64,000 nucleotides of DNA, taken from Calothrix sp. FI2-JRJ7 (GTDB taxonomy: Bacteria; Cyanobacteriota; Cyanobacteriia; Cyanobacteriales; Nostocaceae). The translations under genes and the position numbers were made by a program. Each line of letters opens with the position of its first letter. Position 1 is the first letter of the stretch. The notes beneath the pieces are model-generated. The model made no database searches. It had not been told where the DNA came from and was given only the letters and a program-made list of their open reading frames with translations. This document shows positions 1 through 64,000 of this stretch, piece by piece. The stretch lies in assembly GCA_019359675.1 (NCBI GenBank), contig JAHHGX010000071.1, positions 62,001 to 126,000 of the forward strand, read 5' to 3'.

Positions 1-851
1 GTTTTAGGAGTGTCGGTAAGTAGCGCACGCCAATATGAACCTCTTGCTACTCCTGCAACTCGTCCATATTTTCTAGAACCTGGTTGAGCAAGAGGGGTAG
101 GTGCAATATCTCTGGGTGTGGAGAGTGTACCGTTATCTAATATATTACGCCATTCTTGAATTGTCGGCGCCCGTTCGGTTCCATCAGTATTTGTACGTGC
201 GGGAGTTGCTAAAGAAGCTATATATAATGTGCCGTTACTCCGCAACCTTGCATAAGTAGAACGTCCATTTAAAGGAGGGGTTAGTCCTTGCACAGGTATT
301 GGTTCATTCTGCAACATTTGATACTCGCCTGGAGCAATGACAATTTGTTTAGGAAAATTATTTTGTCTTAGTCCTCGTAAAACATCGCTCATTACTCGAC
401 TACCTGGACCCGCATAAACATTATTTTCTGTGTTTAAAGCAAAGGATGGTAACTCTATAAATGGTGCATCTGGTTGACTTAGATAACTTGCTCCTTGAAG
501 AACACTGACTGTTACAGGTTTTTTGCCGGGATTATATAAGATGATGCCAACGTAAAGTGAGCGCAAATTATCAGGTGTCGGCGCCCCAAAAACGTGGTGG
601 GCAAAAACATCGAACCTCCCGTTGAAAGGAAAGTTTAAATGCGCTTCGGGATTTTTTTTGCCTGCACTTGGAAAAGTTGACAGCAGAATTCCTTCATTGA
701 CTACTTTCTCTGGACTATTGCTGTTAAATACAGGCACACTATCCAACCTACCAGGAAGGGGTCTTATTTCTTGGGGAATGACAATTTCTTCGGGGGGAGG
801 TGGGGTAGGAGTTGTCTGAGCAATAGGAGAGATTAGTAAGATTGGCAACAT
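1..851 (-). CDS. DUF3370-family secreted protein (3' end cut by window)
   Basis: Reading the minus strand from an ATG at 851 gives an open frame that runs off the left edge, so at least 283 residues are present and the C-terminus is missing. The N-terminus is short and hydrophobic, followed by a Pro/Thr-rich stretch, which suggests export. The downstream sequence resembles the cyanobacterial DUF3370 family by overall pattern (N-terminal IRPLPGRLD-like segment, later FNGRFDVFAHH and PGEYQML), recognised from memory. No function is established for that family. A stop codon (873-875) lies in frame just upstream and no other ATG lies between, so the ATG at 851 is the only good start; the ribosome binding site is weak. 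It follows the peptidase-like gene at 884-1447 by 32 bp on the same strand, so the two may be cotranscribed. Confidence 0.7.
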   Translation of the reverse strand, partial: MLPILLISPIAQTTPTPPPPEEIVIPQEIRPLPGRLDSVPVFNSNSPEKVVNEGILLSTFPSAGKKNPEAHLNFPFNGRFDVFAHHVFGAPTPDNLRSLYVGIILYNPGKKPVTVSVLQGASYLSQPDAPFIELPSFALNTENNVYAGPGSRVMSDVLRGLRQNNFPKQIVIAPGEYQMLQNEPIPVQGLTPPLNGRSTYARLRSNGTLYIASLATPARTNTDGTERAPTIQEWRNILDNGTLSTPRDIAPTPLAQPGSRKYGRVAGVARGSYWRALLTDTPK

Positions 852-883
852 ATACTTACATATTTTTCTTTTTCAAGACGCTG

Positions 884-1447
884 TTATCTTTCGGAAAGTG
901 CCAGTCTGTCTATAACTAATAAGAAGTCGTCTACAACAACCCGTATATTACTCTCTGTCAAAACTGGTACGTGTATAAATATGCAAGAGCTTTTTGTCGA
1001 ACTTGAGTGCAGGTAATCTAAAACCGAATAATAAAGTCCTTCGCATACAAACTTACCGCAGTCGTGACTAATCTCTGTCGCTTGGCATGGCGCCACCAAT
1101 TCTTCCAAATTGACTGAGGTATGTAGTCTACTTTCTTGATAATCTTCTGGTAACATGCTCATACTACAATTAGTGAAAGCGGGTGTACTACGAGCATTTG
1201 ATTCCACGCTTAAGCAGCTACGACTTTCTGCCATGCCACAGCAAATTATATAGTCAGGTTGGGTTTCGCGGATTTTGGCTATTACTTGGTCAACTGCTCC
1301 TTTAACATCTACAGGTAGTTTTCGTACTAGCGTTAAAGCATGGGGTAGGGCGCCAAGTCTAGTTACTTCCTCTAACAAATCATCTGAGGAATTTGATTTG
1401 TGATGTGGAAGCCAAATGTCAAAAGAAGTTAATAATAATCTTTTCAT
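884..1447 (-). CDS. Pyroglutamyl-peptidase I-like protein (peptidase C15 family)
   Basis: This 187-residue protein resembles peptidase C15, cysteine peptidases that remove N-terminal pyroglutamate. The N-terminus (RLLLTSFDIW) matches the family start, and a Glu-Cys-His triad can be placed at about Glu82 (in CGMAESR...VES), Cys135 (GKFVCEG) and His159 (FIHVPVL), with spacing close to the canonical 80/143/167. Length is slightly shorter than the usual 200-215. The surrounding motifs are divergent, so activity on pyroglutamyl substrates is inferred, not shown. The frame extends 9 bp further to a TTG; the ATG at 1447 is preferred because it begins the conserved MKRLLLTSF segment. It is divergent from hisH, with 64 bp between starts. 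Confidence 0.65.
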   Translation of the reverse strand: MKRLLLTSFDIWLPHHKSNSSDDLLEEVTRLGALPHALTLVRKLPVDVKGAVDQVIAKIRETQPDYIICCGMAESRSCLSVESNARSTPAFTNCSMSMLPEDYQESRLHTSVNLEELVAPCQATEISHDCGKFVCEGLYYSVLDYLHSSSTKSSCIFIHVPVLTESNIRVVVDDFLLVIDRLALSER

Positions 1448-1511
1448 CGTAAACAATATTAATTACAATATAAAAAGACTTCATAATAATCCTTTTATCG
1501 GGAGCAGGTCA

Positions 1512-2147
1512 ATGGCAGTGATTGCAGTCGTAGATTACGACATGGGAAATTTACACTCAGTCTGCAAAGGACTGGAAAAAGCTGGTGCAACTCCTAAAAT
1601 TACAGCGACTCCCAAAGTTATCGAACAAGCGGATGCAGTTGTTTTACCTGGTGTTGGCGCCTTCGACCCCGCCGTTCAACACATAAGAGCGCGCGGTTTA
1701 GAAGCACCCATAAGAGCAGCGATAGCTTCAGGTAAACCTTTCCTTGGCATCTGCCTGGGACTGCAAATTCTTTTTGAATCTTCTGAGGAAGGAACTCAAC
1801 CAGGACTCGGAATTGTTAAAGGAAAAGTTAAAAGGTTTCGACCTGAAGCTGACATTACAATTCCTCATATGGGTTGGAACCAACTCCAAATTGCTCAACC
1901 AAAAAGTGTAATGTGGGAACATTTACCCCCACAACCTTGGGTTTATTTTGTTCACTCATATTATGTAGACCCAACTGACCCAAGTATACGCGCGGCAACT
2001 ATTACACATGGTTCACAAACAATCACCGCTGCTATTGCGCGCGACAACCTAATGGCAGTACAGTTCCATCCAGAAAAATCCTCTAATATTGGACTACAAA
2101 TCCTGTCCAACTTTGTTTCACAAGTTTGGACACGAGTTGCCGCGTAA
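1512..2147 (+). CDS. hisH: Imidazole glycerol phosphate synthase, glutamine amidotransferase subunit
   Basis: HisH hydrolyses glutamine and passes ammonia to HisF, forming imidazole glycerol phosphate in histidine synthesis, in the cytoplasm. The 211 residues are a complete class I glutamine amidotransferase: nucleophile Cys81 in GICLGLQ, then His186 and Glu188 in QFHPEKSS. The N-terminal VDYDMGNLHS is typical of HisH. The frame is open upstream to 1416 but ATG 1512 is chosen, since GGAGCAGG lies just before it and homologues start there. hisF is not adjacent, which is usual in cyanobacteria where his genes are scattered. The next gene, rsmD, follows after 109 bp on the same strand. Confidence 0.95.
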   Translation: MAVIAVVDYDMGNLHSVCKGLEKAGATPKITATPKVIEQADAVVLPGVGAFDPAVQHIRARGLEAPIRAAIASGKPFLGICLGLQILFESSEEGTQPGLGIVKGKVKRFRPEADITIPHMGWNQLQIAQPKSVMWEHLPPQPWVYFVHSYYVDPTDPSIRAATITHGSQTITAAIARDNLMAVQFHPEKSSNIGLQILSNFVSQVWTRVAA

Positions 2148-2256
2148 ATTCGATTTGGGTACTGGATTTTATATATTTAGATGAGTTGTTTATGTTTTGC
2201 CTTGTGTATTACACTAAACCCAATCTAATATCCAAAGTCTAAAATCCAAAATAATA

Positions 2257-2808
2257 ATGAGCCTGAGAATACACGGGAATCGACTGTTAAAAACTTTACC
2301 AGGGCTAGATACCCGTCCAACGAGTGCGCGGGTAAGAGAAGCACTATTCAATATTTGGCAGGGTGAAATATCAGAAAAAAGCTGGCTTGACATATGTACA
2401 GGTAGCGGTTCGATGGGAGCAGAAGCACTATGTCGAGGCGCCAGTTTTGTAGTAGGTATAGAACAATCAAGTCGTGCGTGTGCAGTAATTAGTCAAAATT
2501 GGCAGCAACTAGCATCACAAGAGCAAACGTTTCAAATCTTGCGAGGAGACGTACTGCAAAAACTACCAAAGTTAGCTGGGCAACAATTTGACCGCGTTTA
2601 CTTTGACCCACCTTATGCAGCTAACTTATATAGACCAGTACTAGAAATAATTGCCAAACATCACCTTTTACATCTAGAGGGTGAAATAGCTATCGAACAT
2701 AGTCCTCAAGGATGGGAAGCGCTACAAATACCAACCCTAGAAATTTGTCGCGAAAAAGTCTACGGAAACAGCGCACTCACATTCTACCGATTAAGCGAAG
2801 AATCGTAG
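2257..2808 (+). CDS. rsmD: 16S rRNA (guanine(966)-N2)-methyltransferase
   Basis: RsmD methylates G966 of 16S rRNA using S-adenosylmethionine. The 183-residue protein has the family N-terminus (RIHGNRLLKTL, then RPTSARVREALFNIW), SAM-binding motif I LDICTGSGSMG at 44-54 and the catalytic DPPY at 117-120. Length matches the family. The stop codon TAG at 2806-2808 is the start of an in-frame dispersed repeat (G-TAGGTTGGG), so the end of this gene is defined by a repeat insertion. It lies downstream of hisH. Confidence 0.93.
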   Translation: MSLRIHGNRLLKTLPGLDTRPTSARVREALFNIWQGEISEKSWLDICTGSGSMGAEALCRGASFVVGIEQSSRACAVISQNWQQLASQEQTFQILRGDVLQKLPKLAGQQFDRVYFDPPYAANLYRPVLEIIAKHHLLHLEGEIAIEHSPQGWEALQIPTLEICREKVYGNSALTFYRLSEES

Positions 2809-2903
2809 GTTGGGTGGAGGCTTTGCGTTCACGTAGTGTCCCGCAGGGAAACCCAACCTAAAAATTAAGCATTTGTTGGGTTCCGTTCCTCCACCCAACC
2901 TAC
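2805..2903. repeat. R1 dispersed palindromic repeat (GTAGGTTGGG...CCCAACCTAC)
   Basis: Begins GTAGGTTGGGTGGAGG and ends CCACCCAACCTAC, forming an inverted pair with a second internal CCCAACCTA/TTGGGTTCC pair between. Fills the gap between rsmD and petG and supplies the rsmD stop codon. The same family recurs about eight more times in the window. Confidence 0.9.
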
Positions 2904-2908
2904 ATACA

Positions 2909-3025
2909 TTAGTTGATTCCTAACTGGTCACCACGCTTGTATTGAACATAAGCCTTGTAAAACAGACCAGCGAGAGTAACGGGAATCAAGCCAAGGACAA
3001 TACCACACAATAAAGGTTCAATCAC
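2909..3025 (-). CDS. petG: Cytochrome b6f complex subunit PetG
   Basis: PetG is a one-helix subunit needed for assembly and stability of the thylakoid cytochrome b6f complex. The 38-residue product begins [20 protein letters not shown] and ends [13 protein letters not shown], matching PetG along its full length. It starts with GTG at 3025, preceded by a good AAGGAG seven bases upstream, which decides the start. It is divergent from cytM with about 207 bp between, and its stop lies six bases from the R1 repeat pair. Confidence 0.95.
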
Positions 3026-3232
3026 TTTTAATCTCCTTGTAGAAATTATTAAACTTTTGTATCTGTCTTGTGATTCTACCAAATTTCGTAGCTTTCGGCT
3101 CTACATCTAGCTTACGGCTAAAATTTAGCGAGAAAAATATCCGCTTGTGCTTGCAGACACTGCTAAGAACTTTTAAGCTATGTGTATGAAATGAAAAAAA
3201 CTTTGTAAACCTCTCATTTAACAGTAAACCTT

Positions 3233-3607
3233 TTGGATAACCACATTACCACACCCTCAATTCTCGTACAGCGCGCGATGTTAATCATGCTGTCGGTTGT
3301 ACTTGCTTTTATTTTGGGCATGTTTGCCGTGCGTGTGGTGCAAGCTTCCGACCCATACGTTAAAACAGTGCTATCTCTCAACGGTGACTCTGTTCAAGGA
3401 CATGCTATCTTTCAAATCAACTGTGCTGGATGTCACGGTTTGGAAGCTGCCGGTAGAGTTGGGCCAAGCTTGCAAGGTGTTTCCAAACATAAATCTCGCT
3501 ACGGACTAATTCACCAAGTTATAAGTGGTGACACTCCCCCCATGCCCAAATTTCAACCCAACACCCAAGAAATGGCTGACTTATTAAGTTACTTAGAAAC
3601 TTTATAA
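3233..3607 (+). CDS. cytM: Cytochrome cM (membrane-anchored c-type cytochrome)
   Basis: CytM is a small, low-abundance cyanobacterial c-type cytochrome implicated in adjusting photosynthesis and respiration. The 124 residues have an uncleaved N-terminal membrane anchor (about 15-37), a CAGCH haem site (Cys64, Cys67, His68) and the probable axial Met104 in TPPMPKF, followed by the family end EMADLLSYLETL. The start is TTG at 3233, giving MDNHITTPS; CytM proteins typically begin MDN, so this non-ATG start is preferred over the internal ATG at residue 16. No strong ribosome binding site is visible. Its last 19 bp overlap the convergent gene at 3589-3909. Confidence 0.9.
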   Translation: MDNHITTPSILVQRAMLIMLSVVLAFILGMFAVRVVQASDPYVKTVLSLNGDSVQGHAIFQINCAGCHGLEAAGRVGPSLQGVSKHKSRYGLIHQVISGDTPPMPKFQPNTQEMADLLSYLETL

Positions 3608-3909
3608 ACCAACTCAAAAGGTTTACCTGGTTTTTGCGGTTGCCAACCAGCAGAAATTGCCCTCTCTATCGCGCACTTAACATCAGCAGGATAAACAGGA
3701 ACAATCACCTGCGTCCAAAAACTGCTCGGATGTCCTTGTGGCATTACGACCACCAAATTGGCGCCCCTGTTTTCTGCATGTTCAACACCCACCGTCAAAT
3801 GTACCCCAGGATAATCACCTTGAGCATGAGTTGGTTTCTTACGAACTCGCCACCGATAACCCTCACCATCCACAACTATTAATCTAGAACCCTTCTTTGG
3901 AATTGCCAT
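3589..3909 (-). CDS. Conserved hypothetical protein, 106 aa
   Basis: I do not recognise a named family. The product is basic at the N-terminus (MAIPKKGSRLIVVDGEGYRWRVRKKP), has a central region rich in beta-type residues (VHLTVGVEH, LVVVMPQGHP) and ends in a segment that could be a short helix (CAIERAISAGWQP) followed by KPFELVYKVSK. No membrane segment or signal peptide is visible. It overlaps the convergent cytM end by 19 bp, and it contains a GGCGCC site as most genes here do. Codon use looks ordinary, so it is probably a real gene. Confidence 0.6.
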   Translation of the reverse strand: MAIPKKGSRLIVVDGEGYRWRVRKKPTHAQGDYPGVHLTVGVEHAENRGANLVVVMPQGHPSSFWTQVIVPVYPADVKCAIERAISAGWQPQKPGKPFELVYKVSK

Positions 3910-3945
3910 ATCACCTTGTAGTATATTGTCCTATATTACTACATT

Positions 3946-3975
3946 GTAGGTTGGGTGGAGGAACGGAACCCAACA
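3946..3975. repeat. R1 dispersed palindromic repeat
   Basis: GTAGGTTGGGTGGAGG followed by GGAACCCAACA. Short hairpin form of the R1 family. Confidence 0.85.
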
Positions 3976-3991
3976 TTTTAATTTCGTTTTT

Positions 3992-4020
3992 TACCACAGA
4001 GGCACAGAGTACACAAAGAA
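3992..4020. repeat. R8 element (TACCACAGAGRCRC...)
   Basis: TACCACAGAGGCACAGAG followed by TACACAAAGAA. Related copies stand at 28561-28590 and 53349-53380, all in intergenic gaps. Confidence 0.7.
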
Positions 4021-4100
4021 AGATTTATTAAGATATTATATGGCGCCCATTAATCTCAATAAATGACTTTGAACAATTTCCACAGCCTCAAATAGAAAAA

Positions 4101-4169
4101 CGTAGGGTGCGATCAGGCTATGAAAAACTTTCAACGTAGTTACAATACTTATAGCCTTCACGCACCGAC
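4101..4169. repeat. R2 dispersed repeat, degenerate copy
   Basis: Begins CGTAGGGTGCG and ends TTCACGCACCGAC, with an inner CTATGAAAA segment; a diverged member of the GTAGGGTGCGTGACGC family. Confidence 0.65.
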
Positions 4170-4185
4170 TCCTATCTAGGCGCCT

Positions 4186-4371
4186 ATCAAATACAGCAAC
4201 CATTTTTGTTTAGATGGAGCTACTATTCAACCGTTAACAGTTATTGGAGAAGTAACTGCTCGTATATTTGAGTTTAATAGTAATAAAAGAATTGCTGAGA
4301 GACAAAGTTTGATAAAAATTGGCGCATATCCACCACCTCCAGCATTAAAACGTATAAATAAAGAAAATTAA
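4186..4371 (+). pseudogene. C-terminal gene remnant, unknown family
   Basis: A frame without a plausible start codon encodes roughly sixty residues containing IQPLTVIGEVTARIFEFN, then NKRIAERQ and YPPPPALKRINKEN, ending at TAA 4369-4371. It reads like the C-terminus of a protein (coherent, hydrophilic, proline-rich tail) whose 5' part has been lost. Family unknown. It is followed 30 bp later by a terminator-like hairpin on the same strand. Confidence 0.4.
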
Positions 4372-4400
4372 TAATTGGTGGTTTGAATTGTTGTAGTAAA

Positions 4401-4429
4401 ATTCCCAATTTATTTTTAAAGTTGGGAAT
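4401..4429 (+). terminator. Terminator-like hairpin
   Basis: Perfect 8-bp stem ATTCCCAA / TTGGGAAT with a 13-base loop, followed after a few bases by CTTTTT. It would end transcription of the remnant upstream. Confidence 0.45.
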
Positions 4430-4451
4430 CTTGACTTTTTAATTTCTGAGT

Positions 4452-4517
4452 AAGGTGCGTGACGCTTTTAGATTATTCGCTTCGTTGTGAGGCTGTTGGT
4501 AGCGTCACGCACCCTAC
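4452..4517. repeat. R2 dispersed palindromic repeat (GGTGCGTGACGC...GCGTCACGCACC)
   Basis: AAGGTGCGTGACGC and TAGCGTCACGCACCCTAC form the two arms, with a TTCGCTTCGTTG-type centre. The repeat encodes the last 14 residues and the stop of the adjacent epimerase. Confidence 0.9.
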
Positions 4518-5468
4518 GTATAATTCTTTTACCCATTGCCATTCTTGGGTTAAGCCTTCGCGTAATGATATTTGTGGGTGCCATCCTAGAAGTTGTTTGG
4601 CTTTGGAAATGTCGGCGCCTGTATGTCGTGCGTCACCCATTGCTCTTTCTATATGTTGCCGTTTAATAGGTTGCCCTACTATTTCTTCCATCATATTAAG
4701 TACATCTGATAGTACTGCACGACTACCACCACCAATGTTAATGATATGTCCAATAGCATCTGGCGCCGTTGCTGCTGCTAAGTTGGCTGCTACTGCATCA
4801 CTTATATATGTAAAGTCGCGTGTTTGTTCTCCATCTCCATATACTGGAATAGCTTCGTTTTCAATAACAGCTTTGAAGAATTTATGAAATGCCATGTCTG
4901 GACGCTGACGTGGCCCGTAAACTGTAAAGTAACGTAATGCTACAAATGGTACACCAAAGTTTTTATGGTAAAGTCCACATAATCTTTCTGCTGCTAGTTT
5001 GGTGATGCCATAAGGTGATACTGGCGCCGGACAAATACCTTCGTGTGTTGGTAATGTTTCCGCATCTCCGTAAATGCTCGATGTTGATGCGAACACCAAA
5101 CGTTTAAGATGCTTTGCGTCTTTGGCTGCTTCTAATAAGATTTGTGTGGCGCTAATGTTACGTTCTGTATACGAACGAAACCCTTTACCCCACGATGCGC
5201 GTACACCTGCTTGTGCTGCTTGGTGATAAACCACGTCAACGTCTGATAAAAGCGTTTGCCAGTCTACAAACTGAACATCTTCTTCGATTAACTCAAAATT
5301 TGGGTTGTTGTGTAAATGGGCGATATTTTTACGTTTGAGCGCTGGGTCATAGTAACTGTTGAACTCGTCTATACCAATTACTTGTTGCCCTTGTTTTAAT
5401 AAAGCTTCGACCAAGTGCGAGCCTATAAAACCTGCGGCGCCTGTTACTATACTTTTATTCATGTTCAT
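4473..5468 (-). CDS. NAD-dependent sugar-nucleotide epimerase (SDR family, GalE/UDP-glucuronate epimerase-like)
   Basis: An extended short-chain dehydrogenase that would epimerise a nucleotide sugar, supplying polysaccharide or cell-envelope synthesis. The 331 residues show the NAD motif GAAGFIGSH (10-18), a STSS serine cluster at 128-131, and the catalytic YGITK pair Tyr153/Lys157. The sequence is closest in style to UDP-glucuronate 4-epimerases (FNSYYDPALK, TVYGPRQRPDMAFHKF). The exact substrate cannot be read from sequence. The last 14 residues (VGCVTLPTASQRSE) are translated from an R2 repeat and lie outside the normal fold, which ends near WVKELY. The gene is divergent from purD with 274 bp between. 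Confidence 0.85.
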   Translation of the reverse strand: MNMNKSIVTGAAGFIGSHLVEALLKQGQQVIGIDEFNSYYDPALKRKNIAHLHNNPNFELIEEDVQFVDWQTLLSDVDVVYHQAAQAGVRASWGKGFRSYTERNISATQILLEAAKDAKHLKRLVFASTSSIYGDAETLPTHEGICPAPVSPYGITKLAAERLCGLYHKNFGVPFVALRYFTVYGPRQRPDMAFHKFFKAVIENEAIPVYGDGEQTRDFTYISDAVAANLAAATAPDAIGHIINIGGGSRAVLSDVLNMMEEIVGQPIKRQHIERAMGDARHTGADISKAKQLLGWHPQISLREGLTQEWQWVKELYVGCVTLPTASQRSE

Positions 5469-5742
5469 TGTTTTAATATGATTAACTACAATATTTAAAG
5501 ACCAATATTTGAAAAAGCGTAATCTTTATACCAATATAACCGCTACTAGTTTACGATGTTTTTCTTCTTTTCCTAGGTTGTTTGATTTTGTTTCAAAAGT
5601 CCTCAGTATAAACTTTGAATTTTAGGATTATTTAAGAATTTTTTATAAATGTGACAGCCTAGAGAAACTACATATCAATTGGTGTAATATGAAAAATTGT
5701 CACAAAGTCTGCTTAATGGTGGCGCCATATTGAGGGAAAAGG

Positions 5743-7062
5743 GTGAAAGTTTTAGTTGTTGGTAACGGTGGGCGCGAACATGCCCTGGCTTGGAAACTTC
5801 TACAATCGAAGCAAATTGAACGTGTTTTCTGTGCCCCAGGAAATGGTGGAACTGCCAGTATGGAACGTTGCGAAAACGTTCCTGTAAAGGTTGATGATTT
5901 TGAAGGTATTAACGAAATAGCTCACTCTGAGGGTGTTTCATTAATAGTCGTTGGTCCCGAAGTTCCTTTAGCTAAGGGTATTACAGACTTTTTACAAGCT
6001 AAAGGTTTAAAAGTATTTGGGCCAAGTCGTGCTGGTGCCCAAATTGAGGCAAGTAAAGCATGGGCAAAAGCATTGATGCAAGAAGCACATGTACCTACAG
6101 CGGCTTCTGCGGTATTTACTGATGTGAAAGCAGCGAAATCGTATGTCAAATCTAAAGGGGCGCCTATTGTTGTTAAAGCTGATGGGTTAGCAGCAGGTAA
6201 GGGTGTAATAGTCGCTCAAACTATTGAAGAAGCTCATGCTGGACTTGATGCTATTTTTGGCGGGCAGTTTGGCAGCGCTGGCAATTTTGCTGTTATTGAA
6301 GAATTTTTAACTGGACAAGAAGTTTCTGTTTTAGCACTCACTGATGGTGAGACTATTTGTCCTTTATTACCCGCACAAGACCATAAACGGATTGGTGAAG
6401 GTGATACTGGTGAAAATACGGGTGGTATGGGCGCCTATGCACCAGCACCTATTGCTACCAATACTTTAATGGCTAGAGTCCAAACTGAAGTACTAGAGCG
6501 TACAATTGCAGCTTTAAAAGCTAAAGGTATTGACTATCGAGGTGTCTTATATGCAGGGCTAATGGTTTCTGATGATGGAAATTTTAAAGTCTTAGAATTT
6601 AACTGTCGTTTTGGCGACCCCGAAACACAAGTCATTTTACCTTTACTTGAAACACCTTTAGAAGAACTTCTTTTAGCCTGCGTAGAAAGGCGCCTAGCAC
6701 AAATGCTTCCCATAGTATGGAAGTCTGGTGCATGTGCTACTGTTGTCGCTGCTAGTGGCGGTTATCCTGGTGATTACACCAAAGGTAAAATTATCACAGG
6801 ATTCAATGATGCTGTTTCTACTGGCGCCACTGTATTTCACGCCGGAACAACGTTACAATCATCAACACAAGCTTCAGAAGTATGTACTGATGGTGGTAGA
6901 GTGTTGAATGTCACAGGTGTGGGAGAAGACTTTAAACAAGCACTCAACGAAGCATATGCAGGAATCGCCAAAATTAACTTCGACGGCATGTACTATCGAA
7001 GAGACATTGGAAGTAGGGTGTGTGACGCCATCAACAATCTGACAACGAAGCCAGTCACCTAG
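5743..7062 (+). CDS. purD: Phosphoribosylamine-glycine ligase
   Basis: PurD joins phosphoribosylamine and glycine using ATP in purine synthesis. The 439-residue protein is an ATP-grasp enzyme: N-terminal VLVVGNGGREHALAWKL, nucleotide-binding KADGLAAGKGV near 144, and the metal-binding EFNCRFGDPETQ near 287. It starts at GTG 5743 with GAGGGAAAAGG just upstream; this gives the family start MKVLVVGNGG. The enzyme proper ends at about YYRRDIG; the following 16 residues (SRVCDAINNLTTKPVT) come from an R2 repeat, whose TAG ends the gene. It stands alone upstream of nblS. Confidence 0.95.
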   Translation: MKVLVVGNGGREHALAWKLLQSKQIERVFCAPGNGGTASMERCENVPVKVDDFEGINEIAHSEGVSLIVVGPEVPLAKGITDFLQAKGLKVFGPSRAGAQIEASKAWAKALMQEAHVPTAASAVFTDVKAAKSYVKSKGAPIVVKADGLAAGKGVIVAQTIEEAHAGLDAIFGGQFGSAGNFAVIEEFLTGQEVSVLALTDGETICPLLPAQDHKRIGEGDTGENTGGMGAYAPAPIATNTLMARVQTEVLERTIAALKAKGIDYRGVLYAGLMVSDDGNFKVLEFNCRFGDPETQVILPLLETPLEELLLACVERRLAQMLPIVWKSGACATVVAASGGYPGDYTKGKIITGFNDAVSTGATVFHAGTTLQSSTQASEVCTDGGRVLNVTGVGEDFKQALNEAYAGIAKINFDGMYYRRDIGSRVCDAINNLTTKPVT

Positions 7063-7078
7063 TAGCGTCACGCACCGA
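7013..7078. repeat. R2 dispersed palindromic repeat at the purD end
   Basis: Arms GTAGGGTGTGTGACGCC and TAGCGTCACGCACCGAC around an AACGAAGCC centre. It codes for the C-terminal tail of PurD and its stop. Confidence 0.9.
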
Positions 7079-7144
7079 CATGAGGTTTAATAATCGCGTC
7101 ACGCACCAACACATTTAAGAGCATGGTCTTAACTCCACTTCTCG

Positions 7145-7209
7145 TTGATGCGTGACGCTACTAAATTATTGGCTTCGTTGTCGATTTTTCGTAGCGTCAC
7201 GCACCGTAC
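7145..7209. repeat. R2 dispersed palindromic repeat upstream of nblS
   Basis: Arms GATGCGTGACGCTACT and GTAGCGTCACGCACCGTAC around GGCTTCGTTG. An isolated right arm (CGCGTCACGCACC) stands at 7094-7106. The array lies between purD and nblS and leaves only about 80 bp for the nblS promoter. Confidence 0.85.
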
Positions 7210-7291
7210 ATTCGCAATTTATGTAAATAACTGTTAATTTTTTAGTTGTTGCAGTTTGTTTATAAAAAACTACTAACAACTTAAATTTAAA

Positions 7292-9226
7292 ATGCTCGCT
7301 GTTTTTACTTATATCCGAGAAGCGATTGCCTCCTGGTGGTCGCAGTTTACACTCCAAACTAAGCTCTTGGCTGCCGCCACCCTGGTGGTATCTTTAGTTA
7401 TGAGCGGTTTGACGTTTTGGGCAGTCAATACTATCCAACAAGATGCGCGCTTGAATGATACTCGTTTTGGTCGCGACTTAGGATTATTGCTTGCTGCTAA
7501 CGTGGCGCCTTTAATAGCCGATAATAACTTAACTGAGGTTGCCCAACTATCTCAAAGGTTTTATAGCAGTACATCTAGCATTCGATACATACTCTATGCA
7601 GACGATACTGGAAAAATCTTTTTTGGCATTCCCTTTTGGGAACCAGAAGTTGAGAACTCACTTACAATTCAACGACGAATACAACTACCTGACGACTACG
7701 CAACTGATGCTGAGAAGCCAATGGTACGTCAGCATCAATCTCCTGATGGAGAAGTTACTGATGTCTTTGTACCATTAACAATCAATGGTAAGTACCTTGG
7801 TGTAATGGCAGTTGGTATAAACCCCAACCAGACAGCAGTTATTTCCACTAATTTTACTCGTGATGTCACTATTGCCGTATTTATTACGATTTGGGTAATG
7901 GTAATTTTGGCTGGTGTTGTTAATGCTTTAACTATTACTAAACCTATTAAAGAACTTTTAGTAGGTGTCAAGCAAATTGCTGCTGGTAATTTTCAACAGC
8001 GAATCGATTTGCCTCTCGGTGGAGAACTTGGAGAATTAATCTTCAGTTTTAACGATATGGCAGAACGTTTGGAACGTTACGAAGAACAAAATATCGAGGA
8101 ACTCACTGCTGAAAAAGCCAAACTTGAAACGCTCGTCTCTACTATTGCTGACGGCGCCGTGTTGATTGACAATAATATGCAGGTAATTCTTGCCAACCCA
8201 AATGCACGTCGTATTTTTGGTTGGGACGATATTGAGGTTGAAGGTAGTAACGTATTGCATCAGCTACCAACTGGAGTACAAATGGAAATTACACGTCCTT
8301 TGTACGAAATGGCAGCAGGAGAACGCGAAAGTGCTGAGTTTCGTATTCCACTCGGTCAACCCACAAAACGTACCATCCGTATTTTATTGACAACAGTTCT
8401 TAATCTTCAACGCGAAAGTATCAAAGGTATTGCCATAACCGTTCAAGATATTACACGGGAAGTTGAGCTAAACGAAGCCAAAAGTCAATTTATTAGTAAC
8501 GTCTCCCACGAATTACGAACACCATTATTTAATATCAAAACATACATTGAAACACTGCATGACTACGGTGAAGATTTAGAAGTCGAACAGCGAAAAGAGT
8601 TCTTATCAACAGTAAATCACGAAACAGACCGTTTAACTCGATTAGTAAACGATGTATTAGATTTATCAAAATTAGAATCAGGACGCATTTACAATTTAGA
8701 TGGAGTAGATTTAAGTCAAGCAATCGAACAAACGCTGCGTACTTATCAACTTAACGCTAAAGACAAAGGAATCGAAATATTTCAAGAAGTTGAACCTAAC
8801 ATACCTTTAGTCGTCGGTAACTACGATTTATTACTACAAGTCTTTGGTAACTTAATAGGTAACGCACTCAAATTTTCCACTCCCGGTGGTCAAATTGCCT
8901 TCCGTGCGTATCAACTCGATGCAAAAAAAGTGCGAATAGAAATATCCGACACAGGAATTGGAATTGCACCAGAAGACCAAGAAGCGATATTCGACCGTTT
9001 CTTTCGCGTCGAAAACCGAGTACACACCCTTGAAGGTACAGGTTTAGGACTATCAATAGTCCGTAACATCATCGACAAACACCACAGTCGAGTCAACCTA
9101 GTCAGCGAAGTTGGCACAGGTACCACCTTTTGGTTCGACTTATCAATTGTAGAACAACAGGCGCTGCATGTTGAGCAGTTAGGAGTTAAGAGTTATGAGT
9201 TAGGAGTTGGGAATGTAGAGACGTGA
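7292..9226 (+). CDS. nblS: Sensor histidine kinase NblS (Hik33/DspA family)
   Basis: NblS/Hik33 is the conserved cyanobacterial membrane sensor kinase that controls responses to high light, cold and nutrient stress, including phycobilisome breakdown. The 644 residues have, in order, a transmembrane helix (about 26-48), a periplasmic sensor region, a second helix (about 190-212), HAMP (213-265), PAS (about 275-390), HisKA with VSHELRTP near 403-410, and a HATPase with GTGLGLSIV near 583. The N-terminus (WWSQFTLQTKLLAAATLVVSLVMSGLTFW-like) is very characteristic of the family. The last residues after LSIVEQQALHVEQ (LGVKSYELGVGNVET) are encoded by heptamer repeats plus an R4 palindrome that provides the TGA. 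This kinase is usually unlinked to its regulator, as here. Confidence 0.9.
   Translation: MLAVFTYIREAIASWWSQFTLQTKLLAAATLVVSLVMSGLTFWAVNTIQQDARLNDTRFGRDLGLLLAANVAPLIADNNLTEVAQLSQRFYSSTSSIRYILYADDTGKIFFGIPFWEPEVENSLTIQRRIQLPDDYATDAEKPMVRQHQSPDGEVTDVFVPLTINGKYLGVMAVGINPNQTAVISTNFTRDVTIAVFITIWVMVILAGVVNALTITKPIKELLVGVKQIAAGNFQQRIDLPLGGELGELIFSFNDMAERLERYEEQNIEELTAEKAKLETLVSTIADGAVLIDNNMQVILANPNARRIFGWDDIEVEGSNVLHQLPTGVQMEITRPLYEMAAGERESAEFRIPLGQPTKRTIRILLTTVLNLQRESIKGIAITVQDITREVELNEAKSQFISNVSHELRTPLFNIKTYIETLHDYGEDLEVEQRKEFLSTVNHETDRLTRLVNDVLDLSKLESGRIYNLDGVDLSQAIEQTLRTYQLNAKDKGIEIFQEVEPNIPLVVGNYDLLLQVFGNLIGNALKFSTPGGQIAFRAYQLDAKKVRIEISDTGIGIAPEDQEAIFDRFFRVENRVHTLEGTGLGLSIVRNIIDKHHSRVNLVSEVGTGTTFWFDLSIVEQQALHVEQLGVKSYELGVGNVET
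9177..9214. repeat. R3 heptameric tandem repeat (GAGTTAN)
   Basis: About five units such as GAGTTAA, GAGTTAT, GAGTTAG and GAGTTGG. It is translated as the C-terminal tail of NblS. Confidence 0.85.
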
Positions 9227-9240
9227 CATGTCACGTCTCC
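9215..9240. repeat. R4 palindrome (GTAGAGACGTGA...TCACGTCTCC)
   Basis: GTAGAGACGTGACATG pairs with TCACGTCTCC. Contains the nblS stop TGA at 9224-9226. It could also act as a hairpin at the transcript end. Confidence 0.85.
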
Positions 9241-9263
9241 TCATGCGTTTCCTCATGTTTGAA

Positions 9264-9632
9264 TCAAGCAAAAGCCGCTATCATTAAACAAACAACAAAC
9301 AAAGCCACAAACAGCAACAGCGTTTGATTCTGTCGTACCCAACTCTGTAAACTCTCATTAGAACTGGGTTTACGATACTGCTGTTGCTTCTGCGCTTGAT
9401 ACTCCTCAAAATTTTGATATAAAGTACACTCTTTCGCTGTAGGACGTTGCGGATAATTACAGCTATCATCCACATGGTAAGCACAGGTATCACACAAGTA
9501 CTCACCCTTGCCAGCACGGTGCAACGGAATACCAGGATGTCCAAACGCTTTTAACTCAGTGCGACAGAAAGGGCAAGTTACAGCTTGTGAGTCAACTTGC
9601 TGATTACAACGGGGACAAAATATACTAGCCAC
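9264..9632 (-). CDS. Zinc-ribbon, single-pass membrane protein
   Basis: The 122-residue product starts at GTG 9632 (VASIFCPRCNQ...). It has an N-terminal zinc ribbon (CPRCNQQVDSQAVTCPFC), a second cysteine set (CDTCAYHVDDSC then C in KECTLY), a Gln-rich linker (EYQAQKQQQYRKP) and one C-terminal membrane helix (TLLLFVALFVVCLMIAAFA), so it is a tail-anchored metal-binding protein. The frame is open far upstream (to 9878), but that extension is antisense to the retropepsin gene and unlike any protein, so GTG 9632 before the first CxxC is chosen. Similar small zinc-ribbon proteins are common in cyanobacteria; function unknown. Divergent from the retropepsin-like gene, with 70 bp between starts. 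Confidence 0.7.
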   Translation of the reverse strand: MASIFCPRCNQQVDSQAVTCPFCRTELKAFGHPGIPLHRAGKGEYLCDTCAYHVDDSCNYPQRPTAKECTLYQNFEEYQAQKQQQYRKPSSNESLQSWVRQNQTLLLFVALFVVCLMIAAFA

Positions 9633-9702
9633 CTGAATAAATATAATTAATATAAGGTTTACTCGATTGTACTCACTCTCAGTTTTAAAAGGTGGAAATA
9701 AG

Positions 9703-10155
9703 ATGTTAGATTTTAATCGAGTAGAGCATAAGATAAATAAGGAGATAGGAGAAATCAGAGTTAAGGTTAAGCTCACTAACGCTATTGACGAAGGTTTAAT
9801 TAGTCGGGGATTTCTTAATCCAACTGACTTACATGTATACGAAACATCAGCACTAATCGATACTAGTGCAGTACGCACTGTAATTCCAATGCATGTAGCA
9901 CAAAAATTGGGTTTAGAAATTCGTAGTGAGCAAGTAGCAAAGTATGCAGATGGTAGACCAGAAACTGTTGAAATAGCTGAACCAGTACTTATTGAAATTC
10001 AAGGAAGAGAAACTTCTGAATCTCTATTAGTTGTTGGAGATGAAATACTAATTGGTCAAATTGGCTTGGAAACTTTAGATTTTGTTGTTGATTTTGAAAA
10101 TCATCGTTTGATTCCAAATCCTAAACATCCTGATGGTTCTGTTTTTCGCATATGA
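9703..10155 (+). CDS. Retropepsin-like (clan AA) aspartic protease homologue, variant active site
   Basis: This 150-residue protein has the single-domain retropepsin pattern: the active-site region ETSALIDTSAVRTVIP with Asp53, a flap-like middle (KYADGRPETVEIAEPVLIEI), then a second hydrophobic-Gly motif (ILIGQIGLETLDFVVD) and the C-terminal strand. Such proteins work as dimers. The usual Asp-Thr/Ser-Gly is here Asp-Thr-Ser, so the third residue is changed, and activity is doubtful. Start ATG 9703 is chosen over a TTG at 9667 because of AGGTGG upstream and because the intervening residues are not conserved-looking. A second homologue with intact Asp-Thr-Gly is at 34218-34583. Confidence 0.7.
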   Translation: MLDFNRVEHKINKEIGEIRVKVKLTNAIDEGLISRGFLNPTDLHVYETSALIDTSAVRTVIPMHVAQKLGLEIRSEQVAKYADGRPETVEIAEPVLIEIQGRETSESLLVVGDEILIGQIGLETLDFVVDFENHRLIPNPKHPDGSVFRI

Positions 10156-10176
10156 TGGTAGAACAGGTGCCCATTC

Positions 10177-11775
10177 CTATACTACAACGCGCGCTAATTG
10201 GACAACTGCCCGCACTAATTCATCAAAAGCAACAGGTTTTACTATGTGATATTTATAACCAATATCCAGAATTTTCTCATGGTCTATATCCGTACCATAA
10301 GCTGTAAGCGCAATCGCTGGAATTGATATATTTTGATACTGTGGCAACGCGCGAATTTCACGCATCAGTTCATAACCATCCATTGTTGGCATTCCAATAT
10401 CGCTTATTATTACATCTGGCCGATTCGATATAATTGCTTCCAGTGCATCAGTACCAGAATTAAAAGCCGTTACCCTAGCGCCATATTGTTCTAATACAAA
10501 TGTTATCAGTTCTAAATTATCAGCTTCATCATCAACTACTAACACATTTATTTCAGCTAACGAAGTTAAATCTGGGTCTAATTCTTGTTTTACTTGTGGC
10601 GCCATAACTGCTGCAAGAGGAAAACAACAAGTGAAAGTTGCCCCAAGTCCTTCACCTAAACTTTCTGCCATAATTGTGCCACCGTGCAATTCGACTAAAT
10701 GACGCGAAATTGCTAAACCTAACCCCAACCCACCAAATGTTCTAGTAGTACTGCTATCAGCTTGACGGAAAGACTCAAATATGTACGGTAAAAACTCCCG
10801 CGTAATACCTTTTCCAGTATCACTAACCTTTAGTTGAACCTGCGTATCAATTTGTTCAAGGCTGATTGTAACTTCTCCACCTGTAGGTGTAAACTTAACG
10901 GCATTGGTAAGTAAATTAATCACGATTTGCTGTAAACGGTTGGCATCACCCAATACTTTACCGACGTCATAATTAATTTCGATAATTAGCTGAATCGATT
11001 TTGCTTCTACTGCTAACCTAACTGTTTCTAATGCTGCTTGAATCACATAACCCAAATCTACAGTTTCTAATTTTAATTCCAGCTTACCTCGTAGTATTCG
11101 TGATACATCAAGTAAATCATCAATTAGTTGCACCTGTAATTTGGCATTGCGTTCAATTGTTTCAATTGCTAAACTTTTACTCTTTTCATCTAAAGTCCGA
11201 GTTTTTAGCAATTTTGACCATCCCAATATTGGATTTAGCGGTGTACGCAACTCGTGCGATAAAATCGCTAAAAACTCATCTTTGACTCGGTTTGCTGCTT
11301 CTGCTGATTCTTGCGCTAATTTTCGTTCTACTGCTTCCGCTAACGCACGGTCACGCATTGTTCTATATTCTTGAACACGATATGTTAAATCTGTTACGTC
11401 TTGTATTGACATCAACGCATAATAACTATCTTCATCGACACTAGGTAGCGATGTTACAGTTGTATGTTGAATGCGGTTTTTTCCTTGGCTACTCGGTGCC
11501 GGAATTATATAATTATGTAGTTGTGAAGAAAAGATTGCTGGTGGTCCACCTTTAAATATATCTTCAAACCGACTTGCATACTGTGGTTGACTTAAATGCG
11601 GAAATCTCTGAGTTAGCGAAGTATCTAAAATCAACTTACGCGGAATTTTTGTCCATTCTTCTAAACAGTTATTCCAATAAATTACTGTGTAGTCAGATTT
11701 GAAAATACACAAACCCAACGGTATAAGGTCAAAATGACTAAATTTCTCCTGCGATTGAGCGATTATTTCTAGCAT
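10177..11775 (-). CDS. Hybrid histidine kinase with C-terminal receiver
   Basis: Soluble 532-residue kinase. Residues about 15-115 look like a PAS domain (IPLGLCIFKSDYTVIYWNN), followed by a short coiled coil (about 135-168), HisKA with [15 protein letters not shown] near 173-187, HATPase (about 275-392; GGLGLGLAISR) and a receiver domain (about 413-530) with VVDDE and phospho-acceptor Asp in IISDIGMP. No membrane segments. It is the third gene of a minus-strand cheY-cheC-kinase set, 21 bp after cheC, so it probably feeds phosphate or signal into the same circuit. Confidence 0.85.
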   Translation of the reverse strand: MLEIIAQSQEKFSHFDLIPLGLCIFKSDYTVIYWNNCLEEWTKIPRKLILDTSLTQRFPHLSQPQYASRFEDIFKGGPPAIFSSQLHNYIIPAPSSQGKNRIQHTTVTSLPSVDEDSYYALMSIQDVTDLTYRVQEYRTMRDRALAEAVERKLAQESAEAANRVKDEFLAILSHELRTPLNPILGWSKLLKTRTLDEKSKSLAIETIERNAKLQVQLIDDLLDVSRILRGKLELKLETVDLGYVIQAALETVRLAVEAKSIQLIIEINYDVGKVLGDANRLQQIVINLLTNAVKFTPTGGEVTISLEQIDTQVQLKVSDTGKGITREFLPYIFESFRQADSSTTRTFGGLGLGLAISRHLVELHGGTIMAESLGEGLGATFTCCFPLAAVMAPQVKQELDPDLTSLAEINVLVVDDEADNLELITFVLEQYGARVTAFNSGTDALEAIISNRPDVIISDIGMPTMDGYELMREIRALPQYQNISIPAIALTAYGTDIDHEKILDIGYKYHIVKPVAFDELVRAVVQLARVVV

Positions 11776-11796
11776 TATTTAGGTATTATATCTGTG

Positions 11797-12420
11797 CTAA
11801 GAAGGTTGAAATTCTAATTCTTTGTCAATAACTCTAATCAAAGTACCAAACGACTCCATTTCAAAAATCAAAACGATATCTCCTATAATTTCTAACGTTT
11901 TAATTGCAAAGCGCGCTTGTGCAAGCAAAAAAATAGTTTCTTCGCTTGCATATTCCAAAGATAATATGTGCTTGATCGAATCTTCCATGTAAATGGGTAT
12001 CGCATAGTTGAGGTGTTGATTTAATACGTTACTAATCGACCCCATGATTCCATTAATTACAATATTGCCGACTTCGCTAAGTGTACCAATTTTTACTGAA
12101 TCTAAATCTGGACTATCGATTTCTTCTCCTGTAAGTAAGCTAACTAAAGTTGCTGCACTCTCTGTTGGAAAAACTAAGTTCGCTTTTCCCGAAAAGGAAC
12201 CTGTAAAATTTAATTTTACAGCCGCTAACGAATCTCCATTAAATCTTTTTTCGAGCTCTGCTTGTATCTGACTCAAAGTTAATATGGTAACAACTGGAAT
12301 TTCTAAAACAATTCGAGAATCTAACATTTGGTTGAGCATACCAGCAGCTCGACCCACACCAATATTTATTAATTCTTGTAAAGCATCCAAGTGAGTATCC
12401 GTTAGCTGATATACCATCAT
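11797..12420 (-). CDS. cheC: CheC-family chemotaxis phosphatase
   Basis: CheC dephosphorylates CheY-P. Both phosphatase signatures are present: Glu16/Asn19 in ELINIGVGRAAGML and the second ExxN set in EVGNIVINGIMGS. The 207 residues match the length of the two-motif CheC type. The ATG overlaps the cheY stop (TAATG at 12420), so the two proteins are translationally coupled and likely made together. A CheC beside a complete CheB/CheR pair points to two adaptation routes in one locus. Confidence 0.85.
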   Translation of the reverse strand: MMVYQLTDTHLDALQELINIGVGRAAGMLNQMLDSRIVLEIPVVTILTLSQIQAELEKRFNGDSLAAVKLNFTGSFSGKANLVFPTESAATLVSLLTGEEIDSPDLDSVKIGTLSEVGNIVINGIMGSISNVLNQHLNYAIPIYMEDSIKHILSLEYASEETIFLLAQARFAIKTLEIIGDIVLIFEMESFGTLIRVIDKELEFQPS

Positions 12421-12788
12421 TAAGCTCCTTGATGCTTACAAGCTTCACGTACAGCCATCAGCACTTCATTTTGTTTTACTGGTTTATTAATAAATCCTGT
12501 GGCGCCTAATTCCATACCACGGTCACGCGAAGCATCTTGAATGTCAGCAGAAATAATAATAGTCGGAACCTTAAACTTTTCTGCCCGCAACATCTCAAGA
12601 AATCCAAATCCATCAACATCTGGCATCAGTATATCAGTCAACACACAATCTGGAGTATGCGCGCGTACCATCTCTAAACCTTCCCGACCGTTACTAGCTT
12701 CGAGTATTTCATAGCCATCTGCTTGGAGGATTTTACGAAGCATCCTACGAGAAAAGGCTGCATCGTCAACAATCAGGATTGATGTCAT
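12420..12788 (-). CDS. cheY: CheY-like single-domain response regulator
   Basis: A 122-residue stand-alone receiver: ILIVDDAAFSRRML with the acidic pair, phospho-acceptor Asp in CVLTDILMPDVDG, the switch residue region TIIISAD and Lys in FINKPVKQNE. The SRRMLRKILQADGYEI segment is typical of chemotaxis CheY. It is the first gene of the minus-strand cheY-cheC-kinase operon and is overlapped by cheC by one base. Its start faces cheA across a 266-bp divergent intergenic region that must hold both promoters. Confidence 0.9.
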   Translation of the reverse strand: MTSILIVDDAAFSRRMLRKILQADGYEILEASNGREGLEMVRAHTPDCVLTDILMPDVDGFGFLEMLRAEKFKVPTIIISADIQDASRDRGMELGATGFINKPVKQNEVLMAVREACKHQGA

Positions 12789-13054
12789 CGTTCAAATTTT
12801 GCCTTGAAATGATACATTAACTATTTTACACATGCATAACAGTAAATTATAGTTTATCATCTATTCAATAGTTTGCTAATTGTCAAGTAGCTTTGATACA
12901 CTTTTGCAATAAAAATCTCTAGATACTAATTAAAAAAATAAACTTCTACCTAAAGGCATAATTTATATCTACTTTCCGATATAATTTGAAAGCATACTAG
13001 TTTCACTACTTTCATCGTAGAATATTTTATTACCTAGACTACATATCAAATTGC

Positions 13055-15166
13055 ATGGAGTATATCGACAGTGATGACATCAAAGCCTTTTTGGCAGAAA
13101 GCTATGAAAATATTAATCAAATAGAAAATGATATTGTAGATTTAGAAAAAGCATCGGTGTCAGTTGATGCATTGTCTCGAATTTACCGATGTTTACATAC
13201 ATTGAAGGGTAATTGCGGTTTTCTAGCATTTCCTAAGTTAGAAAGACTTGCTCACGCTGGTGAAAGTTTACTCGACCAACTGCGTACAGGTAATTTAACC
13301 ATAAATACCGAAATTGCCACTACTCTACTTCAAACAATTGACAGTATTCGTAAAATCCTCACTTCCATCGAATCTAATAATAACGAAGGCAGCGAAGACT
13401 ACTCAAGCTTGATTCAAAAATTAAATATATTACATTCTACTACTTCTATCGAAACTACTCCCCTTCCCGAAACTAGCGTTAGTTCTCAAGTTGCTTCCAC
13501 TCTTAGCACCTCAGAAACTATTCGAGTTGATGTAGATGTACTCGATAAAATGATGAATTTAGTAGGTGAGTTAATACTATCGCGTAACCAAGTGTTGCAA
13601 TTCGCAAATTATGTAGACGATACTGCTTTTACCAGAATCAGCCAAAACTTAAATGTAATTTCATCAGAGTTGCAATTTGTAGTTATGAAAACTCGGTTGC
13701 AACCAATAAATATAATATTGCAAAAACTACCGCGTGCTGTTCGCGATATCGAAGTCGCTTCATACAAAAGGGTACATCTCGATATTATTGGCGCCGAAAC
13801 CGAACTCGACCGCAGTATAATCGAGTTCATCAAAGACCCAATCATGCATATAGTTCGTAACTGTATCGACCACGGAATTGAAACACCAGAAGTACGCACA
13901 TCACTTGGCAAACCAACCGAAGCAAAGTTGTACGTGCGCGCGTTTCACGAAGGTGGTACAGTCAATATTGAAATTGGCGATGATGGTAAAGGTATTGAAC
14001 CAGAGCTTGTATTAGCAAAAGCATTAGAGCTAGGTTTAATTAATTCTTCACAAGCGCAAACCTTCACCGAAGCTGAAATTATAAATTTAATTTTTCTACC
14101 CGGTTTATCTACATCACCTCAAGTTACCAACCTTTCTGGTAGAGGAGTTGGAATGGATGTAGTCAAAACAAATATCGAGCGGGTAAACGGTTCAATACAA
14201 GTTTATAGTCAGCCAGGACAAGGTACACTATTTAAAATCAGAATTCCTTTAACTCTAGCAATTATTGGTGCGTTAATAATTACTGCCAATCAACAATATT
14301 TTACTATTCCCCAAACTAATGTTCAAGAACTCGTCAGGCTTGAGGGTGATGCAATAAGCGAACGTATTCATATACTATATGATATTCCTGTATTGCGTTT
14401 GCGTGGAAATATCTTACCTTTGGTCTACCTGAACAAAGTTCTCGGATTTCAAGAAAATGTACCATTACGTGTACTAAAAAATATACAAATAGAAACTATA
14501 TATATAGTAGTTATCAATATTGATGAATATCACTTTGGTTTAGTTGTAGACTCAATCGAAGACACTGAGGATATTGTAGTTAAACCTTTAGGAAAACAAC
14601 TCAAAGATGTTTCTATATTCACAGGCGCCACAATTCTTGGGGATGGTAAAATTTCTTTAATCATAGATACAATTGCACTGGCGATAGAAGCGGGTGTCAC
14701 ACCTCAAGCTCAAAAACGTTTCAATATTACACTTATAGATGATAATGAAGAGCGCGTTTCGGTACTCTTGTTTGAAGGGGTTGAAAACGCGCGTATGGGT
14801 ATTTTTCTCACGCTTGCCAACCGTCTGGAAGAATTCGATAGCAAAGACATTAAAATCGTTGGCAACCAAAAGGTCATACAATATAGCAATGAAATTATAT
14901 CTTTAATTGATTTAAACGAAGTCTTTTTAGGCGGCTCAAAAATATTACCAGATTCTCTCATTCAAGTTGTAGTTATTACTTTCAATCATCATAACTACGG
15001 CTTAATAGTCAATTCTATCATTGATATTGTAGAAGAACCGTTAAAAATTCAAGGCGCCTCTACCCGTCCTGGTGTGAAAATGCTTGCTACTATTCAAAAT
15101 GAAATTACCGAAATTCTCGATATCGAAAAAATTATCAGTCTTGTGAACCCTTATTTAATCAAATAA
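13055..15166 (+). CDS. cheA: Chemotaxis histidine kinase CheA with two CheW-like domains
   Basis: The 703-residue protein has an Hpt domain with His48 in LHTLKGNCGF, a dimerisation region from about 153 (ETIRVDVDVLDKMMNLVGEL), a HATPase with the N-box VRNCIDHGIE near 270 and GRGVGMDVVK near 367, and then two successive CheW-like regulatory modules (about 405-545 and 560-700). Typical CheA has one, and many cyanobacterial CheA proteins end with a receiver domain, which is absent here. It is first in the operon cheA-cheW-mcp-cheB-cheR. Confidence 0.9.
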   Translation: MEYIDSDDIKAFLAESYENINQIENDIVDLEKASVSVDALSRIYRCLHTLKGNCGFLAFPKLERLAHAGESLLDQLRTGNLTINTEIATTLLQTIDSIRKILTSIESNNNEGSEDYSSLIQKLNILHSTTSIETTPLPETSVSSQVASTLSTSETIRVDVDVLDKMMNLVGELILSRNQVLQFANYVDDTAFTRISQNLNVISSELQFVVMKTRLQPINIILQKLPRAVRDIEVASYKRVHLDIIGAETELDRSIIEFIKDPIMHIVRNCIDHGIETPEVRTSLGKPTEAKLYVRAFHEGGTVNIEIGDDGKGIEPELVLAKALELGLINSSQAQTFTEAEIINLIFLPGLSTSPQVTNLSGRGVGMDVVKTNIERVNGSIQVYSQPGQGTLFKIRIPLTLAIIGALIITANQQYFTIPQTNVQELVRLEGDAISERIHILYDIPVLRLRGNILPLVYLNKVLGFQENVPLRVLKNIQIETIYIVVINIDEYHFGLVVDSIEDTEDIVVKPLGKQLKDVSIFTGATILGDGKISLIIDTIALAIEAGVTPQAQKRFNITLIDDNEERVSVLLFEGVENARMGIFLTLANRLEEFDSKDIKIVGNQKVIQYSNEIISLIDLNEVFLGGSKILPDSLIQVVVITFNHHNYGLIVNSIIDIVEEPLKIQGASTRPGVKMLATIQNEITEILDIEKIISLVNPYLIK

Positions 15167-15167
15167 T

Positions 15168-15614
15168 ATGAATCAACAATTTTGTACTTTTTTTCTAGAT
15201 AAAATCTATTTTGGCATCGATGTTCTACAAGTGCAAGAAGTAATTAGATTTACACAAATAACACCTGTACCACTGGCGCCACCCGATATATTAGGTTTAA
15301 TCAACTTACGTGGTAAGATAGTCACTATTATCGATATAAAATCTCGATTACAAATGAATCAAAATATAAAAAATTATGAAAATAATCATGAAAATAATTA
15401 TAATATTATTTTGAATAATAAGTCAGAACTCGTAAGCTTGATAGTAGATGACATTGGAGACGTAGTTGAAGTCGCAGAAAATCAATTTGAACCACCTCCT
15501 GCAACTTTAAAAGGTAAAATTCGCTCTTTACTTAAAGGCGCCTACAAATTACAAGACAAATTTTTATTAATTATAAACGTCGATAAACTTTTAGCCAAAA
15601 ATATTAAAAATTAG
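15168..15614 (+). CDS. cheW: Chemotaxis coupling protein CheW
   Basis: CheW links receptors to CheA. The 148 residues show the family pattern: [21 protein letters not shown] near 18-38, the [20 protein letters not shown] core, and a final strand with ILINV-like residues. An Asn-rich insert (about 65-82, [14 protein letters not shown]) is unusual and low complexity. It starts one base after the cheA stop, so translation is probably coupled. Confidence 0.9.
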
Positions 15615-15622
15615 ACAAAATT

Positions 15623-16837
15623 ATGAATCAACTACAGCCAATTTTAACAGCATTAACAGCATTGAAACAAGGAGATTTTGCTTATCGATTACCAGTTGAA
15701 GAAAACGAACTAAGCGAAGTACATCAAGCTTTCAACGAATTAGCCGCTTTTAACGGAAATTTTGCATCCGAAACCATCAAAATGACGCACGAAGTAGGTA
15801 CAGAAGGAAAGTTAGACTCGCAAGTCATAATTAATAATGCGACTGGATGTTGGAAAGAAATAATCGACAGTATTAATTACATGTCTTCCAAATTGGCCGC
15901 CCAATTCCGTAATATTGCTCAAATAATGCTTGTAGTATCGCAAGGCGATTTATCTCAAACAGTTGACATTGAAAATGTGGGTGAATTTCAAGCACTGACA
16001 AGCAGCGTTAATGCGATGATAACCAACCTGCGTAGTTCAATTCAAGAAATTACCGAAGTTGCAACTACTGTAGCTTCATCTTCTGAAGAATTTAGTGTTG
16101 TCAGTCAAGAAATGACGAAAAACGCAAATCAAACTGCCGAGCAAGCAACGAGTGCTTCAGCTTCTGCCGACCAAGTTAGTCAAAATGCAATTATAGTAGC
16201 TACCGCAGTCGAAGAAATGAACGTTTCAATCCGCGAAATTGCCAAAAATGCTGCTGAAGGCGCCCAAGTAGCCACAAGTGCCGTAAAAACTGCTGATGAT
16301 ACTAATACCACAATTACCAAGCTTGGTAATAGTAGTATAGAAATAGGCAAAGTCATTAAAGTAATTACCTCAATAGCCCAGCAAACAAATTTATTGGCTT
16401 TGAATGCCACCATCGAAGCTGCACGCGCGGGTGATGCTGGTCGAGGGTTTGCCGTTGTTGCGGGTGAAGTCAAAGAATTAGCGCGCGCAACTGCTAAAGC
16501 AACTGATGATATTAGTCAGCGTATCGAAACGATTCAAACCGATACAAAAAGTGCTGTTGATGCAATAGCTGAAATTAGTACCGTTATCAATCAAATTAAT
16601 GATATTCAAAATACTATAGCCAGTGCTGTCGAAGAGCAAACAGCCACTACTAATGAAATTGCCCGCAACGTCACAGAAGCTGCTAAAGGCGCCACCGACA
16701 TTGCCAAAAATATTTCTGTCGTAGCCTTAAACGCTCAAAACACCACAACAGGCGCCGCAAATACATCCCAAGCTGCCAACGAACTATCGCGCATGGCAGT
16801 AGATTTACACAAAATAGTTAGTAAATTTATATACTAA
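15623..16837 (+). CDS. Soluble methyl-accepting chemotaxis protein
   Basis: A 404-residue receptor without membrane segments or a periplasmic domain. Residues about 1-145 are HAMP-like; the segment [15 protein letters not shown]...[15 protein letters not shown] strongly recalls the repeat unit of the poly-HAMP kinase at 41389-47205. Residues about 150-400 are the signalling hairpin with the conserved tip [19 protein letters not shown] and [14 protein letters not shown]. It would sense a cytoplasmic signal or the state of a partner. It overlaps cheB by one base (TAATG). Confidence 0.9.
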
Positions 16838-17949
16838 TGAAACTTCATGTACTTGTCGTAGATGATGCCGTCATCGTTCGCAATCGGGTTTCCAAGATAT
16901 TATCCACCGTACCAGAAATCGAAGCTGTCTCTGTAGCAGCAAGTGGTAAAATTGCTCTTTTAAAAATTCCTCAAGTCAATCCAGATATCATTATCTTGGA
17001 TGTGGAAATGCCCGAAATGGATGGTTTAGAGACACTCGTTGAAATTCGACGACAGTATCCAAAACTACCTATAATTATGTTTAGTGCTTTAACTGTTTTA
17101 GGCGCCGCAACCACATTAGACGCTTTAATTTTGGGCGCCAACGATTATGCTACCAAACCAAGTAACCTCACAAGCATAGAAGCAGCAAACCAGCACATCC
17201 TCACAGAACTAGTACCCAAAATAAAAGCATTAAGTGCTGTAGAGACGCGATTTATCGCGTCTCCACCATCTACAGTGTCATATAAAAATGTGACTAACCA
17301 AGACGCGATAAACCAAGACGCGATAAACCAAGACGCGATAAACCAAGACCGAATAAATTCGGTCTCTACATCCTCTATTGATATCGTCGCAATTGGTGTT
17401 TCTACAGGGGGACCCAATGCTTTAGCAGAAATTTTACCCAAACTCCCTGCTGATTTTCCTGCCGCAATTTTGATAGTTCAACACATGCCACCAATGTTTA
17501 CTAAGCTGATGGCAGAACGTTTGGCGTCAAAATGTCACATTCCTGTAGCTGAAGCTATACCCGGCACAACTGTAAAACCAGGACATGTTTGGATTGCACC
17601 CGGTGATTATCATCTAGAAGTTTTGCGCGATAACAACATTGTAAAACTCGTAACCAATCAAGCACCACCAGAAAATTCTTGTCGTCCTGCTGTTGACGTT
17701 TTATTTCGTTCGGTTGCAAAAGTTTACGGAAACAAATCTTTGGGTGTTGTATTGACGGGTATGGGAAAGGACGGATTACAAGGTGCTGAATATATTCACG
17801 CTTGTGGTGGTCATATTTTTGTCCAAGACCAAGCTTCTAGCGTCGTTTGGGGGATGCCAGGATTTGTCGCAAATGCTGGTTTAGCAGAATCTATCCTACC
17901 TATCAGCAAAATGGCAGATGCTATTTTACAATTAGTAGCTCACAATTAA
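16837..17949 (+). CDS. cheB: Chemotaxis methylesterase CheB with repeat-expanded linker
   Basis: CheB demethylates receptors when phosphorylated. The 370 residues have an N-terminal receiver (Asp in IIILDVEMPEMDG) and a C-terminal methylesterase with GVSTGGPNAL (Ser), VQHMPP (His) and VLTGMGKDG (Asp). The linker (about 134-180) is abnormal: it reads VETRFIASPP and then four INQD units, encoded by an R4 palindrome and 15-bp tandem repeats. The catalytic domains are intact, so the protein is probably functional. Start overlaps the receptor stop. Confidence 0.9.
   Translation: MKLHVLVVDDAVIVRNRVSKILSTVPEIEAVSVAASGKIALLKIPQVNPDIIILDVEMPEMDGLETLVEIRRQYPKLPIIMFSALTVLGAATTLDALILGANDYATKPSNLTSIEAANQHILTELVPKIKALSAVETRFIASPPSTVSYKNVTNQDAINQDAINQDAINQDRINSVSTSSIDIVAIGVSTGGPNALAEILPKLPADFPAAILIVQHMPPMFTKLMAERLASKCHIPVAEAIPGTTVKPGHVWIAPGDYHLEVLRDNNIVKLVTNQAPPENSCRPAVDVLFRSVAKVYGNKSLGVVLTGMGKDGLQGAEYIHACGGHIFVQDQASSVVWGMPGFVANAGLAESILPISKMADAILQLVAHN
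17239..17375. repeat. R4 palindrome with 15-bp tandem repeats inside cheB
   Basis: GTAGAGACGCGATTTATCGC at 17239 forms a perfect palindrome with GCGTCTCC. It is followed from about 17300 by four units of AACCAAGACGCGATA (last unit changed to AACCAAGACCGAATA) and a closing AATTCGGTCTCTACA. All lengths are multiples that keep the cheB frame. Confidence 0.9.
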
Positions 17950-18028
17950 CAAAAGTTTATAATAATCTTTTGTTAACTTGTATCAAATTTATCGTGAATA
18001 TATGTTTAAAGTCTGTGGTCATCAGACA

Positions 18029-18862
18029 ATGAGCTTGAGCAACGTAGATTTTGACTACCTACGTCATTTAGTTCGTGAACACTCTGCTGTTGCTCTTGAT
18101 GCGGGTAAAGAATATTTAGTTGAGTTACATTTGTCAAACTACGTTCGGCAGATTGGTTTTGATACAACAGCAAATTTTATTGAACATCTTAAGGTTTCAA
18201 AATTTGGAGACCTTCATATAGCAGCAGTCGAACACCTAGTCAATTACGAAACAACTTTTTTTCGAGATATTTATCCGTTTGAAGCTCTCAAAGATTATAT
18301 TTTGCCGGAGATAATCCAGCGGCGCCAGTCATATCAATCAGATAAAATCAAGATTTGGAGTGCAGCATGTTCGACGGGGCAAGAAGTCTACAGCATTGCG
18401 ATATTGATTCACGAGCATTTCCCCATGTTGAATGAGGCAAACCTACAAATTGTTGCTAGCGATTTTTCTAATAAAGCACTAAAACGCGCACGTAGCGGTA
18501 TATATAGTCCGTTGGAAGTTAGACGAGGACTACCTGCTAACTTACGAAAAAAGTACTTTCACTCTTGCGGCAACGAATGGCAGATTGACAGCAAACTTTC
18601 TAACATGATTAATTTTCATCAAATGAATTTAATTAAACCTTGGTCTACCTTACCCTTTGAGCAAGTGGATATTTTATTCATTCGTAACGTTTTAATTTAT
18701 TTCGACATCAATACCAAAAAAGATATGCTGTATAAAATAAAACAAGTACTTCATCCAGAAGGGTATTTGTTCTTTGGTGGAGGTGAAACCACTTTGAACC
18801 TAGACAACGATTTTGAAAGGATTCAACTGGGACAAGCAATCACCTACAGGTTAAAATCTTGA
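18029..18862 (+). CDS. cheR: Chemotaxis protein methyltransferase CheR
   Basis: CheR methylates glutamates of the receptor using SAM. The 277-residue protein has the N-terminal helical domain, then VNYETTFFRD, SAM motif IWSAACSTGQEVYSIAI and the family NVLIYFD near the end. The frame is open upstream to a TTG at 17978 and an ATG at 18002, but ATG 18029 (MSLSNVDFDYLRHLV) gives the usual start. No clear ribosome binding site at any of the three. It follows cheB by 79 bp and closes the operon. The stop TGA directly adjoins an R5 palindrome. Confidence 0.88.
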   Translation: MSLSNVDFDYLRHLVREHSAVALDAGKEYLVELHLSNYVRQIGFDTTANFIEHLKVSKFGDLHIAAVEHLVNYETTFFRDIYPFEALKDYILPEIIQRRQSYQSDKIKIWSAACSTGQEVYSIAILIHEHFPMLNEANLQIVASDFSNKALKRARSGIYSPLEVRRGLPANLRKKYFHSCGNEWQIDSKLSNMINFHQMNLIKPWSTLPFEQVDILFIRNVLIYFDINTKKDMLYKIKQVLHPEGYLFFGGGETTLNLDNDFERIQLGQAITYRLKS

Positions 18863-18876
18863 GAAACCAGGTTTCT
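18862..18876. repeat. R5 palindrome (AGAAACCAGGTTTCT)
   Basis: Fifteen-base palindrome at the cheR stop. Related copies are at 38041-38056, 56775-56789 and 56825-56841. Confidence 0.8.
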
Positions 18877-18994
18877 GAGTTTCTTTTTTAATGAATTAGT
18901 TAATCTCAGTAAGATGCATTACACTTAATAAGGGCTAATATCATAAGAAAAAGTTTCGCAGTGTGATATTTTAGGCTAACTGAAATATTTTACT

Positions 18995-19447
18995 GTGGTA
19001 ACTATATATATAAACACGCTCAAGTTATCGAATTCGCTTGTGCAATCCAAAAAACCAGAAAAAATAGATTTTAATAACGAGTACCCGTGTCCTTGTCGTC
19101 GTCGGGGACAGTTAACTGCGATTACGCTGACAGAAGCTTTTGGCTGCAACCGTTGTCAGCGGATTTTCGTCGTCGAAGATAGCGGTTATGTTTTAGAAGA
19201 ACTTTCAACCACGTATCCTTATAAAAAGGCTTGGCGTTGGTCGGGTAACGCTTGGAGCGTTGTTCATCCTAAGATGGGAGAAAGTTACTTACCTGTAGCG
19301 CTAGGCATTATTTTTGTGCTAGTGGTTATATGGCTACCATTGGCATTACGCTTGGCAAACACATCAAGTTGGGTTGCTTGGGCAATGCTAGCGGTACTAT
19401 TAGCGCTTTTACCTGCACTAATGTTGTGGTTGACCCATAGACCGTAA
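18995..19447 (+). CDS. Conserved cyanobacterial zinc-ribbon membrane protein
   Basis: A 150-residue protein. The middle part (YPCPCRRRGQLTAITLTEAFGCNRCQRIFVVEDSG) is a zinc-ribbon-like segment with Cys pairs, followed by TTYPYKKAWRWSGNAW, and two C-terminal membrane helices (about 100-119 and 126-146). Function unknown. The GTG at 18995 is the most 5' start; homologues seem to begin nearer residue 15-20, so the true start may be internal. It ends six bases before the ProA-like gene, so the two are probably cotranscribed. Confidence 0.65.
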   Translation: MVTIYINTLKLSNSLVQSKKPEKIDFNNEYPCPCRRRGQLTAITLTEAFGCNRCQRIFVVEDSGYVLEELSTTYPYKKAWRWSGNAWSVVHPKMGESYLPVALGIIFVLVVIWLPLALRLANTSSWVAWAMLAVLLALLPALMLWLTHRP

Positions 19448-19453
19448 ACCCAA

Positions 19454-20719
19454 ATGAGTGTTGATGCTTTTGATGACGTACCTGAAGTAATGCGTATTAC
19501 GATGCGCGCTTATAGTGCTTCTTTACGTTTAGGTATTACAAAGGGAATAGACCGCAGTCGCGCTGTGCTGGCAATGGCACAGGCGCTGAATAATGCGTTT
19601 GATGATATTTTGGAGGCTAACACCCTTGACTTAGAGGCCAGTCGAGAAATGGCGGTACCTGAGTTAATTTTAGATTGGTTAAAGTTAACTCCAGAACGTT
19701 TGGAAGCAGCAGTTGATATTTTGCAGCGTTTAGGGGAGTTACCCGACCCTTTGCGACGTGTCAGAACTGCTGACTATCAGCTTGATGATTCTCAAACTTA
19801 TTCGCATTTAATGCCATTAGGTGTAATCGCTTTTATTTATGAGGCATTTCCAGAATTAGGCGCCATTGCCGCTGCGATGTGTATTAAAACAGGTAATAGT
19901 ATTATTCTTAAGGGCAGTACCGAATCGAGTCATTCCAATGCTGCAATAGTCGATGTCCTGCAAAATGCCATCTTAGATAAAGGTTTACCAGTTGGAAGCA
20001 TTGAGCTAATAACCAGTGAACACGGCGCCTCGTTACGTGATTTAATAACTCAAGACAAATATTTAAATTTGGTAATACCTTACGGACGTCCAAGTTTCGT
20101 GCAGCAAGTCGTGCGTAATTCAACGGCGCCTGTACTAAAATCAGCAATGGGTAACTGCTATGCATACTGGTCACTCAACAGTAGCTTAGAAATGCTGAGG
20201 GGAATAATTGTAGATAGTCACTCTAGCGAACCAGACCCAGTTAACGCCATAGAAAAAGTACTAGTACACCGTCAAACTTTACCATCATCACTAACAACTT
20301 TATTCAACAGCTTGAAAGAAAAAGGTTTTGATATTAAAGGTGATGAAGAACTAACGGCAGCTTTTGGACAACTACAACTTGCTAGTGACAACGAATGGGG
20401 TAATCCATATTTAAACAAAACTGTTGCATTTAAACTCGTTGATAGCTTAGAAATAGCCATCAACTGGATAAATCAATACAGTAGCGGACATGCTGACTGC
20501 ATTGTGACAGAATCTTATCAAGAAAGTCGGCAATTTGCACTTGGTGTTAATAGCGCTTCCACATACGTCAACGCATCCCCACGTTTTTCCCGTAACACAT
20601 CGCGTAGTGACGCTGTATTCTTAGGAATGTCAAACCAAAAAGGACACCGACGCGGAATCATTAACCTCGAAAGTCTTACAACAGTTAAACACATCGTTCA
20701 AGGTAACGGACGATTTTAG
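19454..20719 (+). CDS. ProA-like protein (gamma-glutamyl phosphate reductase family) lacking the catalytic cysteine
   Basis: The 421 residues align over their length with gamma-glutamyl phosphate reductase, an aldehyde-dehydrogenase-fold enzyme of proline synthesis (PLGVIAFIYEAFPELGAIAAA, CIKTGNSIILKGS). The catalytic segment, normally x-x-Cys-Asn-x-x-Glu followed by a hydrophobic strand, here reads DPVNAIEKVLVH, so Val stands where the Cys should be. The nucleotide-binding part is also altered (IPYGRPSFVQQV where the family has IPRGG). It is therefore probably not a working ProA but a divergent paralogue, perhaps regulatory or with another activity. A normal proA would be expected elsewhere. 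The gene follows the zinc-ribbon membrane gene by six bases. Confidence 0.8.
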   Translation: MSVDAFDDVPEVMRITMRAYSASLRLGITKGIDRSRAVLAMAQALNNAFDDILEANTLDLEASREMAVPELILDWLKLTPERLEAAVDILQRLGELPDPLRRVRTADYQLDDSQTYSHLMPLGVIAFIYEAFPELGAIAAAMCIKTGNSIILKGSTESSHSNAAIVDVLQNAILDKGLPVGSIELITSEHGASLRDLITQDKYLNLVIPYGRPSFVQQVVRNSTAPVLKSAMGNCYAYWSLNSSLEMLRGIIVDSHSSEPDPVNAIEKVLVHRQTLPSSLTTLFNSLKEKGFDIKGDEELTAAFGQLQLASDNEWGNPYLNKTVAFKLVDSLEIAINWINQYSSGHADCIVTESYQESRQFALGVNSASTYVNASPRFSRNTSRSDAVFLGMSNQKGHRRGIINLESLTTVKHIVQGNGRF

Positions 20720-20810
20720 TTAAGATTTATATCTATGTTGTATTTTGAGCGTAATTTTCCACAACCAAATAGTAATAAATAGTATACCTAAAACGTTAGA
20801 TATACTACAA

Positions 20811-21230
20811 ATGTACAGCCAGCCAAATCCTGAAGACCGTAAAGCTATGTTTCTCATTTTCACTAGCCTCGGTTGCTTATCATGGATGACAGCTATTATT
20901 GTTAGTTGATTTGTATTAAAATTTGTTGATACTGCCTCAACCGCAGATGGTGAAATTATACATCGCAACAACACAGGCGCCCACGTGAAAGTGCGCTTTA
21001 CCACCGCAGACGGAAACATTATTGAATACCACCAAAACAGCGCAGTTAGTTATAAAGTTGGACACAAAGTCAAAGTTCTATACGACCCTGAAAACGCTTA
21101 TAACGCTAGTACTAATGCTCCAGGTGCATTATGGTTTAAATCTACAATTATTAGTTTAATTGGAACAGCTTTTATTATCGGCGCTTATGGAGAGTGGAAA
21201 CAGTATAAAAGTATAAAATCAAAATATTAA
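20811..21230 (+). pseudogene. DUF3592-domain membrane protein, interrupted by an in-frame TGA
   Basis: From ATG 20811 the frame reads MYSQPNPEDRKAMFLIFTSL and an N-terminal membrane segment, meets TGA at 20907-20909, and continues in the same frame through FVLKFVDTASTADGEI and the DUF3592-like core (VKVRFTTADGNIIEYHQN, KVGHKVKVLYDPENAYNA) to a second membrane helix and TAA at 21230. A single change of TGG to TGA would explain it. The downstream part alone (GTG 20985) would lack the first helix. Either a recent nonsense mutation, a sequencing error, or readthrough. Confidence 0.7.
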
Positions 21231-21236
21231 AATTCT

Positions 21237-21266
21237 TGTGGAACAGGCATTATTGCCTGTTCTACA
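21237..21266. repeat. R6 hairpin repeat (GTGGAACAGGCA...TGCCTGTTC)
   Basis: Arms TGTGGAACAGGCA and TGCCTGTTCTACA with a four-base loop. It lies between the convergent DUF3592 pseudogene and desB, where it could serve as a two-way terminator. Other copies at 23904-23935 and 50392-50419. Confidence 0.8.
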
Positions 21267-21279
21267 AAAGGAAGGTAAT

Positions 21280-22362
21280 TTACTTCTGTGCAGCAGCTTT
21301 TAGCTTGTGCGAAGTATAGTAAACTTTGCTACCTTCATCTGGTACAAAATGACACTCAACGGCAGAACGCCAAAGTGACTTCCAAATTGGTTCGTTTGAC
21401 TCGAAGAAATAATCACCCATTATTGGTTTAATAGCCGCAGTAGCCTTTTTTAAATTGTAATGCGGCATATTTAAGAAGATATGGTGTGCAACGTGAGTCC
21501 CAATATCGTGATGAATGTTGTTGATAAAACCATAATCACGGTCAATTGAAGAAATGGCGCCTTTCAAAAAAGTCCATTCATCACCGCGATACCAAGGAAT
21601 AGTTGGTTCGGTGTGGTGTAAAAATGTGACCAAATCAAGCCAAATTATAAATACTAAATATGGTCCTAGATAATACTTAACAAACCACATGAAACCAAAT
21701 TGGTAAGTTAAGAATCCTAGTAAACCTACCATAGCACTCCAACAAACAGTGCTAGTAATAACATCCCACTTCTCGTTCGGCTTAAATAACGAACTGCTGG
21801 GAAGGAAATGCGAACCTGTTTTACCAGGAGAACGCATAAACAAGTAAATTGGGTACGCTAGCAAAAATATATAGTGTCGTCCGAGCTTAGTAATAAAGTC
21901 AGACTTGTTATAATCTGACTCACTCGAAGGATACCAGCTTTCATCATTTTCAAGACTACCCGTATTTTTGTGGTGAGTGCGATGGCTAATTCGCCAACCG
22001 TGATACGGTACCAAAATTGGTGTGTGACAAATATGACCCATTAAATCATTCAGCCACTTATATTTAGAAAAAGATTGGTGTCCGCAGTCATGTCCAACAA
22101 CAAATAGTGCCCAGAACATTGTCCCTTGCATTACCCAAAAAATTGGGAAAAATAACCAAGAGTCAAAATGGTAAGCGACTGCATAAAGTAGTCCTATGAT
22201 TGCAATGTCACGAAAGAAATAATACATCGATTTCACAACACTAGGTTGAAAGCATTCTGCTGGAATTGCTGCTTTCAAATCTCCAAGAGTGAAAGGGAGA
22301 GTTGTTTCTAATGGCGACTTTAAGCCTTTTTGATTGCTGGAAGAAATTATTGTATCTGTCAC
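21280..22362 (-). CDS. desB: Acyl-lipid omega-3 (delta-15) fatty acid desaturase
   Basis: DesB adds the omega-3 double bond to C18 acyl groups of membrane lipids, with ferredoxin as donor. The 360 residues carry the three histidine boxes HDCGH (about 91), HRTHH (about 127) and HVAHH (about 294), plus the family segments ILVPYHGWRISHR and DRDYGFINNIHHDIGTH that separate DesB from DesA. Hydrophobic stretches at about 48-90 and 200-240 place it in the membrane. Fourth gene of the minus-strand desaturase cluster. Confidence 0.92.
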   Translation of the reverse strand: MTDTIISSSNQKGLKSPLETTLPFTLGDLKAAIPAECFQPSVVKSMYYFFRDIAIIGLLYAVAYHFDSWLFFPIFWVMQGTMFWALFVVGHDCGHQSFSKYKWLNDLMGHICHTPILVPYHGWRISHRTHHKNTGSLENDESWYPSSESDYNKSDFITKLGRHYIFLLAYPIYLFMRSPGKTGSHFLPSSSLFKPNEKWDVITSTVCWSAMVGLLGFLTYQFGFMWFVKYYLGPYLVFIIWLDLVTFLHHTEPTIPWYRGDEWTFLKGAISSIDRDYGFINNIHHDIGTHVAHHIFLNMPHYNLKKATAAIKPIMGDYFFESNEPIWKSLWRSAVECHFVPDEGSKVYYTSHKLKAAAQK

Positions 22363-22760
22363 TTGATTTTGCTGTTCGTAAAATTCAAACGTGAAAAATT
22401 TGCAAATTGCAATCGTTCACACTTTTGATAAATATAATTAGCCTTTAGTATTATTAGCATTATATTGGTCAAATGACAAATATCCATTTTTTATAAGTCA
22501 TCTGAATTATTTACATCAAAATATGCTTATATAAATTTATGATGAAGCTGTATATAAACATAGTCGTATTACACACTTCTTAGGCGGCGAATAAATTATA
22601 ATAAATAATTCATCTAAATATTTCTTTTTGCACATATAGTTAATCAGTAGGTTGGGTATTAGCGTAAACGAAGTTTTCCCGAAGGGTAGCTTTCCCGTAG
22701 GGTAACGGTAGCGTAACCCAACGTATATAATGTTGGGTTCTCGCTTCGCTTACACCCAAC
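22363..22760. other. Gap between desB and desD
   Basis: About 400 bp. The half next to desB is AT-rich without a gene and probably holds a separate desB promoter. The half next to desD is an R1 repeat array (22647-22764). The size suggests desB can be transcribed independently of desD. Confidence 0.6.
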
Positions 22761-22764
22761 CTAC
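22647..22764. repeat. R1 dispersed repeat, long form
   Basis: Arms GTAGGTTGGGTATTAGCG and CACCCAACCTAC with inner GTAACCCAACG and TGTTGGGTTC arms and a CCCGAAGGGTAG centre. Supplies the desD stop codon on the minus strand (TCG TAG GTT GGG). Confidence 0.9.
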
Positions 22765-23879
22765 GAAGCAACCAAATCAACATTAATGTCGGCGCCGGAA
22801 CCTAGAGTTTTGAGTAAACTATAATTTGCTGCTAATGCTTCGGTAAAAGTTGGGTAAACATAATATTGCACGTCAAACTCAGCGCAAACCTCCGCTAAAA
22901 TCGGAGCGATTTTAGGATAATGTATGTGACAAACTTGAGGGAATAAATGATGAACAACTTGGTAATTCAAACCACCTAAATACCAATTTAAGAAAGCATT
23001 CTTCGGAGCAAAATCAACAGTTGTCTTAACTTGTGAAATAGCCCATTCATCATCAACAGAATTAGACTGTGGGTCAGGTTCAACAAACTCTGCTGGTTCC
23101 AACACGTGAGCAAGCATGAATACATTGCATATCAACAAACCATAAGTCATGTAAGCAATGCTAAATCCAATGAATGCTTGAATCGGAGTATATCCTACAG
23201 CCATTGGAATTATAAAGAAAAGTCCTAACCAAACAACTTTACCTACGAGTAAAGTAAATATTTCTTTAAGATTTACAGGTACTACATGGTCATGATACTT
23301 ACGCTTAAACAAAATTATGTGTACATCAGCTAAAGACCAGTAGAACGGAATAATCGCATAAATAAATGATACAAATAGGTGCTGAAACCTTTGGTAAGAC
23401 TTATGCTCCATAACAGGAGTCATTCGTACCAATCCGTCACCATGTATTTCTACGTCGTGACCTAAAATATTAGTAAAAGTATGATGAAGATGATTATGGC
23501 GAAATCTCCATAAATAACTGGAAAGACCAATTGCATCATAAATCAAACCAATAAAGCGATTAACAGATTTTTTACTTGAGTAACCACCGTGGTTGGCATC
23601 ATGTCCTACACTAAAACCTATACCAGCAATTCCTGCTCCTAATACAATACATCCAATTATTTTTGCCCAAATTACTGCTGGCCCAAACAAGGTGAAAGTC
23701 CAAGCACCAATTACCCATCCTAAAATCACTGCTGTCTTAAAATACATTGCAGCATTATCGCGCTTTGAAATATTATTCGATTCAAAATAATCATCAACTC
23801 GCTGATTGAGTCTTTTTCTAAAACCAAGATTCTTAGTATAAGTTACTCTTGTTTGCGTTTTTTCTTGTGTTTGTGTCAT
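22761..23879 (-). CDS. desD: Acyl-lipid delta-6 fatty acid desaturase
   Basis: DesD introduces the delta-6 double bond, giving gamma-linolenic and, with DesB, stearidonic acid. The 372 residues show the front-end desaturase boxes: HDANHGG (about 93), HNHLHH (about 128) and the glutamine form of the third box, NYQVVHHLFPQVCHIHYPKI (Gln-x-x-His-His). Four or more hydrophobic helices. No fused cytochrome b5, as in cyanobacterial enzymes. Its stop codon lies in an R1 repeat. Third gene of the cluster. Confidence 0.92.
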   Translation of the reverse strand: MTQTQEKTQTRVTYTKNLGFRKRLNQRVDDYFESNNISKRDNAAMYFKTAVILGWVIGAWTFTLFGPAVIWAKIIGCIVLGAGIAGIGFSVGHDANHGGYSSKKSVNRFIGLIYDAIGLSSYLWRFRHNHLHHTFTNILGHDVEIHGDGLVRMTPVMEHKSYQRFQHLFVSFIYAIIPFYWSLADVHIILFKRKYHDHVVPVNLKEIFTLLVGKVVWLGLFFIIPMAVGYTPIQAFIGFSIAYMTYGLLICNVFMLAHVLEPAEFVEPDPQSNSVDDEWAISQVKTTVDFAPKNAFLNWYLGGLNYQVVHHLFPQVCHIHYPKIAPILAEVCAEFDVQYYVYPTFTEALAANYSLLKTLGSGADINVDLVAS

Positions 23880-23903
23880 GTATGTTTTTGTAGTTTATAT
23901 TTT

Positions 23904-23935
23904 TTGTGGAATGGGCACCCTTGCCCGTTCCACAA
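23904..23935. repeat. R6 hairpin repeat between desD and desA
   Basis: Arms TTGTGGAATGGGCA and TGCCCGTTCCACAA around a CCCT loop. It could attenuate transcription between desA and desD. Confidence 0.8.
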
Positions 23936-23979
23936 GAATGACAAGGGTATATTTGCGTATTTGGCTCAGAACATATCGT

Positions 23980-25056
23980 CTATTTACCAGCTTCGTACTG
24001 CTTAAAAGTTAGATAACCATTATCTTCTTTGTATAGCTGGCACTCATCAGTCAACCGCTTCATTAAAGACCATGAGAAACGACATTCATCATGGAGATAC
24101 GTATTCCAATTTTCTTTAATGCTTCGGTAAGCCTTCCGCAAATTATACGAAGGAATCGCTGTTGAAATATGGTGTGGTACGTGAACATTAATGTCGTGAC
24201 ACAAAAACTCTACCCAACGTGGATAATCACAATGAATAGTACCCGCTAACTGAGCAATTGCTTCGTTCCACTTCCAGCGATTCTCAAACGGTACATCCGG
24301 CGCTGTATGGTGAACGTAAGTAAAAGTACTCATCCAGAAATGATAAATTAACCAAGGGACTAGCCAAAATTTAACAAATCCCCAAATTCCAGTTGTAAAA
24401 ATCAACGCTGGAAATGCTATTGCTGCGAATATTGTTACAACCGCAATCGATAATTTAACTTTAGGACGGTCTTTCTCTAGAAAATTCTCGGCGTTAAAAT
24501 GTATCAACGCCCAATGTCCTATAGAACCGACCCACCACAATTTATTTGTTAAAAACGTTTTCAGAATTAGGCGCCATGTTGGACTACTGCTTTCAAACAT
24601 CGCTGGTCTAACTGGATGCCAAGCATTATCAAAATCAAGCTTGTTAGTATGCTTGTGGTGATAATTGTGACCAACACGCCAAGCATGAAATGGGTAAATT
24701 AACGGTAAAAAGGCTATATGCCCAACTAAATCATTAACCCAACGACGGTTTGAAAATGAGCGGTGTCCACAATCATGCCCAATTACAAAAAAGCCAGTAA
24801 GTGCAGTACCTGTGAAAATCCATGCAAGTGGTAAAAAATACCAAGGAGAAACTACCAAACTTGCATACCCCAAAGCCACCATAAGCACATTTATAATCAC
24901 CCCGGTCCATGCCTTGCGACTATCCTTTTGGAAACACTCGCGCGGGATGGATTTGATAATATGCTTTAGCTTTAGGCTATCTTGACCGAAACTATCAGGG
25001 ACGATAGTCTGAGTGCTTTTGCGAGACTCTTCGCTCTTAACTATTGATACTGTCAT
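23980..25056 (-). CDS. desA: Acyl-lipid delta-12 fatty acid desaturase
   Basis: DesA converts oleoyl to linoleoyl groups on glycerolipids. The protein (358 residues from ATG 25056) has HDCGH (about 94), HNYHH (about 130) and HVPHH (about 295) boxes and the DesA-type [31 protein letters not shown]. The frame extends upstream to 25086, but the extra ten residues lack similarity and ATG 25056 ([13 protein letters not shown]) is preferred. Long STRR repeats lie between it and desC. Confidence 0.92.
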
Positions 25057-25087
25057 GAATACTAAATTATGAAAAACTCCCCACAAT

Positions 25088-25193
25088 CAAGAGTTATGAG
25101 TTATGAGTGATGAGTTAAGAATTAATGAGTTATGAGTTATGAGTTATGAGTTTTAACTCCTAACTTTTAACTTCTAACTCCTAACTCCTAACT
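25088..25193. repeat. R3 heptameric repeats in opposed orientation
   Basis: About nine GAGTTAT-type units followed by about seven of the reverse complement (CTCCTAA, CTTTTAA), so the transcript could fold into a long hairpin. Located between desC and desA. Confidence 0.85.
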
Positions 25194-25260
25194 GTAAGGT
25201 GCGTGACGCTACTAGATCATTGGTTTTACTTCATAATTTTTATAGCGTCACGCACCCTAC
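25194..25260. repeat. R2 dispersed palindromic repeat
   Basis: Arms GTAAGGTGCGTGACGCTACT and ATAGCGTCACGCACCCTAC; directly adjoins the heptamer array. Confidence 0.88.
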
Positions 25261-25415
25261 GTCCTAACTTTTAACTTGTAACGTCTTGAGTAAAGTTTTG
25301 TTAAGGTCGCGATTTGGATTATATCAATAAAATCGCAATTTTCGCGACATTTTAAACCCCCGTTCTACAAAGATTATCTGAGTAGCGGGGGATAACAGAT
25401 TGCAAGCAGATTATT

Positions 25416-26249
25416 TTATGCTGCGGAACCTGACTGCTTTTTCGGCGCCAGTTTAATGTTTGTTGCTAAACCAAGCATTTGTAAAACTTGAATTATTATC
25501 CAAGTAAAATCAATTTCCCACCATTCCAAACCGTGACGGGCAGAGTATTGGTATGCATGATGGTTATTGTGCCAACCTTCACCATAAGTCAGTAAAGCAA
25601 CCCACCAACAGTTGGTGGAATGGTCGCCAGAATCATATGTTTTGTAGCCAAACTTATGAGTAGCACTATTAACAAACCAAGTGAAGTGCCATACTAGTAC
25701 AAGGCGAACAAAAATACCCCATACAACAAATGACCACCCACCGATAGCTAGTAACGTTACGCCCAGAGCTACCTGAAGCAAAATCATATTTTTTTGCAAA
25801 AACTGGTAAACTGGGTCTTCGCCTATATCTTTTGTGAAGCGAGGTACATCAGCAAAGGCAGGAGACCTATAAAACATCCAGCCGATATGACTCCACCAAA
25901 AACCCTTGTTAGAGTCATGCGGGTCTTGTTCTTGGTCTGAATGTAAATGGTGGATGCGGTGCAAACCAGCCCAATCAATGGGTCCACCTTGACACGAAAG
26001 GGTGCCACAAAAAGCGAGAAAATATTCAAGCCACTTCGGCGTTTGAAAACTGCGGTGGGTGATTAAACGGTGAAATCCAAGGGTAATGCCAAGGCAACCC
26101 GTTAGCCAATAAAGGAACACACATACGCCAACCGCTTGCCAGCTAAAGTTACTTGGAAGTAAAGCGAACAAGGCGCCAACGTGCAAACTGGAGAAAAATA
26201 AAATGTGGACCCAATTAAGTCCGGATTTGGTTGATGTAGCAATTGTCAT
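25416..26249 (-). CDS. desC: Acyl-lipid delta-9 fatty acid desaturase
   Basis: DesC makes the first double bond at delta-9. The 277-residue protein has boxes HRLITHRSF (about 59-67), HRIHHLHSD (about 95-103) and EGWHNNHHAYQ (about 229-239) and four membrane helices, as in other DesC proteins. First gene of the minus-strand desaturase group, though 360 bp and repeats separate it from desA. Its start faces the PLP lyase gene across about 140 bp. Confidence 0.93.
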   Translation of the reverse strand: MTIATSTKSGLNWVHILFFSSLHVGALFALLPSNFSWQAVGVCVFLYWLTGCLGITLGFHRLITHRSFQTPKWLEYFLAFCGTLSCQGGPIDWAGLHRIHHLHSDQEQDPHDSNKGFWWSHIGWMFYRSPAFADVPRFTKDIGEDPVYQFLQKNMILLQVALGVTLLAIGGWSFVVWGIFVRLVLVWHFTWFVNSATHKFGYKTYDSGDHSTNCWWVALLTYGEGWHNNHHAYQYSARHGLEWWEIDFTWIIIQVLQMLGLATNIKLAPKKQSGSAA

Positions 26250-26392
26250 GCAGTATCCTAAGTGGGATTTAAAAGCGCGAAAACAAAGTAATTTGCTGTT
26301 CAGGTTCAGCGTACCTAATATTGAGCATAGCTTTTATCTGCCATGCGCTAGAAATCCACAAAGTAGTAAATTTTATTGTGAATGAGGGACTA

Positions 26393-27628
26393 ATGAACAG
26401 CTTGGAGCAGCTGCGGGACGCAGAACAGGCACTGTTACAGATTTTTTCTGGAATTGACGCAACAGTCAAGCAAAATCTGACTAGAGTGCTAAATTCTTTT
26501 CGCCATCATAGTGTTGGGGCGCACCATTTCGCAGGTGTCACAGGATACGGGCACGATGATATTGGGCGCGAAACTTTAGATAAAGTCTTTGCTTCGGTCA
26601 TGGGTGCTGAAAAAGCCGCAGTTCGAGTGCAGTTTGTTTCGGGAACCCATGCCATTGCTTGCGCCTTATTTGGTGTGCTTCGTCCTGGTGATGAAATGCT
26701 AGCCGTAGCTGGCGCCCCCTATGACACTTTAGAAGAAGTCATAGGTTTGCGGGGTAGCTCTCAAGGCTCCCTTATAGAGTTTGGCATAAGTTATCGCCAA
26801 TTGGATCTAACTTCTTCAGGGACGATTGATTGGTCTGCTTTGAGCCAAAGTATAAAACAAAACACTCGCCTTGTTCTTATTCAACGTTCCTGTGGTTATT
26901 CTTGGCGCCCAAGTTTATCAGTTGAAGAAATCGGGAAAATAGTTACTATCGTCAAACAACAAAACCCCAACACAGTTTGTTTTGTTGACAACTGCTATGG
27001 CGAATTTATCGAAACACAAGAACCAACGCACGTTGGCGCCGACTTAATGGCAGGCTCTTTAATTAAAAACCCAGGTGGTACCATCGTCACCGCTGGGGGT
27101 TACGTAGCAGGACGTGCTGACTTAGTAGAAATGGCAGCATGTCGTCTTACAGCACCAGGTATTGGCAGCGAAGGAGGCGCCACCTTTGACCAGTTAAGAT
27201 TATTATTTCAAGGATTATTCTTGGCGCCGCAAATGGTGGGAGAAGCAATGAAAGGCACTCACCTCACTGGTTACGTATTTGACAAACTAGGCTATCCCGT
27301 CAACCCAGCCCCAATGGTGCCGCGTCGCGACGTAATTCAAGCAATTAAACTAGGTTCAGCCAAAAAACTAATCGCCTTTTGTAAAGCCATCCAGCAAAAC
27401 TCACCCATCGGTTCCTACCTCGACCCCATCCCCGACCAAATGCCCGGTTACGAGAGTCAAGTAGTCATGGCAGGAGGAACATTTATCGAAGGTAGCACCC
27501 TAGAATTCTCTGCCGACGGACCACTACGCGAACCCTACGTAGTATATTGCCAAGGCGGCACACACTGGACACACATCTCCATCGCCCTAGAGGCAGCCAT
27601 CGAAGCCGTCGGACCATCCCAGCTGTAG
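26393..27628 (+). CDS. Methionine gamma-lyase-like / aluminium-resistance family PLP protein
   Basis: A 411-residue pyridoxal-phosphate enzyme of the Cys/Met metabolism fold, of the group annotated as aluminium resistance or methionine gamma-lyase family (COG4100 type). The N-terminus NSFRHHSVGAHHFAGVTGYGHDDIGRETL, central VQFVSGTHAIACALFGVLRPGD and PLP lysine Lys225 in SLIKNPGGTIV are all typical. The substrate has not been fixed by sequence. ATG 26393 is chosen over 26321 because GAGGG lies upstream and the family starts there. The TAG stop at 27626 is the first codon of an R1 repeat. Confidence 0.85.
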   Translation: MNSLEQLRDAEQALLQIFSGIDATVKQNLTRVLNSFRHHSVGAHHFAGVTGYGHDDIGRETLDKVFASVMGAEKAAVRVQFVSGTHAIACALFGVLRPGDEMLAVAGAPYDTLEEVIGLRGSSQGSLIEFGISYRQLDLTSSGTIDWSALSQSIKQNTRLVLIQRSCGYSWRPSLSVEEIGKIVTIVKQQNPNTVCFVDNCYGEFIETQEPTHVGADLMAGSLIKNPGGTIVTAGGYVAGRADLVEMAACRLTAPGIGSEGGATFDQLRLLFQGLFLAPQMVGEAMKGTHLTGYVFDKLGYPVNPAPMVPRRDVIQAIKLGSAKKLIAFCKAIQQNSPIGSYLDPIPDQMPGYESQVVMAGGTFIEGSTLEFSADGPLREPYVVYCQGGTHWTHISIALEAAIEAVGPSQL

Positions 27629-27658
27629 GTTGGGTGGAGCGCAAGTGCGGAACCCAAC
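27625..27658. repeat. R1 repeat at the lyase stop codon
   Basis: GTAGGTTGGGTGGAGCG followed by GCGGAACCCAACAC; TAG is in frame with the upstream gene. Confidence 0.9.
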
Positions 27659-27725
27659 ACTTAACGCTTTATGCCATTAATTATGGTGGGTCAGAGCGCA
27701 GCTAAAAAAAATTAACCACAAAGAA

Positions 27726-27814
27726 CACGCTCGTCACAAAGGCAAATACTTTTATACTTGAGTATACATTGCAGTTAATTTACTTCTTTCTTCGTGTCCT
27801 TTGTGACGAGCGTG
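27726..27814. repeat. 17-bp inverted repeat
   Basis: CACGCTCGTCACAAAGG and its exact complement CCTTTGTGACGAGCGTG, 55 bases apart. The outer sequences ACCACAAAGAA and GTGGTTTA also partly pair, so a small MITE-like element is possible. Confidence 0.8.
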
Positions 27815-27907
27815 GTTTATTCCTATTACCCATCAAAATTAATAACATGAACTACTATTAGTTCGTGTCATAAGATTTGGGAAGTTGGTGCCTGCCGTTA
27901 CGGTATG

Positions 27908-28037
27908 GTAGGGTGTGTGACCTATGCGGAAAAATTCCACGTTTCACGAAAAGACTTGTAGGGTGTGTCACGCCACTCCGAAGTTCGCTTCGTTAAAAAC
28001 AACTTGGTAGCGTGACGCACCTGATGTCACGCACCGT
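27908..28037. repeat. Cluster of R2-type arms
   Basis: GTAGGGTGTGTGACC at 27908, GTAGGGTGTGTCACGCC at 27958, then GGTAGCGTGACGCACC and GTCACGCACCGTC up to 28037. Confidence 0.75.
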
Positions 28038-28343
28038 CATTCTCGGTGGTGCGTCAAAGCAGATGATTTTTCGTTTTATTGAAGATTGTAACGGCTTTGA
28101 CACACCCTACCCAACATATCAAAATTTATGACATGGAGTCATTCTCGGTGGTGCGTCAAAGCAGATGATTTTTCGTTTTATTGAAGATTGTAACGGCTTT
28201 GACACACCCTACCCAACATATCAAAATTTATGACATGGAGCCATTCTCGGTGGTGCGTCAAAGCAGATGATTTTTCGTTTTATTGAAGATTGTAACGGCT
28301 TTGACACACCCTACCCAACATATCAAAATTTATGACATGGAGT
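28038..28343. repeat. Tandem array, three units of 102 bp
   Basis: Units begin at 28038, 28140 and 28242 and are almost identical; only a base at the unit junction differs. Each unit has an internal palindrome, GGTGCGTCAAAGC pairing with GCTTTGACACACC, and ends CAAAATTTATGACATGGAG. The near identity implies recent duplication. Confidence 0.95.
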
Positions 28344-28358
28344 ACTACCTATAATTTT

Positions 28359-28391
28359 GTAGGTTGGGTTCCGTTCCTCCACCCAACCTAC
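28359..28391. repeat. R1 dispersed palindromic repeat
   Basis: GTAGGTTGGGTTCCG and CCTCCACCCAACCTAC arms forming a compact hairpin. Confidence 0.88.
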
Positions 28392-28423
28392 AATCTATTG
28401 TCTGTGGTAAAAAACTCAGTAAA

Positions 28424-28459
28424 GCTAAAGTAGTAAAACAATTGCTCTACTACTTTAGC
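28424..28459. terminator. Hairpin with a perfect 12-bp stem
   Basis: GCTAAAGTAGTA pairs with TACTACTTTAGC around a 12-base loop. No T tract follows, so termination is only a possibility. Confidence 0.4.
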
Positions 28460-28560
28460 CTGACCATAATTAACGAAGTATAAAATATTATTTTTCATCT
28501 TCAGTAAACGATAAATTTGTATTAATTATAGATATTTAGAAAATAAACTCGTGTAAAAAT

Positions 28561-28590
28561 TACCACAGAGACACTGAGAGCGCAGAGTAA
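28561..28590. repeat. R8 element
   Basis: TACCACAGAGACACTGAGAG followed by CGCAGAGTAA. Confidence 0.7.
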
Positions 28591-28759
28591 GAGTAGAAAG
28601 AGAAACTGTTAGAATGATTACAATTAGTTTGTTTCTTATCATACTTTAGGCTTAGTGGTATTTATGGCGAAGGTGAGAGGTAATTAGCGCTACAAAATGA
28701 AAATGTAATTAGTGTTAAGGGAATAAATTTTACGGCTTCTATAAAGCACCACTAATTTC

Positions 28760-29884
28760 ATGCAAAGTATTTCAATTGAGCTACCTCGCATTGACTCCGA
28801 GGAAAAAAACCAATATTTACAAGAGAATACCGCGCCCAGTGACAACTACCACATTGCCGAAAAGCAGTTTGTGCAGTTACTGGCTGTTGAAAATTTAGAC
28901 AAGCAGTTAAATATAAACCCTGACATTGCGAAAGAATTCGAGTTCGCTCTAGCTACAGCGTTAACTGCCGCATACGATGGCGCCGAAGACTATCAAGCAC
29001 ATCGCTTCCTTCAGCGAATTCTGTACAGAATAAATCGTTTGTATCTTTTTTGGTACGATGATTTACAAAATTATGAAAACGAACGCTCTTTGTACTTGCA
29101 GCGAGTTCGCAATAGCATAGAGACAGCTTGGCAAAAATGGGAGTTAGCACAAATAGATGTTGAGTCATTACAAAAACTTGATGTCAAGCAAGCATTGAGA
29201 GACCGCGTAGCTTATGATTTAAATCCAGAAATTTCCGAAGGTAGTCGTTACATTCGTGAGGAAATGAGCGTTGAAGGATATAAACATTTACTTGCTATAG
29301 GCTCATTTGATGGATTAGTCGAAGGTAGTCGTTTATCACGCATTCTTGGCGGTACAGCAAACCCCATCCAATGTACATTAGTGAAAGTATTGCTTGAAGA
29401 ATACGGTAATGGTCGCTTCAACCGTAAGCATTCAACATTTTTTGCGGCTATGCTTAGTGAATTTGATTTGAATACCGAGCCAGAAGGTTACTTTGACTTG
29501 GTTCCTTGGGAAGTTTTAGCATGTGCAAATCATAATTTTTTAACTACAGAACGCAAACGTTATTACCTTCGTTATTCAGGCGCTTTAACGTACTTCGAGG
29601 TAGCAGGTCCAAGTGCATATCGTAATTATTTAACCGCAGCACAAAGACTAAATTTGTCAGATGCAGCAATGGGTTACTGGGAACTCCATATTCGTGAAGA
29701 CGAACGTCACGGTCAATGGATGCTTGACGATGTGGCATTACCCCTAGCAGAACTTTATCCCAATAACGCATGGGAACTCCTACTTGGATACGACCAAGAA
29801 AAATTAATGGGAGACCGTGCCGCCAAAGCAGTCGTCAAATCAATCCGCCAAGCTGAAACCCTGTACGGGCGGGTTAACCCATAA
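28760..29884 (+). CDS. Haem-oxygenase-like diiron (iron-containing redox) protein
   Basis: A 374-residue mostly helical protein of the iron-containing redox enzyme / haem-oxygenase-like oxidase group. Candidate metal ligands are Glu188 in GLVEGSRLSRI and the cluster Glu308, His310, Glu313, His317 and Asp324 in WELHIREDERHG...LDD. Relatives of this fold carry out O2-dependent oxidations such as N-oxygenation and C-C cleavage; the substrate here is unknown. The N-terminal 150 residues are an extra helical region. The last residues (LYGRVNP) are encoded by an R7 repeat that gives the TAA. A SAM methyltransferase starts 52 bp downstream, suggesting a two-gene unit. Confidence 0.75.
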   Translation: MQSISIELPRIDSEEKNQYLQENTAPSDNYHIAEKQFVQLLAVENLDKQLNINPDIAKEFEFALATALTAAYDGAEDYQAHRFLQRILYRINRLYLFWYDDLQNYENERSLYLQRVRNSIETAWQKWELAQIDVESLQKLDVKQALRDRVAYDLNPEISEGSRYIREEMSVEGYKHLLAIGSFDGLVEGSRLSRILGGTANPIQCTLVKVLLEEYGNGRFNRKHSTFFAAMLSEFDLNTEPEGYFDLVPWEVLACANHNFLTTERKRYYLRYSGALTYFEVAGPSAYRNYLTAAQRLNLSDAAMGYWELHIREDERHGQWMLDDVALPLAELYPNNAWELLLGYDQEKLMGDRAAKAVVKSIRQAETLYGRVNP

Positions 29885-29920
29885 CCTAGCCATAATCAAA
29901 AGTTTCGTAAACCCGCCTCT
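29861..29920. repeat. R7 repeat (CTGTACGGGCGGGTTAACCC...GTAAACCCGCC)
   Basis: Two arms, CGGGCGGGTTAACCCATA and GTTTCGTAAACCCGCC. The 5' arm is the C-terminus and stop of the haem-oxygenase-like gene. A second copy is at 37760-37820, where it lies intergenically. Confidence 0.9.
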
Positions 29921-29936
29921 CCCAACCCCTAACATT

Positions 29937-30632
29937 ATGAAAGACATTTTTTACTGCCCAGAAGAATCTAACTTCTACTCCAACTGTTTAGAAAACTTCG
30001 TTTTAAGAAACCGTCAAAACTTTAAATATATCGTTGAATTTGGTTCTGGAGATGGCAGTCCTGTAATTTGCTCTTTACTACGCAATAAATTTGCAGGCTT
30101 AATACATGGATTTGAGTTAAATACCGATGCATGGAAAGCTGCGAATTTAACCATTGACGAATATAGTCTAACTGACAAATACATAATAGATAACTCTAGC
30201 CTGTTTGAATCAAATCAAAGTCAATCTGAATGTCTCGTCTCTAACCCTCCTTATCTACCCGCACCAGACGAAGACATCTATATGCCATTGCTTTTTGGTG
30301 GAACCGACGGCGCCGCCATTACAAACAAGCTGCTAACATTGGGATACGAAAACGTTTTAGTACTAGTATCTAGCTATTCTAATCCCATCAGTACAATAGA
30401 ACAAGCAAAAGCCAACGGTTACTCAGTTAACAAATTTACTGTATTGCCTATCGAATTTGGCTACTACAGTTCAGAACCAAAAGTCAAAAATCACATTGAA
30501 GAAATGCGTAGCAATAAAATGGCATTTTATTCAGGTGACTACTACTTCCTAGCTGGAGTCTTATTTACCAAAGAAGAAGAATCAAACGTAGACCTCTCAA
30601 AAGAGCTATCCCAAGTTCTAACAGGTATATAA
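29937..30632 (+). CDS. Class I SAM-dependent methyltransferase (HemK-like NPPY type)
   Basis: A 231-residue methyltransferase. Motif I is VEFGSGDGSP (about 35-44), the acidic strand end is HGFELN, and the catalytic SNPPYLP (about 101-107) suggests transfer to an amide or amine nitrogen, as in HemK-type enzymes. The N-terminus (MKDIFYCPEESNFYSNCLENFV) is not that of PrmC. The frame is open upstream to 29817, but that part overlaps the preceding gene and the R7 repeat, so ATG 29937 is chosen. It follows the haem-oxygenase-like gene by 52 bp, and its substrate may be related. Confidence 0.75.
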   Translation: MKDIFYCPEESNFYSNCLENFVLRNRQNFKYIVEFGSGDGSPVICSLLRNKFAGLIHGFELNTDAWKAANLTIDEYSLTDKYIIDNSSLFESNQSQSECLVSNPPYLPAPDEDIYMPLLFGGTDGAAITNKLLTLGYENVLVLVSSYSNPISTIEQAKANGYSVNKFTVLPIEFGYYSSEPKVKNHIEEMRSNKMAFYSGDYYFLAGVLFTKEEESNVDLSKELSQVLTGI

Positions 30633-30651
30633 GTGTTATTTATACAATTGT

Positions 30652-30722
30652 CATTCTGAGCGCAGGGAAGAATCTTATTCATCTCTAAGGTTATAAGATG
30701 TTTCACTGCGTTCAACATGACA
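30652..30722. repeat. R9 element (TCATTCTGAGCGCAGGGAAG...)
   Basis: TCATTCTGAGCGCAGGGAAG and CACTGCGTTCAACATGACA form diverged inverted arms around AATCTTATTC and ATAAGATG. Its last bases contain the ATG used as the upstream start of the DNA methyltransferase frame. Confidence 0.7.
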
Positions 30723-31706
30723 GATATTTCACAAACATATTGTGTTTTAGTTTACTTATGCGTTATATTCCGATTTGCAGACGCAATAAGTATAACCAGA
30801 TTGGACACGTACTCTACAACATCGCATCTCGCGCTTCAACTAAATTCATATTACACCCGAACATACGGCGCCATGTACCTGGGTGACAGCTTGAATTTAA
30901 TTCAATCAATACAAGATGATAGTATAAATTTAATCTTAACCTCACCCCCTTTTCCATTAACACGTAAAAAAGAATATGGAAACGAAAGTGCGGAAAAATA
31001 CATAGAATGGTTTTTACCATTTGCCCACGAATTTAAGCGCGTTTTAGCTGAAAACGGCTCTTTTGTATTAGATTTAGGCGGCGCCTATCTTCCAGGAAAC
31101 CCAATACGCAGTATTTATCAATACGAACTTCTAGTAAGACTGTGTAAAGAAGTCGGGTTCTATTTAGCACAAGAATTCTTTCATTACAACCCTGCACGCT
31201 TGCCAACACCAGCCGAGTGGGTCAATATTCGACGAGTTCGCGTCAAAGATTCAGTAAACGTCGTCTGGTGGCTCTCAAAAACCCCCAACCCACGAGCAGA
31301 TAACCGTAAAGTTCTCAAACCATACAGCGAGAGTATGAAAAACTTACTCAAAAATGGGTACAAAGCCAAACTACGTCCCAGTGGTCATGATATTTCAACC
31401 AAATTTCAAAAAGACAACGAAGGCGCCATTCCACCCAATTTACTCGAATTTGCCAACACCGAATCGAACACGCCATATTTAAAACGCTGCAAACAAGCCG
31501 ACATCAAACCACACCCTGCACGCTACCCGTCAGGATTCGCAGAATTTTTTATCAAATTCCTGACCTATGAAGGCGACATCGTACTAGACCCCTTTGCCGG
31601 TTCCAACACTACAGGCTTTGTCGCCGAAACACTACGGCGCCAATGGCTTAGTTTTGAACTCAATGAAGACTATGTAATAGGCAGCCAGTATCGTTTCGAT
31701 GATTAA
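30717..31706 (+). CDS. Orphan site-specific DNA methyltransferase (N4-cytosine type)
   Basis: A beta-class amino-methyltransferase of 329 residues. The catalytic motif TSPPF (75-79) precedes the SAM-binding motif DPFAGSNTTG (from 291); TSPPY/F is typical of N4-cytosine rather than N6-adenine enzymes. YLGDSL near 54-59 is the usual motif just before. There is no restriction endonuclease next to it, so it is an orphan. The ATG at 30717 falls at the end of an R9 repeat and the first ~28 residues look hydrophobic and unrelated; TTG at 30801 (LDTYSTTSHL) is a plausible true start. It may modify the over-abundant GGCGCC, an inference explained in the findings. Confidence 0.85.
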   Translation: MTDISQTYCVLVYLCVIFRFADAISITRLDTYSTTSHLALQLNSYYTRTYGAMYLGDSLNLIQSIQDDSINLILTSPPFPLTRKKEYGNESAEKYIEWFLPFAHEFKRVLAENGSFVLDLGGAYLPGNPIRSIYQYELLVRLCKEVGFYLAQEFFHYNPARLPTPAEWVNIRRVRVKDSVNVVWWLSKTPNPRADNRKVLKPYSESMKNLLKNGYKAKLRPSGHDISTKFQKDNEGAIPPNLLEFANTESNTPYLKRCKQADIKPHPARYPSGFAEFFIKFLTYEGDIVLDPFAGSNTTGFVAETLRRQWLSFELNEDYVIGSQYRFDD

Positions 31707-31909
31707 TCCAAAATTTTAATAGAATATTTATACTAATTTTTATGATTTTTTCAGAATTTATAAGGTAAGATAGATGTACTATCGATTTATAGATAAATAG
31801 CCTTTTTTCCAAGCTAGTCAGATTGCCGACAACACTTATATGCGTCGGTAATCTCACTCATAGCTACAAATATTCAAGCACATCCCTTGTCAAAGGGACT
31901 AATATACCT

Positions 31910-32392
31910 ATGGTAACAACAATCAGGGTCGCAGCACCCTCAATTCGTGTATCCAAAATTTGCTATAAGTCTCCTTTTATACATCCGTTAGCACGATTTG
32001 TGACAGAGGAAGCTATCGCGATGATGTTCAACATTCAAATTGAGGAAATAAAGCGAATTGACTGTTATTGCTACGTAGCTTACGTTCATGGTGCTAATAT
32101 CAGTAGATTTATCAGTTACGCCGATTTTCCACCCCCACCTGTTGTTGGGGCAAACTTTTCTCAAGTTTTTTGGCGTTGGCGCCGTCGTTGGAAAAAGCGT
32201 TGGAACAGTAAATATGCGCCCGATTGGTGGCAAAATTATTACATCGACCAAATACAGCAAAGTTTTAGCGAAGAGTATTTGCTTGAGTGGTGGAAAATGT
32301 TAATCTTGATAAAGTCCGCATTATCCGCTGAAGCTTGGCTAAAAATCACACAAACAATTCAAGCTAACAAGGCTTTTTTAAAGAGTTTGTGA
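31910..32392 (+). CDS. Hypothetical protein, 160 aa, Trp/Arg-rich middle
   Basis: No family recognised. The product has IHPLARFVTEEAIAMMFNI, then CYCYVAYVHG, a proline run (YADFPPPPVV), a basic-aromatic segment (FWRWRRRWKKRWN), and a helical C-terminus. No membrane helix. The frame is open from TTG 31823, but the ATG 31910 is preferred because the upstream part is low quality. It follows the DNA methyltransferase by about 200 bp and is not a recognisable endonuclease. A short stem (GCCGAC/GTCGGT) lies at about 31824-31850. Confidence 0.5.
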   Translation: MVTTIRVAAPSIRVSKICYKSPFIHPLARFVTEEAIAMMFNIQIEEIKRIDCYCYVAYVHGANISRFISYADFPPPPVVGANFSQVFWRWRRRWKKRWNSKYAPDWWQNYYIDQIQQSFSEEYLLEWWKMLILIKSALSAEAWLKITQTIQANKAFLKSL

Positions 32393-32535
32393 AAAGTATC
32401 AGATGCAGCTGGCTTTACATTTGGAGGCGGTGTAAATAAAAATAATAAATTAGTATTCAAAGAAATTTCCTGAAATCGGTCACTACTGGCCGAGATTAGG
32501 GAATATATTCATTATTTAAGAGGGGAGATAAAGCG

Positions 32536-33534
32536 ATGAAGGATGTATATCTGTTAGCAGCGGGAGTGTTGACAGGACTGGCAGTGCCCACATCAGCTTT
32601 ACCTCAGTTATCAATTGCCCAACAACATGCACCATTACCTGTAGACATCAGCGTTGGTTCGCAGTTGCAGCAGTCCCACGCCACCCAAAACCAATTACCA
32701 CCACTTGCCACTCCCGAAAATTCCGTACCTGAATTTAGTAACCCAGTTAGTAATCCAGTGGCGCCTAGTAGAATTACGCAGCCAAGCGCCACCAGACCAC
32801 TATCTGGAAGTCAACTATATTACCAACGGTTAGCAGCATTAAGACTCGGCAGAATTTATACCCGATTAGCATCAGTAAGATCAACCCAAGAACCAGACGG
32901 TAGAAAAAGTCAGCTATCCTACGAAGACTGGAAAGGACTACTAGCCCTAGAAGCGCGAGCAATGTCAGACGGTCAAGGAGACAACCGTCTTAGCGTACTA
33001 GTAGGAGACTCCCTAAGCATGTGGTTCCCTAAAGACAAACTACCTTCAGGGAAACTGTGGTTAAATCAAGGAATTTCTGGAGACACCTCAGCAGGCGTAT
33101 TAAAAAGAATATCAGCCTTCTCTAAAACAAGACCCGACGTAATTTACGTAATGGCAGGAATAAACGACCTGCGTCGAGGCGCCACAGACGAAACAATATT
33201 AAAAAATTATCGCCGCATCATTCGCCGTCTACGCGAAGAACACCCGATGACACAAATCATCGTTCAATCAATCTTACCAACACGCTTACCAACAATACCC
33301 AATACCCGCATCCGTAATATCAACCAAAAACTCTCAACTATCGCCAAAGAAGAAGGCGCCAACTACCTAAACATTCACCACTGGTTCACCGACTTTCAAG
33401 GCAACCTCCGTCAAGAACTAACAACCGACGGCTTACACCTCAGTCTCAACGGTTACGAAGTCTGGCAAGCAGCTATCCAACAAATCGAAACCAAAAACAC
33501 CCTAACAAAAGCAAAACGCCTCAAAAAAGTCTAA
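32536..33534 (+). CDS. Secreted SGNH/GDSL-family hydrolase
   Basis: A 332-residue exported esterase/lipase-type protein. Residues 1-28 look like a signal peptide, 29-95 are a Pro/Gln/Ser-rich linker, and the SGNH core follows: block I VLVGDSLSMWF (Ser near 158), block II GISGDTS, block III GINDLRRG and block V DGLHLSLNG (Asp/His catalytic pair). Substrate unknown; candidates are acyl esters in the periplasm or envelope. ATG is preceded by GAGGGGAG, a strong ribosome site. Ends just before an R1 repeat. Confidence 0.85.
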   Translation: MKDVYLLAAGVLTGLAVPTSALPQLSIAQQHAPLPVDISVGSQLQQSHATQNQLPPLATPENSVPEFSNPVSNPVAPSRITQPSATRPLSGSQLYYQRLAALRLGRIYTRLASVRSTQEPDGRKSQLSYEDWKGLLALEARAMSDGQGDNRLSVLVGDSLSMWFPKDKLPSGKLWLNQGISGDTSAGVLKRISAFSKTRPDVIYVMAGINDLRRGATDETILKNYRRIIRRLREEHPMTQIIVQSILPTRLPTIPNTRIRNINQKLSTIAKEEGANYLNIHHWFTDFQGNLRQELTTDGLHLSLNGYEVWQAAIQQIETKNTLTKAKRLKKV

Positions 33535-33536
33535 AC

Positions 33537-33569
33537 GTAGGTTGGGTGGAGCGCAGCGCAACCCAACAT
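33537..33569. repeat. R1 dispersed palindromic repeat
   Basis: GTAGGTTGGGTGGAGCG and GCGCAACCCAACA arms downstream of the SGNH hydrolase. Confidence 0.88.
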
Positions 33570-33583
33570 ATAAACAATTTTCC

Positions 33584-33613
33584 TAGAGACGCGATTGAAC
33601 CCTTGTCTCTACA
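33584..33613. repeat. R4 palindrome, diverged
   Basis: TAGAGACGCGATTGA and TTGTCTCTACA arms. Confidence 0.7.
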
Positions 33614-33698
33614 CCTATATCATGTATATTATTTGTTCACTGCCGCAAATATAAACTGCTACAATCACATTAATTTAAATAAAAACACTTAAATAATA

Positions 33699-33824
33699 AT
33701 GAATAAGTTAAAAGCGTATAGCTTCACCATATTACTATCAACATTAATGTTTCCTCAACCAAGTAAAGCTTCCGTACTTACACCACCATCTTTAGAAAAG
33801 CAACTAAAAGAAGTATCAGGATAA
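33699..33824 (+). CDS. Possible small exported peptide, 41 aa
   Basis: ATG 33699 to TAA 33824 encodes a peptide that starts MNKLKAYSFTILLSTLMFP, a convincing signal sequence with an SKA-S cleavage site, then LTPPSLEKQLKEVSG. It may be a genuine small secreted peptide or the surviving 5' end of a lost exported protein. Ribosome binding site weak; the frame is complete. No relatives recognised. Confidence 0.4.
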   Translation: MNKLKAYSFTILLSTLMFPQPSKASVLTPPSLEKQLKEVSG

Positions 33825-33903
33825 TCAAAAAATAGATAACTGAGGTTGGGTGAAGTGTATCGTAGCATATAAGATAGTAGACTATGCTTTAAAAAAAACG
33901 GTC

Positions 33904-34221
33904 ATGACTGAAACGAAACTTACTCGTACTGCACGTCGAGGACGAATTTTCCCTGAAATGCAGTGGACTGCGGAGCAAATAGCACAATGGAGAGCTAAAC
34001 AAGAAGCCTTTTATCAGCGCTGCAAACCAATTTTTGACCAAGCCCAACCAGAATTAATTAAAACTCATTACAACTGGTATATGGCAGTTGAACCAGAAAG
34101 CGGAGAGTACTTTGTCGAAAAAGATGAAATGACAGCCATAAATATGTCTCGTCAGAAGCATCCCCAGGCTCCTGTCTTTATATTTAAAGTTAATGAAACA
34201 GGTGTTGGCGGCACTATATGA
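33904..34221 (+). CDS. Small protein paired with a retropepsin-like protease
   Basis: A 105-residue soluble protein. The basic N-terminus (TKLTRTARRGRIF), EMQWTAEQIAQWRAKQEAFYQRC, a helix FDQAQPELIKTHYNWYMAVEPESGEYFV, and ...KHPQAPVFIFKVNETG at the end suggest a compact helix-plus-strand fold. The segment YNWYMAVEPESGEYFVEKDE recurs in many cyanobacterial small proteins of unknown function. ATG 33904 is chosen; 33850 would add 18 AT-rich residues. Its TGA overlaps the next gene's ATG (ATGA at 34218), so the pair is translationally coupled. Confidence 0.65.
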   Translation: MTETKLTRTARRGRIFPEMQWTAEQIAQWRAKQEAFYQRCKPIFDQAQPELIKTHYNWYMAVEPESGEYFVEKDEMTAINMSRQKHPQAPVFIFKVNETGVGGTI

Positions 34222-34583
34222 TTCAAGGAACATTCGGTAGTGAGGGTGAATTATTCTTTGAAATAACATTAATTGCTACTCCTAATTCTGAATTTACTAT
34301 TGATGCTCTTTTTGACACAGGGTTTTCAGAATGGATGCCAGTTGATAAGCAGGATTTAGACGGATCCAATTGGCAATATTTAGGCGAAAGAGATATGCGA
34401 CTTGCTAAAGGTGAATCTAAATTTGATATTTATCTTGGTAAGGTTCGAGTTGATGGACAATTATTTGATATTCCTGTACATGTTGGTCAAGGAGTATCTG
34501 AAATTTTACTTGGGCGCCAGTGGTTACAAAGTAAAAGGTTGTTGGTAGATATGGCATCAGGTATTTTGACGTTAGGAAATTAA
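34218..34583 (+). CDS. Retropepsin-like aspartic protease (clan AA)
   Basis: A 121-residue single-domain aspartic protease. Asp33-Thr-Gly in DALFDTGFSEWMPV is the intact active site, followed by a flap-like turn (LAKGESKFDIYLGKVRVDG) and ILLGRQWLQSKRLLVDM, the hydrophobic-Gly motif. It would form a dimer. Coupled by ATGA overlap with the 105-residue gene upstream, so its partner or substrate could be that protein. Confidence 0.75.
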   Translation: MIQGTFGSEGELFFEITLIATPNSEFTIDALFDTGFSEWMPVDKQDLDGSNWQYLGERDMRLAKGESKFDIYLGKVRVDGQLFDIPVHVGQGVSEILLGRQWLQSKRLLVDMASGILTLGN

Positions 34584-34599
34584 ATTAAAAAATACACTA

Positions 34600-34630
34600 G
34601 TAGGTTGAGTGAAGTATAGCGTAACCCAAC
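34600..34630. repeat. R1 repeat, diverged
   Basis: GTAGGTTGAGTGAAG and GCGTAACCCAAC arms. Confidence 0.75.
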
Positions 34631-34889
34631 ATATAGCGCTTCTTAGTCAAGCGAGGTACAGATCAAATTGATAAATTTCTTATGTTCTAGGCATCCTTGC
34701 CCGCCTTTGTGTACTTCATTAGAACGGAAAACGCTATATACTATATAAACCAAAGCAACACAACTTCTGTGTAAACAATGTTATCTTGATGTTTTTTAAA
34801 TAAAAATATAGTTAAAATCCTAGATTCTTCGCTGTGCTCATAATGACAATTTACAATTATAAAAACATTCTCTAAAATAAGTCAAAAAA

Positions 34890-34916
34890 GTAGGTCAGGC
34901 GGCTTACCCAACCTAC
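34890..34916. repeat. R1 repeat, short form
   Basis: GTAGGTCAGGCGG and TTACCCAACCTAC arms at the 3' end of the M16 peptidase gene. Confidence 0.75.
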
Positions 34917-34926
34917 AGTTTATCAA

Positions 34927-37719
34927 CTAATTTTTCTGTGCTGTTTCTCCTGGACCTGCGGTAACAATTACCAATTTATCCGGTTGAATTAGCTCTTGAA
35001 TGACTTGCTGCACTTGTGGCATTGTTACAGCTTCGATGCGCTTTGGAAACTCCCTTAATTCAGCAGGTGATAGTCCATAAACTGCGTTGCTCAATATAAT
35101 ACTTGATACTTCGCTTGGACTTGCTAAATCTACAGGATAGCTACTAGCAAGTGACCGTTTCGCATTATTCAGTTCTGCGTCAGTAATACCCTGTTCGCGT
35201 AGCTGTTTTAGTAATGCTACTGCACTTGTTATCGCTTTTTGGGCATCATTTGGCGCCGTTTGCATTTGAATTAAAAATGGTCCCGGATTAATACCCGTCG
35301 CAAATGCACTGTAAATACCATACGTTAAACCTTGACGGTCACGTACTTCTGTACCCAAACGACTTGATAACGTATCACCACCTAATACTTGGTTGAGTAC
35401 TGTAGCAGCATAGAAACGTGGGTCTTTGCGCGAAATACCGTTGTAACCAATATAAGTTACAGCTTCAGCTTTCCCTGGAATTACAGGGTTTAAACGTGTT
35501 GTAGTTTGCGGTAAAGATACGGATGTAATATTCGCCGTTGGCGCCTTACCTTGAGCTTGCCAATTTCCAAAAGCTTGATTTAACAAGATTTTAACTTGAT
35601 TTGGCTCAAAATCACCAACCATCGCAATTGTTGTAGTATCTGGTCGGTAGTATTGTTTGTAGAAGCCAACCAAATCATCGCGTGTAATTCCCTTCAAACT
35701 AGTTTCTGTTGGAAAAATATGGAACGGGTGATTTTCTGGATATACTGCTTGTTGGAATACCCTTCTACCCAAAGAGCGGGGGTCATCTAATTGTGCTTTT
35801 AAACTTAGTAACGCACGCTTACGACTTAATTCCAACTGTTCGGCTGGAAATGTTGCATTTTGCACTACATCAGCGAGTGTTTTTACTAACACCGCAATAT
35901 TTGTAGATAATCCTTGCCCACCGATTGCAACACCTTCACGGCTAGCACTAAAGCCTAAACTGGCGCCTTTATCTTCTAAAGTTTGTGCCAAAGTTAACGC
36001 ATTTTGGGTCTTGGTTCCGTTCATTAAATTACTAGCAACCAAGCTCGCAACACCTGCTTTTGCACTATTATCAAATATTGTTCCTGCGTTGATTTGTCCA
36101 CTGATATTAATCGTTGGTACGCTACGGTCAGGTAGTAATAGCACCCGCATTCCGTTCTTCAAAGTGAATTGTTCGGGCAATACTTGTTTACTCGAAGCAG
36201 TTGCACTCGTTACAGGTGGTAAATATTTAGCAAGTTCTGCTGGGTCTACAGGTTTACCAGGGCTAAAGTTTTCGGCAGTTTTTCCAGAACCACCACCACT
36301 AGCTCCAGGTTTACCATCTGGTTGTGTTGGTTCAAATAACCCAACCGTTTGTTTGCCAGGATTTAAGTAAGTTTTTGCCGCACGTTGAATATCCGCAGCA
36401 GTCACCTTCGCAACTCCCGATAAATATTTTTCAGCAAACTTATAATCTCCACCTGTAATTTGGTTATATCCAAGTTGTGTAGCTTGACTTGTAATATCTT
36501 GGTTTCCCAAAATAAATGAAGATTGTAATTGAGTCTTCGCTCGATTTAACTCTTGGTTACTAACAGGCTTTTGCTGTATATCGTCTAAAGATTTTTGCAA
36601 CGCTGTTCTAATATTACTTAACTCTTGTCCCGGCGCCGCCGTTACGTTAATTTCATACCAACCAGGTTCTATCAGTTCTGCTGGACTAGCACTAACCGAA
36701 CTAGCCAACCCAGTCTCTACCAAAGCTTGATATAACCGCGAACTTCTTCCTCCCGTTAGCACAGCATCCATTACATCAATAGCTGGTACATCAGGATGCG
36801 TTAAATTTGGCAACGGATACACAACTTGTAATAAAGATGCACTGCCAGGTTCCTTCAATATAATAGGCGCCTTAGTTGAAGCAGTAGTTGAAGCAGTAAC
36901 AGACGCACTTTGCTCAGAAGCAATTACATTACTTTGTTCTTTACCATAATCGGCTTTAGTTGCCGCACGTTTCGGAATCTTTCCAAAAGTCTCTTGAATT
37001 GCCTTTAAAGTTGGCTCCGTTGCAAAATCCCCCGTCACAATCAAAGTCGCATTATCAGGACTATAGTAAGTTTGATAATAATTCTTAACCTGCTCAACCG
37101 TAAATTGTTGAACATCAGATTTAGTACCACCTACAGGTAAACCATACTGTCTCGACGGAAAAGCCGCACGCATTACCGCTCGGTTAAGCCTATACCCTGG
37201 TGAGTTTTCATACCCTTGTAACTCAGAAATTACAACTCGCTTTTCACTTGTCAAATGGTCGGCATTAATAACCGAATTTACCATCCGGTCAGCTTCCAAA
37301 GTTAACAGTGCCTGCAACTTATCTCGCTGCACCGTACCAAAATAAGCCGTTTGGTCATAACTCGTAAATGCATTGAACTGACTACCCAAAGCGCTAAACA
37401 GGCGCCCAAACTGTACCGGACGTGCAGTAGTACCCTTAAACAGCAAATGCTCAAGCTGGTGAGAAATCCCATTTTCACCCGCTTTCTCATTCCGAGAACC
37501 AACCTTATACCACACCTGCGCGCTAACCACAGGCGCCGTATGAACTTCCTTAGTAAGTACCGTTAAACCATTCGCCAGTACCGTTTTCTGTACCCCCTGA
37601 GTCAGAGAATCCGCAGGAACCGCAGAAGCAAAATTTGATGGCAACAATACACCACTCAAAAGAAAACTAATAAAAAGACCTATTAATATAGACCGTCGAA
37701 ACTTGAGGAATAAACGCAT
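34927..37719 (-). CDS. Exported M16-family zinc metallopeptidase, two-lobed
   Basis: A 930-residue fusion of two M16 halves. After a signal peptide (1-33) the first half has the inverted zinc motif His87-Gln-Leu-Glu90-His91 and the distal Glu in VISELQGYENSPG, so it is catalytic. A Gly/Ser-rich linker near 480-495 leads to the second half (about 515-930), which lacks HxxEH and instead has GVASLVASNLMNG at that place, as expected for the substrate-binding lobe. The family includes pitrilysin-type enzymes that degrade peptides. Located in the periplasm or on the membrane. Stands alone between repeats. Confidence 0.9.
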   Translation of the reverse strand: MRLFLKFRRSILIGLFISFLLSGVLLPSNFASAVPADSLTQGVQKTVLANGLTVLTKEVHTAPVVSAQVWYKVGSRNEKAGENGISHQLEHLLFKGTTARPVQFGRLFSALGSQFNAFTSYDQTAYFGTVQRDKLQALLTLEADRMVNSVINADHLTSEKRVVISELQGYENSPGYRLNRAVMRAAFPSRQYGLPVGGTKSDVQQFTVEQVKNYYQTYYSPDNATLIVTGDFATEPTLKAIQETFGKIPKRAATKADYGKEQSNVIASEQSASVTASTTASTKAPIILKEPGSASLLQVVYPLPNLTHPDVPAIDVMDAVLTGGRSSRLYQALVETGLASSVSASPAELIEPGWYEINVTAAPGQELSNIRTALQKSLDDIQQKPVSNQELNRAKTQLQSSFILGNQDITSQATQLGYNQITGGDYKFAEKYLSGVAKVTAADIQRAAKTYLNPGKQTVGLFEPTQPDGKPGASGGGSGKTAENFSPGKPVDPAELAKYLPPVTSATASSKQVLPEQFTLKNGMRVLLLPDRSVPTINISGQINAGTIFDNSAKAGVASLVASNLMNGTKTQNALTLAQTLEDKGASLGFSASREGVAIGGQGLSTNIAVLVKTLADVVQNATFPAEQLELSRKRALLSLKAQLDDPRSLGRRVFQQAVYPENHPFHIFPTETSLKGITRDDLVGFYKQYYRPDTTTIAMVGDFEPNQVKILLNQAFGNWQAQGKAPTANITSVSLPQTTTRLNPVIPGKAEAVTYIGYNGISRKDPRFYAATVLNQVLGGDTLSSRLGTEVRDRQGLTYGIYSAFATGINPGPFLIQMQTAPNDAQKAITSAVALLKQLREQGITDAELNNAKRSLASSYPVDLASPSEVSSIILSNAVYGLSPAELREFPKRIEAVTMPQVQQVIQELIQPDKLVIVTAGPGETAQKN

Positions 37720-37759
37720 ACAAACTAAATTTATGACCTAAACATCAAAATTTCTACTA

Positions 37760-37820
37760 CTGTACGGGCGGGTTAACCCATATCCTGCATAAAAATGAAA
37801 AGTTTTGTAAACCCGCCCCT
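37760..37820. repeat. R7 repeat, second copy
   Basis: Arms CTGTACGGGCGGGTTAACCC and GTAAACCCGCCCCT, nearly identical to the one that ends the haem-oxygenase-like gene. Confidence 0.9.
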
Positions 37821-38040
37821 ATTGCCATTTAAACAACACCAAAGCGTAAACAATCCTACATAAGAATAAATTTAAGATTTGCTTAATCCAAGCTAACAAC
37901 TCGGCATGAACTACCTGTGACGATTATTTGAATTTTTTAATGGACAAACCCAATAACTTTAGCTAAATATATTATGTATAAGTTAAGCTTGTAAAAAACC
38001 AGACGAAACATCAGCCAGCCATAACATACGAGATTTCCGC

Positions 38041-38056
38041 TAGAAACCCGGTTTCT
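38041..38056. repeat. R5 palindrome (TAGAAACCCGGTTTCTA)
   Basis: Perfect palindrome 3 bases from the mgtC stop. Confidence 0.8.
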
Positions 38057-38059
38057 AAA

Positions 38060-38575
38060 CTAAATATCCGTTACATCCGTTCTACGTGTTGCCAATTTCT
38101 TCCTATCTGCCCAAAAGTTAAAAAACTCCGTCAAACGCTTAACTCCACTCAGCGTTATCAAAGTTAAAAACGCTGCGAGTAAAGCCATTTGCCATAAACC
38201 GCAACCTATCGCTGCTCCTAAACCTGCCGAAAGCCATATCGATGCTGCTGTCGTTAGTCCCCGCACTCTTAGCGATTTTGATTCTCTGGGTGATTCATGT
38301 AGTATTAATCCGGCGCCTATAAATCCTACACCAGTTGATACACCTTGAATTGTCCTACTCAGCGCATTGGCTGCATTAGCAGTATCAGTACCAGCTTGTA
38401 AAGGAATCATTACAAAGAGTGCAGACCCCATGCTTACCAACATAAAAGTTCGCATTCCTGCTGCTCTACCACCTTTTTGACGATTCAAACCAATAATGCA
38501 TCCAACAAAGAGCGCTAAAACTAGTCTCGTTCCTATTTCCACCCAGTCATCAGAACTAACAAACATTGCACCCAT
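38060..38575 (-). CDS. MgtC/SapB-family membrane protein
   Basis: A 171-residue integral membrane protein with four to five helices. The MgtC signature IGLNRQKGGRAAGMRTFMLVSMGSALF and GVGFIGAGLILHE, then RGLTTAASIWLSAGLGAAIGCGLW, are clear. MgtC proteins influence magnesium homeostasis and ATP synthase activity in other bacteria; in cyanobacteria the role is unproven. The soluble C-terminal domain of true MgtC is missing, so this is the short SapB-like form. Isolated gene. Confidence 0.85.
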   Translation of the reverse strand: MGAMFVSSDDWVEIGTRLVLALFVGCIIGLNRQKGGRAAGMRTFMLVSMGSALFVMIPLQAGTDTANAANALSRTIQGVSTGVGFIGAGLILHESPRESKSLRVRGLTTAASIWLSAGLGAAIGCGLWQMALLAAFLTLITLSGVKRLTEFFNFWADRKKLATRRTDVTDI

Positions 38576-38765
38576 TACTCTATTTTGACCATAAGTTAAC
38601 TAATATATAATCTTTCCACCTATGATACATACCTAGCAAGGATGAGAATTGAGTCTAAAAGCTTATCTTCAGGCTGAATTCTACTTACTTGACAAATTTT
38701 ATTCATGTACTACAATTGTAATACATAATGAAATTTATAAAGTGCGGGTGGTTGTACAAAATAAT

Positions 38766-39758
38766 ATGAGTGTTTTAAAAGTTGAAGTTGTAAAAATTAG
38801 TGAAATTAAGCATCATCCTAATGCTGATAGATTGGATATTGCTCTCTTTGAAGGAATGGCATATCAAGTTATTACAGCCAAAGGTAACTTTAAAGTAGGC
38901 GATTTAGCATATTACTTTCCTATCGATAGCGTTATTCCAGATAAGTATTTGGATGAATTTGGAATTCGCAACTATTACTCAAAAAAACTACGTGCGGCAA
39001 GACTACGAGGAATTTTTTCTGAAGGTTTATTGATACCTGTTGGCGGCAATTTTACAGGTCAACTTGGTGACGACTACACCGAGCATTTTGGTGTGACTAA
39101 ATATGAATATCCTATTCCACGCGGAATGAGTGGAGAAATGGAAAATCATATTGGACAATATAAATTTCCAAGTCCCGAAAACATCAAACGCTATAAAGAT
39201 GTATTCGTTGACGGAGAAGAAGTTGTAGTTACCGAAAAAGTACACGGCACGAACTTCACTGTTTTAGTTGATGATGAGGGAGTGGTTAAAATTGGCAGTC
39301 ACAACTACTTCTGGAAAAATAGCGAAGCCAATAAAAATCTAGTTTATATTCGTGCTTACCATGAAAACCCTGCTTTGCAACAATTACCAGTAAATACCCA
39401 AGTCTTTGGAGAAATATATGGTGTACAAGACATTAAATATGGTTTAAGCAACGGTAAAATTGCGATTGTCTTATTTGCAGTACGTCGTGGTAGTGAATTC
39501 CTTAACTACGATGAATTTGTTGAGTTTTGTAACTCACACTCCCTTCCGACAGTACCTTTACTTTACCAAGGCGCCTATAATTGGGAAACATTATCACAAT
39601 TCAATAATAAAGACAGTGTACTGTGTCCAAGTTGTATGATGGAAGGAGTAATAATTCAACCAGTACAAGAAAGAACACACCCAGAAATTGGGCGAGTAGT
39701 AATCAAATTAATTAGTGATAGATATCTACTCCGTAAAGATGGTACTGAGTTACATTAA
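38766..39758 (+). CDS. ATP-dependent RNA ligase (Rnl5/DraRnl-like)
   Basis: A 330-residue nucleotidyltransferase. The N-terminal part (KVEVVKISEIKHHPNADRLDIA...VGDLAYYFPIDSVIP) resembles the OB-like domain of the Deinococcus RNA ligase, and residues from about 150 carry motif I EKVHG with Lys158 for AMP, motif III FGEIYG, motif IV EGVIIQP and motif V VIKLISDRY. Such ligases seal nicks with a 3'-OH and 5'-phosphate, preferably RNA ends. ATG 38766 is preferred over 38649, whose 39 extra residues are AT-rich and unrelated. The phosphatase-like gene starts 22 bp downstream. Confidence 0.85.
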   Translation: MSVLKVEVVKISEIKHHPNADRLDIALFEGMAYQVITAKGNFKVGDLAYYFPIDSVIPDKYLDEFGIRNYYSKKLRAARLRGIFSEGLLIPVGGNFTGQLGDDYTEHFGVTKYEYPIPRGMSGEMENHIGQYKFPSPENIKRYKDVFVDGEEVVVTEKVHGTNFTVLVDDEGVVKIGSHNYFWKNSEANKNLVYIRAYHENPALQQLPVNTQVFGEIYGVQDIKYGLSNGKIAIVLFAVRRGSEFLNYDEFVEFCNSHSLPTVPLLYQGAYNWETLSQFNNKDSVLCPSCMMEGVIIQPVQERTHPEIGRVVIKLISDRYLLRKDGTELH

Positions 39759-39780
39759 TAAAGTCGCAAGATTTTTAACA

Positions 39781-40227
39781 ATGCAAACCATTCTTTTTCT
39801 ATGCACGGGTAATTACTACCGTAGTCGCTTTGCAGAACACTTGTTCAATTACCTCGCACGTAAACGTGAACTCAACTGGCAGGCTGACTCACGCGGTTTG
39901 GCACTAGAACGTGGTGCTAATAATGTTGGCGCCATTTCTCATTATGCCAAAACAGCATTAGCACAAAAAGGAATCACACTACTGGATGAAGAACGCTTTC
40001 CCCAAAGTGCCCTGCTAGAAGACTTCCGCTCATTTACCAAAGTCATCGCTATCGACGAAGAAGAACACCGTCCACTCATGACCGAACGCTTTCCACAGTG
40101 GGTTGATAATATAGAGTATTGGTTAGTCCACGATATTGACAAAACTGCTGTAGATGAAGCTTTGGGGCAAATAGAAGCTAAAGTTATTGATTTGATTAAC
40201 AAATTAGAGCAAAAATTACAAGGCTAA
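39781..40227 (+). CDS. Low-molecular-weight protein-tyrosine-phosphatase-like protein
   Basis: A 148-residue phosphatase with Cys8-X5-Arg14 in LFLCTGNYYRSR and a possible general acid Asp in VHDIDKTAVD. The P-loop is variant (CTGNYYRS rather than CxGNxCRS), as in some uncharacterised bacterial relatives. The fold is that of LMW-PTPs and arsenate reductases. ATG 39781 lies 22 bp after the RNA ligase stop; the upstream frame from 39715 overlaps the ligase end. Cotranscription with an RNA ligase is unusual for a tyrosine phosphatase. Confidence 0.8.
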   Translation: MQTILFLCTGNYYRSRFAEHLFNYLARKRELNWQADSRGLALERGANNVGAISHYAKTALAQKGITLLDEERFPQSALLEDFRSFTKVIAIDEEEHRPLMTERFPQWVDNIEYWLVHDIDKTAVDEALGQIEAKVIDLINKLEQKLQG

Positions 40228-40373
40228 TATTTTGCATCCGGACTTCCATTAAATAATACTATGCCAGTAGGAAGATATAATTCGTTCCCTAGGGTTAACA
40301 TACTTCGAGCGCGATTCATTATACAAAATACATAGGATTTATAAATTTATGTATTTTTGCTCGAAATAGCGTC

Positions 40374-40706
40374 ATGTACCTTACTAGTTCAAGTACAAGG
40401 CGTTATACAGTTACTCTATTATCTGTAATGTTCTCATTAGTACTAATGCTTGGTATTAGTGAATTCGTCAGCATGACTGCTTCTCCATTTTTGCTGTTTT
40501 ATGAAGCAGTCATGTTAAGCGCTTGGTACGGTGGTATACGACCAGGTTTAAGTGCAACTTCTTTAAGTGCTTTAGCTAGTTGGTATTTTTTTATTTCACC
40601 TACTTACTCATTTAACCTGAATTTACTTCATTTTATTCGGATAAGCTTATTTATTCTACAAGGAGTTTTTGTTAGTATTTTGTGTGAATCGCTAAATACT
40701 ACTTAA
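40374..40706 (+). pseudogene. Truncated sensor kinase: DUF4118 membrane domain only
   Basis: 110 residues with three to four helices match the DUF4118 (KdpD-like) module: SLVLMLGISEFVSMTASPFLLFYEAVMLSAWYGGIRPGL, LSALASWYFF. In intact proteins this module is followed by PAS and histidine kinase domains; here TAA follows at once. It is therefore probably the 5' remnant of a sensor kinase, though a short membrane protein could still be made. Confidence 0.6.
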
Positions 40707-40730
40707 GTTAAAGCAGAAAATAATCTCCTT

Positions 40731-40937
40731 TTATTTCACTTTCGCCCCGCCCAACTTTGCAAGAGATGCTCGGCTTTCAAAAAACTTTGAGAACATGTAT
40801 AAAGGCGCCGAAACAAAACCTAAACCATTTAAAATCATTGCTTTGACAACATGCCCTGAACTATTTTTTTCCGAAACATCTTCTCCTAACAATCCATTAA
40901 TTATTTCTACTAAACCAATTAAATCGTTACTTAACAA
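40731..40937 (-). mobile_element. Remnant of a transposase (DUF4277 N-terminal domain, IS1634/IS4-like)
   Basis: The 68-residue frame contains DLIGLVEIINGLLGED and GHVVKAMILNGLGFVSAPLYMFSKFFE, the hallmark of the DUF4277 domain at the start of IS1634-like transposases. The catalytic part is absent and the frame ends after KLGGAKVK. It lies next to the truncated DUF4118 gene, so insertion and deletion at this locus could have destroyed the kinase. Confidence 0.65.
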
Positions 40938-41388
40938 ATTTTCTATTTAGTGCTTAAGTTCTAAAGTTAATGCAACTAATTCTTATCTATTCAAATAAAA
41001 CAATCGCATTGCAGTAGTTATTCTGTTCTATATACAAATGTTCTTAGGTTCATGGCGCCTTGGGGTGCGGAATGTAGGTTACAACGAGTAAATTATCTGT
41101 TACATCCGTTGCCAGTCTTTTTCGTATCAAATCTTTATTTATTTTTATAAAACTAAATATTATGAAAAAAAATTAAAATAACGTCTACCTACGGATAGAT
41201 ATTAGTTAAATTTACATAACCTATAGGTAGAGGTGACAATAGCCATTTTAAATAGATAATATAAAGAATGTTTTGGGTTGCAGTTGAAGCGTGTTTTTCC
41301 ACGTTGCCGTATCTACATACTTCATTTAAATCGAATCTCCTATTCTGAAACTCAACCATTAGAAATATATTTAGTTTATTGACCAACA
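40938..41388. other. Intergenic region upstream of the giant kinase
   Basis: About 450 bp, AT-rich. Around 41087-41110 a segment TTACATCCGTTGCC resembles the 3' end of mgtC (38060-38085) for about 20 bp, perhaps a remnant. The 250 bp nearest 41389 show no gene and should include the kinase promoter. Confidence 0.5.
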
Positions 41389-44300
41389 ATGACGACCTTA
41401 CAAAGCGCTAGCGACACAGATAGTCTCGACCTTAAACAGCTATTAAGAACTCTTGCAGAAGTCAAGAAAGGCAACTTTAGTTCACGAATGCCTCTTGACC
41501 ATACTGGAGTTGCCGGAAAAATTGCTGACACTCTTAATGACATTATTGAGATGAACGAACGCATGGCAATGGAGTTAGAGCGTGTCAGTACTGTTGTTGG
41601 TAAAGAAGGTAAAATTTCTGAGCGCGCCTCTATTGGTAATGCCAGAGGCGCCTGGAAAAGTTCGATTGATTCTGTTAATGCTCTAATTACAGACTTAGTA
41701 CAACCAACAGCAGAAACGACTCGTGTAATTAGAGCAGTTGCAAACGGTGATTTATCGCAAACCGTGCCTACAGAAATTGATGGTAAACCGTTACAAGGAG
41801 AATTTTTACAAACAGCTACCATTGTGAATACGATGGTAACACAACTTAATTCTTTTTCTTCAGAAGTAACACGGGTTGCGCGCGAAGTCGGAACTGAAGG
41901 TAAATTAGGTGTACAAGCTGATGTTCCAGGTGTAGCAGGGACGTGGAAAAATTTAACTGATAGCGTAAATTTAATGGGAGGTAATCTAACCGCACAGCTA
42001 CGCAACATTGCTGAGGTGACAACTGCCGTAGCGAATGGTGATTTATCGAAGAAAATTACTGTTGATGTCAAAGGTGAAATTTTAGAGTTAAAAAATACCA
42101 TCAATACGATGGTTGACCAGCTTAACTCCTTTGCTAGTGAGGTAACTCGCGTTGCCCGTGATGTTGGAACCGAAGGTAAGTTAGGTGTACAAGCAGATGT
42201 TAAAGGTGTTGCAGGTACGTGGAAAGACTTAACAGATAGTGTAAATTCGATGGCAGGTAGCTTGACTTCTCAAGTACGAAATATAGCTGAAGTGACAACT
42301 GCCGTAGCGAATGGTGACTTGTCGAAGAAAATTACTGTTGATGTCAAAGGTGAAATTTTAGAGTTGAAAAACACCATCAATACGATGGTTGACCAGCTTA
42401 ATTCGTTTGCTAGTGAGGTAACTCGCGTTGCGCGCGAGGTAGGCAGCGAAGGTAAATTAGGGGTACAGGCAGAAGTTCGGGGTGTAGCAGGTACTTGGAA
42501 AGATTTAACTGAGTCAGTTAATTTCATGGCTGGCAGTTTAACCGCGCAAGTGCGAAACATTGCTGAGGTGACAACTGCGGTTGCAAATGGCGACTTATCG
42601 AAGAAAATTACTGTTGATGTCAAAGGTGAAATTTTAGAGTTAAAAAACACCATCAATACGATGGTTGACCAGCTTAATTCCTTTGTTTCGGAAGTAACCC
42701 GCGTCGCGCGCGAAGTTGGAACCGAAGGTAAGCTAGGTGTGCAAGCCGAAGTTAAAGGCGTTGCGGGTACATGGAAAGACCTTACTGACAGTGTAAACTT
42801 CATGGCGGGTAGTTTAACGGCCCAGGTACGCAACATCGCTGAAGTCACAACAGCTATTGCGAAAGGTGACCTTTCTAAAAAAATTACCGTAGATGTAAAA
42901 GGTGAAATTTTACAACTGAAAAATACCATTAATATCATGGTTGACCAGTTGAACTCCTTTGCCTCGGAGGTAACAAGAGTTGCACGTGAAGTCGGCGCCG
43001 AAGGAAAACTTGGTGGTCAGGCACAGGTTCGCGGTGTTGCTGGTACGTGGAAAGACTTGACCGATAGTGTAAACTTTATGGCAGGTAGTTTAACGGCGCA
43101 AGTACGAAATATTGCTGAGGTGACAACAGCGGTCGCAACTGGTGATTTATCAAAGAAAATCACTGTTGATGTCAAAGGTGAAATTTTAGAGTTAAAAAAT
43201 ACCATCAATACGATGGTTGACCAACTTAACTCGTTTGCTAGTGAGGTGACTCGCGTTGCACGTGAGGTAGGTAGCGAAGGTAAGTTGGGAGTACAAGCAG
43301 AAGTAAAAGGTGTGGCTGGCACTTGGAAAGATTTGACGGACAGCGTAAACTTCATGGCAGGTAGTTTAACTGACCAAGTGCGAAACATTGCCGATGTAAC
43401 AACAGCAGTAGCAACTGGTGACTTGTCGAAGAAAATTACTGTTGATGTCAAAGGTGAAATTTTAGAGTTGAAAAACACCATCAATACAATGGTTGATCAA
43501 CTTAACTCGTTTGCTTCGGAAGTAACCCGTGTCGCACGTGAAGTAGGAACTGAAGGTAAACTTGGAGTACAGGCTTACGTGCGTGGGGTCGGAGGTACTT
43601 GGAAAGATTTAACGGATAACGTTAATTTGATGGCAGGTAATTTGACAGGGCAAGTACGTAATATTGCTGAGGTAGCAACTGCGATTGCTGGTGGTGATTT
43701 GTCAAGGAAAATCACCGTCGATGTCAAAGGTGAGATGCTTCACTTGAAAAATACCATTAACACGATGGTTGACCAGCTTAACTCGTTTGCATCAGAAGTA
43801 ACTCGTGTTGCACGTGAAGTGGGAACTGAGGGTAAATTAGGTGGACAAGCTCAAGTAATTGGTGTAGCTGGAATTTGGAAAGATTTGACGGATAACGTTA
43901 ACTCGATGGCAGGTAACTTGACGGCACAAGTGCGAGGTATTGCCAAAATTGTAACGGCGGTAGCTAATGGGAACTTAAAACGTAAACTAATATTAGATGC
44001 TCAAGGAGAAATCGAAACTCTAGCGGAAACAATTAATGAAATGATTGATACGTTAGCTACATTTGCCGACCAAGTTACAACTGTTGCGCGTGAAGTAGGA
44101 ATAGAAGGAAAACTGGGTGGACAAGCGAAAGTTCCAGGTGCATCAGGTATTTGGCGCGACTTAACAGACAACGTGAATGAATTAGCCGCAAATTTAACAA
44201 ATCAAGTCCGTGCAATTGCAGAAGTTGCAACAGCTGTTACTAAGGGTGATTTAACTCGGTCGATTTCTGTTGAAGCACAAGGAGAAGTTGCCGCACTCAA

Positions 44301-47205
44301 AGATAATATCAACCAGATGATTGCTAACTTACGAGGTACAACTCGTAAAAATACTGAGCAAGACTGGCTCAAAACTAACTTGGCTAAATTTACCCGCATG
44401 TTGCAGGGACAGCGGGATTTAGAAACTGTTTCTAAGTTGATATTATCTGAACTGGCACCGCTTGTTACCGCGCAACAAGGGTTGTTTTATTTAATGGAAG
44501 CAGTAGAGAATCACCCTCAGTTTTTGAAGTTAATCAGCAGCTATGCTTACCGCGAACGTAAAAATCTTTCTAATCGTTTCTTTTTGGGTGAAGGATTAGT
44601 CGGTCAATGTGCTTTAGAAAAAGAGAGAATTTTATTAACTCAGGTACCAGACGACTATATAAAAATTAGTTCAGGATTGGGCGAATCTATACCCTTAAAT
44701 GTCGTTGTTTTACCAGTATTATTTGAAGGACAAGTTACAGCCGTTATTGAGCTAGCATCTTTCCACCGCTTTAGCGAAATCCATCTCACTTTCTTAGACC
44801 AACTTACCGAAAGTATCGCTATCGTACTAAATACTATTTCTGCGAGTATGCGAACAGAGGAATTACTCAAACAGTCTCAATCTCTAGCAGAAGAATTGCA
44901 AACTCAGCAAAAAGAGCTTACTGAAACTAATAAACGTCTTGAACAACAAGCGCAATCACTCAAAGCATCAGAAGAATTACTTAAACGCCAGCAAGAGCAA
45001 TTGCAGCAAACAAACGAAGAATTAGAAGAAAAAGCCGAATTGCTAGCAGTACAGAACCGAGAGGTGGAACGCAAAAATAACGAAATAGAACAAGCCCGTC
45101 AAGCTATAGAAGAAAAAGCCGAACAGTTGGCAATGACTTCTAAATATAAGTCGCAATTCCTCGCGAACATGTCCCACGAACTAAGAACCCCACTAAATAG
45201 TTTACTAATTTTGGCAGGGCTATTATCTGAGAACAGCGAAGCAAATTTAACAGACAAACAAGTCGAATACAGTCGTACTATATACTCAGCGGGAAATGAT
45301 TTATTAGCATTGATAAACGACATTCTTGACTTAGCCAAGATTGAATCGGGCACAATGTCAGTAGAGATTCATGAAACATTATTTCGTGATTTACAACAGC
45401 ATATTGAAATCAATTTCCGCCAAGTAGCAGCCGACCGTAAACTAGACTTCCGTATCCATTTTGACTCGCATTTGCCTCGTGCGATTTTTACTGATGCGAA
45501 ACGGTTACAGCAGATACTAAAAAATCTCTTATCAAACGCTTTTAAATTTACTGAGCAAGGTTGTGTCAGTTTAAATGTCTCATTAGCTACTTCTGGCTGG
45601 AATCCAGATAAAGAAATTTTGAACCGTAGTGAGCGCGTGATTGCATTTGCTGTCACCGACACTGGTATTGGAATTGCCCGTGATAAACAGCAGATAATCT
45701 TTGAAGCATTTCAACAGGTAGATGGTACCACTAGCCGTAAATACGATGGTACAGGTTTAGGATTATCGATTAGTCGCGAAATTGCTAATTTGCTAGGAGG
45801 TGAAATCCGCTTAGTTAGTGAGTTAGGTAAGGGTAGTACTTTTACTCTTTATTTACCCCAGTCTTATTCCAATCAATCTTTTATTTCAGGTAACAACGGC
45901 AATGAAAGGACTAATGTTACAAATACGATAACAGTTGCGGCTACGGAAGTAATCGAGCCGGCAGTAATTGATGAAGCACAATTGTTAAGTGAGCAAGCAA
46001 TTGACGATGATCGAGAAAATATTCAACCTGGAGAACATTTGCTCTTAATAATCGAAGATGATGTTAACTTTGCCCGCATTTTGCTGGATATATCACAACA
46101 GCAAGGTTTTAAAGTTATAGTTGCAACTCGTGGCGATGTTGGTTTAGCAATGGCGCGTTCGTATAACCCTACAGCGATTATGCTTGATCTTCGCTTACCT
46201 GTTATGGATGGTTGGACAGTTCTTGAGCGTCTTAAACATGACCCTGGCACCCGCCACATTCCTGTCCATATAATGAGTATAGACGAAGGGCGCCAGCGAG
46301 GTTTACAACAAGGAGCAATCGCTTACCTACAAAAACCTATTGATAGTGATTCTCTATTAAATGCTTTGAGTCGAATTCGAGAGTTTGTTGAACGTCAAGT
46401 TAAGAATTTGCTGATTGTGGAGGACGATGCTACCCAGCGCGAAAGTCTTCTAGAACTTATTAGCAATAGCGATGTAGAGACTACAGCCGTTGGTACAGGT
46501 AGAGCAGCATTGGAAGCTTTACAAAACAGCCACTTTGACTGTTTAGTCTTAGACCTAGGACTACCCGATATGACTGGCTTCGAGCTAATTGAGCAGATCA
46601 AACAGCAAGCTAACTTAAGCTATTTGCCTATTATTATTTATACTGGGAAAGAATTAACTTCCCAGGAAGAAAGTGAACTACGTCGTATCAGCGACTCTAT
46701 TATCATTAAAGACGTGCGTTCACCCGAACGTTTGTTAGATGAAACGGCTTTATTTTTACATCGAGTTCAGGAGAATTTATCGGCGCCTCAACGCCAAATG
46801 CTTGAAAAGATACACCAAAAAGACCAAGTTTTGATCGGGAAAAAAGTCTTAATAATAGACGACGATGTGCGAAATATATTTGCTCTCACCAGCTTGTTAG
46901 AGCGTTACAAAATGCAAACTCTTTATGCAGAAAGCGGCAGAGACGGTATTTCTATCCTCGAAACAACCCATGATATTAATCTTGTTCTTATAGATATTAT
47001 GATGCCAGGGATGGACGGCTATGAAACAATGCAATTCATACGCACTATGGAAAAACTCAAAACTTTACCAATAATTGCTTTAACTGCAAAAGCAATGAAA
47101 GGCGACCGAGAAAAATGCATCAACGCAGGCGCCTCGGATTATATTACTAAACCCGTTGATACTCAACAGTTACTATCACTGCTGAGAGTTTGGTTATACA
47201 AGTAA
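41389..47205 (+). CDS. Giant poly-HAMP hybrid histidine kinase with three receivers
   Basis: A soluble 1938-residue protein. Residues about 15-985 are a HAMP array: a first HAMP, then about ten units of 92 residues, each a canonical HAMP ([26 protein letters not shown] type) and a divergent one ([19 protein letters not shown] type). Then a GAF domain (about 1000-1150), a long coiled coil (about 1155-1250), HisKA with [11 protein letters not shown] near 1257, HATPase to about 1490, and three receivers (about 1551-1665, 1671-1790, 1818-1936). It resembles fungal Nik1/group III osmosensor kinases and related bacterial kinases. No membrane helix, so the signal is probably intracellular. cheR and cheB follow, forming a signalling unit. 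Confidence 0.92.
41866..43914 (+). repeat. Near-identical 276-bp repeats inside the poly-HAMP region
   Basis: Eight to nine units of 276 bp (92 codons) within the kinase gene match each other closely at DNA level, including long identical runs such as AAAATTACTGTTGATGTCAA. The identity in silent positions suggests recent duplication or gene conversion, and the copy number is likely to vary between strains. Confidence 0.85.
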
Positions 47206-47214
47206 GTACTGAAC

Positions 47215-47317
47215 GTTAAGTTATGAGTTATGAGTTATGAGTTATGAGTGAGAATTTTGACTCCTAACTTTTGACTTTCAACTCCTAACTCCTAACTCCC
47301 AACTCCCAACTCCTAAC
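47215..47317. repeat. R3 heptameric repeats in opposed orientation
   Basis: Four GAGTTAT units, a short spacer, then about eight CTCCTAA/CTCCCAA units, the reverse complement. They fill the whole gap between the giant kinase and cheR and could fold into a long RNA hairpin between them. Confidence 0.88.
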
Positions 47318-47323
47318 TTTCCT

Positions 47324-48160
47324 ATGTTCCCATTACGTCCAAATGAGCTAGAAGACATTGAAATTCAACTATTGCTAGAGGGTTTATATTGTTATTACGG
47401 TTTTGATTTTCGTAATTATGCAATGGCTTCCTTAAAGCGTCGTATTTGGAATGTAATTCGAGCAGAAAATTTAACCACTGTTTCTAGCCTTCAAGATAGA
47501 CTTTTACACGATAAAAATTGTTTAGAGCGTTTTTTATTAAATTTGACGGTAAACGTCACTGCTATGTTCCGCGACCCTAGCTTTTATATCGCATTTAGAA
47601 AAAAAGCTATTCCCCTATTACGTACCTATCCATTTATTCGCATTTGGCACGCTGGTTGTTCTACTGGAGAAGAAGTCTATTCAATGGCAATAATGTTACT
47701 CGAAGAAGGACTATATCACCGCTGCCGCATCTACGCTACTGATATGAACGAGGTTGTTGTACACAAGGCAAAAGTCGGTATTTATCCCCTGCGCTTAATG
47801 CAAGAGTATACCCAACTTTATCAACAAGCAGGAGGTCAACAAGCTTTCTCCCAATATTACACCGCAGCTTATGATGGTGCTATGTTGTCACCTTCGTTGA
47901 AAGAAAATATTGTGTTTTCCGCACATAACTTAGTCACAGATTCGTCTTTCAATGAATTTAATGTAATTTTGTGCCGCAATGTTTTAATTTACTTCAACAA
48001 AAAGCTACAAGACCAGGTTCACGAACTATTATATAACAGCCTAAGAAGATTTGGTATTTTGGCATTAGGAAGGCATGAATCATTGCTTGGCACAATTCAT
48101 CAATCAGATTATGAAGCATTAGATGCTCAAGAAAGACTTTTTCGGAGGGTGACGTTATGA
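47324..48160 (+). CDS. CheR-type methyltransferase, second copy
   Basis: A 278-residue CheR: N-terminal helical domain (YYGFDFRNYAMASLKRRIW), FLLNLTVNVTAMFRDP, SAM motif IRIWHAGCSTGEEVYSMAI and CRNVLIYFNKKLQ. FDFRNYA and TVNVTAMFRD mark the subgroup found near hybrid kinases rather than classical chemotaxis CheR. It overlaps the next gene (ATGA at 48157), and sits after the poly-HAMP kinase; no receptor or CheA is nearby. Confidence 0.88.
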   Translation: MFPLRPNELEDIEIQLLLEGLYCYYGFDFRNYAMASLKRRIWNVIRAENLTTVSSLQDRLLHDKNCLERFLLNLTVNVTAMFRDPSFYIAFRKKAIPLLRTYPFIRIWHAGCSTGEEVYSMAIMLLEEGLYHRCRIYATDMNEVVVHKAKVGIYPLRLMQEYTQLYQQAGGQQAFSQYYTAAYDGAMLSPSLKENIVFSAHNLVTDSSFNEFNVILCRNVLIYFNKKLQDQVHELLYNSLRRFGILALGRHESLLGTIHQSDYEALDAQERLFRRVTL

Positions 48161-48735
48161 AATATGAACTAGCAGTGATTGGCACATCGCTTGGAGGGTT
48201 GGAAGCACTCTCAATGATTTTATCAGGTTTACCAAAAAGTTTGCCCATAGCTATAGCGATTGTTCAACACCGTCACATATCTTCAGACGGTGAATTAGTT
48301 CGTGCTTTACAAAAATATAGTTTATTGCCAGTTATAGAGGCAGAAGATAAACTAGCAATTGTTGCTGGAAATATTTATCTTGCTCCTGCTAATTATCATT
48401 TACTTGTCGAATTTGGTCATTTTGCCTTGTCAACTGAGCCACCTGTTTGTTATGCTCGGCCTTCAATTGACGTACTATTTGAAACAGCAGCTGATGCATA
48501 TCTCGAACGAGTCATTGCCGTAATTTTAACTGGTGCAAATCATGATGGCGCCAGAGGACTAGCTAAAATTGAAGCTTATGGTGGTTTTACAATAATACAA
48601 GAGCCAAATACTGCAATCAGTCCAACTATGCCTACATCAGCAATCACCGCAGTTCCAAAAGCAAAAATTTTACCTTTAACAGAAATTGCTCCTTTTTTAC
48701 TCAATCTTTGTAGCAATGCCCACCTTACTTATTAA
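48157..48735 (+). CDS. CheB-type methylesterase domain, stand-alone
   Basis: A 192-residue methylesterase lacking the receiver domain. Catalytic motifs are GTSLGGLEAL (Ser), IVQHRH (His) and LTGANHDGA (Asp). The lack of a receiver suggests it is not switched by phosphorylation directly. Overlaps cheR by four bases, so translated with it. With the poly-HAMP kinase these two could methylate and demethylate the HAMP coiled coil, an inference. Confidence 0.88.
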   Translation: MKYELAVIGTSLGGLEALSMILSGLPKSLPIAIAIVQHRHISSDGELVRALQKYSLLPVIEAEDKLAIVAGNIYLAPANYHLLVEFGHFALSTEPPVCYARPSIDVLFETAADAYLERVIAVILTGANHDGARGLAKIEAYGGFTIIQEPNTAISPTMPTSAITAVPKAKILPLTEIAPFLLNLCSNAHLTY

Positions 48736-49161
48736 AAATTTAGTCAAGGTTATGTGACTATGAAAACAGCTTGTGCAAAACATGAAGACCAAATCCAAGC
48801 GCTCACACAAGGCTTTCAAATGCCTATTTCTAAACCAGTAGAACCAACTGATTTAATTAAAGCAGTAGGGTAACTAACAATCGAAGCAAAGGAAATACAA
48901 GTTGCTTCTTAAAAATTATCATACCACCTGCTCATATTACAATTTATGTATTATGATGTAATACATAAAGAGTTGTAGCATACAATGTTTGTTTCAACTC
49001 TAAGACAAGTCAATATCCTGTAAACACCCCCCTAAAAAAAGCTATCCTTGAAAAAATTTGTATAAAATGTGGTCTACTTTTAGCTATAAGGTTTAATCGC
49101 TAAATAGTTATGTAAACTTGTATCCCCCAATTTAGCTCCATCAGTGTTATAAAACTGAAGT
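48736..49161. other. Gap with a receiver-domain fragment
   Basis: About 425 bp. The first 140 bp contain the receiver-like fragment described separately. The rest is AT-rich and shows no gene; it likely holds the promoter of the AAA+ gene. Confidence 0.5.
48762..48873 (+). pseudogene. Fragment of a response-regulator receiver domain
   Basis: The frame reading EDQIQALTQGFQMPISKPVEPTDLIKAVG and ending at TAA 48871-48873 matches the C-terminal third of a receiver domain of hybrid kinases (GFQMHLPKPVEP type, with the conserved Lys-Pro). The upstream ATG at 48762 may be in another frame, implying a frameshift. It is the probable remnant of a kinase or regulator that once followed cheB. Confidence 0.5.
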
Positions 49162-50364
49162 ATGGATTTTGATTATTTTAGAGGCAATGACGGCTCTGCC
49201 GAAAATAGAAATCGTCACAACCTGCTAGCTAGCGGTTGGAGACCGTTTAACCGTGATTTTAACGTTAAGTATTTTTGGGAAGTACTTTGGAACGATACAC
49301 AGGAGTTAACTCAAAGGAGCGTTAATTTAGCAAGCTTTTACGCTGATGCTTTAGGACGACGAGACTACAGTTGGTGGGCAAACATCTTAAACGTAGCTTC
49401 CGACTATACCCGTGCGGAGTTTGAGAAGTATTGGAATTTTATTACCCCCCAACCTTTAACACCCGACCATCGTTACAAAGATGTTTTAAGTACCGAAACT
49501 CCCATCATCCAGTTTGTTAGTCGCAATAGTATCCCTATCGATTACGTTTTGAACCGTTTGCAAGAAATAACAGTTTTGCGAAGCTTAGAAATTCTTGGTC
49601 GTCCCGATATTATCACACAGTACTACTCAGAGCGTGATTTTTATTTTCCACCAGAGAAATTTATTAGCTGGGAACGTCTTGATGTTCTCAACACCGTTTA
49701 CGCTTACTGGTCACAGTATGACGTTTGGTTACAAATTGACCCATACGACCGTGGACGGCGCCATTATTCTTTGATGGCCAGAACTTTGGCGCCTTTAATC
49801 AACAAAGCGACGTATGATTTAGCGGTAATGCTGAGTGGATACCAAAGTCGTGTAGGCAAAGTCCAAAGTCAATATCCAATTCGTACCTTTCCGGATGGTA
49901 TTCAAAATTTCACTGATACCGTACAACAAACTGTTTTAAACCAAAATCAGTTAGCGGTTCTAGTGCATGGAGAACCAGGAACAGGAAAAACAGCATGGAC
50001 ACAAGCTGTTGCCAAAGAAATATTAGTACCACTTGGGTATGTAATTTTCATTCTAGACCACGATGCCATTACAAACTTTGTTCCACCCACGTACTTAGAA
50101 CGCATTTGTATAATTATTAATGAAGCCGATAACTTAGCGCAAAATCGTGCATCAGAAGTTGCTCAGTATAATAACAAAACCGAACATATTCTTAGCTTAC
50201 TCGACGGAACACTCTATCAAAGTGTCATCGATGAAGGTGGTATTCAAATTCAACAAAAATTAGTCATTTTATTGACATGTAATACAACAGAGCGTCTAGA
50301 CCCTGCTATGTTGCGTAAAGGTCGCGTAGATTTAATGTGTGAATTTACACAAAAATACGTTTAG
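49162..50364 (+). CDS. AAA+ ATPase of unknown function
   Basis: A 400-residue soluble protein. The N-terminal 230 residues (DYFRGNDGSAENRNRHN..., WANILNVASDYTRAEFEKYWNF) are not recognised. The C-terminal AAA core has Walker A GEPGTGKTAW (about 271-280), a Walker B with IIINEADN instead of the usual hhhhDE so the Asp is Asn while Glu remains, sensor-1 LLTCNTT and arginine region LRKGRVDL. The family could be a remodelling ATPase acting on an unknown target. No operon partners. Confidence 0.75.
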   Translation: MDFDYFRGNDGSAENRNRHNLLASGWRPFNRDFNVKYFWEVLWNDTQELTQRSVNLASFYADALGRRDYSWWANILNVASDYTRAEFEKYWNFITPQPLTPDHRYKDVLSTETPIIQFVSRNSIPIDYVLNRLQEITVLRSLEILGRPDIITQYYSERDFYFPPEKFISWERLDVLNTVYAYWSQYDVWLQIDPYDRGRRHYSLMARTLAPLINKATYDLAVMLSGYQSRVGKVQSQYPIRTFPDGIQNFTDTVQQTVLNQNQLAVLVHGEPGTGKTAWTQAVAKEILVPLGYVIFILDHDAITNFVPPTYLERICIIINEADNLAQNRASEVAQYNNKTEHILSLLDGTLYQSVIDEGGIQIQQKLVILLTCNTTERLDPAMLRKGRVDLMCEFTQKYV

Positions 50365-50391
50365 GAATTCCTAAAGTAAAACTATCTATCT

Positions 50392-50419
50392 TGTGGAACA
50401 GGCATCCCTGCCTGTTCCA
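50392..50419. repeat. R6 hairpin repeat
   Basis: TGTGGAACAGGCA and TGCCTGTTCCA arms around a short loop. Confidence 0.8.
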
Positions 50420-50523
50420 TACCTATGCAATTAAAGCTATAACTTGCCTTTTTTTACAAAAGTTAATAGTGAATGTACCCTGGAAAAAGCCCTAGTAAAA
50501 CTGAAGATTGGGCATTTGATTCA

Positions 50524-50551
50524 CAAAGCGGACAGCTTTGCGTTTTTTTTT
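50524..50551 (+). terminator. Rho-independent terminator
   Basis: Stem CAAAGC/GCTTTG around GGACA, followed two bases later by a run of nine T. Fits the end of the AAA+ transcript. Confidence 0.65.
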
Positions 50552-50701
50552 GCACCCTGATGAGTCAAATCTCCATCCTACTAACAGCATAACACCAATT
50601 AGCACATCACGAATCACTAAATTGTTAAACCATAACAAATAGCTTGGTTTTATATTAAATAAATCTATAATTGATTTACAAAATAATTCATAAAGATTGT
50701 A

Positions 50702-52180
50702 TCAAAACTGGCGCCCCCAATCTTCGCGCCAACGTTCTACAACAACTTTTGTTTGTGTAAAAAATTCAACTGCATGATTACCTTGTCCGTGTAAATCACC
50801 AAAAAAACTTTCTTTCCAACCGCTAAATGGAAAGAAAGCCATAGGCGCCGCAACACCAATATTGATACCAATATTACCAGCCTCTGCTTCGTAGCGAAAT
50901 TTGCGTGCGGCGCCTCCACTAGTAGTAAATAAACAAGCCATATTTCCGTACTGTCCGCTATTCACGAGCGATATCGCCTCATCTATTGTATTAAGATGAA
51001 TTAAGCTCAATACTGGCCCAAAGATTTCAGTCTTTGCAATCTCCGAATTTGGGTCAACGTCTTGTAAAATCGTCGGACGCACAAAATAGCCGTTTTCATA
51101 ACCGCTAACTTGTGGTTGGCGCCCATCTACTAGTAATTTAGCACCCTCTGAGGCACCTTTCTGAATTAAAGCTTCAATACGTTGTTGACTTTGAACAGAA
51201 ATAACAGGCCCCATTTCCACACCCTTTTCCAAACCATTACCAACAACTCGCTTCATCGCTGTTTCAGTAATAGCTTCGGTAAATGTTTGCTTTGCAGAAC
51301 CTACAGTTACAGCTAAAGAAGCAGCTAAACATCTTTGTCCTGCACAACCAAAAGCACTATCAGCAGCAATGCGAGTAGTCATGGTCATATCAGCATCAGG
51401 CAAAATAATAATTGGATTTTTTGCCCCACCCTGACACTGTACCCGTTTTCCATTTGCGGCGCCACGACTATATATATATTTCGCCACGGGTGTAGAACCA
51501 ACAAAACTAATTGCCCGGATGCTAGGATTATCAAGAATAGCGTCTACAGCTTCTTTGGCGCCATTAACTAAATTAATCACCCCTTTGGGTAAACCTGTTT
51601 TTTCAAGTAACTGAAATATTTTTTGCATTGTCAACGGTACTTTTTCCGAAGGTTTGACGATGTAGGTATTACCGCAAGCGATAGCATAAGGTAAAAACCA
51701 AAACGGAATCATTCCTGGAAAATTAAACGGACAAATAACCGCGCACACTCCTAACGGTTGCCGTATCATCATTTCATCAATACCGCGTGCAATATCTTCG
51801 CTATTAACACCCTGCATCATTATTGGAATACCGCAAGCAACTTCCACATTCTCAACCGCACGCTGCATTTCTCCTTTTGCTTCTGCCAGCGTTTTACCGC
51901 ACTCGGTTGTTATAGTAGAAGCCAAATCATCAAAATTTTCTAATAATAAAGTTCTTAATTTAAATAAATACTGCACCCTCTCAGTAGGCGGTGTCCGGCG
52001 CCATGTTTTAAATGATTCTGATGCTGCTTGAACTGCTTCATTAACTTCTGATGTAGTAGATAAAGGCACTTTCGCTATAACTTCACTCGTCGCTGGGTTA
52101 AAAACTTCTAAGTGGTTAGTAGCTTTAGATGCCGCCCATTCCCCATTAATGTAATTGGGTAATATATTATTTATTGTCAT
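50702..52180 (-). CDS. mmsA: Methylmalonate-semialdehyde dehydrogenase (CoA-acylating)
   Basis: A 492-residue aldehyde dehydrogenase of the MmsA group, which converts (methyl)malonate semialdehyde to propionyl- or acetyl-CoA in valine/pyrimidine breakdown. Catalytic Cys284 is in [13 protein letters not shown]; the start [22 protein letters not shown] and the [19 protein letters not shown] segment are typical of the family. ATG 52180 is chosen over 52195 as it overlaps the tilS stop by four bases (ATGA). Coupling to a tRNA-modifying gene is unexpected and probably neutral. Confidence 0.88.
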
Positions 52181-53145
52181 CTGAAACAAATCCAATCATT
52201 TTCCACAAAGGCAATAATACCACCTGGGAAGGGGTCAGTCTGAGAACGTCTTGGTGCCGTTATCAAGCCAATTAATTTTTCTATATGTTCAAAATTTGGA
52301 GACTGAGGAAGAATTTCGAGTAATATTTGACGCATTACCCTTCGTTGTAAAGCAAGTGGCGCCTTCTGTAAAATACGACGATTTAATTTAATTGGGTATT
52401 GACTTTCCATTACTTGCTCTCGTAACCCTCGTGCTGCTTGTTCCAAGTACTCAACATCAGCTTGTAATAATTCAGCAGTTTGGGCAAGATTTGACGTGAC
52501 TTGAGGATTAAAATTTTGATGTAAATACGGTAATAACTCTTTACGAATACGGTTACGAGCGTATTTTAAATCATCATTAGTAGAATCTTCCCAGATTTTC
52601 AAATCAAAATCTTGACAAAATTGACCCGTCTCTTCACGAGTAACTTCAAGTAATGGACGCACTAATTGTACATTCTCAGCTAATTGGCGCCGCCATGTTA
52701 AAGCTTGTAAACCATCGGTGCCTGTACCGCGCATCAAATTATAAAGTAGAGTTTCGGCTCTGTCGCTAGCTGTGTGTCCTGTAATAACACAGACGTAGTT
52801 ATGTTGAAGTGCGACTTGAGTTAAAACTTGATAACGCCAGTCCCGCGCTGCTGCTTCTGTATTTACAGGTTTATCAGCAGTTTCGAGGTAAAAAGGTACT
52901 GAGTAACTGTTTACTAACTCTTCCACATGCTGCGCGTTAGCCGTTGAATCTTGGCGCCAACAGTGGTTACAATGAGCAACACCTAGGCGCCATTCCCATT
53001 TTGATTGCAAATCCAATAATAGCTTTAATAAACATAACGAATCTTGACCCCCCGACACTGCTATAAGTAAACCTTGTCTAGGTTGGAGTAAATTGCGCGC
53101 ACGAATATTTCGATGTACTGCTGCATGGAGAGGAGTCCACACCAT
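52177..53145 (-). CDS. tilS: tRNA(Ile)-lysidine synthase
   Basis: TilS adds lysine to C34 of tRNA-Ile(CAU) so that it reads AUA; it is essential. The 322-residue protein has the PP-loop SGGQDSLCL (31-39), [12 protein letters not shown] and [20 protein letters not shown], plus an [12 protein letters not shown] segment; the C-terminal domain is short, as in many cyanobacteria. First in a two-gene transcript with mmsA. Confidence 0.93.
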
Positions 53146-53220
53146 TGTAAATTATCAATTACTGTGTACTTATCTACATTATTCCAAATTGCTGACTTAC
53201 GTAATTAGCAAATAAAAAAC

Positions 53221-53283
53221 GTAGGGTGTGTGACGCTACCATAAACTTTCAACGTAGCGATAAGACCTTTAGCGTCACGCACC
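53221..53283. repeat. R2 dispersed palindromic repeat
   Basis: Arms GTAGGGTGTGTGACGCTACC and TTTAGCGTCACGCACC. Confidence 0.88.
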
Positions 53284-53348
53284 AGCTACCATTGTCACAA
53301 TTACCAGCTACTACTCCTGTTTTTTAAGGTCAGGAATTTTATTTGTTT

Positions 53349-53380
53349 ACCACAGAGACGCAGAATACACAGAGGAGGAG
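53349..53380. repeat. R8 element
   Basis: TACCACAGAGACGCAGAATAC followed by ACAGAGG in the gap downstream of the KGK gene. Confidence 0.65.
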
Positions 53381-53405
53381 AGGATGAAGAGAGGTTTATT
53401 ACTTA

Positions 53406-53723
53406 TCATTTCTGAACTTCTGCATCTTGTAACTCTTTAGCAAAATCTTCTAACGGTGATTCATTTTCATCAGGTTTAAATTCCAACGATAGTCTGACTT
53501 TTCCGCGTCTCCAACTGTTAGCACGAAAGCGTAATACTTCACACTCAATACCTTTATCAAATAATGAAGACTCTGCTGTTCCTAACCCAACTAGCTCTTT
53601 GATTGCTTCTAACAGTTGAATCACTTTGAAGGTATCTGATACATCTAAGCTATCTAGATTTTCTGTATTTATAGATACAACTTCATAGTGATGTAATCGA
53701 TGAAATTCATTATCCATAGACAT
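53406..53723 (-). CDS. KGK-domain protein
   Basis: A 105-residue cyanobacterial protein. The C-terminal region (FDKGIECEVLRFRANSWRRGKVRLSLEFKPDE) resembles the KGK domain (PF08872 type), with the family's Lys-Gly-Lys changed to Arg-Gly-Lys. N-terminus is acidic and probably helical. Function unknown. Ends just after an R8 element; isolated. Confidence 0.65.
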   Translation of the reverse strand: MSMDNEFHRLHHYEVVSINTENLDSLDVSDTFKVIQLLEAIKELVGLGTAESSLFDKGIECEVLRFRANSWRRGKVRLSLEFKPDENESPLEDFAKELQDAEVQK

Positions 53724-53838
53724 CTATAACTTTTACTTTAAATATATCTATTGTTTATATAAAAGTCACAAGTTAACATAAATTAAATCAAAACTTCAAA
53801 TAGTAAGGTGGACTGAAGCCCACCATACAAATATTAAA

Positions 53839-54903
53839 TTAAAAGAACCATCCGTAAGAATGTAAACCTTTACCCAGCAAATTTACACCTAAATAACAAA
53901 TCCACACAACCACAAAGCCACTAGCTGCTAAAATAGCAGGGCGCCGACCTTGCCAACCGCGTGTAATTCTCGAATGTAAGTAAGCAGTAAATACCAGCCA
54001 AGTAATTAAAGCCCAAGTTTCTTTAGGGTCCCAACTCCAGTAAGAACCCCAAGCTTCGTTTGCCCAAACGGCGCCTGCGATAATACCAATTGTCAGTAAA
54101 GGAAAACCTAAACCAATGACACGGTAGCTAATATTATCCAATGTTTCTGCAAGACTTAAACGTTGTGGTGATAAAGTTGATGCTGTTACTGCTTGAGTAT
54201 CAGCCGCAACAATATTTAAAACCGCTGAAGAACCATTTCCATTATTATTACTGCCTTTGTAACGCGCATAGCCATTGTTATCAGTAATACTATTTACATC
54301 TGGTTCTGTTACAAGTTCACCCGCTTTATGCAAACGATAACCATTACTACGATATCCGCCAGCACCAAACGAACTACCTTGAAGTTGAATATCTTGCCCT
54401 TTTGTAACAACAAGAAATGCAATTGCTAACAGCGAACCAACCATTAGCGCTGAATAACTTAGCATCATTACACTAACATGCATCATTAACCAGTTAGATT
54501 TCAGTGCAGGTACCAAAGGTTCAGCTTTCTGCATCTCAGACGGTAAAGTTAATGTTGCAAAAGCTGTAATACCCATAGCTACAGGCGCCGTTGCTACTCC
54601 AACCAAACGACTACGGCTCGTATTTTCAGCGATAAGATGTACTGTAGTAATACCCCACGCCAAAAAAAACAGTGACTCGTATAAATTACTAAGAGGGAAA
54701 TAACCCGCTTCAATCCATCGCGCTCCTAACAATGTTGCCATGCATAAATTCGCTATCGCCATTCCCGCAGTCCCCAGTGCAGGTAAAAAGGGTAGGTTCC
54801 CAAACGCTGCGCCGCTCCAATATACCAGCATCGTAATAAACAAAACTGCAAAAGAAGCATTGTCCAGCCAGTTCTGGAGGACAACTAGATTGACAAAATT
54901 CAT
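53839..54903 (-). CDS. ccsA: Cytochrome c biogenesis protein CcsA (ResC family)
   Basis: CcsA presents haem to apocytochromes at the thylakoid lumen in system II. The 354 residues have about eight membrane helices and the tryptophan-rich [15 protein letters not shown] motif near 290. A low-complexity, Asn-rich loop lies between helices at about 175-225 ([21 protein letters not shown]); this insert is longer than usual. The partner ccsB/ccs1 is not in the window. Follows the DUF3352 gene on the same strand, 95 bp apart. Confidence 0.9.
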
Positions 54904-54997
54904 AAAACGTGTTCCCCAGTCAATTCCTGAACAGTTTATTCTATTATTTAAATCCTAACTTTTTCTGACGATTTGTTAAATGTATTGCGTCTTTGCT

Positions 54998-56737
54998 TTA
55001 CGGTGTTACGGTCGGACTAGGCAAAGGCGCCGGCTTCGCACCTTTTTTAAGCGAGATAAATATATCGTAGCGATTGCTGCGGTTATCACTGACTGCACTC
55101 GTTACTCCAATCGAACGTGTAGCGTCTAAAAATGTTTGCTGGTTAGGAAACAAACGAGGCAACGGAAAATTTTTAGAGGTACGTTCCACATCTAAGAAAA
55201 ATTGACCGTTAATTGGATTTAGTTCTGATGGAACTGCTTTTTGAAAAGCTTTCGCGCGTGCGAGCGAGTTATTCGATTGATTCATAGTCAAAATTTTCTC
55301 AGCAATCGGCGCCCCTAACGCTATAAAAGCAACATCATCATCCATCCATCCATGACTAGCAGTTAAAGTTCCAAATGGTCCAATCCAATTAATAATCGGC
55401 TTACCTAATGCTCGTTTCTCTTCTATTCTAAACTGGTACTGACTACGCATAGCTTCATCAAGCTGTTTGAGAGCAGCATCAGCGCGTTGACGATTGTTAG
55501 TCCTTACCATAAATACTAACGCCGCACGGAAAGCTTCCTCTGAAGCATCTTTAGAAGTAGGAATTACCGATAAAGAAAACTCGCCATTCATCCAACTCAA
55601 AAAATCGCGCTCTAAATCCATATTAACCCAAGATTTAAAGCCATTCCGTAATTGCTCGGGCGGCATTGGTGATAAAGGATTATTTTGTGATGTTGAACTA
55701 TAATCTGCCCAAGCACGCGCTAAATTTCCACCTGACAACATCATCAGCGTTTCAGCAGGAACACGATTTTGCATTTCCCCCGCACTGTTATCCACCTTCA
55801 GCACTCGTGAACTATTAGGACTTAACCAAGAAACACCTTTAAGTCGAACTCCCTCAGTCTCTAAGGTAATTGTTCCTGCAAGACCTTGATTATTTTGCAA
55901 TTGCGATAACACTTGAGCTGGAAACTGACGATTTGGAGCTGCACTCGCAATTTTCGCACTCGTTGGTACATTTATATAGAATTGACCAAAAGGCTGATAG
56001 CTAGAAATTTTAGAAATATTATTCGCATACCCAGGAACTGTAGAAAGCGATGTTTTTCCTTGGTAAGCATCAATTGCTTTCTCCATTGCCTTTGAATCAT
56101 CAGTAATAACTACATATTTATTTTCAATAACCGAGACCGCAAAATCCTCAGTTGTGTTATTGGAATTAATATCAATTTCTTTTATTGGTATACCTTTATA
56201 CGAACGTTCTTTTAAACTGGCACCTTTCCTAGCTTGAAGTTGAGTTAGAGCAGTTTTAGCATTTTGAGCATTTTTAATTGGTAATACCAAAACTAACTGT
56301 TGACTACTAGCAGTTCTAACATTTTCAGCCACAGGTTTAGCAGGTGGTTTAGAGGTATCAACATTAGCAAGAACCGCTAAAGTTACTTCTTCTCCTACCC
56401 AACGTTGGATATCTTTGTGAAAATTGTAACCATTATTACTAAGAAAACGGTCGCGTAACTGAACTATATTTTTATCGATTTCTGCTTGTACCTTGCTAGT
56501 TCCGAACTGGCGTAACTTCTGCCACTGTCTAACATCAGTCGTTAACGAAACAGCGAACAATGCGTCTTGAGGAATAATAGTTGCTCCTGGTGGTAAATCC
56601 CTAGATAATGGCTTTCCTTGTGTTAACAGCCAGTATCCAGCAATACCACCACCAATCAGTAATCCAGCAGAAGATAACGTCAGTATCAGAGACGGTTTCT
56701 TTTTTTTCATCGAGACAGACACACTTAGCCGTGCCAT
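54998..56737 (-). CDS. DUF3352-domain protein with N-terminal membrane anchor
   Basis: A 579-residue cyanobacterial protein. One N-terminal helix (about 16-36; LILTLSSAGLLIGGGIAGYWLL) anchors it, with the rest outside. Features such as PPGATIIPQDALFAVSLTTDVRQW and WLTASHGWMDDDVAFIALGA match DUF3352 proteins, whose role is unknown. A second block (about 320-500) repeats the pattern, suggesting a duplicated domain. GAGGTG upstream of ATG supports the start. Probably cotranscribed with ccsA. Confidence 0.8.
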   Translation of the reverse strand: MARLSVSVSMKKKKPSLILTLSSAGLLIGGGIAGYWLLTQGKPLSRDLPPGATIIPQDALFAVSLTTDVRQWQKLRQFGTSKVQAEIDKNIVQLRDRFLSNNGYNFHKDIQRWVGEEVTLAVLANVDTSKPPAKPVAENVRTASSQQLVLVLPIKNAQNAKTALTQLQARKGASLKERSYKGIPIKEIDINSNNTTEDFAVSVIENKYVVITDDSKAMEKAIDAYQGKTSLSTVPGYANNISKISSYQPFGQFYINVPTSAKIASAAPNRQFPAQVLSQLQNNQGLAGTITLETEGVRLKGVSWLSPNSSRVLKVDNSAGEMQNRVPAETLMMLSGGNLARAWADYSSTSQNNPLSPMPPEQLRNGFKSWVNMDLERDFLSWMNGEFSLSVIPTSKDASEEAFRAALVFMVRTNNRQRADAALKQLDEAMRSQYQFRIEEKRALGKPIINWIGPFGTLTASHGWMDDDVAFIALGAPIAEKILTMNQSNNSLARAKAFQKAVPSELNPINGQFFLDVERTSKNFPLPRLFPNQQTFLDATRSIGVTSAVSDNRSNRYDIFISLKKGAKPAPLPSPTVTP

Positions 56738-56774
56738 TGGGACTTACACCTCATCAATATTGCTTAAATTAATC

Positions 56775-56789
56775 AGAAACCGGGTTTCT
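56775..56789. repeat. R5 palindrome (AGAAACCGGGTTTCT)
   Basis: Fifteen bases upstream of the DUF3352 gene. Confidence 0.8.
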
Positions 56790-56824
56790 ACGCAAAATTG
56801 TCATTTTTATTACAATATATCAAC

Positions 56825-56841
56825 AAGAAACCCGGTTTCTT
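56825..56841. repeat. R5 palindrome (AAGAAACCCGGTTTCTT)
   Basis: Second copy 50 bp on. Confidence 0.8.
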
Positions 56842-57039
56842 AGATTTTAAAATAACGTCTAAAACTCAGAATTCAAGCCATTAGAAGCGTTTAATATCAA
56901 AATTCTGCTTGAAACGGTAAATTTTAATCATGTTAACAATAAAGCATCTACTCGTTTACACAGTAATACTGCTTAACTTATAACACTTTCATAATCTACA
57001 TTGATGTATTATTTACTACCTATTAAAAACCATAACGAT

Positions 57040-57067
57040 GTAGAGACGTTATATGTGACGTCTCTAC
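57040..57067. repeat. R4 palindrome
   Basis: GTAGAGACGTTATA and GTGACGTCTCTAC arms. Confidence 0.8.
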
Positions 57068-57101
57068 ATCAACGGGTATAAAAAATATGATATTAAATCA
57101 A

Positions 57102-57710
57102 TCAAAGCTTTGGAGAGCCAAGATATTTTGCCAAATAAGGAGAAAAAACTTCGTAAATTAACGTTAGAGGTTGCCCATGATGCCAAAACAAATAATGGCG
57201 CCCCCAAAAAGGTCCAGGCATATCAAAACCTGACTCTAATGCTTGAGAGTGACCAAGGTAAATTCCTTGAACATCGCGATAAAGTTCTGTACGCAAGCGT
57301 GCGAGACTTGCCCAAATTGGTAACGAACGATTTTGTAAATACTCATCCACATGCGAAGCTTCCCACCATGAAGTTGCATATGCCAAACGTTGCCCCGAAG
57401 CTGTGCGTAACCAAACTTGGCGCCGTAGTCTTGGTCCCGGTACAGCTTGAATTAAATCAGGTGCCCCATCCATGTCCATGCCAATTAACGACATATCAAT
57501 GACATCAACCTCTGTAGGTTCGCCAGTCAACAATTGTAAATGCCTTGTCGGAGAACCATCACCCAAAAGTAACAGCTGCCAAGTCGGCGCCAACTGATTA
57601 TGAGGCAAACCCTTTTGAATTGCTTCGTCAGTACCTGCCCAACTAGGAGATAACCTATGCCAAGCATTGGGCACTATTAAATTATTCGCTGGTGTAAATA
57701 TAGCAGTCAT
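57102..57710 (-). CDS. Chorismate lyase (DUF98 family)
   Basis: A 202-residue cyanobacterial chorismate-pyruvate lyase, which would form 4-hydroxybenzoate for plastoquinone synthesis. Pattern: WHRLSPSWAGTDEAIQKGLPHNQLAPTWQLLLLGDGSPTRHLQLLTG, RLRRQVWLRTASGQRLAYATSWW, then GHSQALE and GRHYLFWHHGQPLTLIYEVFSP. It is unlike E. coli UbiC in sequence but functionally equivalent in the family. It ends near an R4 palindrome. Isolated gene upstream of tRNA-Leu (both minus). Confidence 0.8.
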   Translation of the reverse strand: MTAIFTPANNLIVPNAWHRLSPSWAGTDEAIQKGLPHNQLAPTWQLLLLGDGSPTRHLQLLTGEPTEVDVIDMSLIGMDMDGAPDLIQAVPGPRLRRQVWLRTASGQRLAYATSWWEASHVDEYLQNRSLPIWASLARLRTELYRDVQGIYLGHSQALESGFDMPGPFWGRHYLFWHHGQPLTLIYEVFSPYLAKYLGSPKL

Positions 57711-57760
57711 TCTTTACAAAACTTTATCTATATATATAAAAGCACAAAAACCCAAAAAAT

Positions 57761-57788
57761 GTAGAGACGTGATTAATCACGTCTCTAC
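57761..57788. repeat. R4 palindrome, perfect
   Basis: GTAGAGACGTGATT and AATCACGTCTCTAC, fully complementary. Confidence 0.88.
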
Positions 57789-57818
57789 AATGTGAAAATT
57801 ATTGAAAAATATTCTAAT

Positions 57819-57898
57819 GCGGATGGCGAGACTCGAACTCGCAAGCCAAAGGCACACGCCCCTCAAACGTGCGCGTATACCAATTCCGCCACATCCGC
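57819..57898 (-). tRNA. tRNA-Leu (anticodon GAG)
   Basis: The minus strand folds into a cloverleaf with acceptor GCGGATG / CATCCGC, a D arm, anticodon stem CACGT/GCGTG and loop TTGAGGG giving anticodon GAG, a long variable arm (class II) and a T arm with GTTCGAGTC. The 3' CCA is not encoded, as usual in cyanobacteria. Confidence 0.93.
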
Positions 57899-58167
57899 TT
57901 AACTTATTCAACTAAATAGAGAATATAACACATAAATCTGGTTATGGCGATAGGGGAGTGAAAAAAAAATTTAACATGAGTGAAACTAACTTGCGCTACA
58001 ACAAGGTTTTAAAATGCTGCTAACGTAGTGAAGCAGTTCGTGATACTTAATTTTTTATTGTGGACAGCATAAAGCTCAAATGCTGTCATAATAAGCGAAT
58101 TAACCCTTGAGTCGCTGGTATGAAAAAGCGTGTAGGTCTATTTATTCAATCTTGTTGAAGCATAAAG

Positions 58168-59520
58168 ATGAAGTTTGACAAAATATTAATTGCTAATCGA
58201 GGAGAAATAGCATTGCGCGTTCTCCGGGCTTGTGAGGAGATGGGGATTGCGACGATTGCTGTTCATTCTACGGTTGACCGCAATGCGCTGCATGTTCAAC
58301 TTGCAGATGAAGCGGTTTGTATCGGGGAACCTGCTAGTGCTAAAAGTTATTTGAATATACCTAATATTATTGCGGCAGCTTTGACTAGGGGAGCCACTGC
58401 TATTCATCCTGGTTATGGTTTTCTTTCAGAAAACGCACGCTTTGCTGAAATTTGTGCTGACCATAAAATTGCATTTATTGGTCCATCACCAGAATCAATT
58501 CGGTTAATGGGGGATAAGTCAACGGCGAAAGAAACGATGCAGCGTGCTTCTGTGCCAACAGTTCCAGGGAGTGACGGGTTAGTCGAATCAGAAAGTGAGG
58601 GATTAGCGATTGCACGAAAAATTGGCTACCCTGTCATGATTAAAGCTACCGCTGGAGGTGGTGGACGTGGTATGCGATTGGTACATTCAGAAAGTGAATT
58701 TATCAAACTATTTTTAGCAGCACAAGGAGAAGCAGGCGCCGCATTTGGTAACTCTGGTGTTTATATAGAAAAATTCGTCGAACGTCCCCGCCACATCGAG
58801 TTTCAAATCTTAGCAGATAATTACGGTAATGTAGTACATTTATTTGAGCGTGACTGTTCGATTCAACGTCGTAATCAAAAGCTATTAGAAGAAGCTCCAA
58901 GTCCTGCATTAGACCCCGAACTACGCGAAAAAATGGGACAAGCTGCTATCAAAGCTGCTCAATTTATTAATTACAGCGGCGCCGGAACCATCGAATTTTT
59001 GCTTGACCGTTCGGGACAATTTTACTTCATGGAAATGAACACCCGTATTCAAGTCGAACACCCTGTAACAGAAATGATTACTGGTGTTGATTTAGTTGTA
59101 GAACAAATACGTATAGCTCAAGGAGAAAGATTAAAATTTACACAAGATCAAATAGTACTTCGAGGTCACTCAATAGAGTGCCGTATAAACGCTGAAGACC
59201 CAGACCACGATTTTCGTCCGGCGCCAGGTCGTATCAGCGGCTACCTTCCACCAGGTGGCCCAGGTGTAAGAATCGACTCTCACGTTTATACCGACTACCA
59301 AATACCACCTTATTATGATTCGCTCATTGGTAAGTTAATCGTATGGGGTCCCGACCGTCCAACAGCCATAACCCGAATGAAGCGCGCGCTGCGTGAATGC
59401 GCTATCACCGGACTGCCCACAACAATAGGATTCCATCAAAAAATTATGGAAACTCCTCAATTCCTCAAAGGTGAGGTATACACTAACTTTGTCCAAGAAA
59501 TGAACGAAGCAAAACCCTAA
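58168..59520 (+). CDS. accC: Acetyl-CoA carboxylase, biotin carboxylase subunit
   Basis: AccC carboxylates biotin on AccB using bicarbonate and ATP, the first step of fatty-acid synthesis. The 450 residues show the N-terminal [20 protein letters not shown], Gly-rich ATP lid AGGGGRGMR (about 163-171), and [15 protein letters not shown]. Full family length. It supplies the substrate used by the desaturase-lipid pathway but is unlinked to it. It stops just before an R3 array. Confidence 0.96.
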
Positions 59521-59523
59521 ATT

Positions 59524-59576
59524 AGTTAGAAGTTAAGAGTTAGGAGTTAGGAGTTGGGAATTTAACTCTAACTCCT
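59524..59576. repeat. R3 heptameric repeats
   Basis: Units such as GAGTTAG and GAGTTGG after the accC stop. Confidence 0.85.
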
Positions 59577-59577
59577 C

Positions 59578-59644
59578 GTAAGGTGCGTGATGCCACTAGC
59601 TTATTTGTTCTAGTTTACGATTGTTATGGTGCCACGCACCCTAC
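59578..59644. repeat. R2 dispersed palindromic repeat
   Basis: Arms GTAAGGTGCGTGATGCCACT and GTGCCACGCACCCTAC between accC and the convergent YggT gene. Confidence 0.88.
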
Positions 59645-59650
59645 CTCCGC

Positions 59651-59680
59651 GCTCATAACTCATAACTCTTTCTAACTCAT
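59651..59680. repeat. R3 heptameric repeat, minus orientation
   Basis: CTCATAACTCATAACTC followed by TTTCTAACTC. It supplies the stop codon (TAG) of the YggT gene. Confidence 0.8.
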
Positions 59681-59956
59681 CATCGTCAATAACCCTTGCT
59701 GTCCAAGTAAAATCTCGCGTATTAAGCTAACGATACCCACCCAAATAATGGGTGTAATATCTACCCCACCAATAGGTGGGACAATTTTGCGCGTCGGAAT
59801 CAAGAAAATTTCAGTTGGCAGCGCTACTAGATTAAATGGAAAGCGCTTCAAATCTACTTGTGGGTACCACGTCAGGACTATACGGAAAATAAACAGAAAA
59901 ATCATTAGTCCTAACAACGGACCAAGTATCAAAGTTGTAATATCTACAGGTGTCAT
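59672..59956 (-). CDS. YggT-family membrane protein
   Basis: A 94-residue protein with two hydrophobic helices (about 9-28 and 71-88) and the YggT features FRIVLTWYPQVD, FNLVALPTEIFLIPTRKIVPPIGGVDITPI. In cyanobacteria/chloroplasts the relatives (YlmG/Ycf19) affect division or membrane organisation. The stop codon comes from a heptamer repeat. Convergent with accC. Confidence 0.85.
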   Translation of the reverse strand: MTPVDITTLILGPLLGLMIFLFIFRIVLTWYPQVDLKRFPFNLVALPTEIFLIPTRKIVPPIGGVDITPIIWVGIVSLIREILLGQQGLLTMMS

Positions 59957-60121
59957 AGCTTGTATACTGAATAACTTTAAGCTTTGTTAAGACTTCTTTC
60001 ATCTTAGCGCGAAGGTGAAATGGGCAGAACTCGTACAGTTAATTTCTTTTACTCCTTTTCAAGTACGCTATACACTATTAGAATTGTTAGTAAGTATGTA
60101 ATAAAAGGTTGGTTTAAAGTT

Positions 60122-60241
60122 ATGACACCTTCTTTAGCAAATTTTCTTTGGAGTTTACTTGCGGGTACATTGATTGTCGTCGTTCCCGCAACCGTGGGAT
60201 TGATATTTGTCAGCCAAAAAGATAAAATCCAGCGCGGCTAA
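60122..60241 (+). CDS. psbX: Photosystem II protein PsbX
   Basis: A 39-residue one-helix subunit of photosystem [19 protein letters not shown] and [18 protein letters not shown] match PsbX entirely. The ATG at 60122 is the conserved start; the frame is open 34 residues further upstream (to 60020) but that part has no similarity and is AT-rich leader. Followed at once by a strong hairpin. Confidence 0.93.
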
Positions 60242-60271
60242 ATTTTGAGAGTCAGCGTGACTCTTAAAATT
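60241..60271 (+). terminator. Hairpin at the psbX stop
   Basis: AGAGTCA/TGACTCT stem around GCG, extended outside by AATTTT/AAAATT. It begins on the last base of the psbX stop codon; no T tract. Confidence 0.5.
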
Positions 60272-60292
60272 GTCTAAAGTCCTGACAGATTC

Positions 60293-60340
60293 TACTTTCC
60301 CCTAATTTTGGAAAAAATCTTCTAAAATTAGGGGAAAGTA
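60293..60340 (+). terminator. Hairpin with a perfect 17-bp stem
   Basis: TACTTTCCCCTAATTTT pairs exactly with AAAATTAGGGGAAAGTA around a 14-base loop. Probably a terminator or processing site between psbX and ycf66. Confidence 0.55.
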
Positions 60341-60449
60341 CTGTATCTAATCATGATGCCTCTTGTACATATATTGTTATTGTGATTTGTTAGAGTAGAG
60401 TTTTTAATATTAAGCCCCTAACATAGATTTTGAGATTAGGTAAAAGATA

Positions 60450-61397
60450 ATGCTAATTTTTGGGCTGACAAGCGTCAGTGTTCTGGCTCAGGTAAATGTA
60501 GGCGCCACCCCAGCTACTTTTTTAGGGATTTTCCTGGCTGTGGCTGGGGCAGCTCTCTATTTCATTCGTAACGTTAAACCAGAATTAGCGCGCGACCACG
60601 ATATATTTTTCGCGGCAGTTGGTTTGCTTTGCGGGTTTATATTAATATTTCAAGGTTGGCGCCTTGACCCGATTTTGCAATTCGGTCAATTAATGCTTGT
60701 AGGGTCAACAGTGTTTTTTGCTTATGAGAGTATTCGTTTGCGAAGTATTGCAACCGAACAAGCAAAGCGCAACACACCAATTGTTGACGATGAACGTCGT
60801 GTTAGTAAAACCTACAGTAATTATCGTAAATCTACCCAAGCTGAAAGGGTAGACATGGATTTAGAGCCACTTCCTTATTATGAGGACGACGAATATCAAG
60901 AACGTCCTCGAATTCGTGGTAGTAATCCCGAACGGCGCCCTCGAAGCGGTTACGATGATTATCAAGATTCGGACGTAGATTCTTCACGTCGTTCATCGCG
61001 TCGCAGTAGTAACGATAGAAATGATTTAACCACCGATAAACCCTCTCGGCGCCGACCATCTCGTCCAGAAGGTCGTACTTCCCAAAAATTTGATGACGAC
61101 GATTGGAATTCTTCAAGCTCCTCAAGGGGCAATAACGAAGATTGGGACAGCTCAACTAGCGAAGAACGTAGAACTTCACGTCGTGGCAGCAGTTCCGAAC
61201 GTCCAGAAATTCGTCCTAATGATGATGTCGCACCAACGAGACCTAGACGCAGAAGACCTTCCTCAGAAGGATCGCGTTCAGATAGTTTCGATATAGATGA
61301 ATCAATACCGACTGCTGATTATACACCGCTTGAGCAACCGAAAGAGAGGCCAGAGCGACCAAATAAGTTTGATGATGACGATTTGCCAATGAGCTAG
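60450..61397 (+). CDS. ycf66: Ycf66-family membrane protein with long disordered tail
   Basis: A 315-residue protein. The first 95 residues carry three helices (VNVGATPATFLGIFLAVAGAALYFI; IFFAAVGLLCGFILIFQGW; FGQLMLVGSTVFFAYESI) as in Ycf66. The remaining 220 are highly charged and probably disordered: Arg/Ser/Asp repeats such as RRSSRRSSNDR, DDDDWNSSSSSRG-like blocks. Function unknown although it is present in cyanobacteria and plastids. The tail is longer than in most relatives. Isolated. Confidence 0.85.
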   Translation: MLIFGLTSVSVLAQVNVGATPATFLGIFLAVAGAALYFIRNVKPELARDHDIFFAAVGLLCGFILIFQGWRLDPILQFGQLMLVGSTVFFAYESIRLRSIATEQAKRNTPIVDDERRVSKTYSNYRKSTQAERVDMDLEPLPYYEDDEYQERPRIRGSNPERRPRSGYDDYQDSDVDSSRRSSRRSSNDRNDLTTDKPSRRRPSRPEGRTSQKFDDDDWNSSSSSRGNNEDWDSSTSEERRTSRRGSSSERPEIRPNDDVAPTRPRRRRPSSEGSRSDSFDIDESIPTADYTPLEQPKERPERPNKFDDDDLPMS

Positions 61398-61461
61398 TAA
61401 TATTACACTGACCTATTTTAATTTAAATAGGTGAGCGTGAACCCGATGGAAAATAGTTAAG

Positions 61462-62010
61462 GTGAAAAAACTTACACCTAAATGGCTCCAAAATAAAATC
61501 CATTGGAGTCTACTTTTTAGTTTAGTCGTTACTTCTTGCAGTTCTGACAATATTCCTATAGGTCCGACATCGCTCAACAGTCGTTTTACCGAAGAACAAC
61601 CAGCGTTGAGCGGTAACGGACGTTTTTTAGCGTTTATTTCAAATCGTAACGGTGCCCATCAACTACTAGTATACGATTTGCAACAGCAAGAATTCTTTCG
61701 TATCCCACGTTTAACCCGACCCGATACAATTATTGAGAGTCCGAGTTTAAGCTACACAGGACGTTATGTTGCTTATATTACAAGCGACCAAGGTAGACCC
61801 GTTGTTGGACTATACGACCGTGCTGCCCAACAATCGCAGATTCTCACCCCAGTTTATCGCGGCTGGTTGCGTAATCCTAACATTAGTCCAGATGGGCGAT
61901 ATGTAGTATTTGAAACTAGCGCACGTGGTCAATGGGATATTGAAGTACTCGACCGAGGTCCAAATATTGAGCTAGATATTCCAAATGGGGCGCCAATCAA
62001 TCCACCCTAA
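61462..62010 (+). CDS. TolB-like beta-propeller lipoprotein (1)
   Basis: A 182-residue lipoprotein: lipobox LVVTSC at about 27-32, then three or so WD/TolB repeats (GRFLAFISNRNGAHQLLVYDL; GRYVAYITSDQGRPVVGLYD; GRYVVFETSARGQWDIEVLDR). Half a propeller, so it may dimerise or pair with the next protein. GTG start at 61462 with AAGG upstream. The second gene of similar type follows 34 bp later. Confidence 0.75.
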   Translation: MKKLTPKWLQNKIHWSLLFSLVVTSCSSDNIPIGPTSLNSRFTEEQPALSGNGRFLAFISNRNGAHQLLVYDLQQQEFFRIPRLTRPDTIIESPSLSYTGRYVAYITSDQGRPVVGLYDRAAQQSQILTPVYRGWLRNPNISPDGRYVVFETSARGQWDIEVLDRGPNIELDIPNGAPINPP

Positions 62011-62043
62011 TATTTAGTATGGCTAGTATGGCTACATAAAAGC

Positions 62044-62574
62044 ATGACAAATAAATCTATTTTTATACCCTTATTGTTAAGCTTAGGCTTTTTAGGTGGA
62101 TGTGGTGGATATCCACGTATATTAAGCTATCCTTTCGACCCAGGTGGCAGAGGTCTAAATAGTTTTGCATCAGAATTAAATCCTCAAATATCAAGTAGAT
62201 ACATCGTTTTCACTAGCGACCGTAGAGGCAGTCAAGATGTATACATGTTTGATACTGCTACACGCTTCTTAATAGATTTACCCGGCTTAAATTCATTTGA
62301 TACAATTACCTCACATCCCAGCGTTACAGAAAGCGGTCGCTACATCGTATTTGCCGCAAGTCGTCAAGGTAGGTCAGGTATATTTATTTACGATAGAGAA
62401 ACACGACAATCACGCAATTTAACGACAAATTTGCAGGCAGAAGTTCGCAATCCTACTATTAGCGCAGATGGTAGTAGAGTTGCTTTCGAGACAACAGTAA
62501 ACGGTCAGTGGGACATTTTGGTTTATGACCGAGCATCAGGACAACCCCTAAACATCCCCCAAGACCCAAGATAA
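62044..62574 (+). CDS. TolB-like beta-propeller lipoprotein (2)
   Basis: A 176-residue lipoprotein: lipobox LGGC at 17-20, repeats SRYIVFTSDRRGSQDVYMFD, GRYIVFAASRQGRSGIFIYD and GSRVAFETTVNGQWDILVYDR. It is a diverged tandem paralogue of the preceding gene. Together they supply about six blades, enough for a whole propeller. Terminated before an R2 repeat. Confidence 0.75.
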   Translation: MTNKSIFIPLLLSLGFLGGCGGYPRILSYPFDPGGRGLNSFASELNPQISSRYIVFTSDRRGSQDVYMFDTATRFLIDLPGLNSFDTITSHPSVTESGRYIVFAASRQGRSGIFIYDRETRQSRNLTTNLQAEVRNPTISADGSRVAFETTVNGQWDILVYDRASGQPLNIPQDPR

Positions 62575-62584
62575 AACATTCCTC

Positions 62585-62651
62585 GTAAGGTGCGTGACGC
62601 TACTAGTTCACTAGTTTTACTTCACGATTGTTATGGCGTTACGCACCCTAC
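62585..62651. repeat. R2 dispersed palindromic repeat at the sdhB end
   Basis: Arms GTAAGGTGCGTGACGCTACT and GTTACGCACCCTAC. The right arm supplies the sdhB stop (AGG TAG GGT on the minus strand). Confidence 0.9.
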
Positions 62652-63655
62652 CTTTCTTCTTTCTTCACTGCCTCAATTAAAGAACGAACTTGTTGTGTTC
62701 CTTCGGATGGCTCAAATTTGAGGGGAAATTTTCCACGCTTGAGCATTCGTAGTCCTAAAGGAGCAATACTCAATAAACCATTAAGGTCTTGAAATTGATT
62801 CCCAACTACTTGTAACCCAAATTTACGCTCATCAATCCAACCACCATTTTTGACTAAATCAATTAAAACTTTACGGTGACGAATTGAGCGACCATCGCTT
62901 TTTTGTTTCCGCTCTAGAATTTCTTGTTTAATTTTAGTGATTTGATCTAAAGGAGCAACATCCATTGGACAAACGGAGTTGCAATTATAACAACGAGTAC
63001 ACCCCCAAACACCTTTACTATCTTCGTTATAATTTTCTAACCGATTTTCTGTGTTGTTATCGCGTGAGTCTGCTACCATTCGATATGCTTTTGCCAGTGC
63101 ATGAGGCCCTACAAAATTTTGATTCACCTCGCGCGCATTACATTCCGAGTAACAGGCGCCACACATAATACAATTACCAGTTTGGTCAAGAAGTGCGCGT
63201 TCCGATGGTGTTTGTAAAAATTCACGTTCTGGTACTTGCCGTCCAGCAGTACTAACGTATGGCGCCACAGCTTCAAGATTGTCCCAAAAAGGGTTCATAT
63301 CAACTATTAAATCTTTAACAACAGGCATATTACCTAGAGGCGCCACTGTTAAAACTGGTTTACCCTCGTAGGTATTTTTTGTAGCTGTATTTTCATATGA
63401 TGATTTTAAGAACTCAATCTCGCTGCCAACATTTTCTTTACAAGCCAAAGCCGAACGTCCGTTGATTCGCATTGCACAACTACCGCAAATAGTGTTACGG
63501 CAATTCTTACGGAATGCTAGAGTTCCATCTTGCTCCCACTTAATTTTATTAAGGCAGTCGAGGATTGTATTTCCAGGCTCGGTTTCCACCAAATAATCCT
63601 GCACGGAAGGCTCGGAGTTAGGTTTTTGTCGAATAATTTTAAAGATAACTTCCAT
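62648..63655 (-). CDS. sdhB: Succinate dehydrogenase/fumarate reductase iron-sulfur subunit
   Basis: SdhB carries electrons from the flavoprotein to quinone. The protein has an N-terminal [2Fe-2S] domain with CRNTICGSCAMRING and a distal Cys (ALAC), and C-terminal [4Fe-4S]/[3Fe-4S] sites in CIMCGACYSEC and CTRCYNCNSVCPMD. About 335 residues, longer than the usual 240-260 because of a C-terminal extension (from about 250). ATG 63655 (MEVIFKIIR) is preferred over 63661. Stop is supplied by an R2 repeat. sdhA is not in this window. Confidence 0.88.
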   Translation of the reverse strand: MEVIFKIIRQKPNSEPSVQDYLVETEPGNTILDCLNKIKWEQDGTLAFRKNCRNTICGSCAMRINGRSALACKENVGSEIEFLKSSYENTATKNTYEGKPVLTVAPLGNMPVVKDLIVDMNPFWDNLEAVAPYVSTAGRQVPEREFLQTPSERALLDQTGNCIMCGACYSECNAREVNQNFVGPHALAKAYRMVADSRDNNTENRLENYNEDSKGVWGCTRCYNCNSVCPMDVAPLDQITKIKQEILERKQKSDGRSIRHRKVLIDLVKNGGWIDERKFGLQVVGNQFQDLNGLLSIAPLGLRMLKRGKFPLKFEPSEGTQQVRSLIEAVKKEER

Positions 63656-64000
63656 ATACACAAATCCTATATATCGTATTTAACTCGGTTAATATCTATT
63701 ACGCACCGCAGTGGCTATTATTCTCACTCAACATCATCAATCCCTGCTCTTTAGTACTGAAGAACCGCAAATGTCTTGATTACAGCACACTTAAGATGAA
63801 AGTTAGGTGCTGAAGAATCTTGCCCAACAAGCGCGCGGACTACAACACTCTGCTCGTAATAAAAGTTCACTTCTATGCCTCCAATTGGTTTGAACATCTT
63901 CCAAGTATAACCATTAAATCTAAATCCATATGCTCAGAATCTGATTCAATTACATAACCGTAATATCCAAGACACTACAAGTTTATAAGAGTTGCTTGGG
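63656..64000. other. Terminal gap with a possible short frame
   Basis: About 345 bp to the window end. On the minus strand an ATG at 63897 starts a 48-codon frame (MFKPIGGIEVNFYYEQSVVV...) ending at TAA 63751-63753; upstream residues in the same frame (AYGFRFNGYTWK) suggest a truncated gene, but I cannot identify it. No RNA gene or repeat seen. Confidence 0.35.

Follow-up and report, generated by a model that had tools for sequence, protein, structure and literature searches.

Most cyanobacterial genomes carry HIP1 (GCGATCGC), a highly iterated, GC-rich palindrome that lies mostly in genes. According to Elhai 2015 (PMC4390886), HIP1 was described in 1995 and HIPs reach densities of roughly 1000–2000 per Mb. 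The same paper links HIP1 to solitary methylases, reports GGCGCC in place of HIP1 in Calothrix PCC 7103, and presents alternate HIPs as sporadic rather than clade-wide. A second point of comparison is the HindV/BsaHI/HgiDI restriction-modification family (GRCGYC). M.BsaHI is described as methylating GRCGYC at the central C (PMC2413257), and GRCGYC methylation as detected in H. influenzae Rd (PMC8565308).

We analyzed a 64,000-nucleotide stretch of Calothrix sp. FI2-JRJ7 (the window) and related genomes. With the PCC 7103 case, our material shares the hexamer, the lack of HIP1, GATC depletion, and GRCGYC-type methylases. Whereas that report draws on a single genome plus partial sequence from a second strain, we cover seven genomes, find the methylase to be solitary and apparently vertically kept, and measure an inner-C footprint and synonymous protection of the site.

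Counts of GGCGCC and HIP1

The window (1..64000; palindromic sites are given without strand throughout) contains 108 GGCGCC sites at a mean spacing of 590 bp, matching the number that a sequence-only reading had counted by eye. Window G+C is 39.6%, and Markov counts give 5.9 expected sites and a z-score of ~40, the highest among the 64 palindromic hexamers; CGCGCG is second (z 5.5). The reading had expected four to five sites; dinucleotide shuffles give a mean of 5.55 and a maximum of 13, with 0/100 reaching 108. It had also seen no GCGATCGC, and the count is indeed 0, which by itself is not significant because only 0.47 are expected. Across the 8.66-Mb genome, GGCGCC occurs 14,889 times (one per 582 bp, or 1,719 per Mb) against 8 copies of the reversed control CCGCGG, and GCGATCGC occurs 31 times against 51 for its reversed control, thus at or below chance. 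Neither outcome named in advance as contrary to a replaced palindrome, a GGCGCC count near expectation genome-wide or abundant HIP1 elsewhere in the genome, was observed. The alternate-palindrome interpretation is thereby borne out, though already published for PCC 7103 (PMC4390886), and the strong enrichment, the near absence of HIP1, and the density correspond to how alternate HIPs are characterized there. The word resembles HIP1 in being a highly iterated, GC-rich, mostly genic palindrome but is a different word, not GCGATCGC, and lacks GATC.

Placement of nearly all sites inside genes holds as a count, with 100/108 in ORFs 100 aa or longer, but the excess is mild, with ORFs covering 82% of the window; in a sibling 280-kb stretch, 410/477 sites lie in ORFs that cover 80% (p 0.0009). 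Flanks vary around a hexamer core, as had been proposed: the commonest octamer, AGGCGCCA, covers just 14/108 window sites, and the flank bias consists of rare G at −1 (8/108) and rare C at +6 (14/108). Codon use, base composition, or a DNA-uptake word could be invoked for such a pattern, and 220/410 coding sites of the sibling stretch do fall in the Gly-Ala frame. All three frames are used, however, relatives matching in G+C lack the enrichment, and neither shuffle nor Markov controls produce it. A composition or codon artefact was rejected, since no background model tried gave ~100 sites per 64 kb, and we find this family of explanations hardly credible.

Distribution of the Swap

To place and name relatives, we used the histidine-kinase gene, presumably nblS-like, that lies with a purD-like gene (GARS domains) at 5743..9226 (+); both genes contain GGCGCC. 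All seven genomes covered for the genus, including PCC 7103 (G061), have 7,475–20,380 GGCGCC and 31–163 HIP1. The swap occurs in 0/210 other family genomes, where the highest GGCGCC count, 1,053, is accompanied by 1,270 for its reversed control. In contrast to the seven, the three genomes of the nearest genus by kinase protein (87–89% identity) keep HIP1, at 5,938–6,966 copies, and have almost no GGCGCC (4, 4, and 5). Present in 7/7 genus genomes and 0/210 others, the palindrome swap is a clade trait of one Calothrix-like genus, which adds to the published case. It runs against the view of alternate HIPs as sporadic in Elhai 2015. The claim that no clade retains an alternate HIP has served as an argument that HIP1 is under selection, and this clade-wide persistence weakens it.

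For PCC 7103, Elhai proposes that GATC restriction expelled HIP1 first and that GGCGCC then took its place. From 54 to 140 kb per genome, GATC stands at 0.07–0.21 of expected in 6/7 genus genomes and at 0.37 in the seventh, which is the kind of depletion the scenario calls for. That seventh genome, G064, is the deepest genus branch in the kinase tree (99/98 support for the other six), yet it is already swapped (7,475 GGCGCC, 147 HIP1) with CGATCG at 0.95 of expected. Extreme GATC loss therefore looks later than the swap, an argument limited by the methylase tree, which differs in grouping G064 with G063, and by sister-genus values that rest on 21 and 19 kb. We consider prior expulsion of HIP1 by GATC restriction quite improbable.

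Methylase and Nuclease Genes

A methyltransferase matching the palindrome had been anticipated. Genes for HindV/BsaHI-type (GRCGYC) m5C methylases, a family that fits the site, are present in 7/7 genus genomes, where their activity is predicted; the family specificity, GRCGYC, is wider than GGCGCC. The methylase has a C5 methylase domain (PF00145, 6.9e-66) with PCQ and ENV motifs. Its recognition residues, xR[RK]-[G/A]-T[I/V]-NRP, match those of a plasmid gene annotated HindV: the TL region reads QRR-G in P0001 and QRK-A in P0002, with NRP at C-TL in the manner of the plasmid gene. Both proteins thus show the TL motif, the conserved upstream R, and the following Gly/Ala described by Neely and Roberts 2008.

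The genus relatives of P0001 occur in 7/7 genomes and form a single clade (100/99), and judging from these sequences the methylase was apparently inherited vertically. In relatives, the neighbor of the P0001-type gene is an RE_HindVP nuclease (PF09519; 3/3 scanned). This nuclease is present in 43/217 family genomes and was found in 0/7 of the genus, which sets the genus apart from HindV, BsaHI, and HgiDI systems, as does a target word that is hugely enriched rather than avoided. Methylase matches occur in 56 outgroup genomes, 39 of which carry RE_HindVP as well; the 17 that have a match and no nuclease (some being fragments) include none that is GGCGCC-rich (maximum 43 per Mb).

A different m5C methylase, P0004, is found in 202/210 other family genomes and in 0/7 of the genus by a search separate from the PF00145 clustering, which drew on the loci of 28 and 30 matches among those listed. 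Its target is probably CGATCG inside HIP1 (DmtC type). Eight outgroup genomes without P0004 (E up to 1e-60) keep 2,878–7,016 HIP1, and G079, which has a methylase of the HindV type and lacks both RE_HindVP and a P0004 match, carries 6,883 HIP1 and 144 GGCGCC. These gene changes are insufficient for the swap, because G079 has all of them without having switched. We also considered avoidance of GGCGCC by methylase carriers as proof of specificity and rejected it: the correlation is strong unstratified, but within genera outside the focal one, methylase presence goes only weakly with low GGCGCC (p 0.049), and nuclease presence has no detectable association with it (p 0.31).

Conservation and Mutation of the Sites

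At fourfold-degenerate positions, C>T at the outer cytosines of GGCGCC was seen in 4/366 cases against 503/8,155 matched controls (OR 0.17, p 4e-6), with matched-control positions counted under both C5 and C6 (singly, p 3e-4 and 0.0025). Because synonymous C>T is here 5.6 times rarer than at controls, GGCGCC is kept at the DNA level. The inner C behaves differently in the PCC 7103 lineage, where C3>T reaches 15/74 (20%) against 63/1,087 (p 5e-5), as expected for deamination of 5-methylcytosine. The other three lineages pooled show no such excess (synonymous C3>T 5/166 vs 6.1%), and per-C rates do not differ significantly from CpG elsewhere (p 0.08 and 0.35; 0.09 in the opposite direction). GGTGCC is also in excess in G062, at 2.7 of expected.

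Over longer distances, 143/189 sites (0.76) are conserved against NIES-4105, compared with 0.44 for local same-phase hexamers. At 94–95% identity, conservation is slightly above local controls (0.80–0.84 vs 0.73), and between the window and PCC 7103 it is below them (0.72 vs 0.77). The kinase-gene site at 8153..8158 is present in 5/5 named genus loci, and its position reads GGTGCT in 38/73 outgroup loci. Position 6034..6039 is GGTGCC in the window genome, PCC 7103, PCC 7716, and G064 and GGCGCC in NIES-4105, Dulcicalothrix desertica PCC 7102, and G062. At 63261..63266, the window genome has GGCGCC, PCC 7102 and PCC 7716 GGTGCC, and PCC 7103 GGCACC. At 51152..51157, GGCACC in the window genome and GGTGCC in PCC 7103, against GGCGCC in PCC 7716, suggest parallel losses, as the C>T appears on either strand. 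Across the 10 coding sites with outgroup data, no outgroup hexamer listed (at most four per site) lay inside HIP1, and direct conversion of HIP1 sites was rejected; AGCGAT could overlap HIP1, but the 56 loci checked there had no overlapping HIP1.

Taken with the gene content, we think it rather probable that GGCGCC is the alternate HIP of this genus, tracking a solitary GRCGYC-family m5C methylase with a likely inner-C target, and kept as DNA. The genus would have inherited the HindV/BsaHI-family methylase vertically without its restriction partner, while missing the widespread methylase that probably marks CGATCG. The solitary enzyme most likely marks the inner cytosine, GG(5mC)GCC; the word would be held at the DNA level, with outer-cytosine changes rare, and deamination of 5-methylcytosine would let the inner C leak to T in the lineage of PCC 7103. 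The data show how many sites there are, which clade has them, which genes are present or absent alongside, that the sites are protected from synonymous change, and that PCC 7103 has a C3>T excess; from these we infer methylation itself, its inner-C target, and maintenance of the site in its methylated form and not as a bare word.

What maintains the site may be selection, with the methylated form serving, for example, to mark a strand for repair, to start recombination, or to pack the chromosome; the word would then be arbitrary if methylase-marked about once per gene. The 5.6-fold depletion of site-breaking synonymous changes, the long-range conservation well above local controls, and a density within the HIP range of Elhai 2015 speak for this reading, which we hold possible but less likely than not. 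Against it, no reader protein was identified, and spacing was not more even than random in 4/4 stretches tested; one fixed bound word under selection, moreover, would not predict the word changing along with the methylase set.

Somewhat unlikely, in our view, is functionless methyl-guided repair bias, in which, where strands differ at a site, the methyl-marked strand would be copied, through Elhai's GmeC-directed mismatch-repair ratchet or biased gene conversion between chromosome copies. The word fits the resident methylase family, and the inner C that the ratchet requires as target (PMC4390886) is the base methylated by M.BsaHI (PMC2413257). At 3/10 coding sites, moreover, the local tripeptide is absent from all 40–56 outgroup sequences, pointing to a drive powerful enough to alter protein sequences. 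Recent gains are nevertheless few relative to losses: the four lineages have 15 candidates vs 61 when criteria are relaxed and 7 vs 32 when they are strict, and the window alone has 0 vs 28 (hand-made ORF calls and local blastn, with overlapping or <200-bp HSPs dropped). The ratchet in its published form also predicts equal protection of neighbors, whereas the depletion we measured is against matched positions. Very-short-patch repair as the site restorer was rejected, canonical Vsr (PF03852) being found in 0/7 genus and 1/217 family genomes. An unlikely but specific form of such bias is that the solitary methylase writes its own target: in multi-copy cyanobacterial chromosomes, copy-to-copy repair would favor the 5-methylcytosine strand, and the word would spread and be retained functionless. 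HIP1 and GGCGCC might then be two outcomes of one process, with the switch following methylase replacement. A genus-wide swap beside a HIP1-keeping sister genus, together with gene presence and absence and a mutation footprint, makes the idea that a methylase drives the word testable.

Other GGCGCC-Rich Genomes

A class-wide sample of 388 genomes was screened for other GGCGCC-rich genomes, and three were followed up. Two candidates for a further swap, G561 and G448, proved to be HIP1 genomes, and G435 is a separate lead. Some high-G+C genomes of the sample are also GGCGCC-rich, with reversed controls just as high.

Results and Discussion

The sequence-only reading proposed that GGCGCC takes the place of HIP1 (GCGATCGC), the common cyanobacterial highly iterated palindrome (HIP). 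GGCGCC occurs 108 times in the window, against 5.55 expected from dinucleotide shuffles, and is its most over-represented palindromic hexamer by a wide margin. In the whole genome (8,663,394 bases, 91 contigs), 14,889 copies compare with 8 of the reversed pattern. HIP1 is missing from the window, as claimed, a zero count that is not significant by itself; nor is it abundant elsewhere, with 31 copies genome-wide versus 51 of the reversed pattern. The alternate HIP is thus confirmed, but one genus member was already known to have it: Elhai (2015, PMC4390886) reported that GGCGCC replaces HIP1 in Calothrix PCC 7103 as well as in D253 fragments. The same study found GATC reduced to 16% of expectation, a pair of GRCGYC methylases, and a CGATCG methylase that is damaged. 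Among the matches listed in a literature search, with most subscription journals outside its reach, there were no other papers on GGCGCC as a HIP. Within the window, GATC (15 vs about 148 expected) and GGCC (16 vs 118) are strongly depleted, TTCGAA is absent (about 21 expected), and several further palindromes are missing; the shortages of TTCGAA, GGCC, and other palindromes suggest further restriction-modification pressure.

Comparison with relatives, which that reading had called for, placed the replacement at the level of the genus. Across a family sample of 217 genomes from 56 genera, all seven genomes of the genus carry 7,475 to 20,380 GGCGCC and 31 to 163 HIP1, while none of the other 210 is GGCGCC-rich (maximum 1,053, in a genome with 1,270 of the reversed control). 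The three genomes of the sister genus hold 4, 4, and 5 GGCGCC and 5,938–6,966 HIP1. Coordinates of an nblS-like histidine-kinase gene identified genus members as PCC 7103 (G061), Dulcicalothrix desertica PCC 7102 (G060), Calothrix PCC 7716 (G065), Calothrix NIES-4105 (G063), and the metagenome-assembled Calothrix C42_A2020_038 (G064), and sister-genus members as C. elsteri CCALA 953 (G027) and the metagenome-assembled Calothrix CSU_2_0 (G029). In a 23-row tree built from this one kinase, the genus forms a clade (100/99) with G064 as its deepest branch, adjoined by the sister genus and Calothrix NIES-3974 (99/100). Elhai (2015, PMC4390886) argues for selection on HIP1 from alternate HIPs being sporadic and not in clades, a description that genus-wide GGCGCC contradicts. 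New here are the persistence of GGCGCC across a clade, its maintenance at the DNA level, a solitary methylase that seems to have been inherited vertically, and an inner-cytosine mutation footprint in one lineage. As a side observation, a 10.7-Mb genome of the same family (G194) has only 535 HIP1 and 326 GGCGCC despite a P0004 methylase (below), and may have another HIP. The window also encodes, at 41389-47205, a hybrid kinase of 1,938 aa with about nine HAMP and three response-regulator domains.

The window aligns collinearly over 51–58 kb with G060, G061, G065, and G063, over 34 kb with G064, and over its first 12 kb with the genus member G062. Its GGCGCC sites are conserved at 75/97 in NIES-4105 (86% identity), where local same-phase hexamers are conserved at 0.42, and at 30/70 in G064 (local hexamers 0.28); three close relatives give 0.72–0.82 versus 0.75–0.77. 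With PCC 7716 as reference, 143/189 sites are conserved in NIES-4105 (local hexamers 0.44). At fourfold-degenerate third positions, the outer cytosines of GGCGCC changed to T in 4/366 cases versus 503/8,155 controls in hexamers equally fixed in other genomes (odds ratio 0.17, p = 4e-6, with control positions entering both the C5 and the C6 count); tested singly, C5 gave p = 3e-4 and C6 p = 0.0025. These substitutions leave the protein unchanged, so constraint on its sequence does not account for the depletion. Either selection or methyl-guided repair may maintain the site; Elhai (2015, PMC4390886) proposed repair directed by methylated GC.

The inner cytosine (C3) behaves differently in one lineage. 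Among 61 lineage-specific GGCGCC losses in four genomes, 38 were C3>T or its complement, whereas the other two cytosines had 4 and 6 transitions, and PCC 7103 accounts for 21 of the 38. Synonymous C3>T is in excess in PCC 7103 (15/74 vs 63/1,087 in controls, p = 5e-5), with no excess in the other three lineages together (5/166 vs 6.1%). Observed/expected GGTGCC is 2.6 in PCC 7103, 2.7 in G062, and 1.1–1.5 in the other five. Nine sites show both GGTGCC and GGCACC among genomes, a pattern that recurrent loss of GGCGCC would produce. Vsr repair was found in none of the seven genomes, and the footprint is consistent with an inner C that is methylated to 5-methylcytosine where such repair is missing.

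Recent gains of GGCGCC are few: 280 kb yielded 15 candidate gains and 61 losses under relaxed criteria, 7 and 32 under strict criteria, and the window 0 and 28 (strict). Ten coding sites near the kinase gene could be compared with outgroups, whose hexamers at these positions varied and were often at least two steps away; at 3 of the 10, the local tripeptide was missing from all 40–56 outgroup sequences.

A candidate for the accompanying methyltransferase that had been anticipated is present. Searches with PF00145 gave 9 matches in this genome and 9–17 per sibling, and one HindV/BsaHI-type m5C methylase group (P0001), with a target that we infer to be of the GRCGYC type, occurs in 7/7 genomes. 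Elhai (2015, PMC4390886) had stated that the methylated position was known for no enzyme of this type; M.BsaHI methylates the central C of GRCGYC (Neely and Roberts 2008, PMC2413257), and RIMS-seq has revealed GRCGYC methylation in H. influenzae Rd (PMC8565308). In six genomes, P0001 lies between members of two families, RuBisCO-like on one side and SLH on the other (families defined by clustering, with Pfam run on members from this genome and G060); the SLH member tested in G060 also has a GHL10 domain. In G062, the best full-length copy lies elsewhere, and pieces at contig ends share 97% and 93% identity with P0001. The methylase tree groups all seven copies in a single clade (100/99) and, unlike the kinase tree, joins G064 with G063 inside it. 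At least four genomes of the genus also carry a second group (P0002 type) that is more diverged. Separately, at least five genus genomes (loci L019, L022, L023, L025, L030) encode an m5C methylase of 658 aa whose C-terminal extension is long.

In relatives, the restriction nuclease RE_HindVP (PF09519) adjoins a P0001-type methylase in 3/3 cases scanned. The nuclease occurs in 43/217 family genomes and 0/7 of the genus; HindVP itself is described as inactive as a nuclease (Neely and Roberts 2008, PMC2413257). Outside the genus, median GGCGCC per Mb is 0.71 with methylase and nuclease (n = 39), 6.1 with methylase only (n = 17), and 5.1 with neither (n = 150), an association for which within-genus tests are weak.

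A separate m5C methylase group, P0004, which we infer to be the CGATCG enzyme, was present in 4/4 HIP1 genomes examined and absent among genus proteins, both by partial protein extraction. At E up to 1e-60, it matched 202 of 217 family genomes and 0/7 of the genus. Eight genomes outside the genus without P0004 still carry 2,878–7,016 HIP1. One genome (G079) combines a HindV-type methylase with neither RE_HindVP nor a P0004 match and remains HIP1-rich (6,883 HIP1, 144 GGCGCC), so this combination is insufficient for the replacement.

With HIP words masked, GATC observed/expected is 0.37 in G064 and 0.07–0.21 in the other six genomes, compared with 0.70 and 0.90 over just 21 and 19 kb of two genomes from the sister genus; CGATCG is at 0.95 in G064 and 0–0.11 in the others. 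Because the replacement is already complete in G064, the extreme loss of GATC would have followed it, provided that the kinase tree is correct.

In a class sample of 388 genomes, counts against controls and follow-up of three genomes left G435, from another family of the same order, as the sole similar-looking case outside the genus. It repeats a GGCGCC-core octamer, CGGCGCCG (loci L206, L302, L303, and L308-L310). Titles among the matches listed in a literature search for CGGCGCCG and cyanobacteria were all unrelated, and no methylase matched within the 95 kb searched. In 20 kb of G281, neither HIP1 nor CGGCGCCG was among the top octamers; 20 kb of G461, from the same genus as G435, contains HIP1 16 times. 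The octamer occurs 107 times in 95 kb of G435 (4.4 expected), and GGCGCC 9,489 times across its 3.8 Mb versus 2,450 for the reversed control, which looks like an independent GGCGCC-core HIP.
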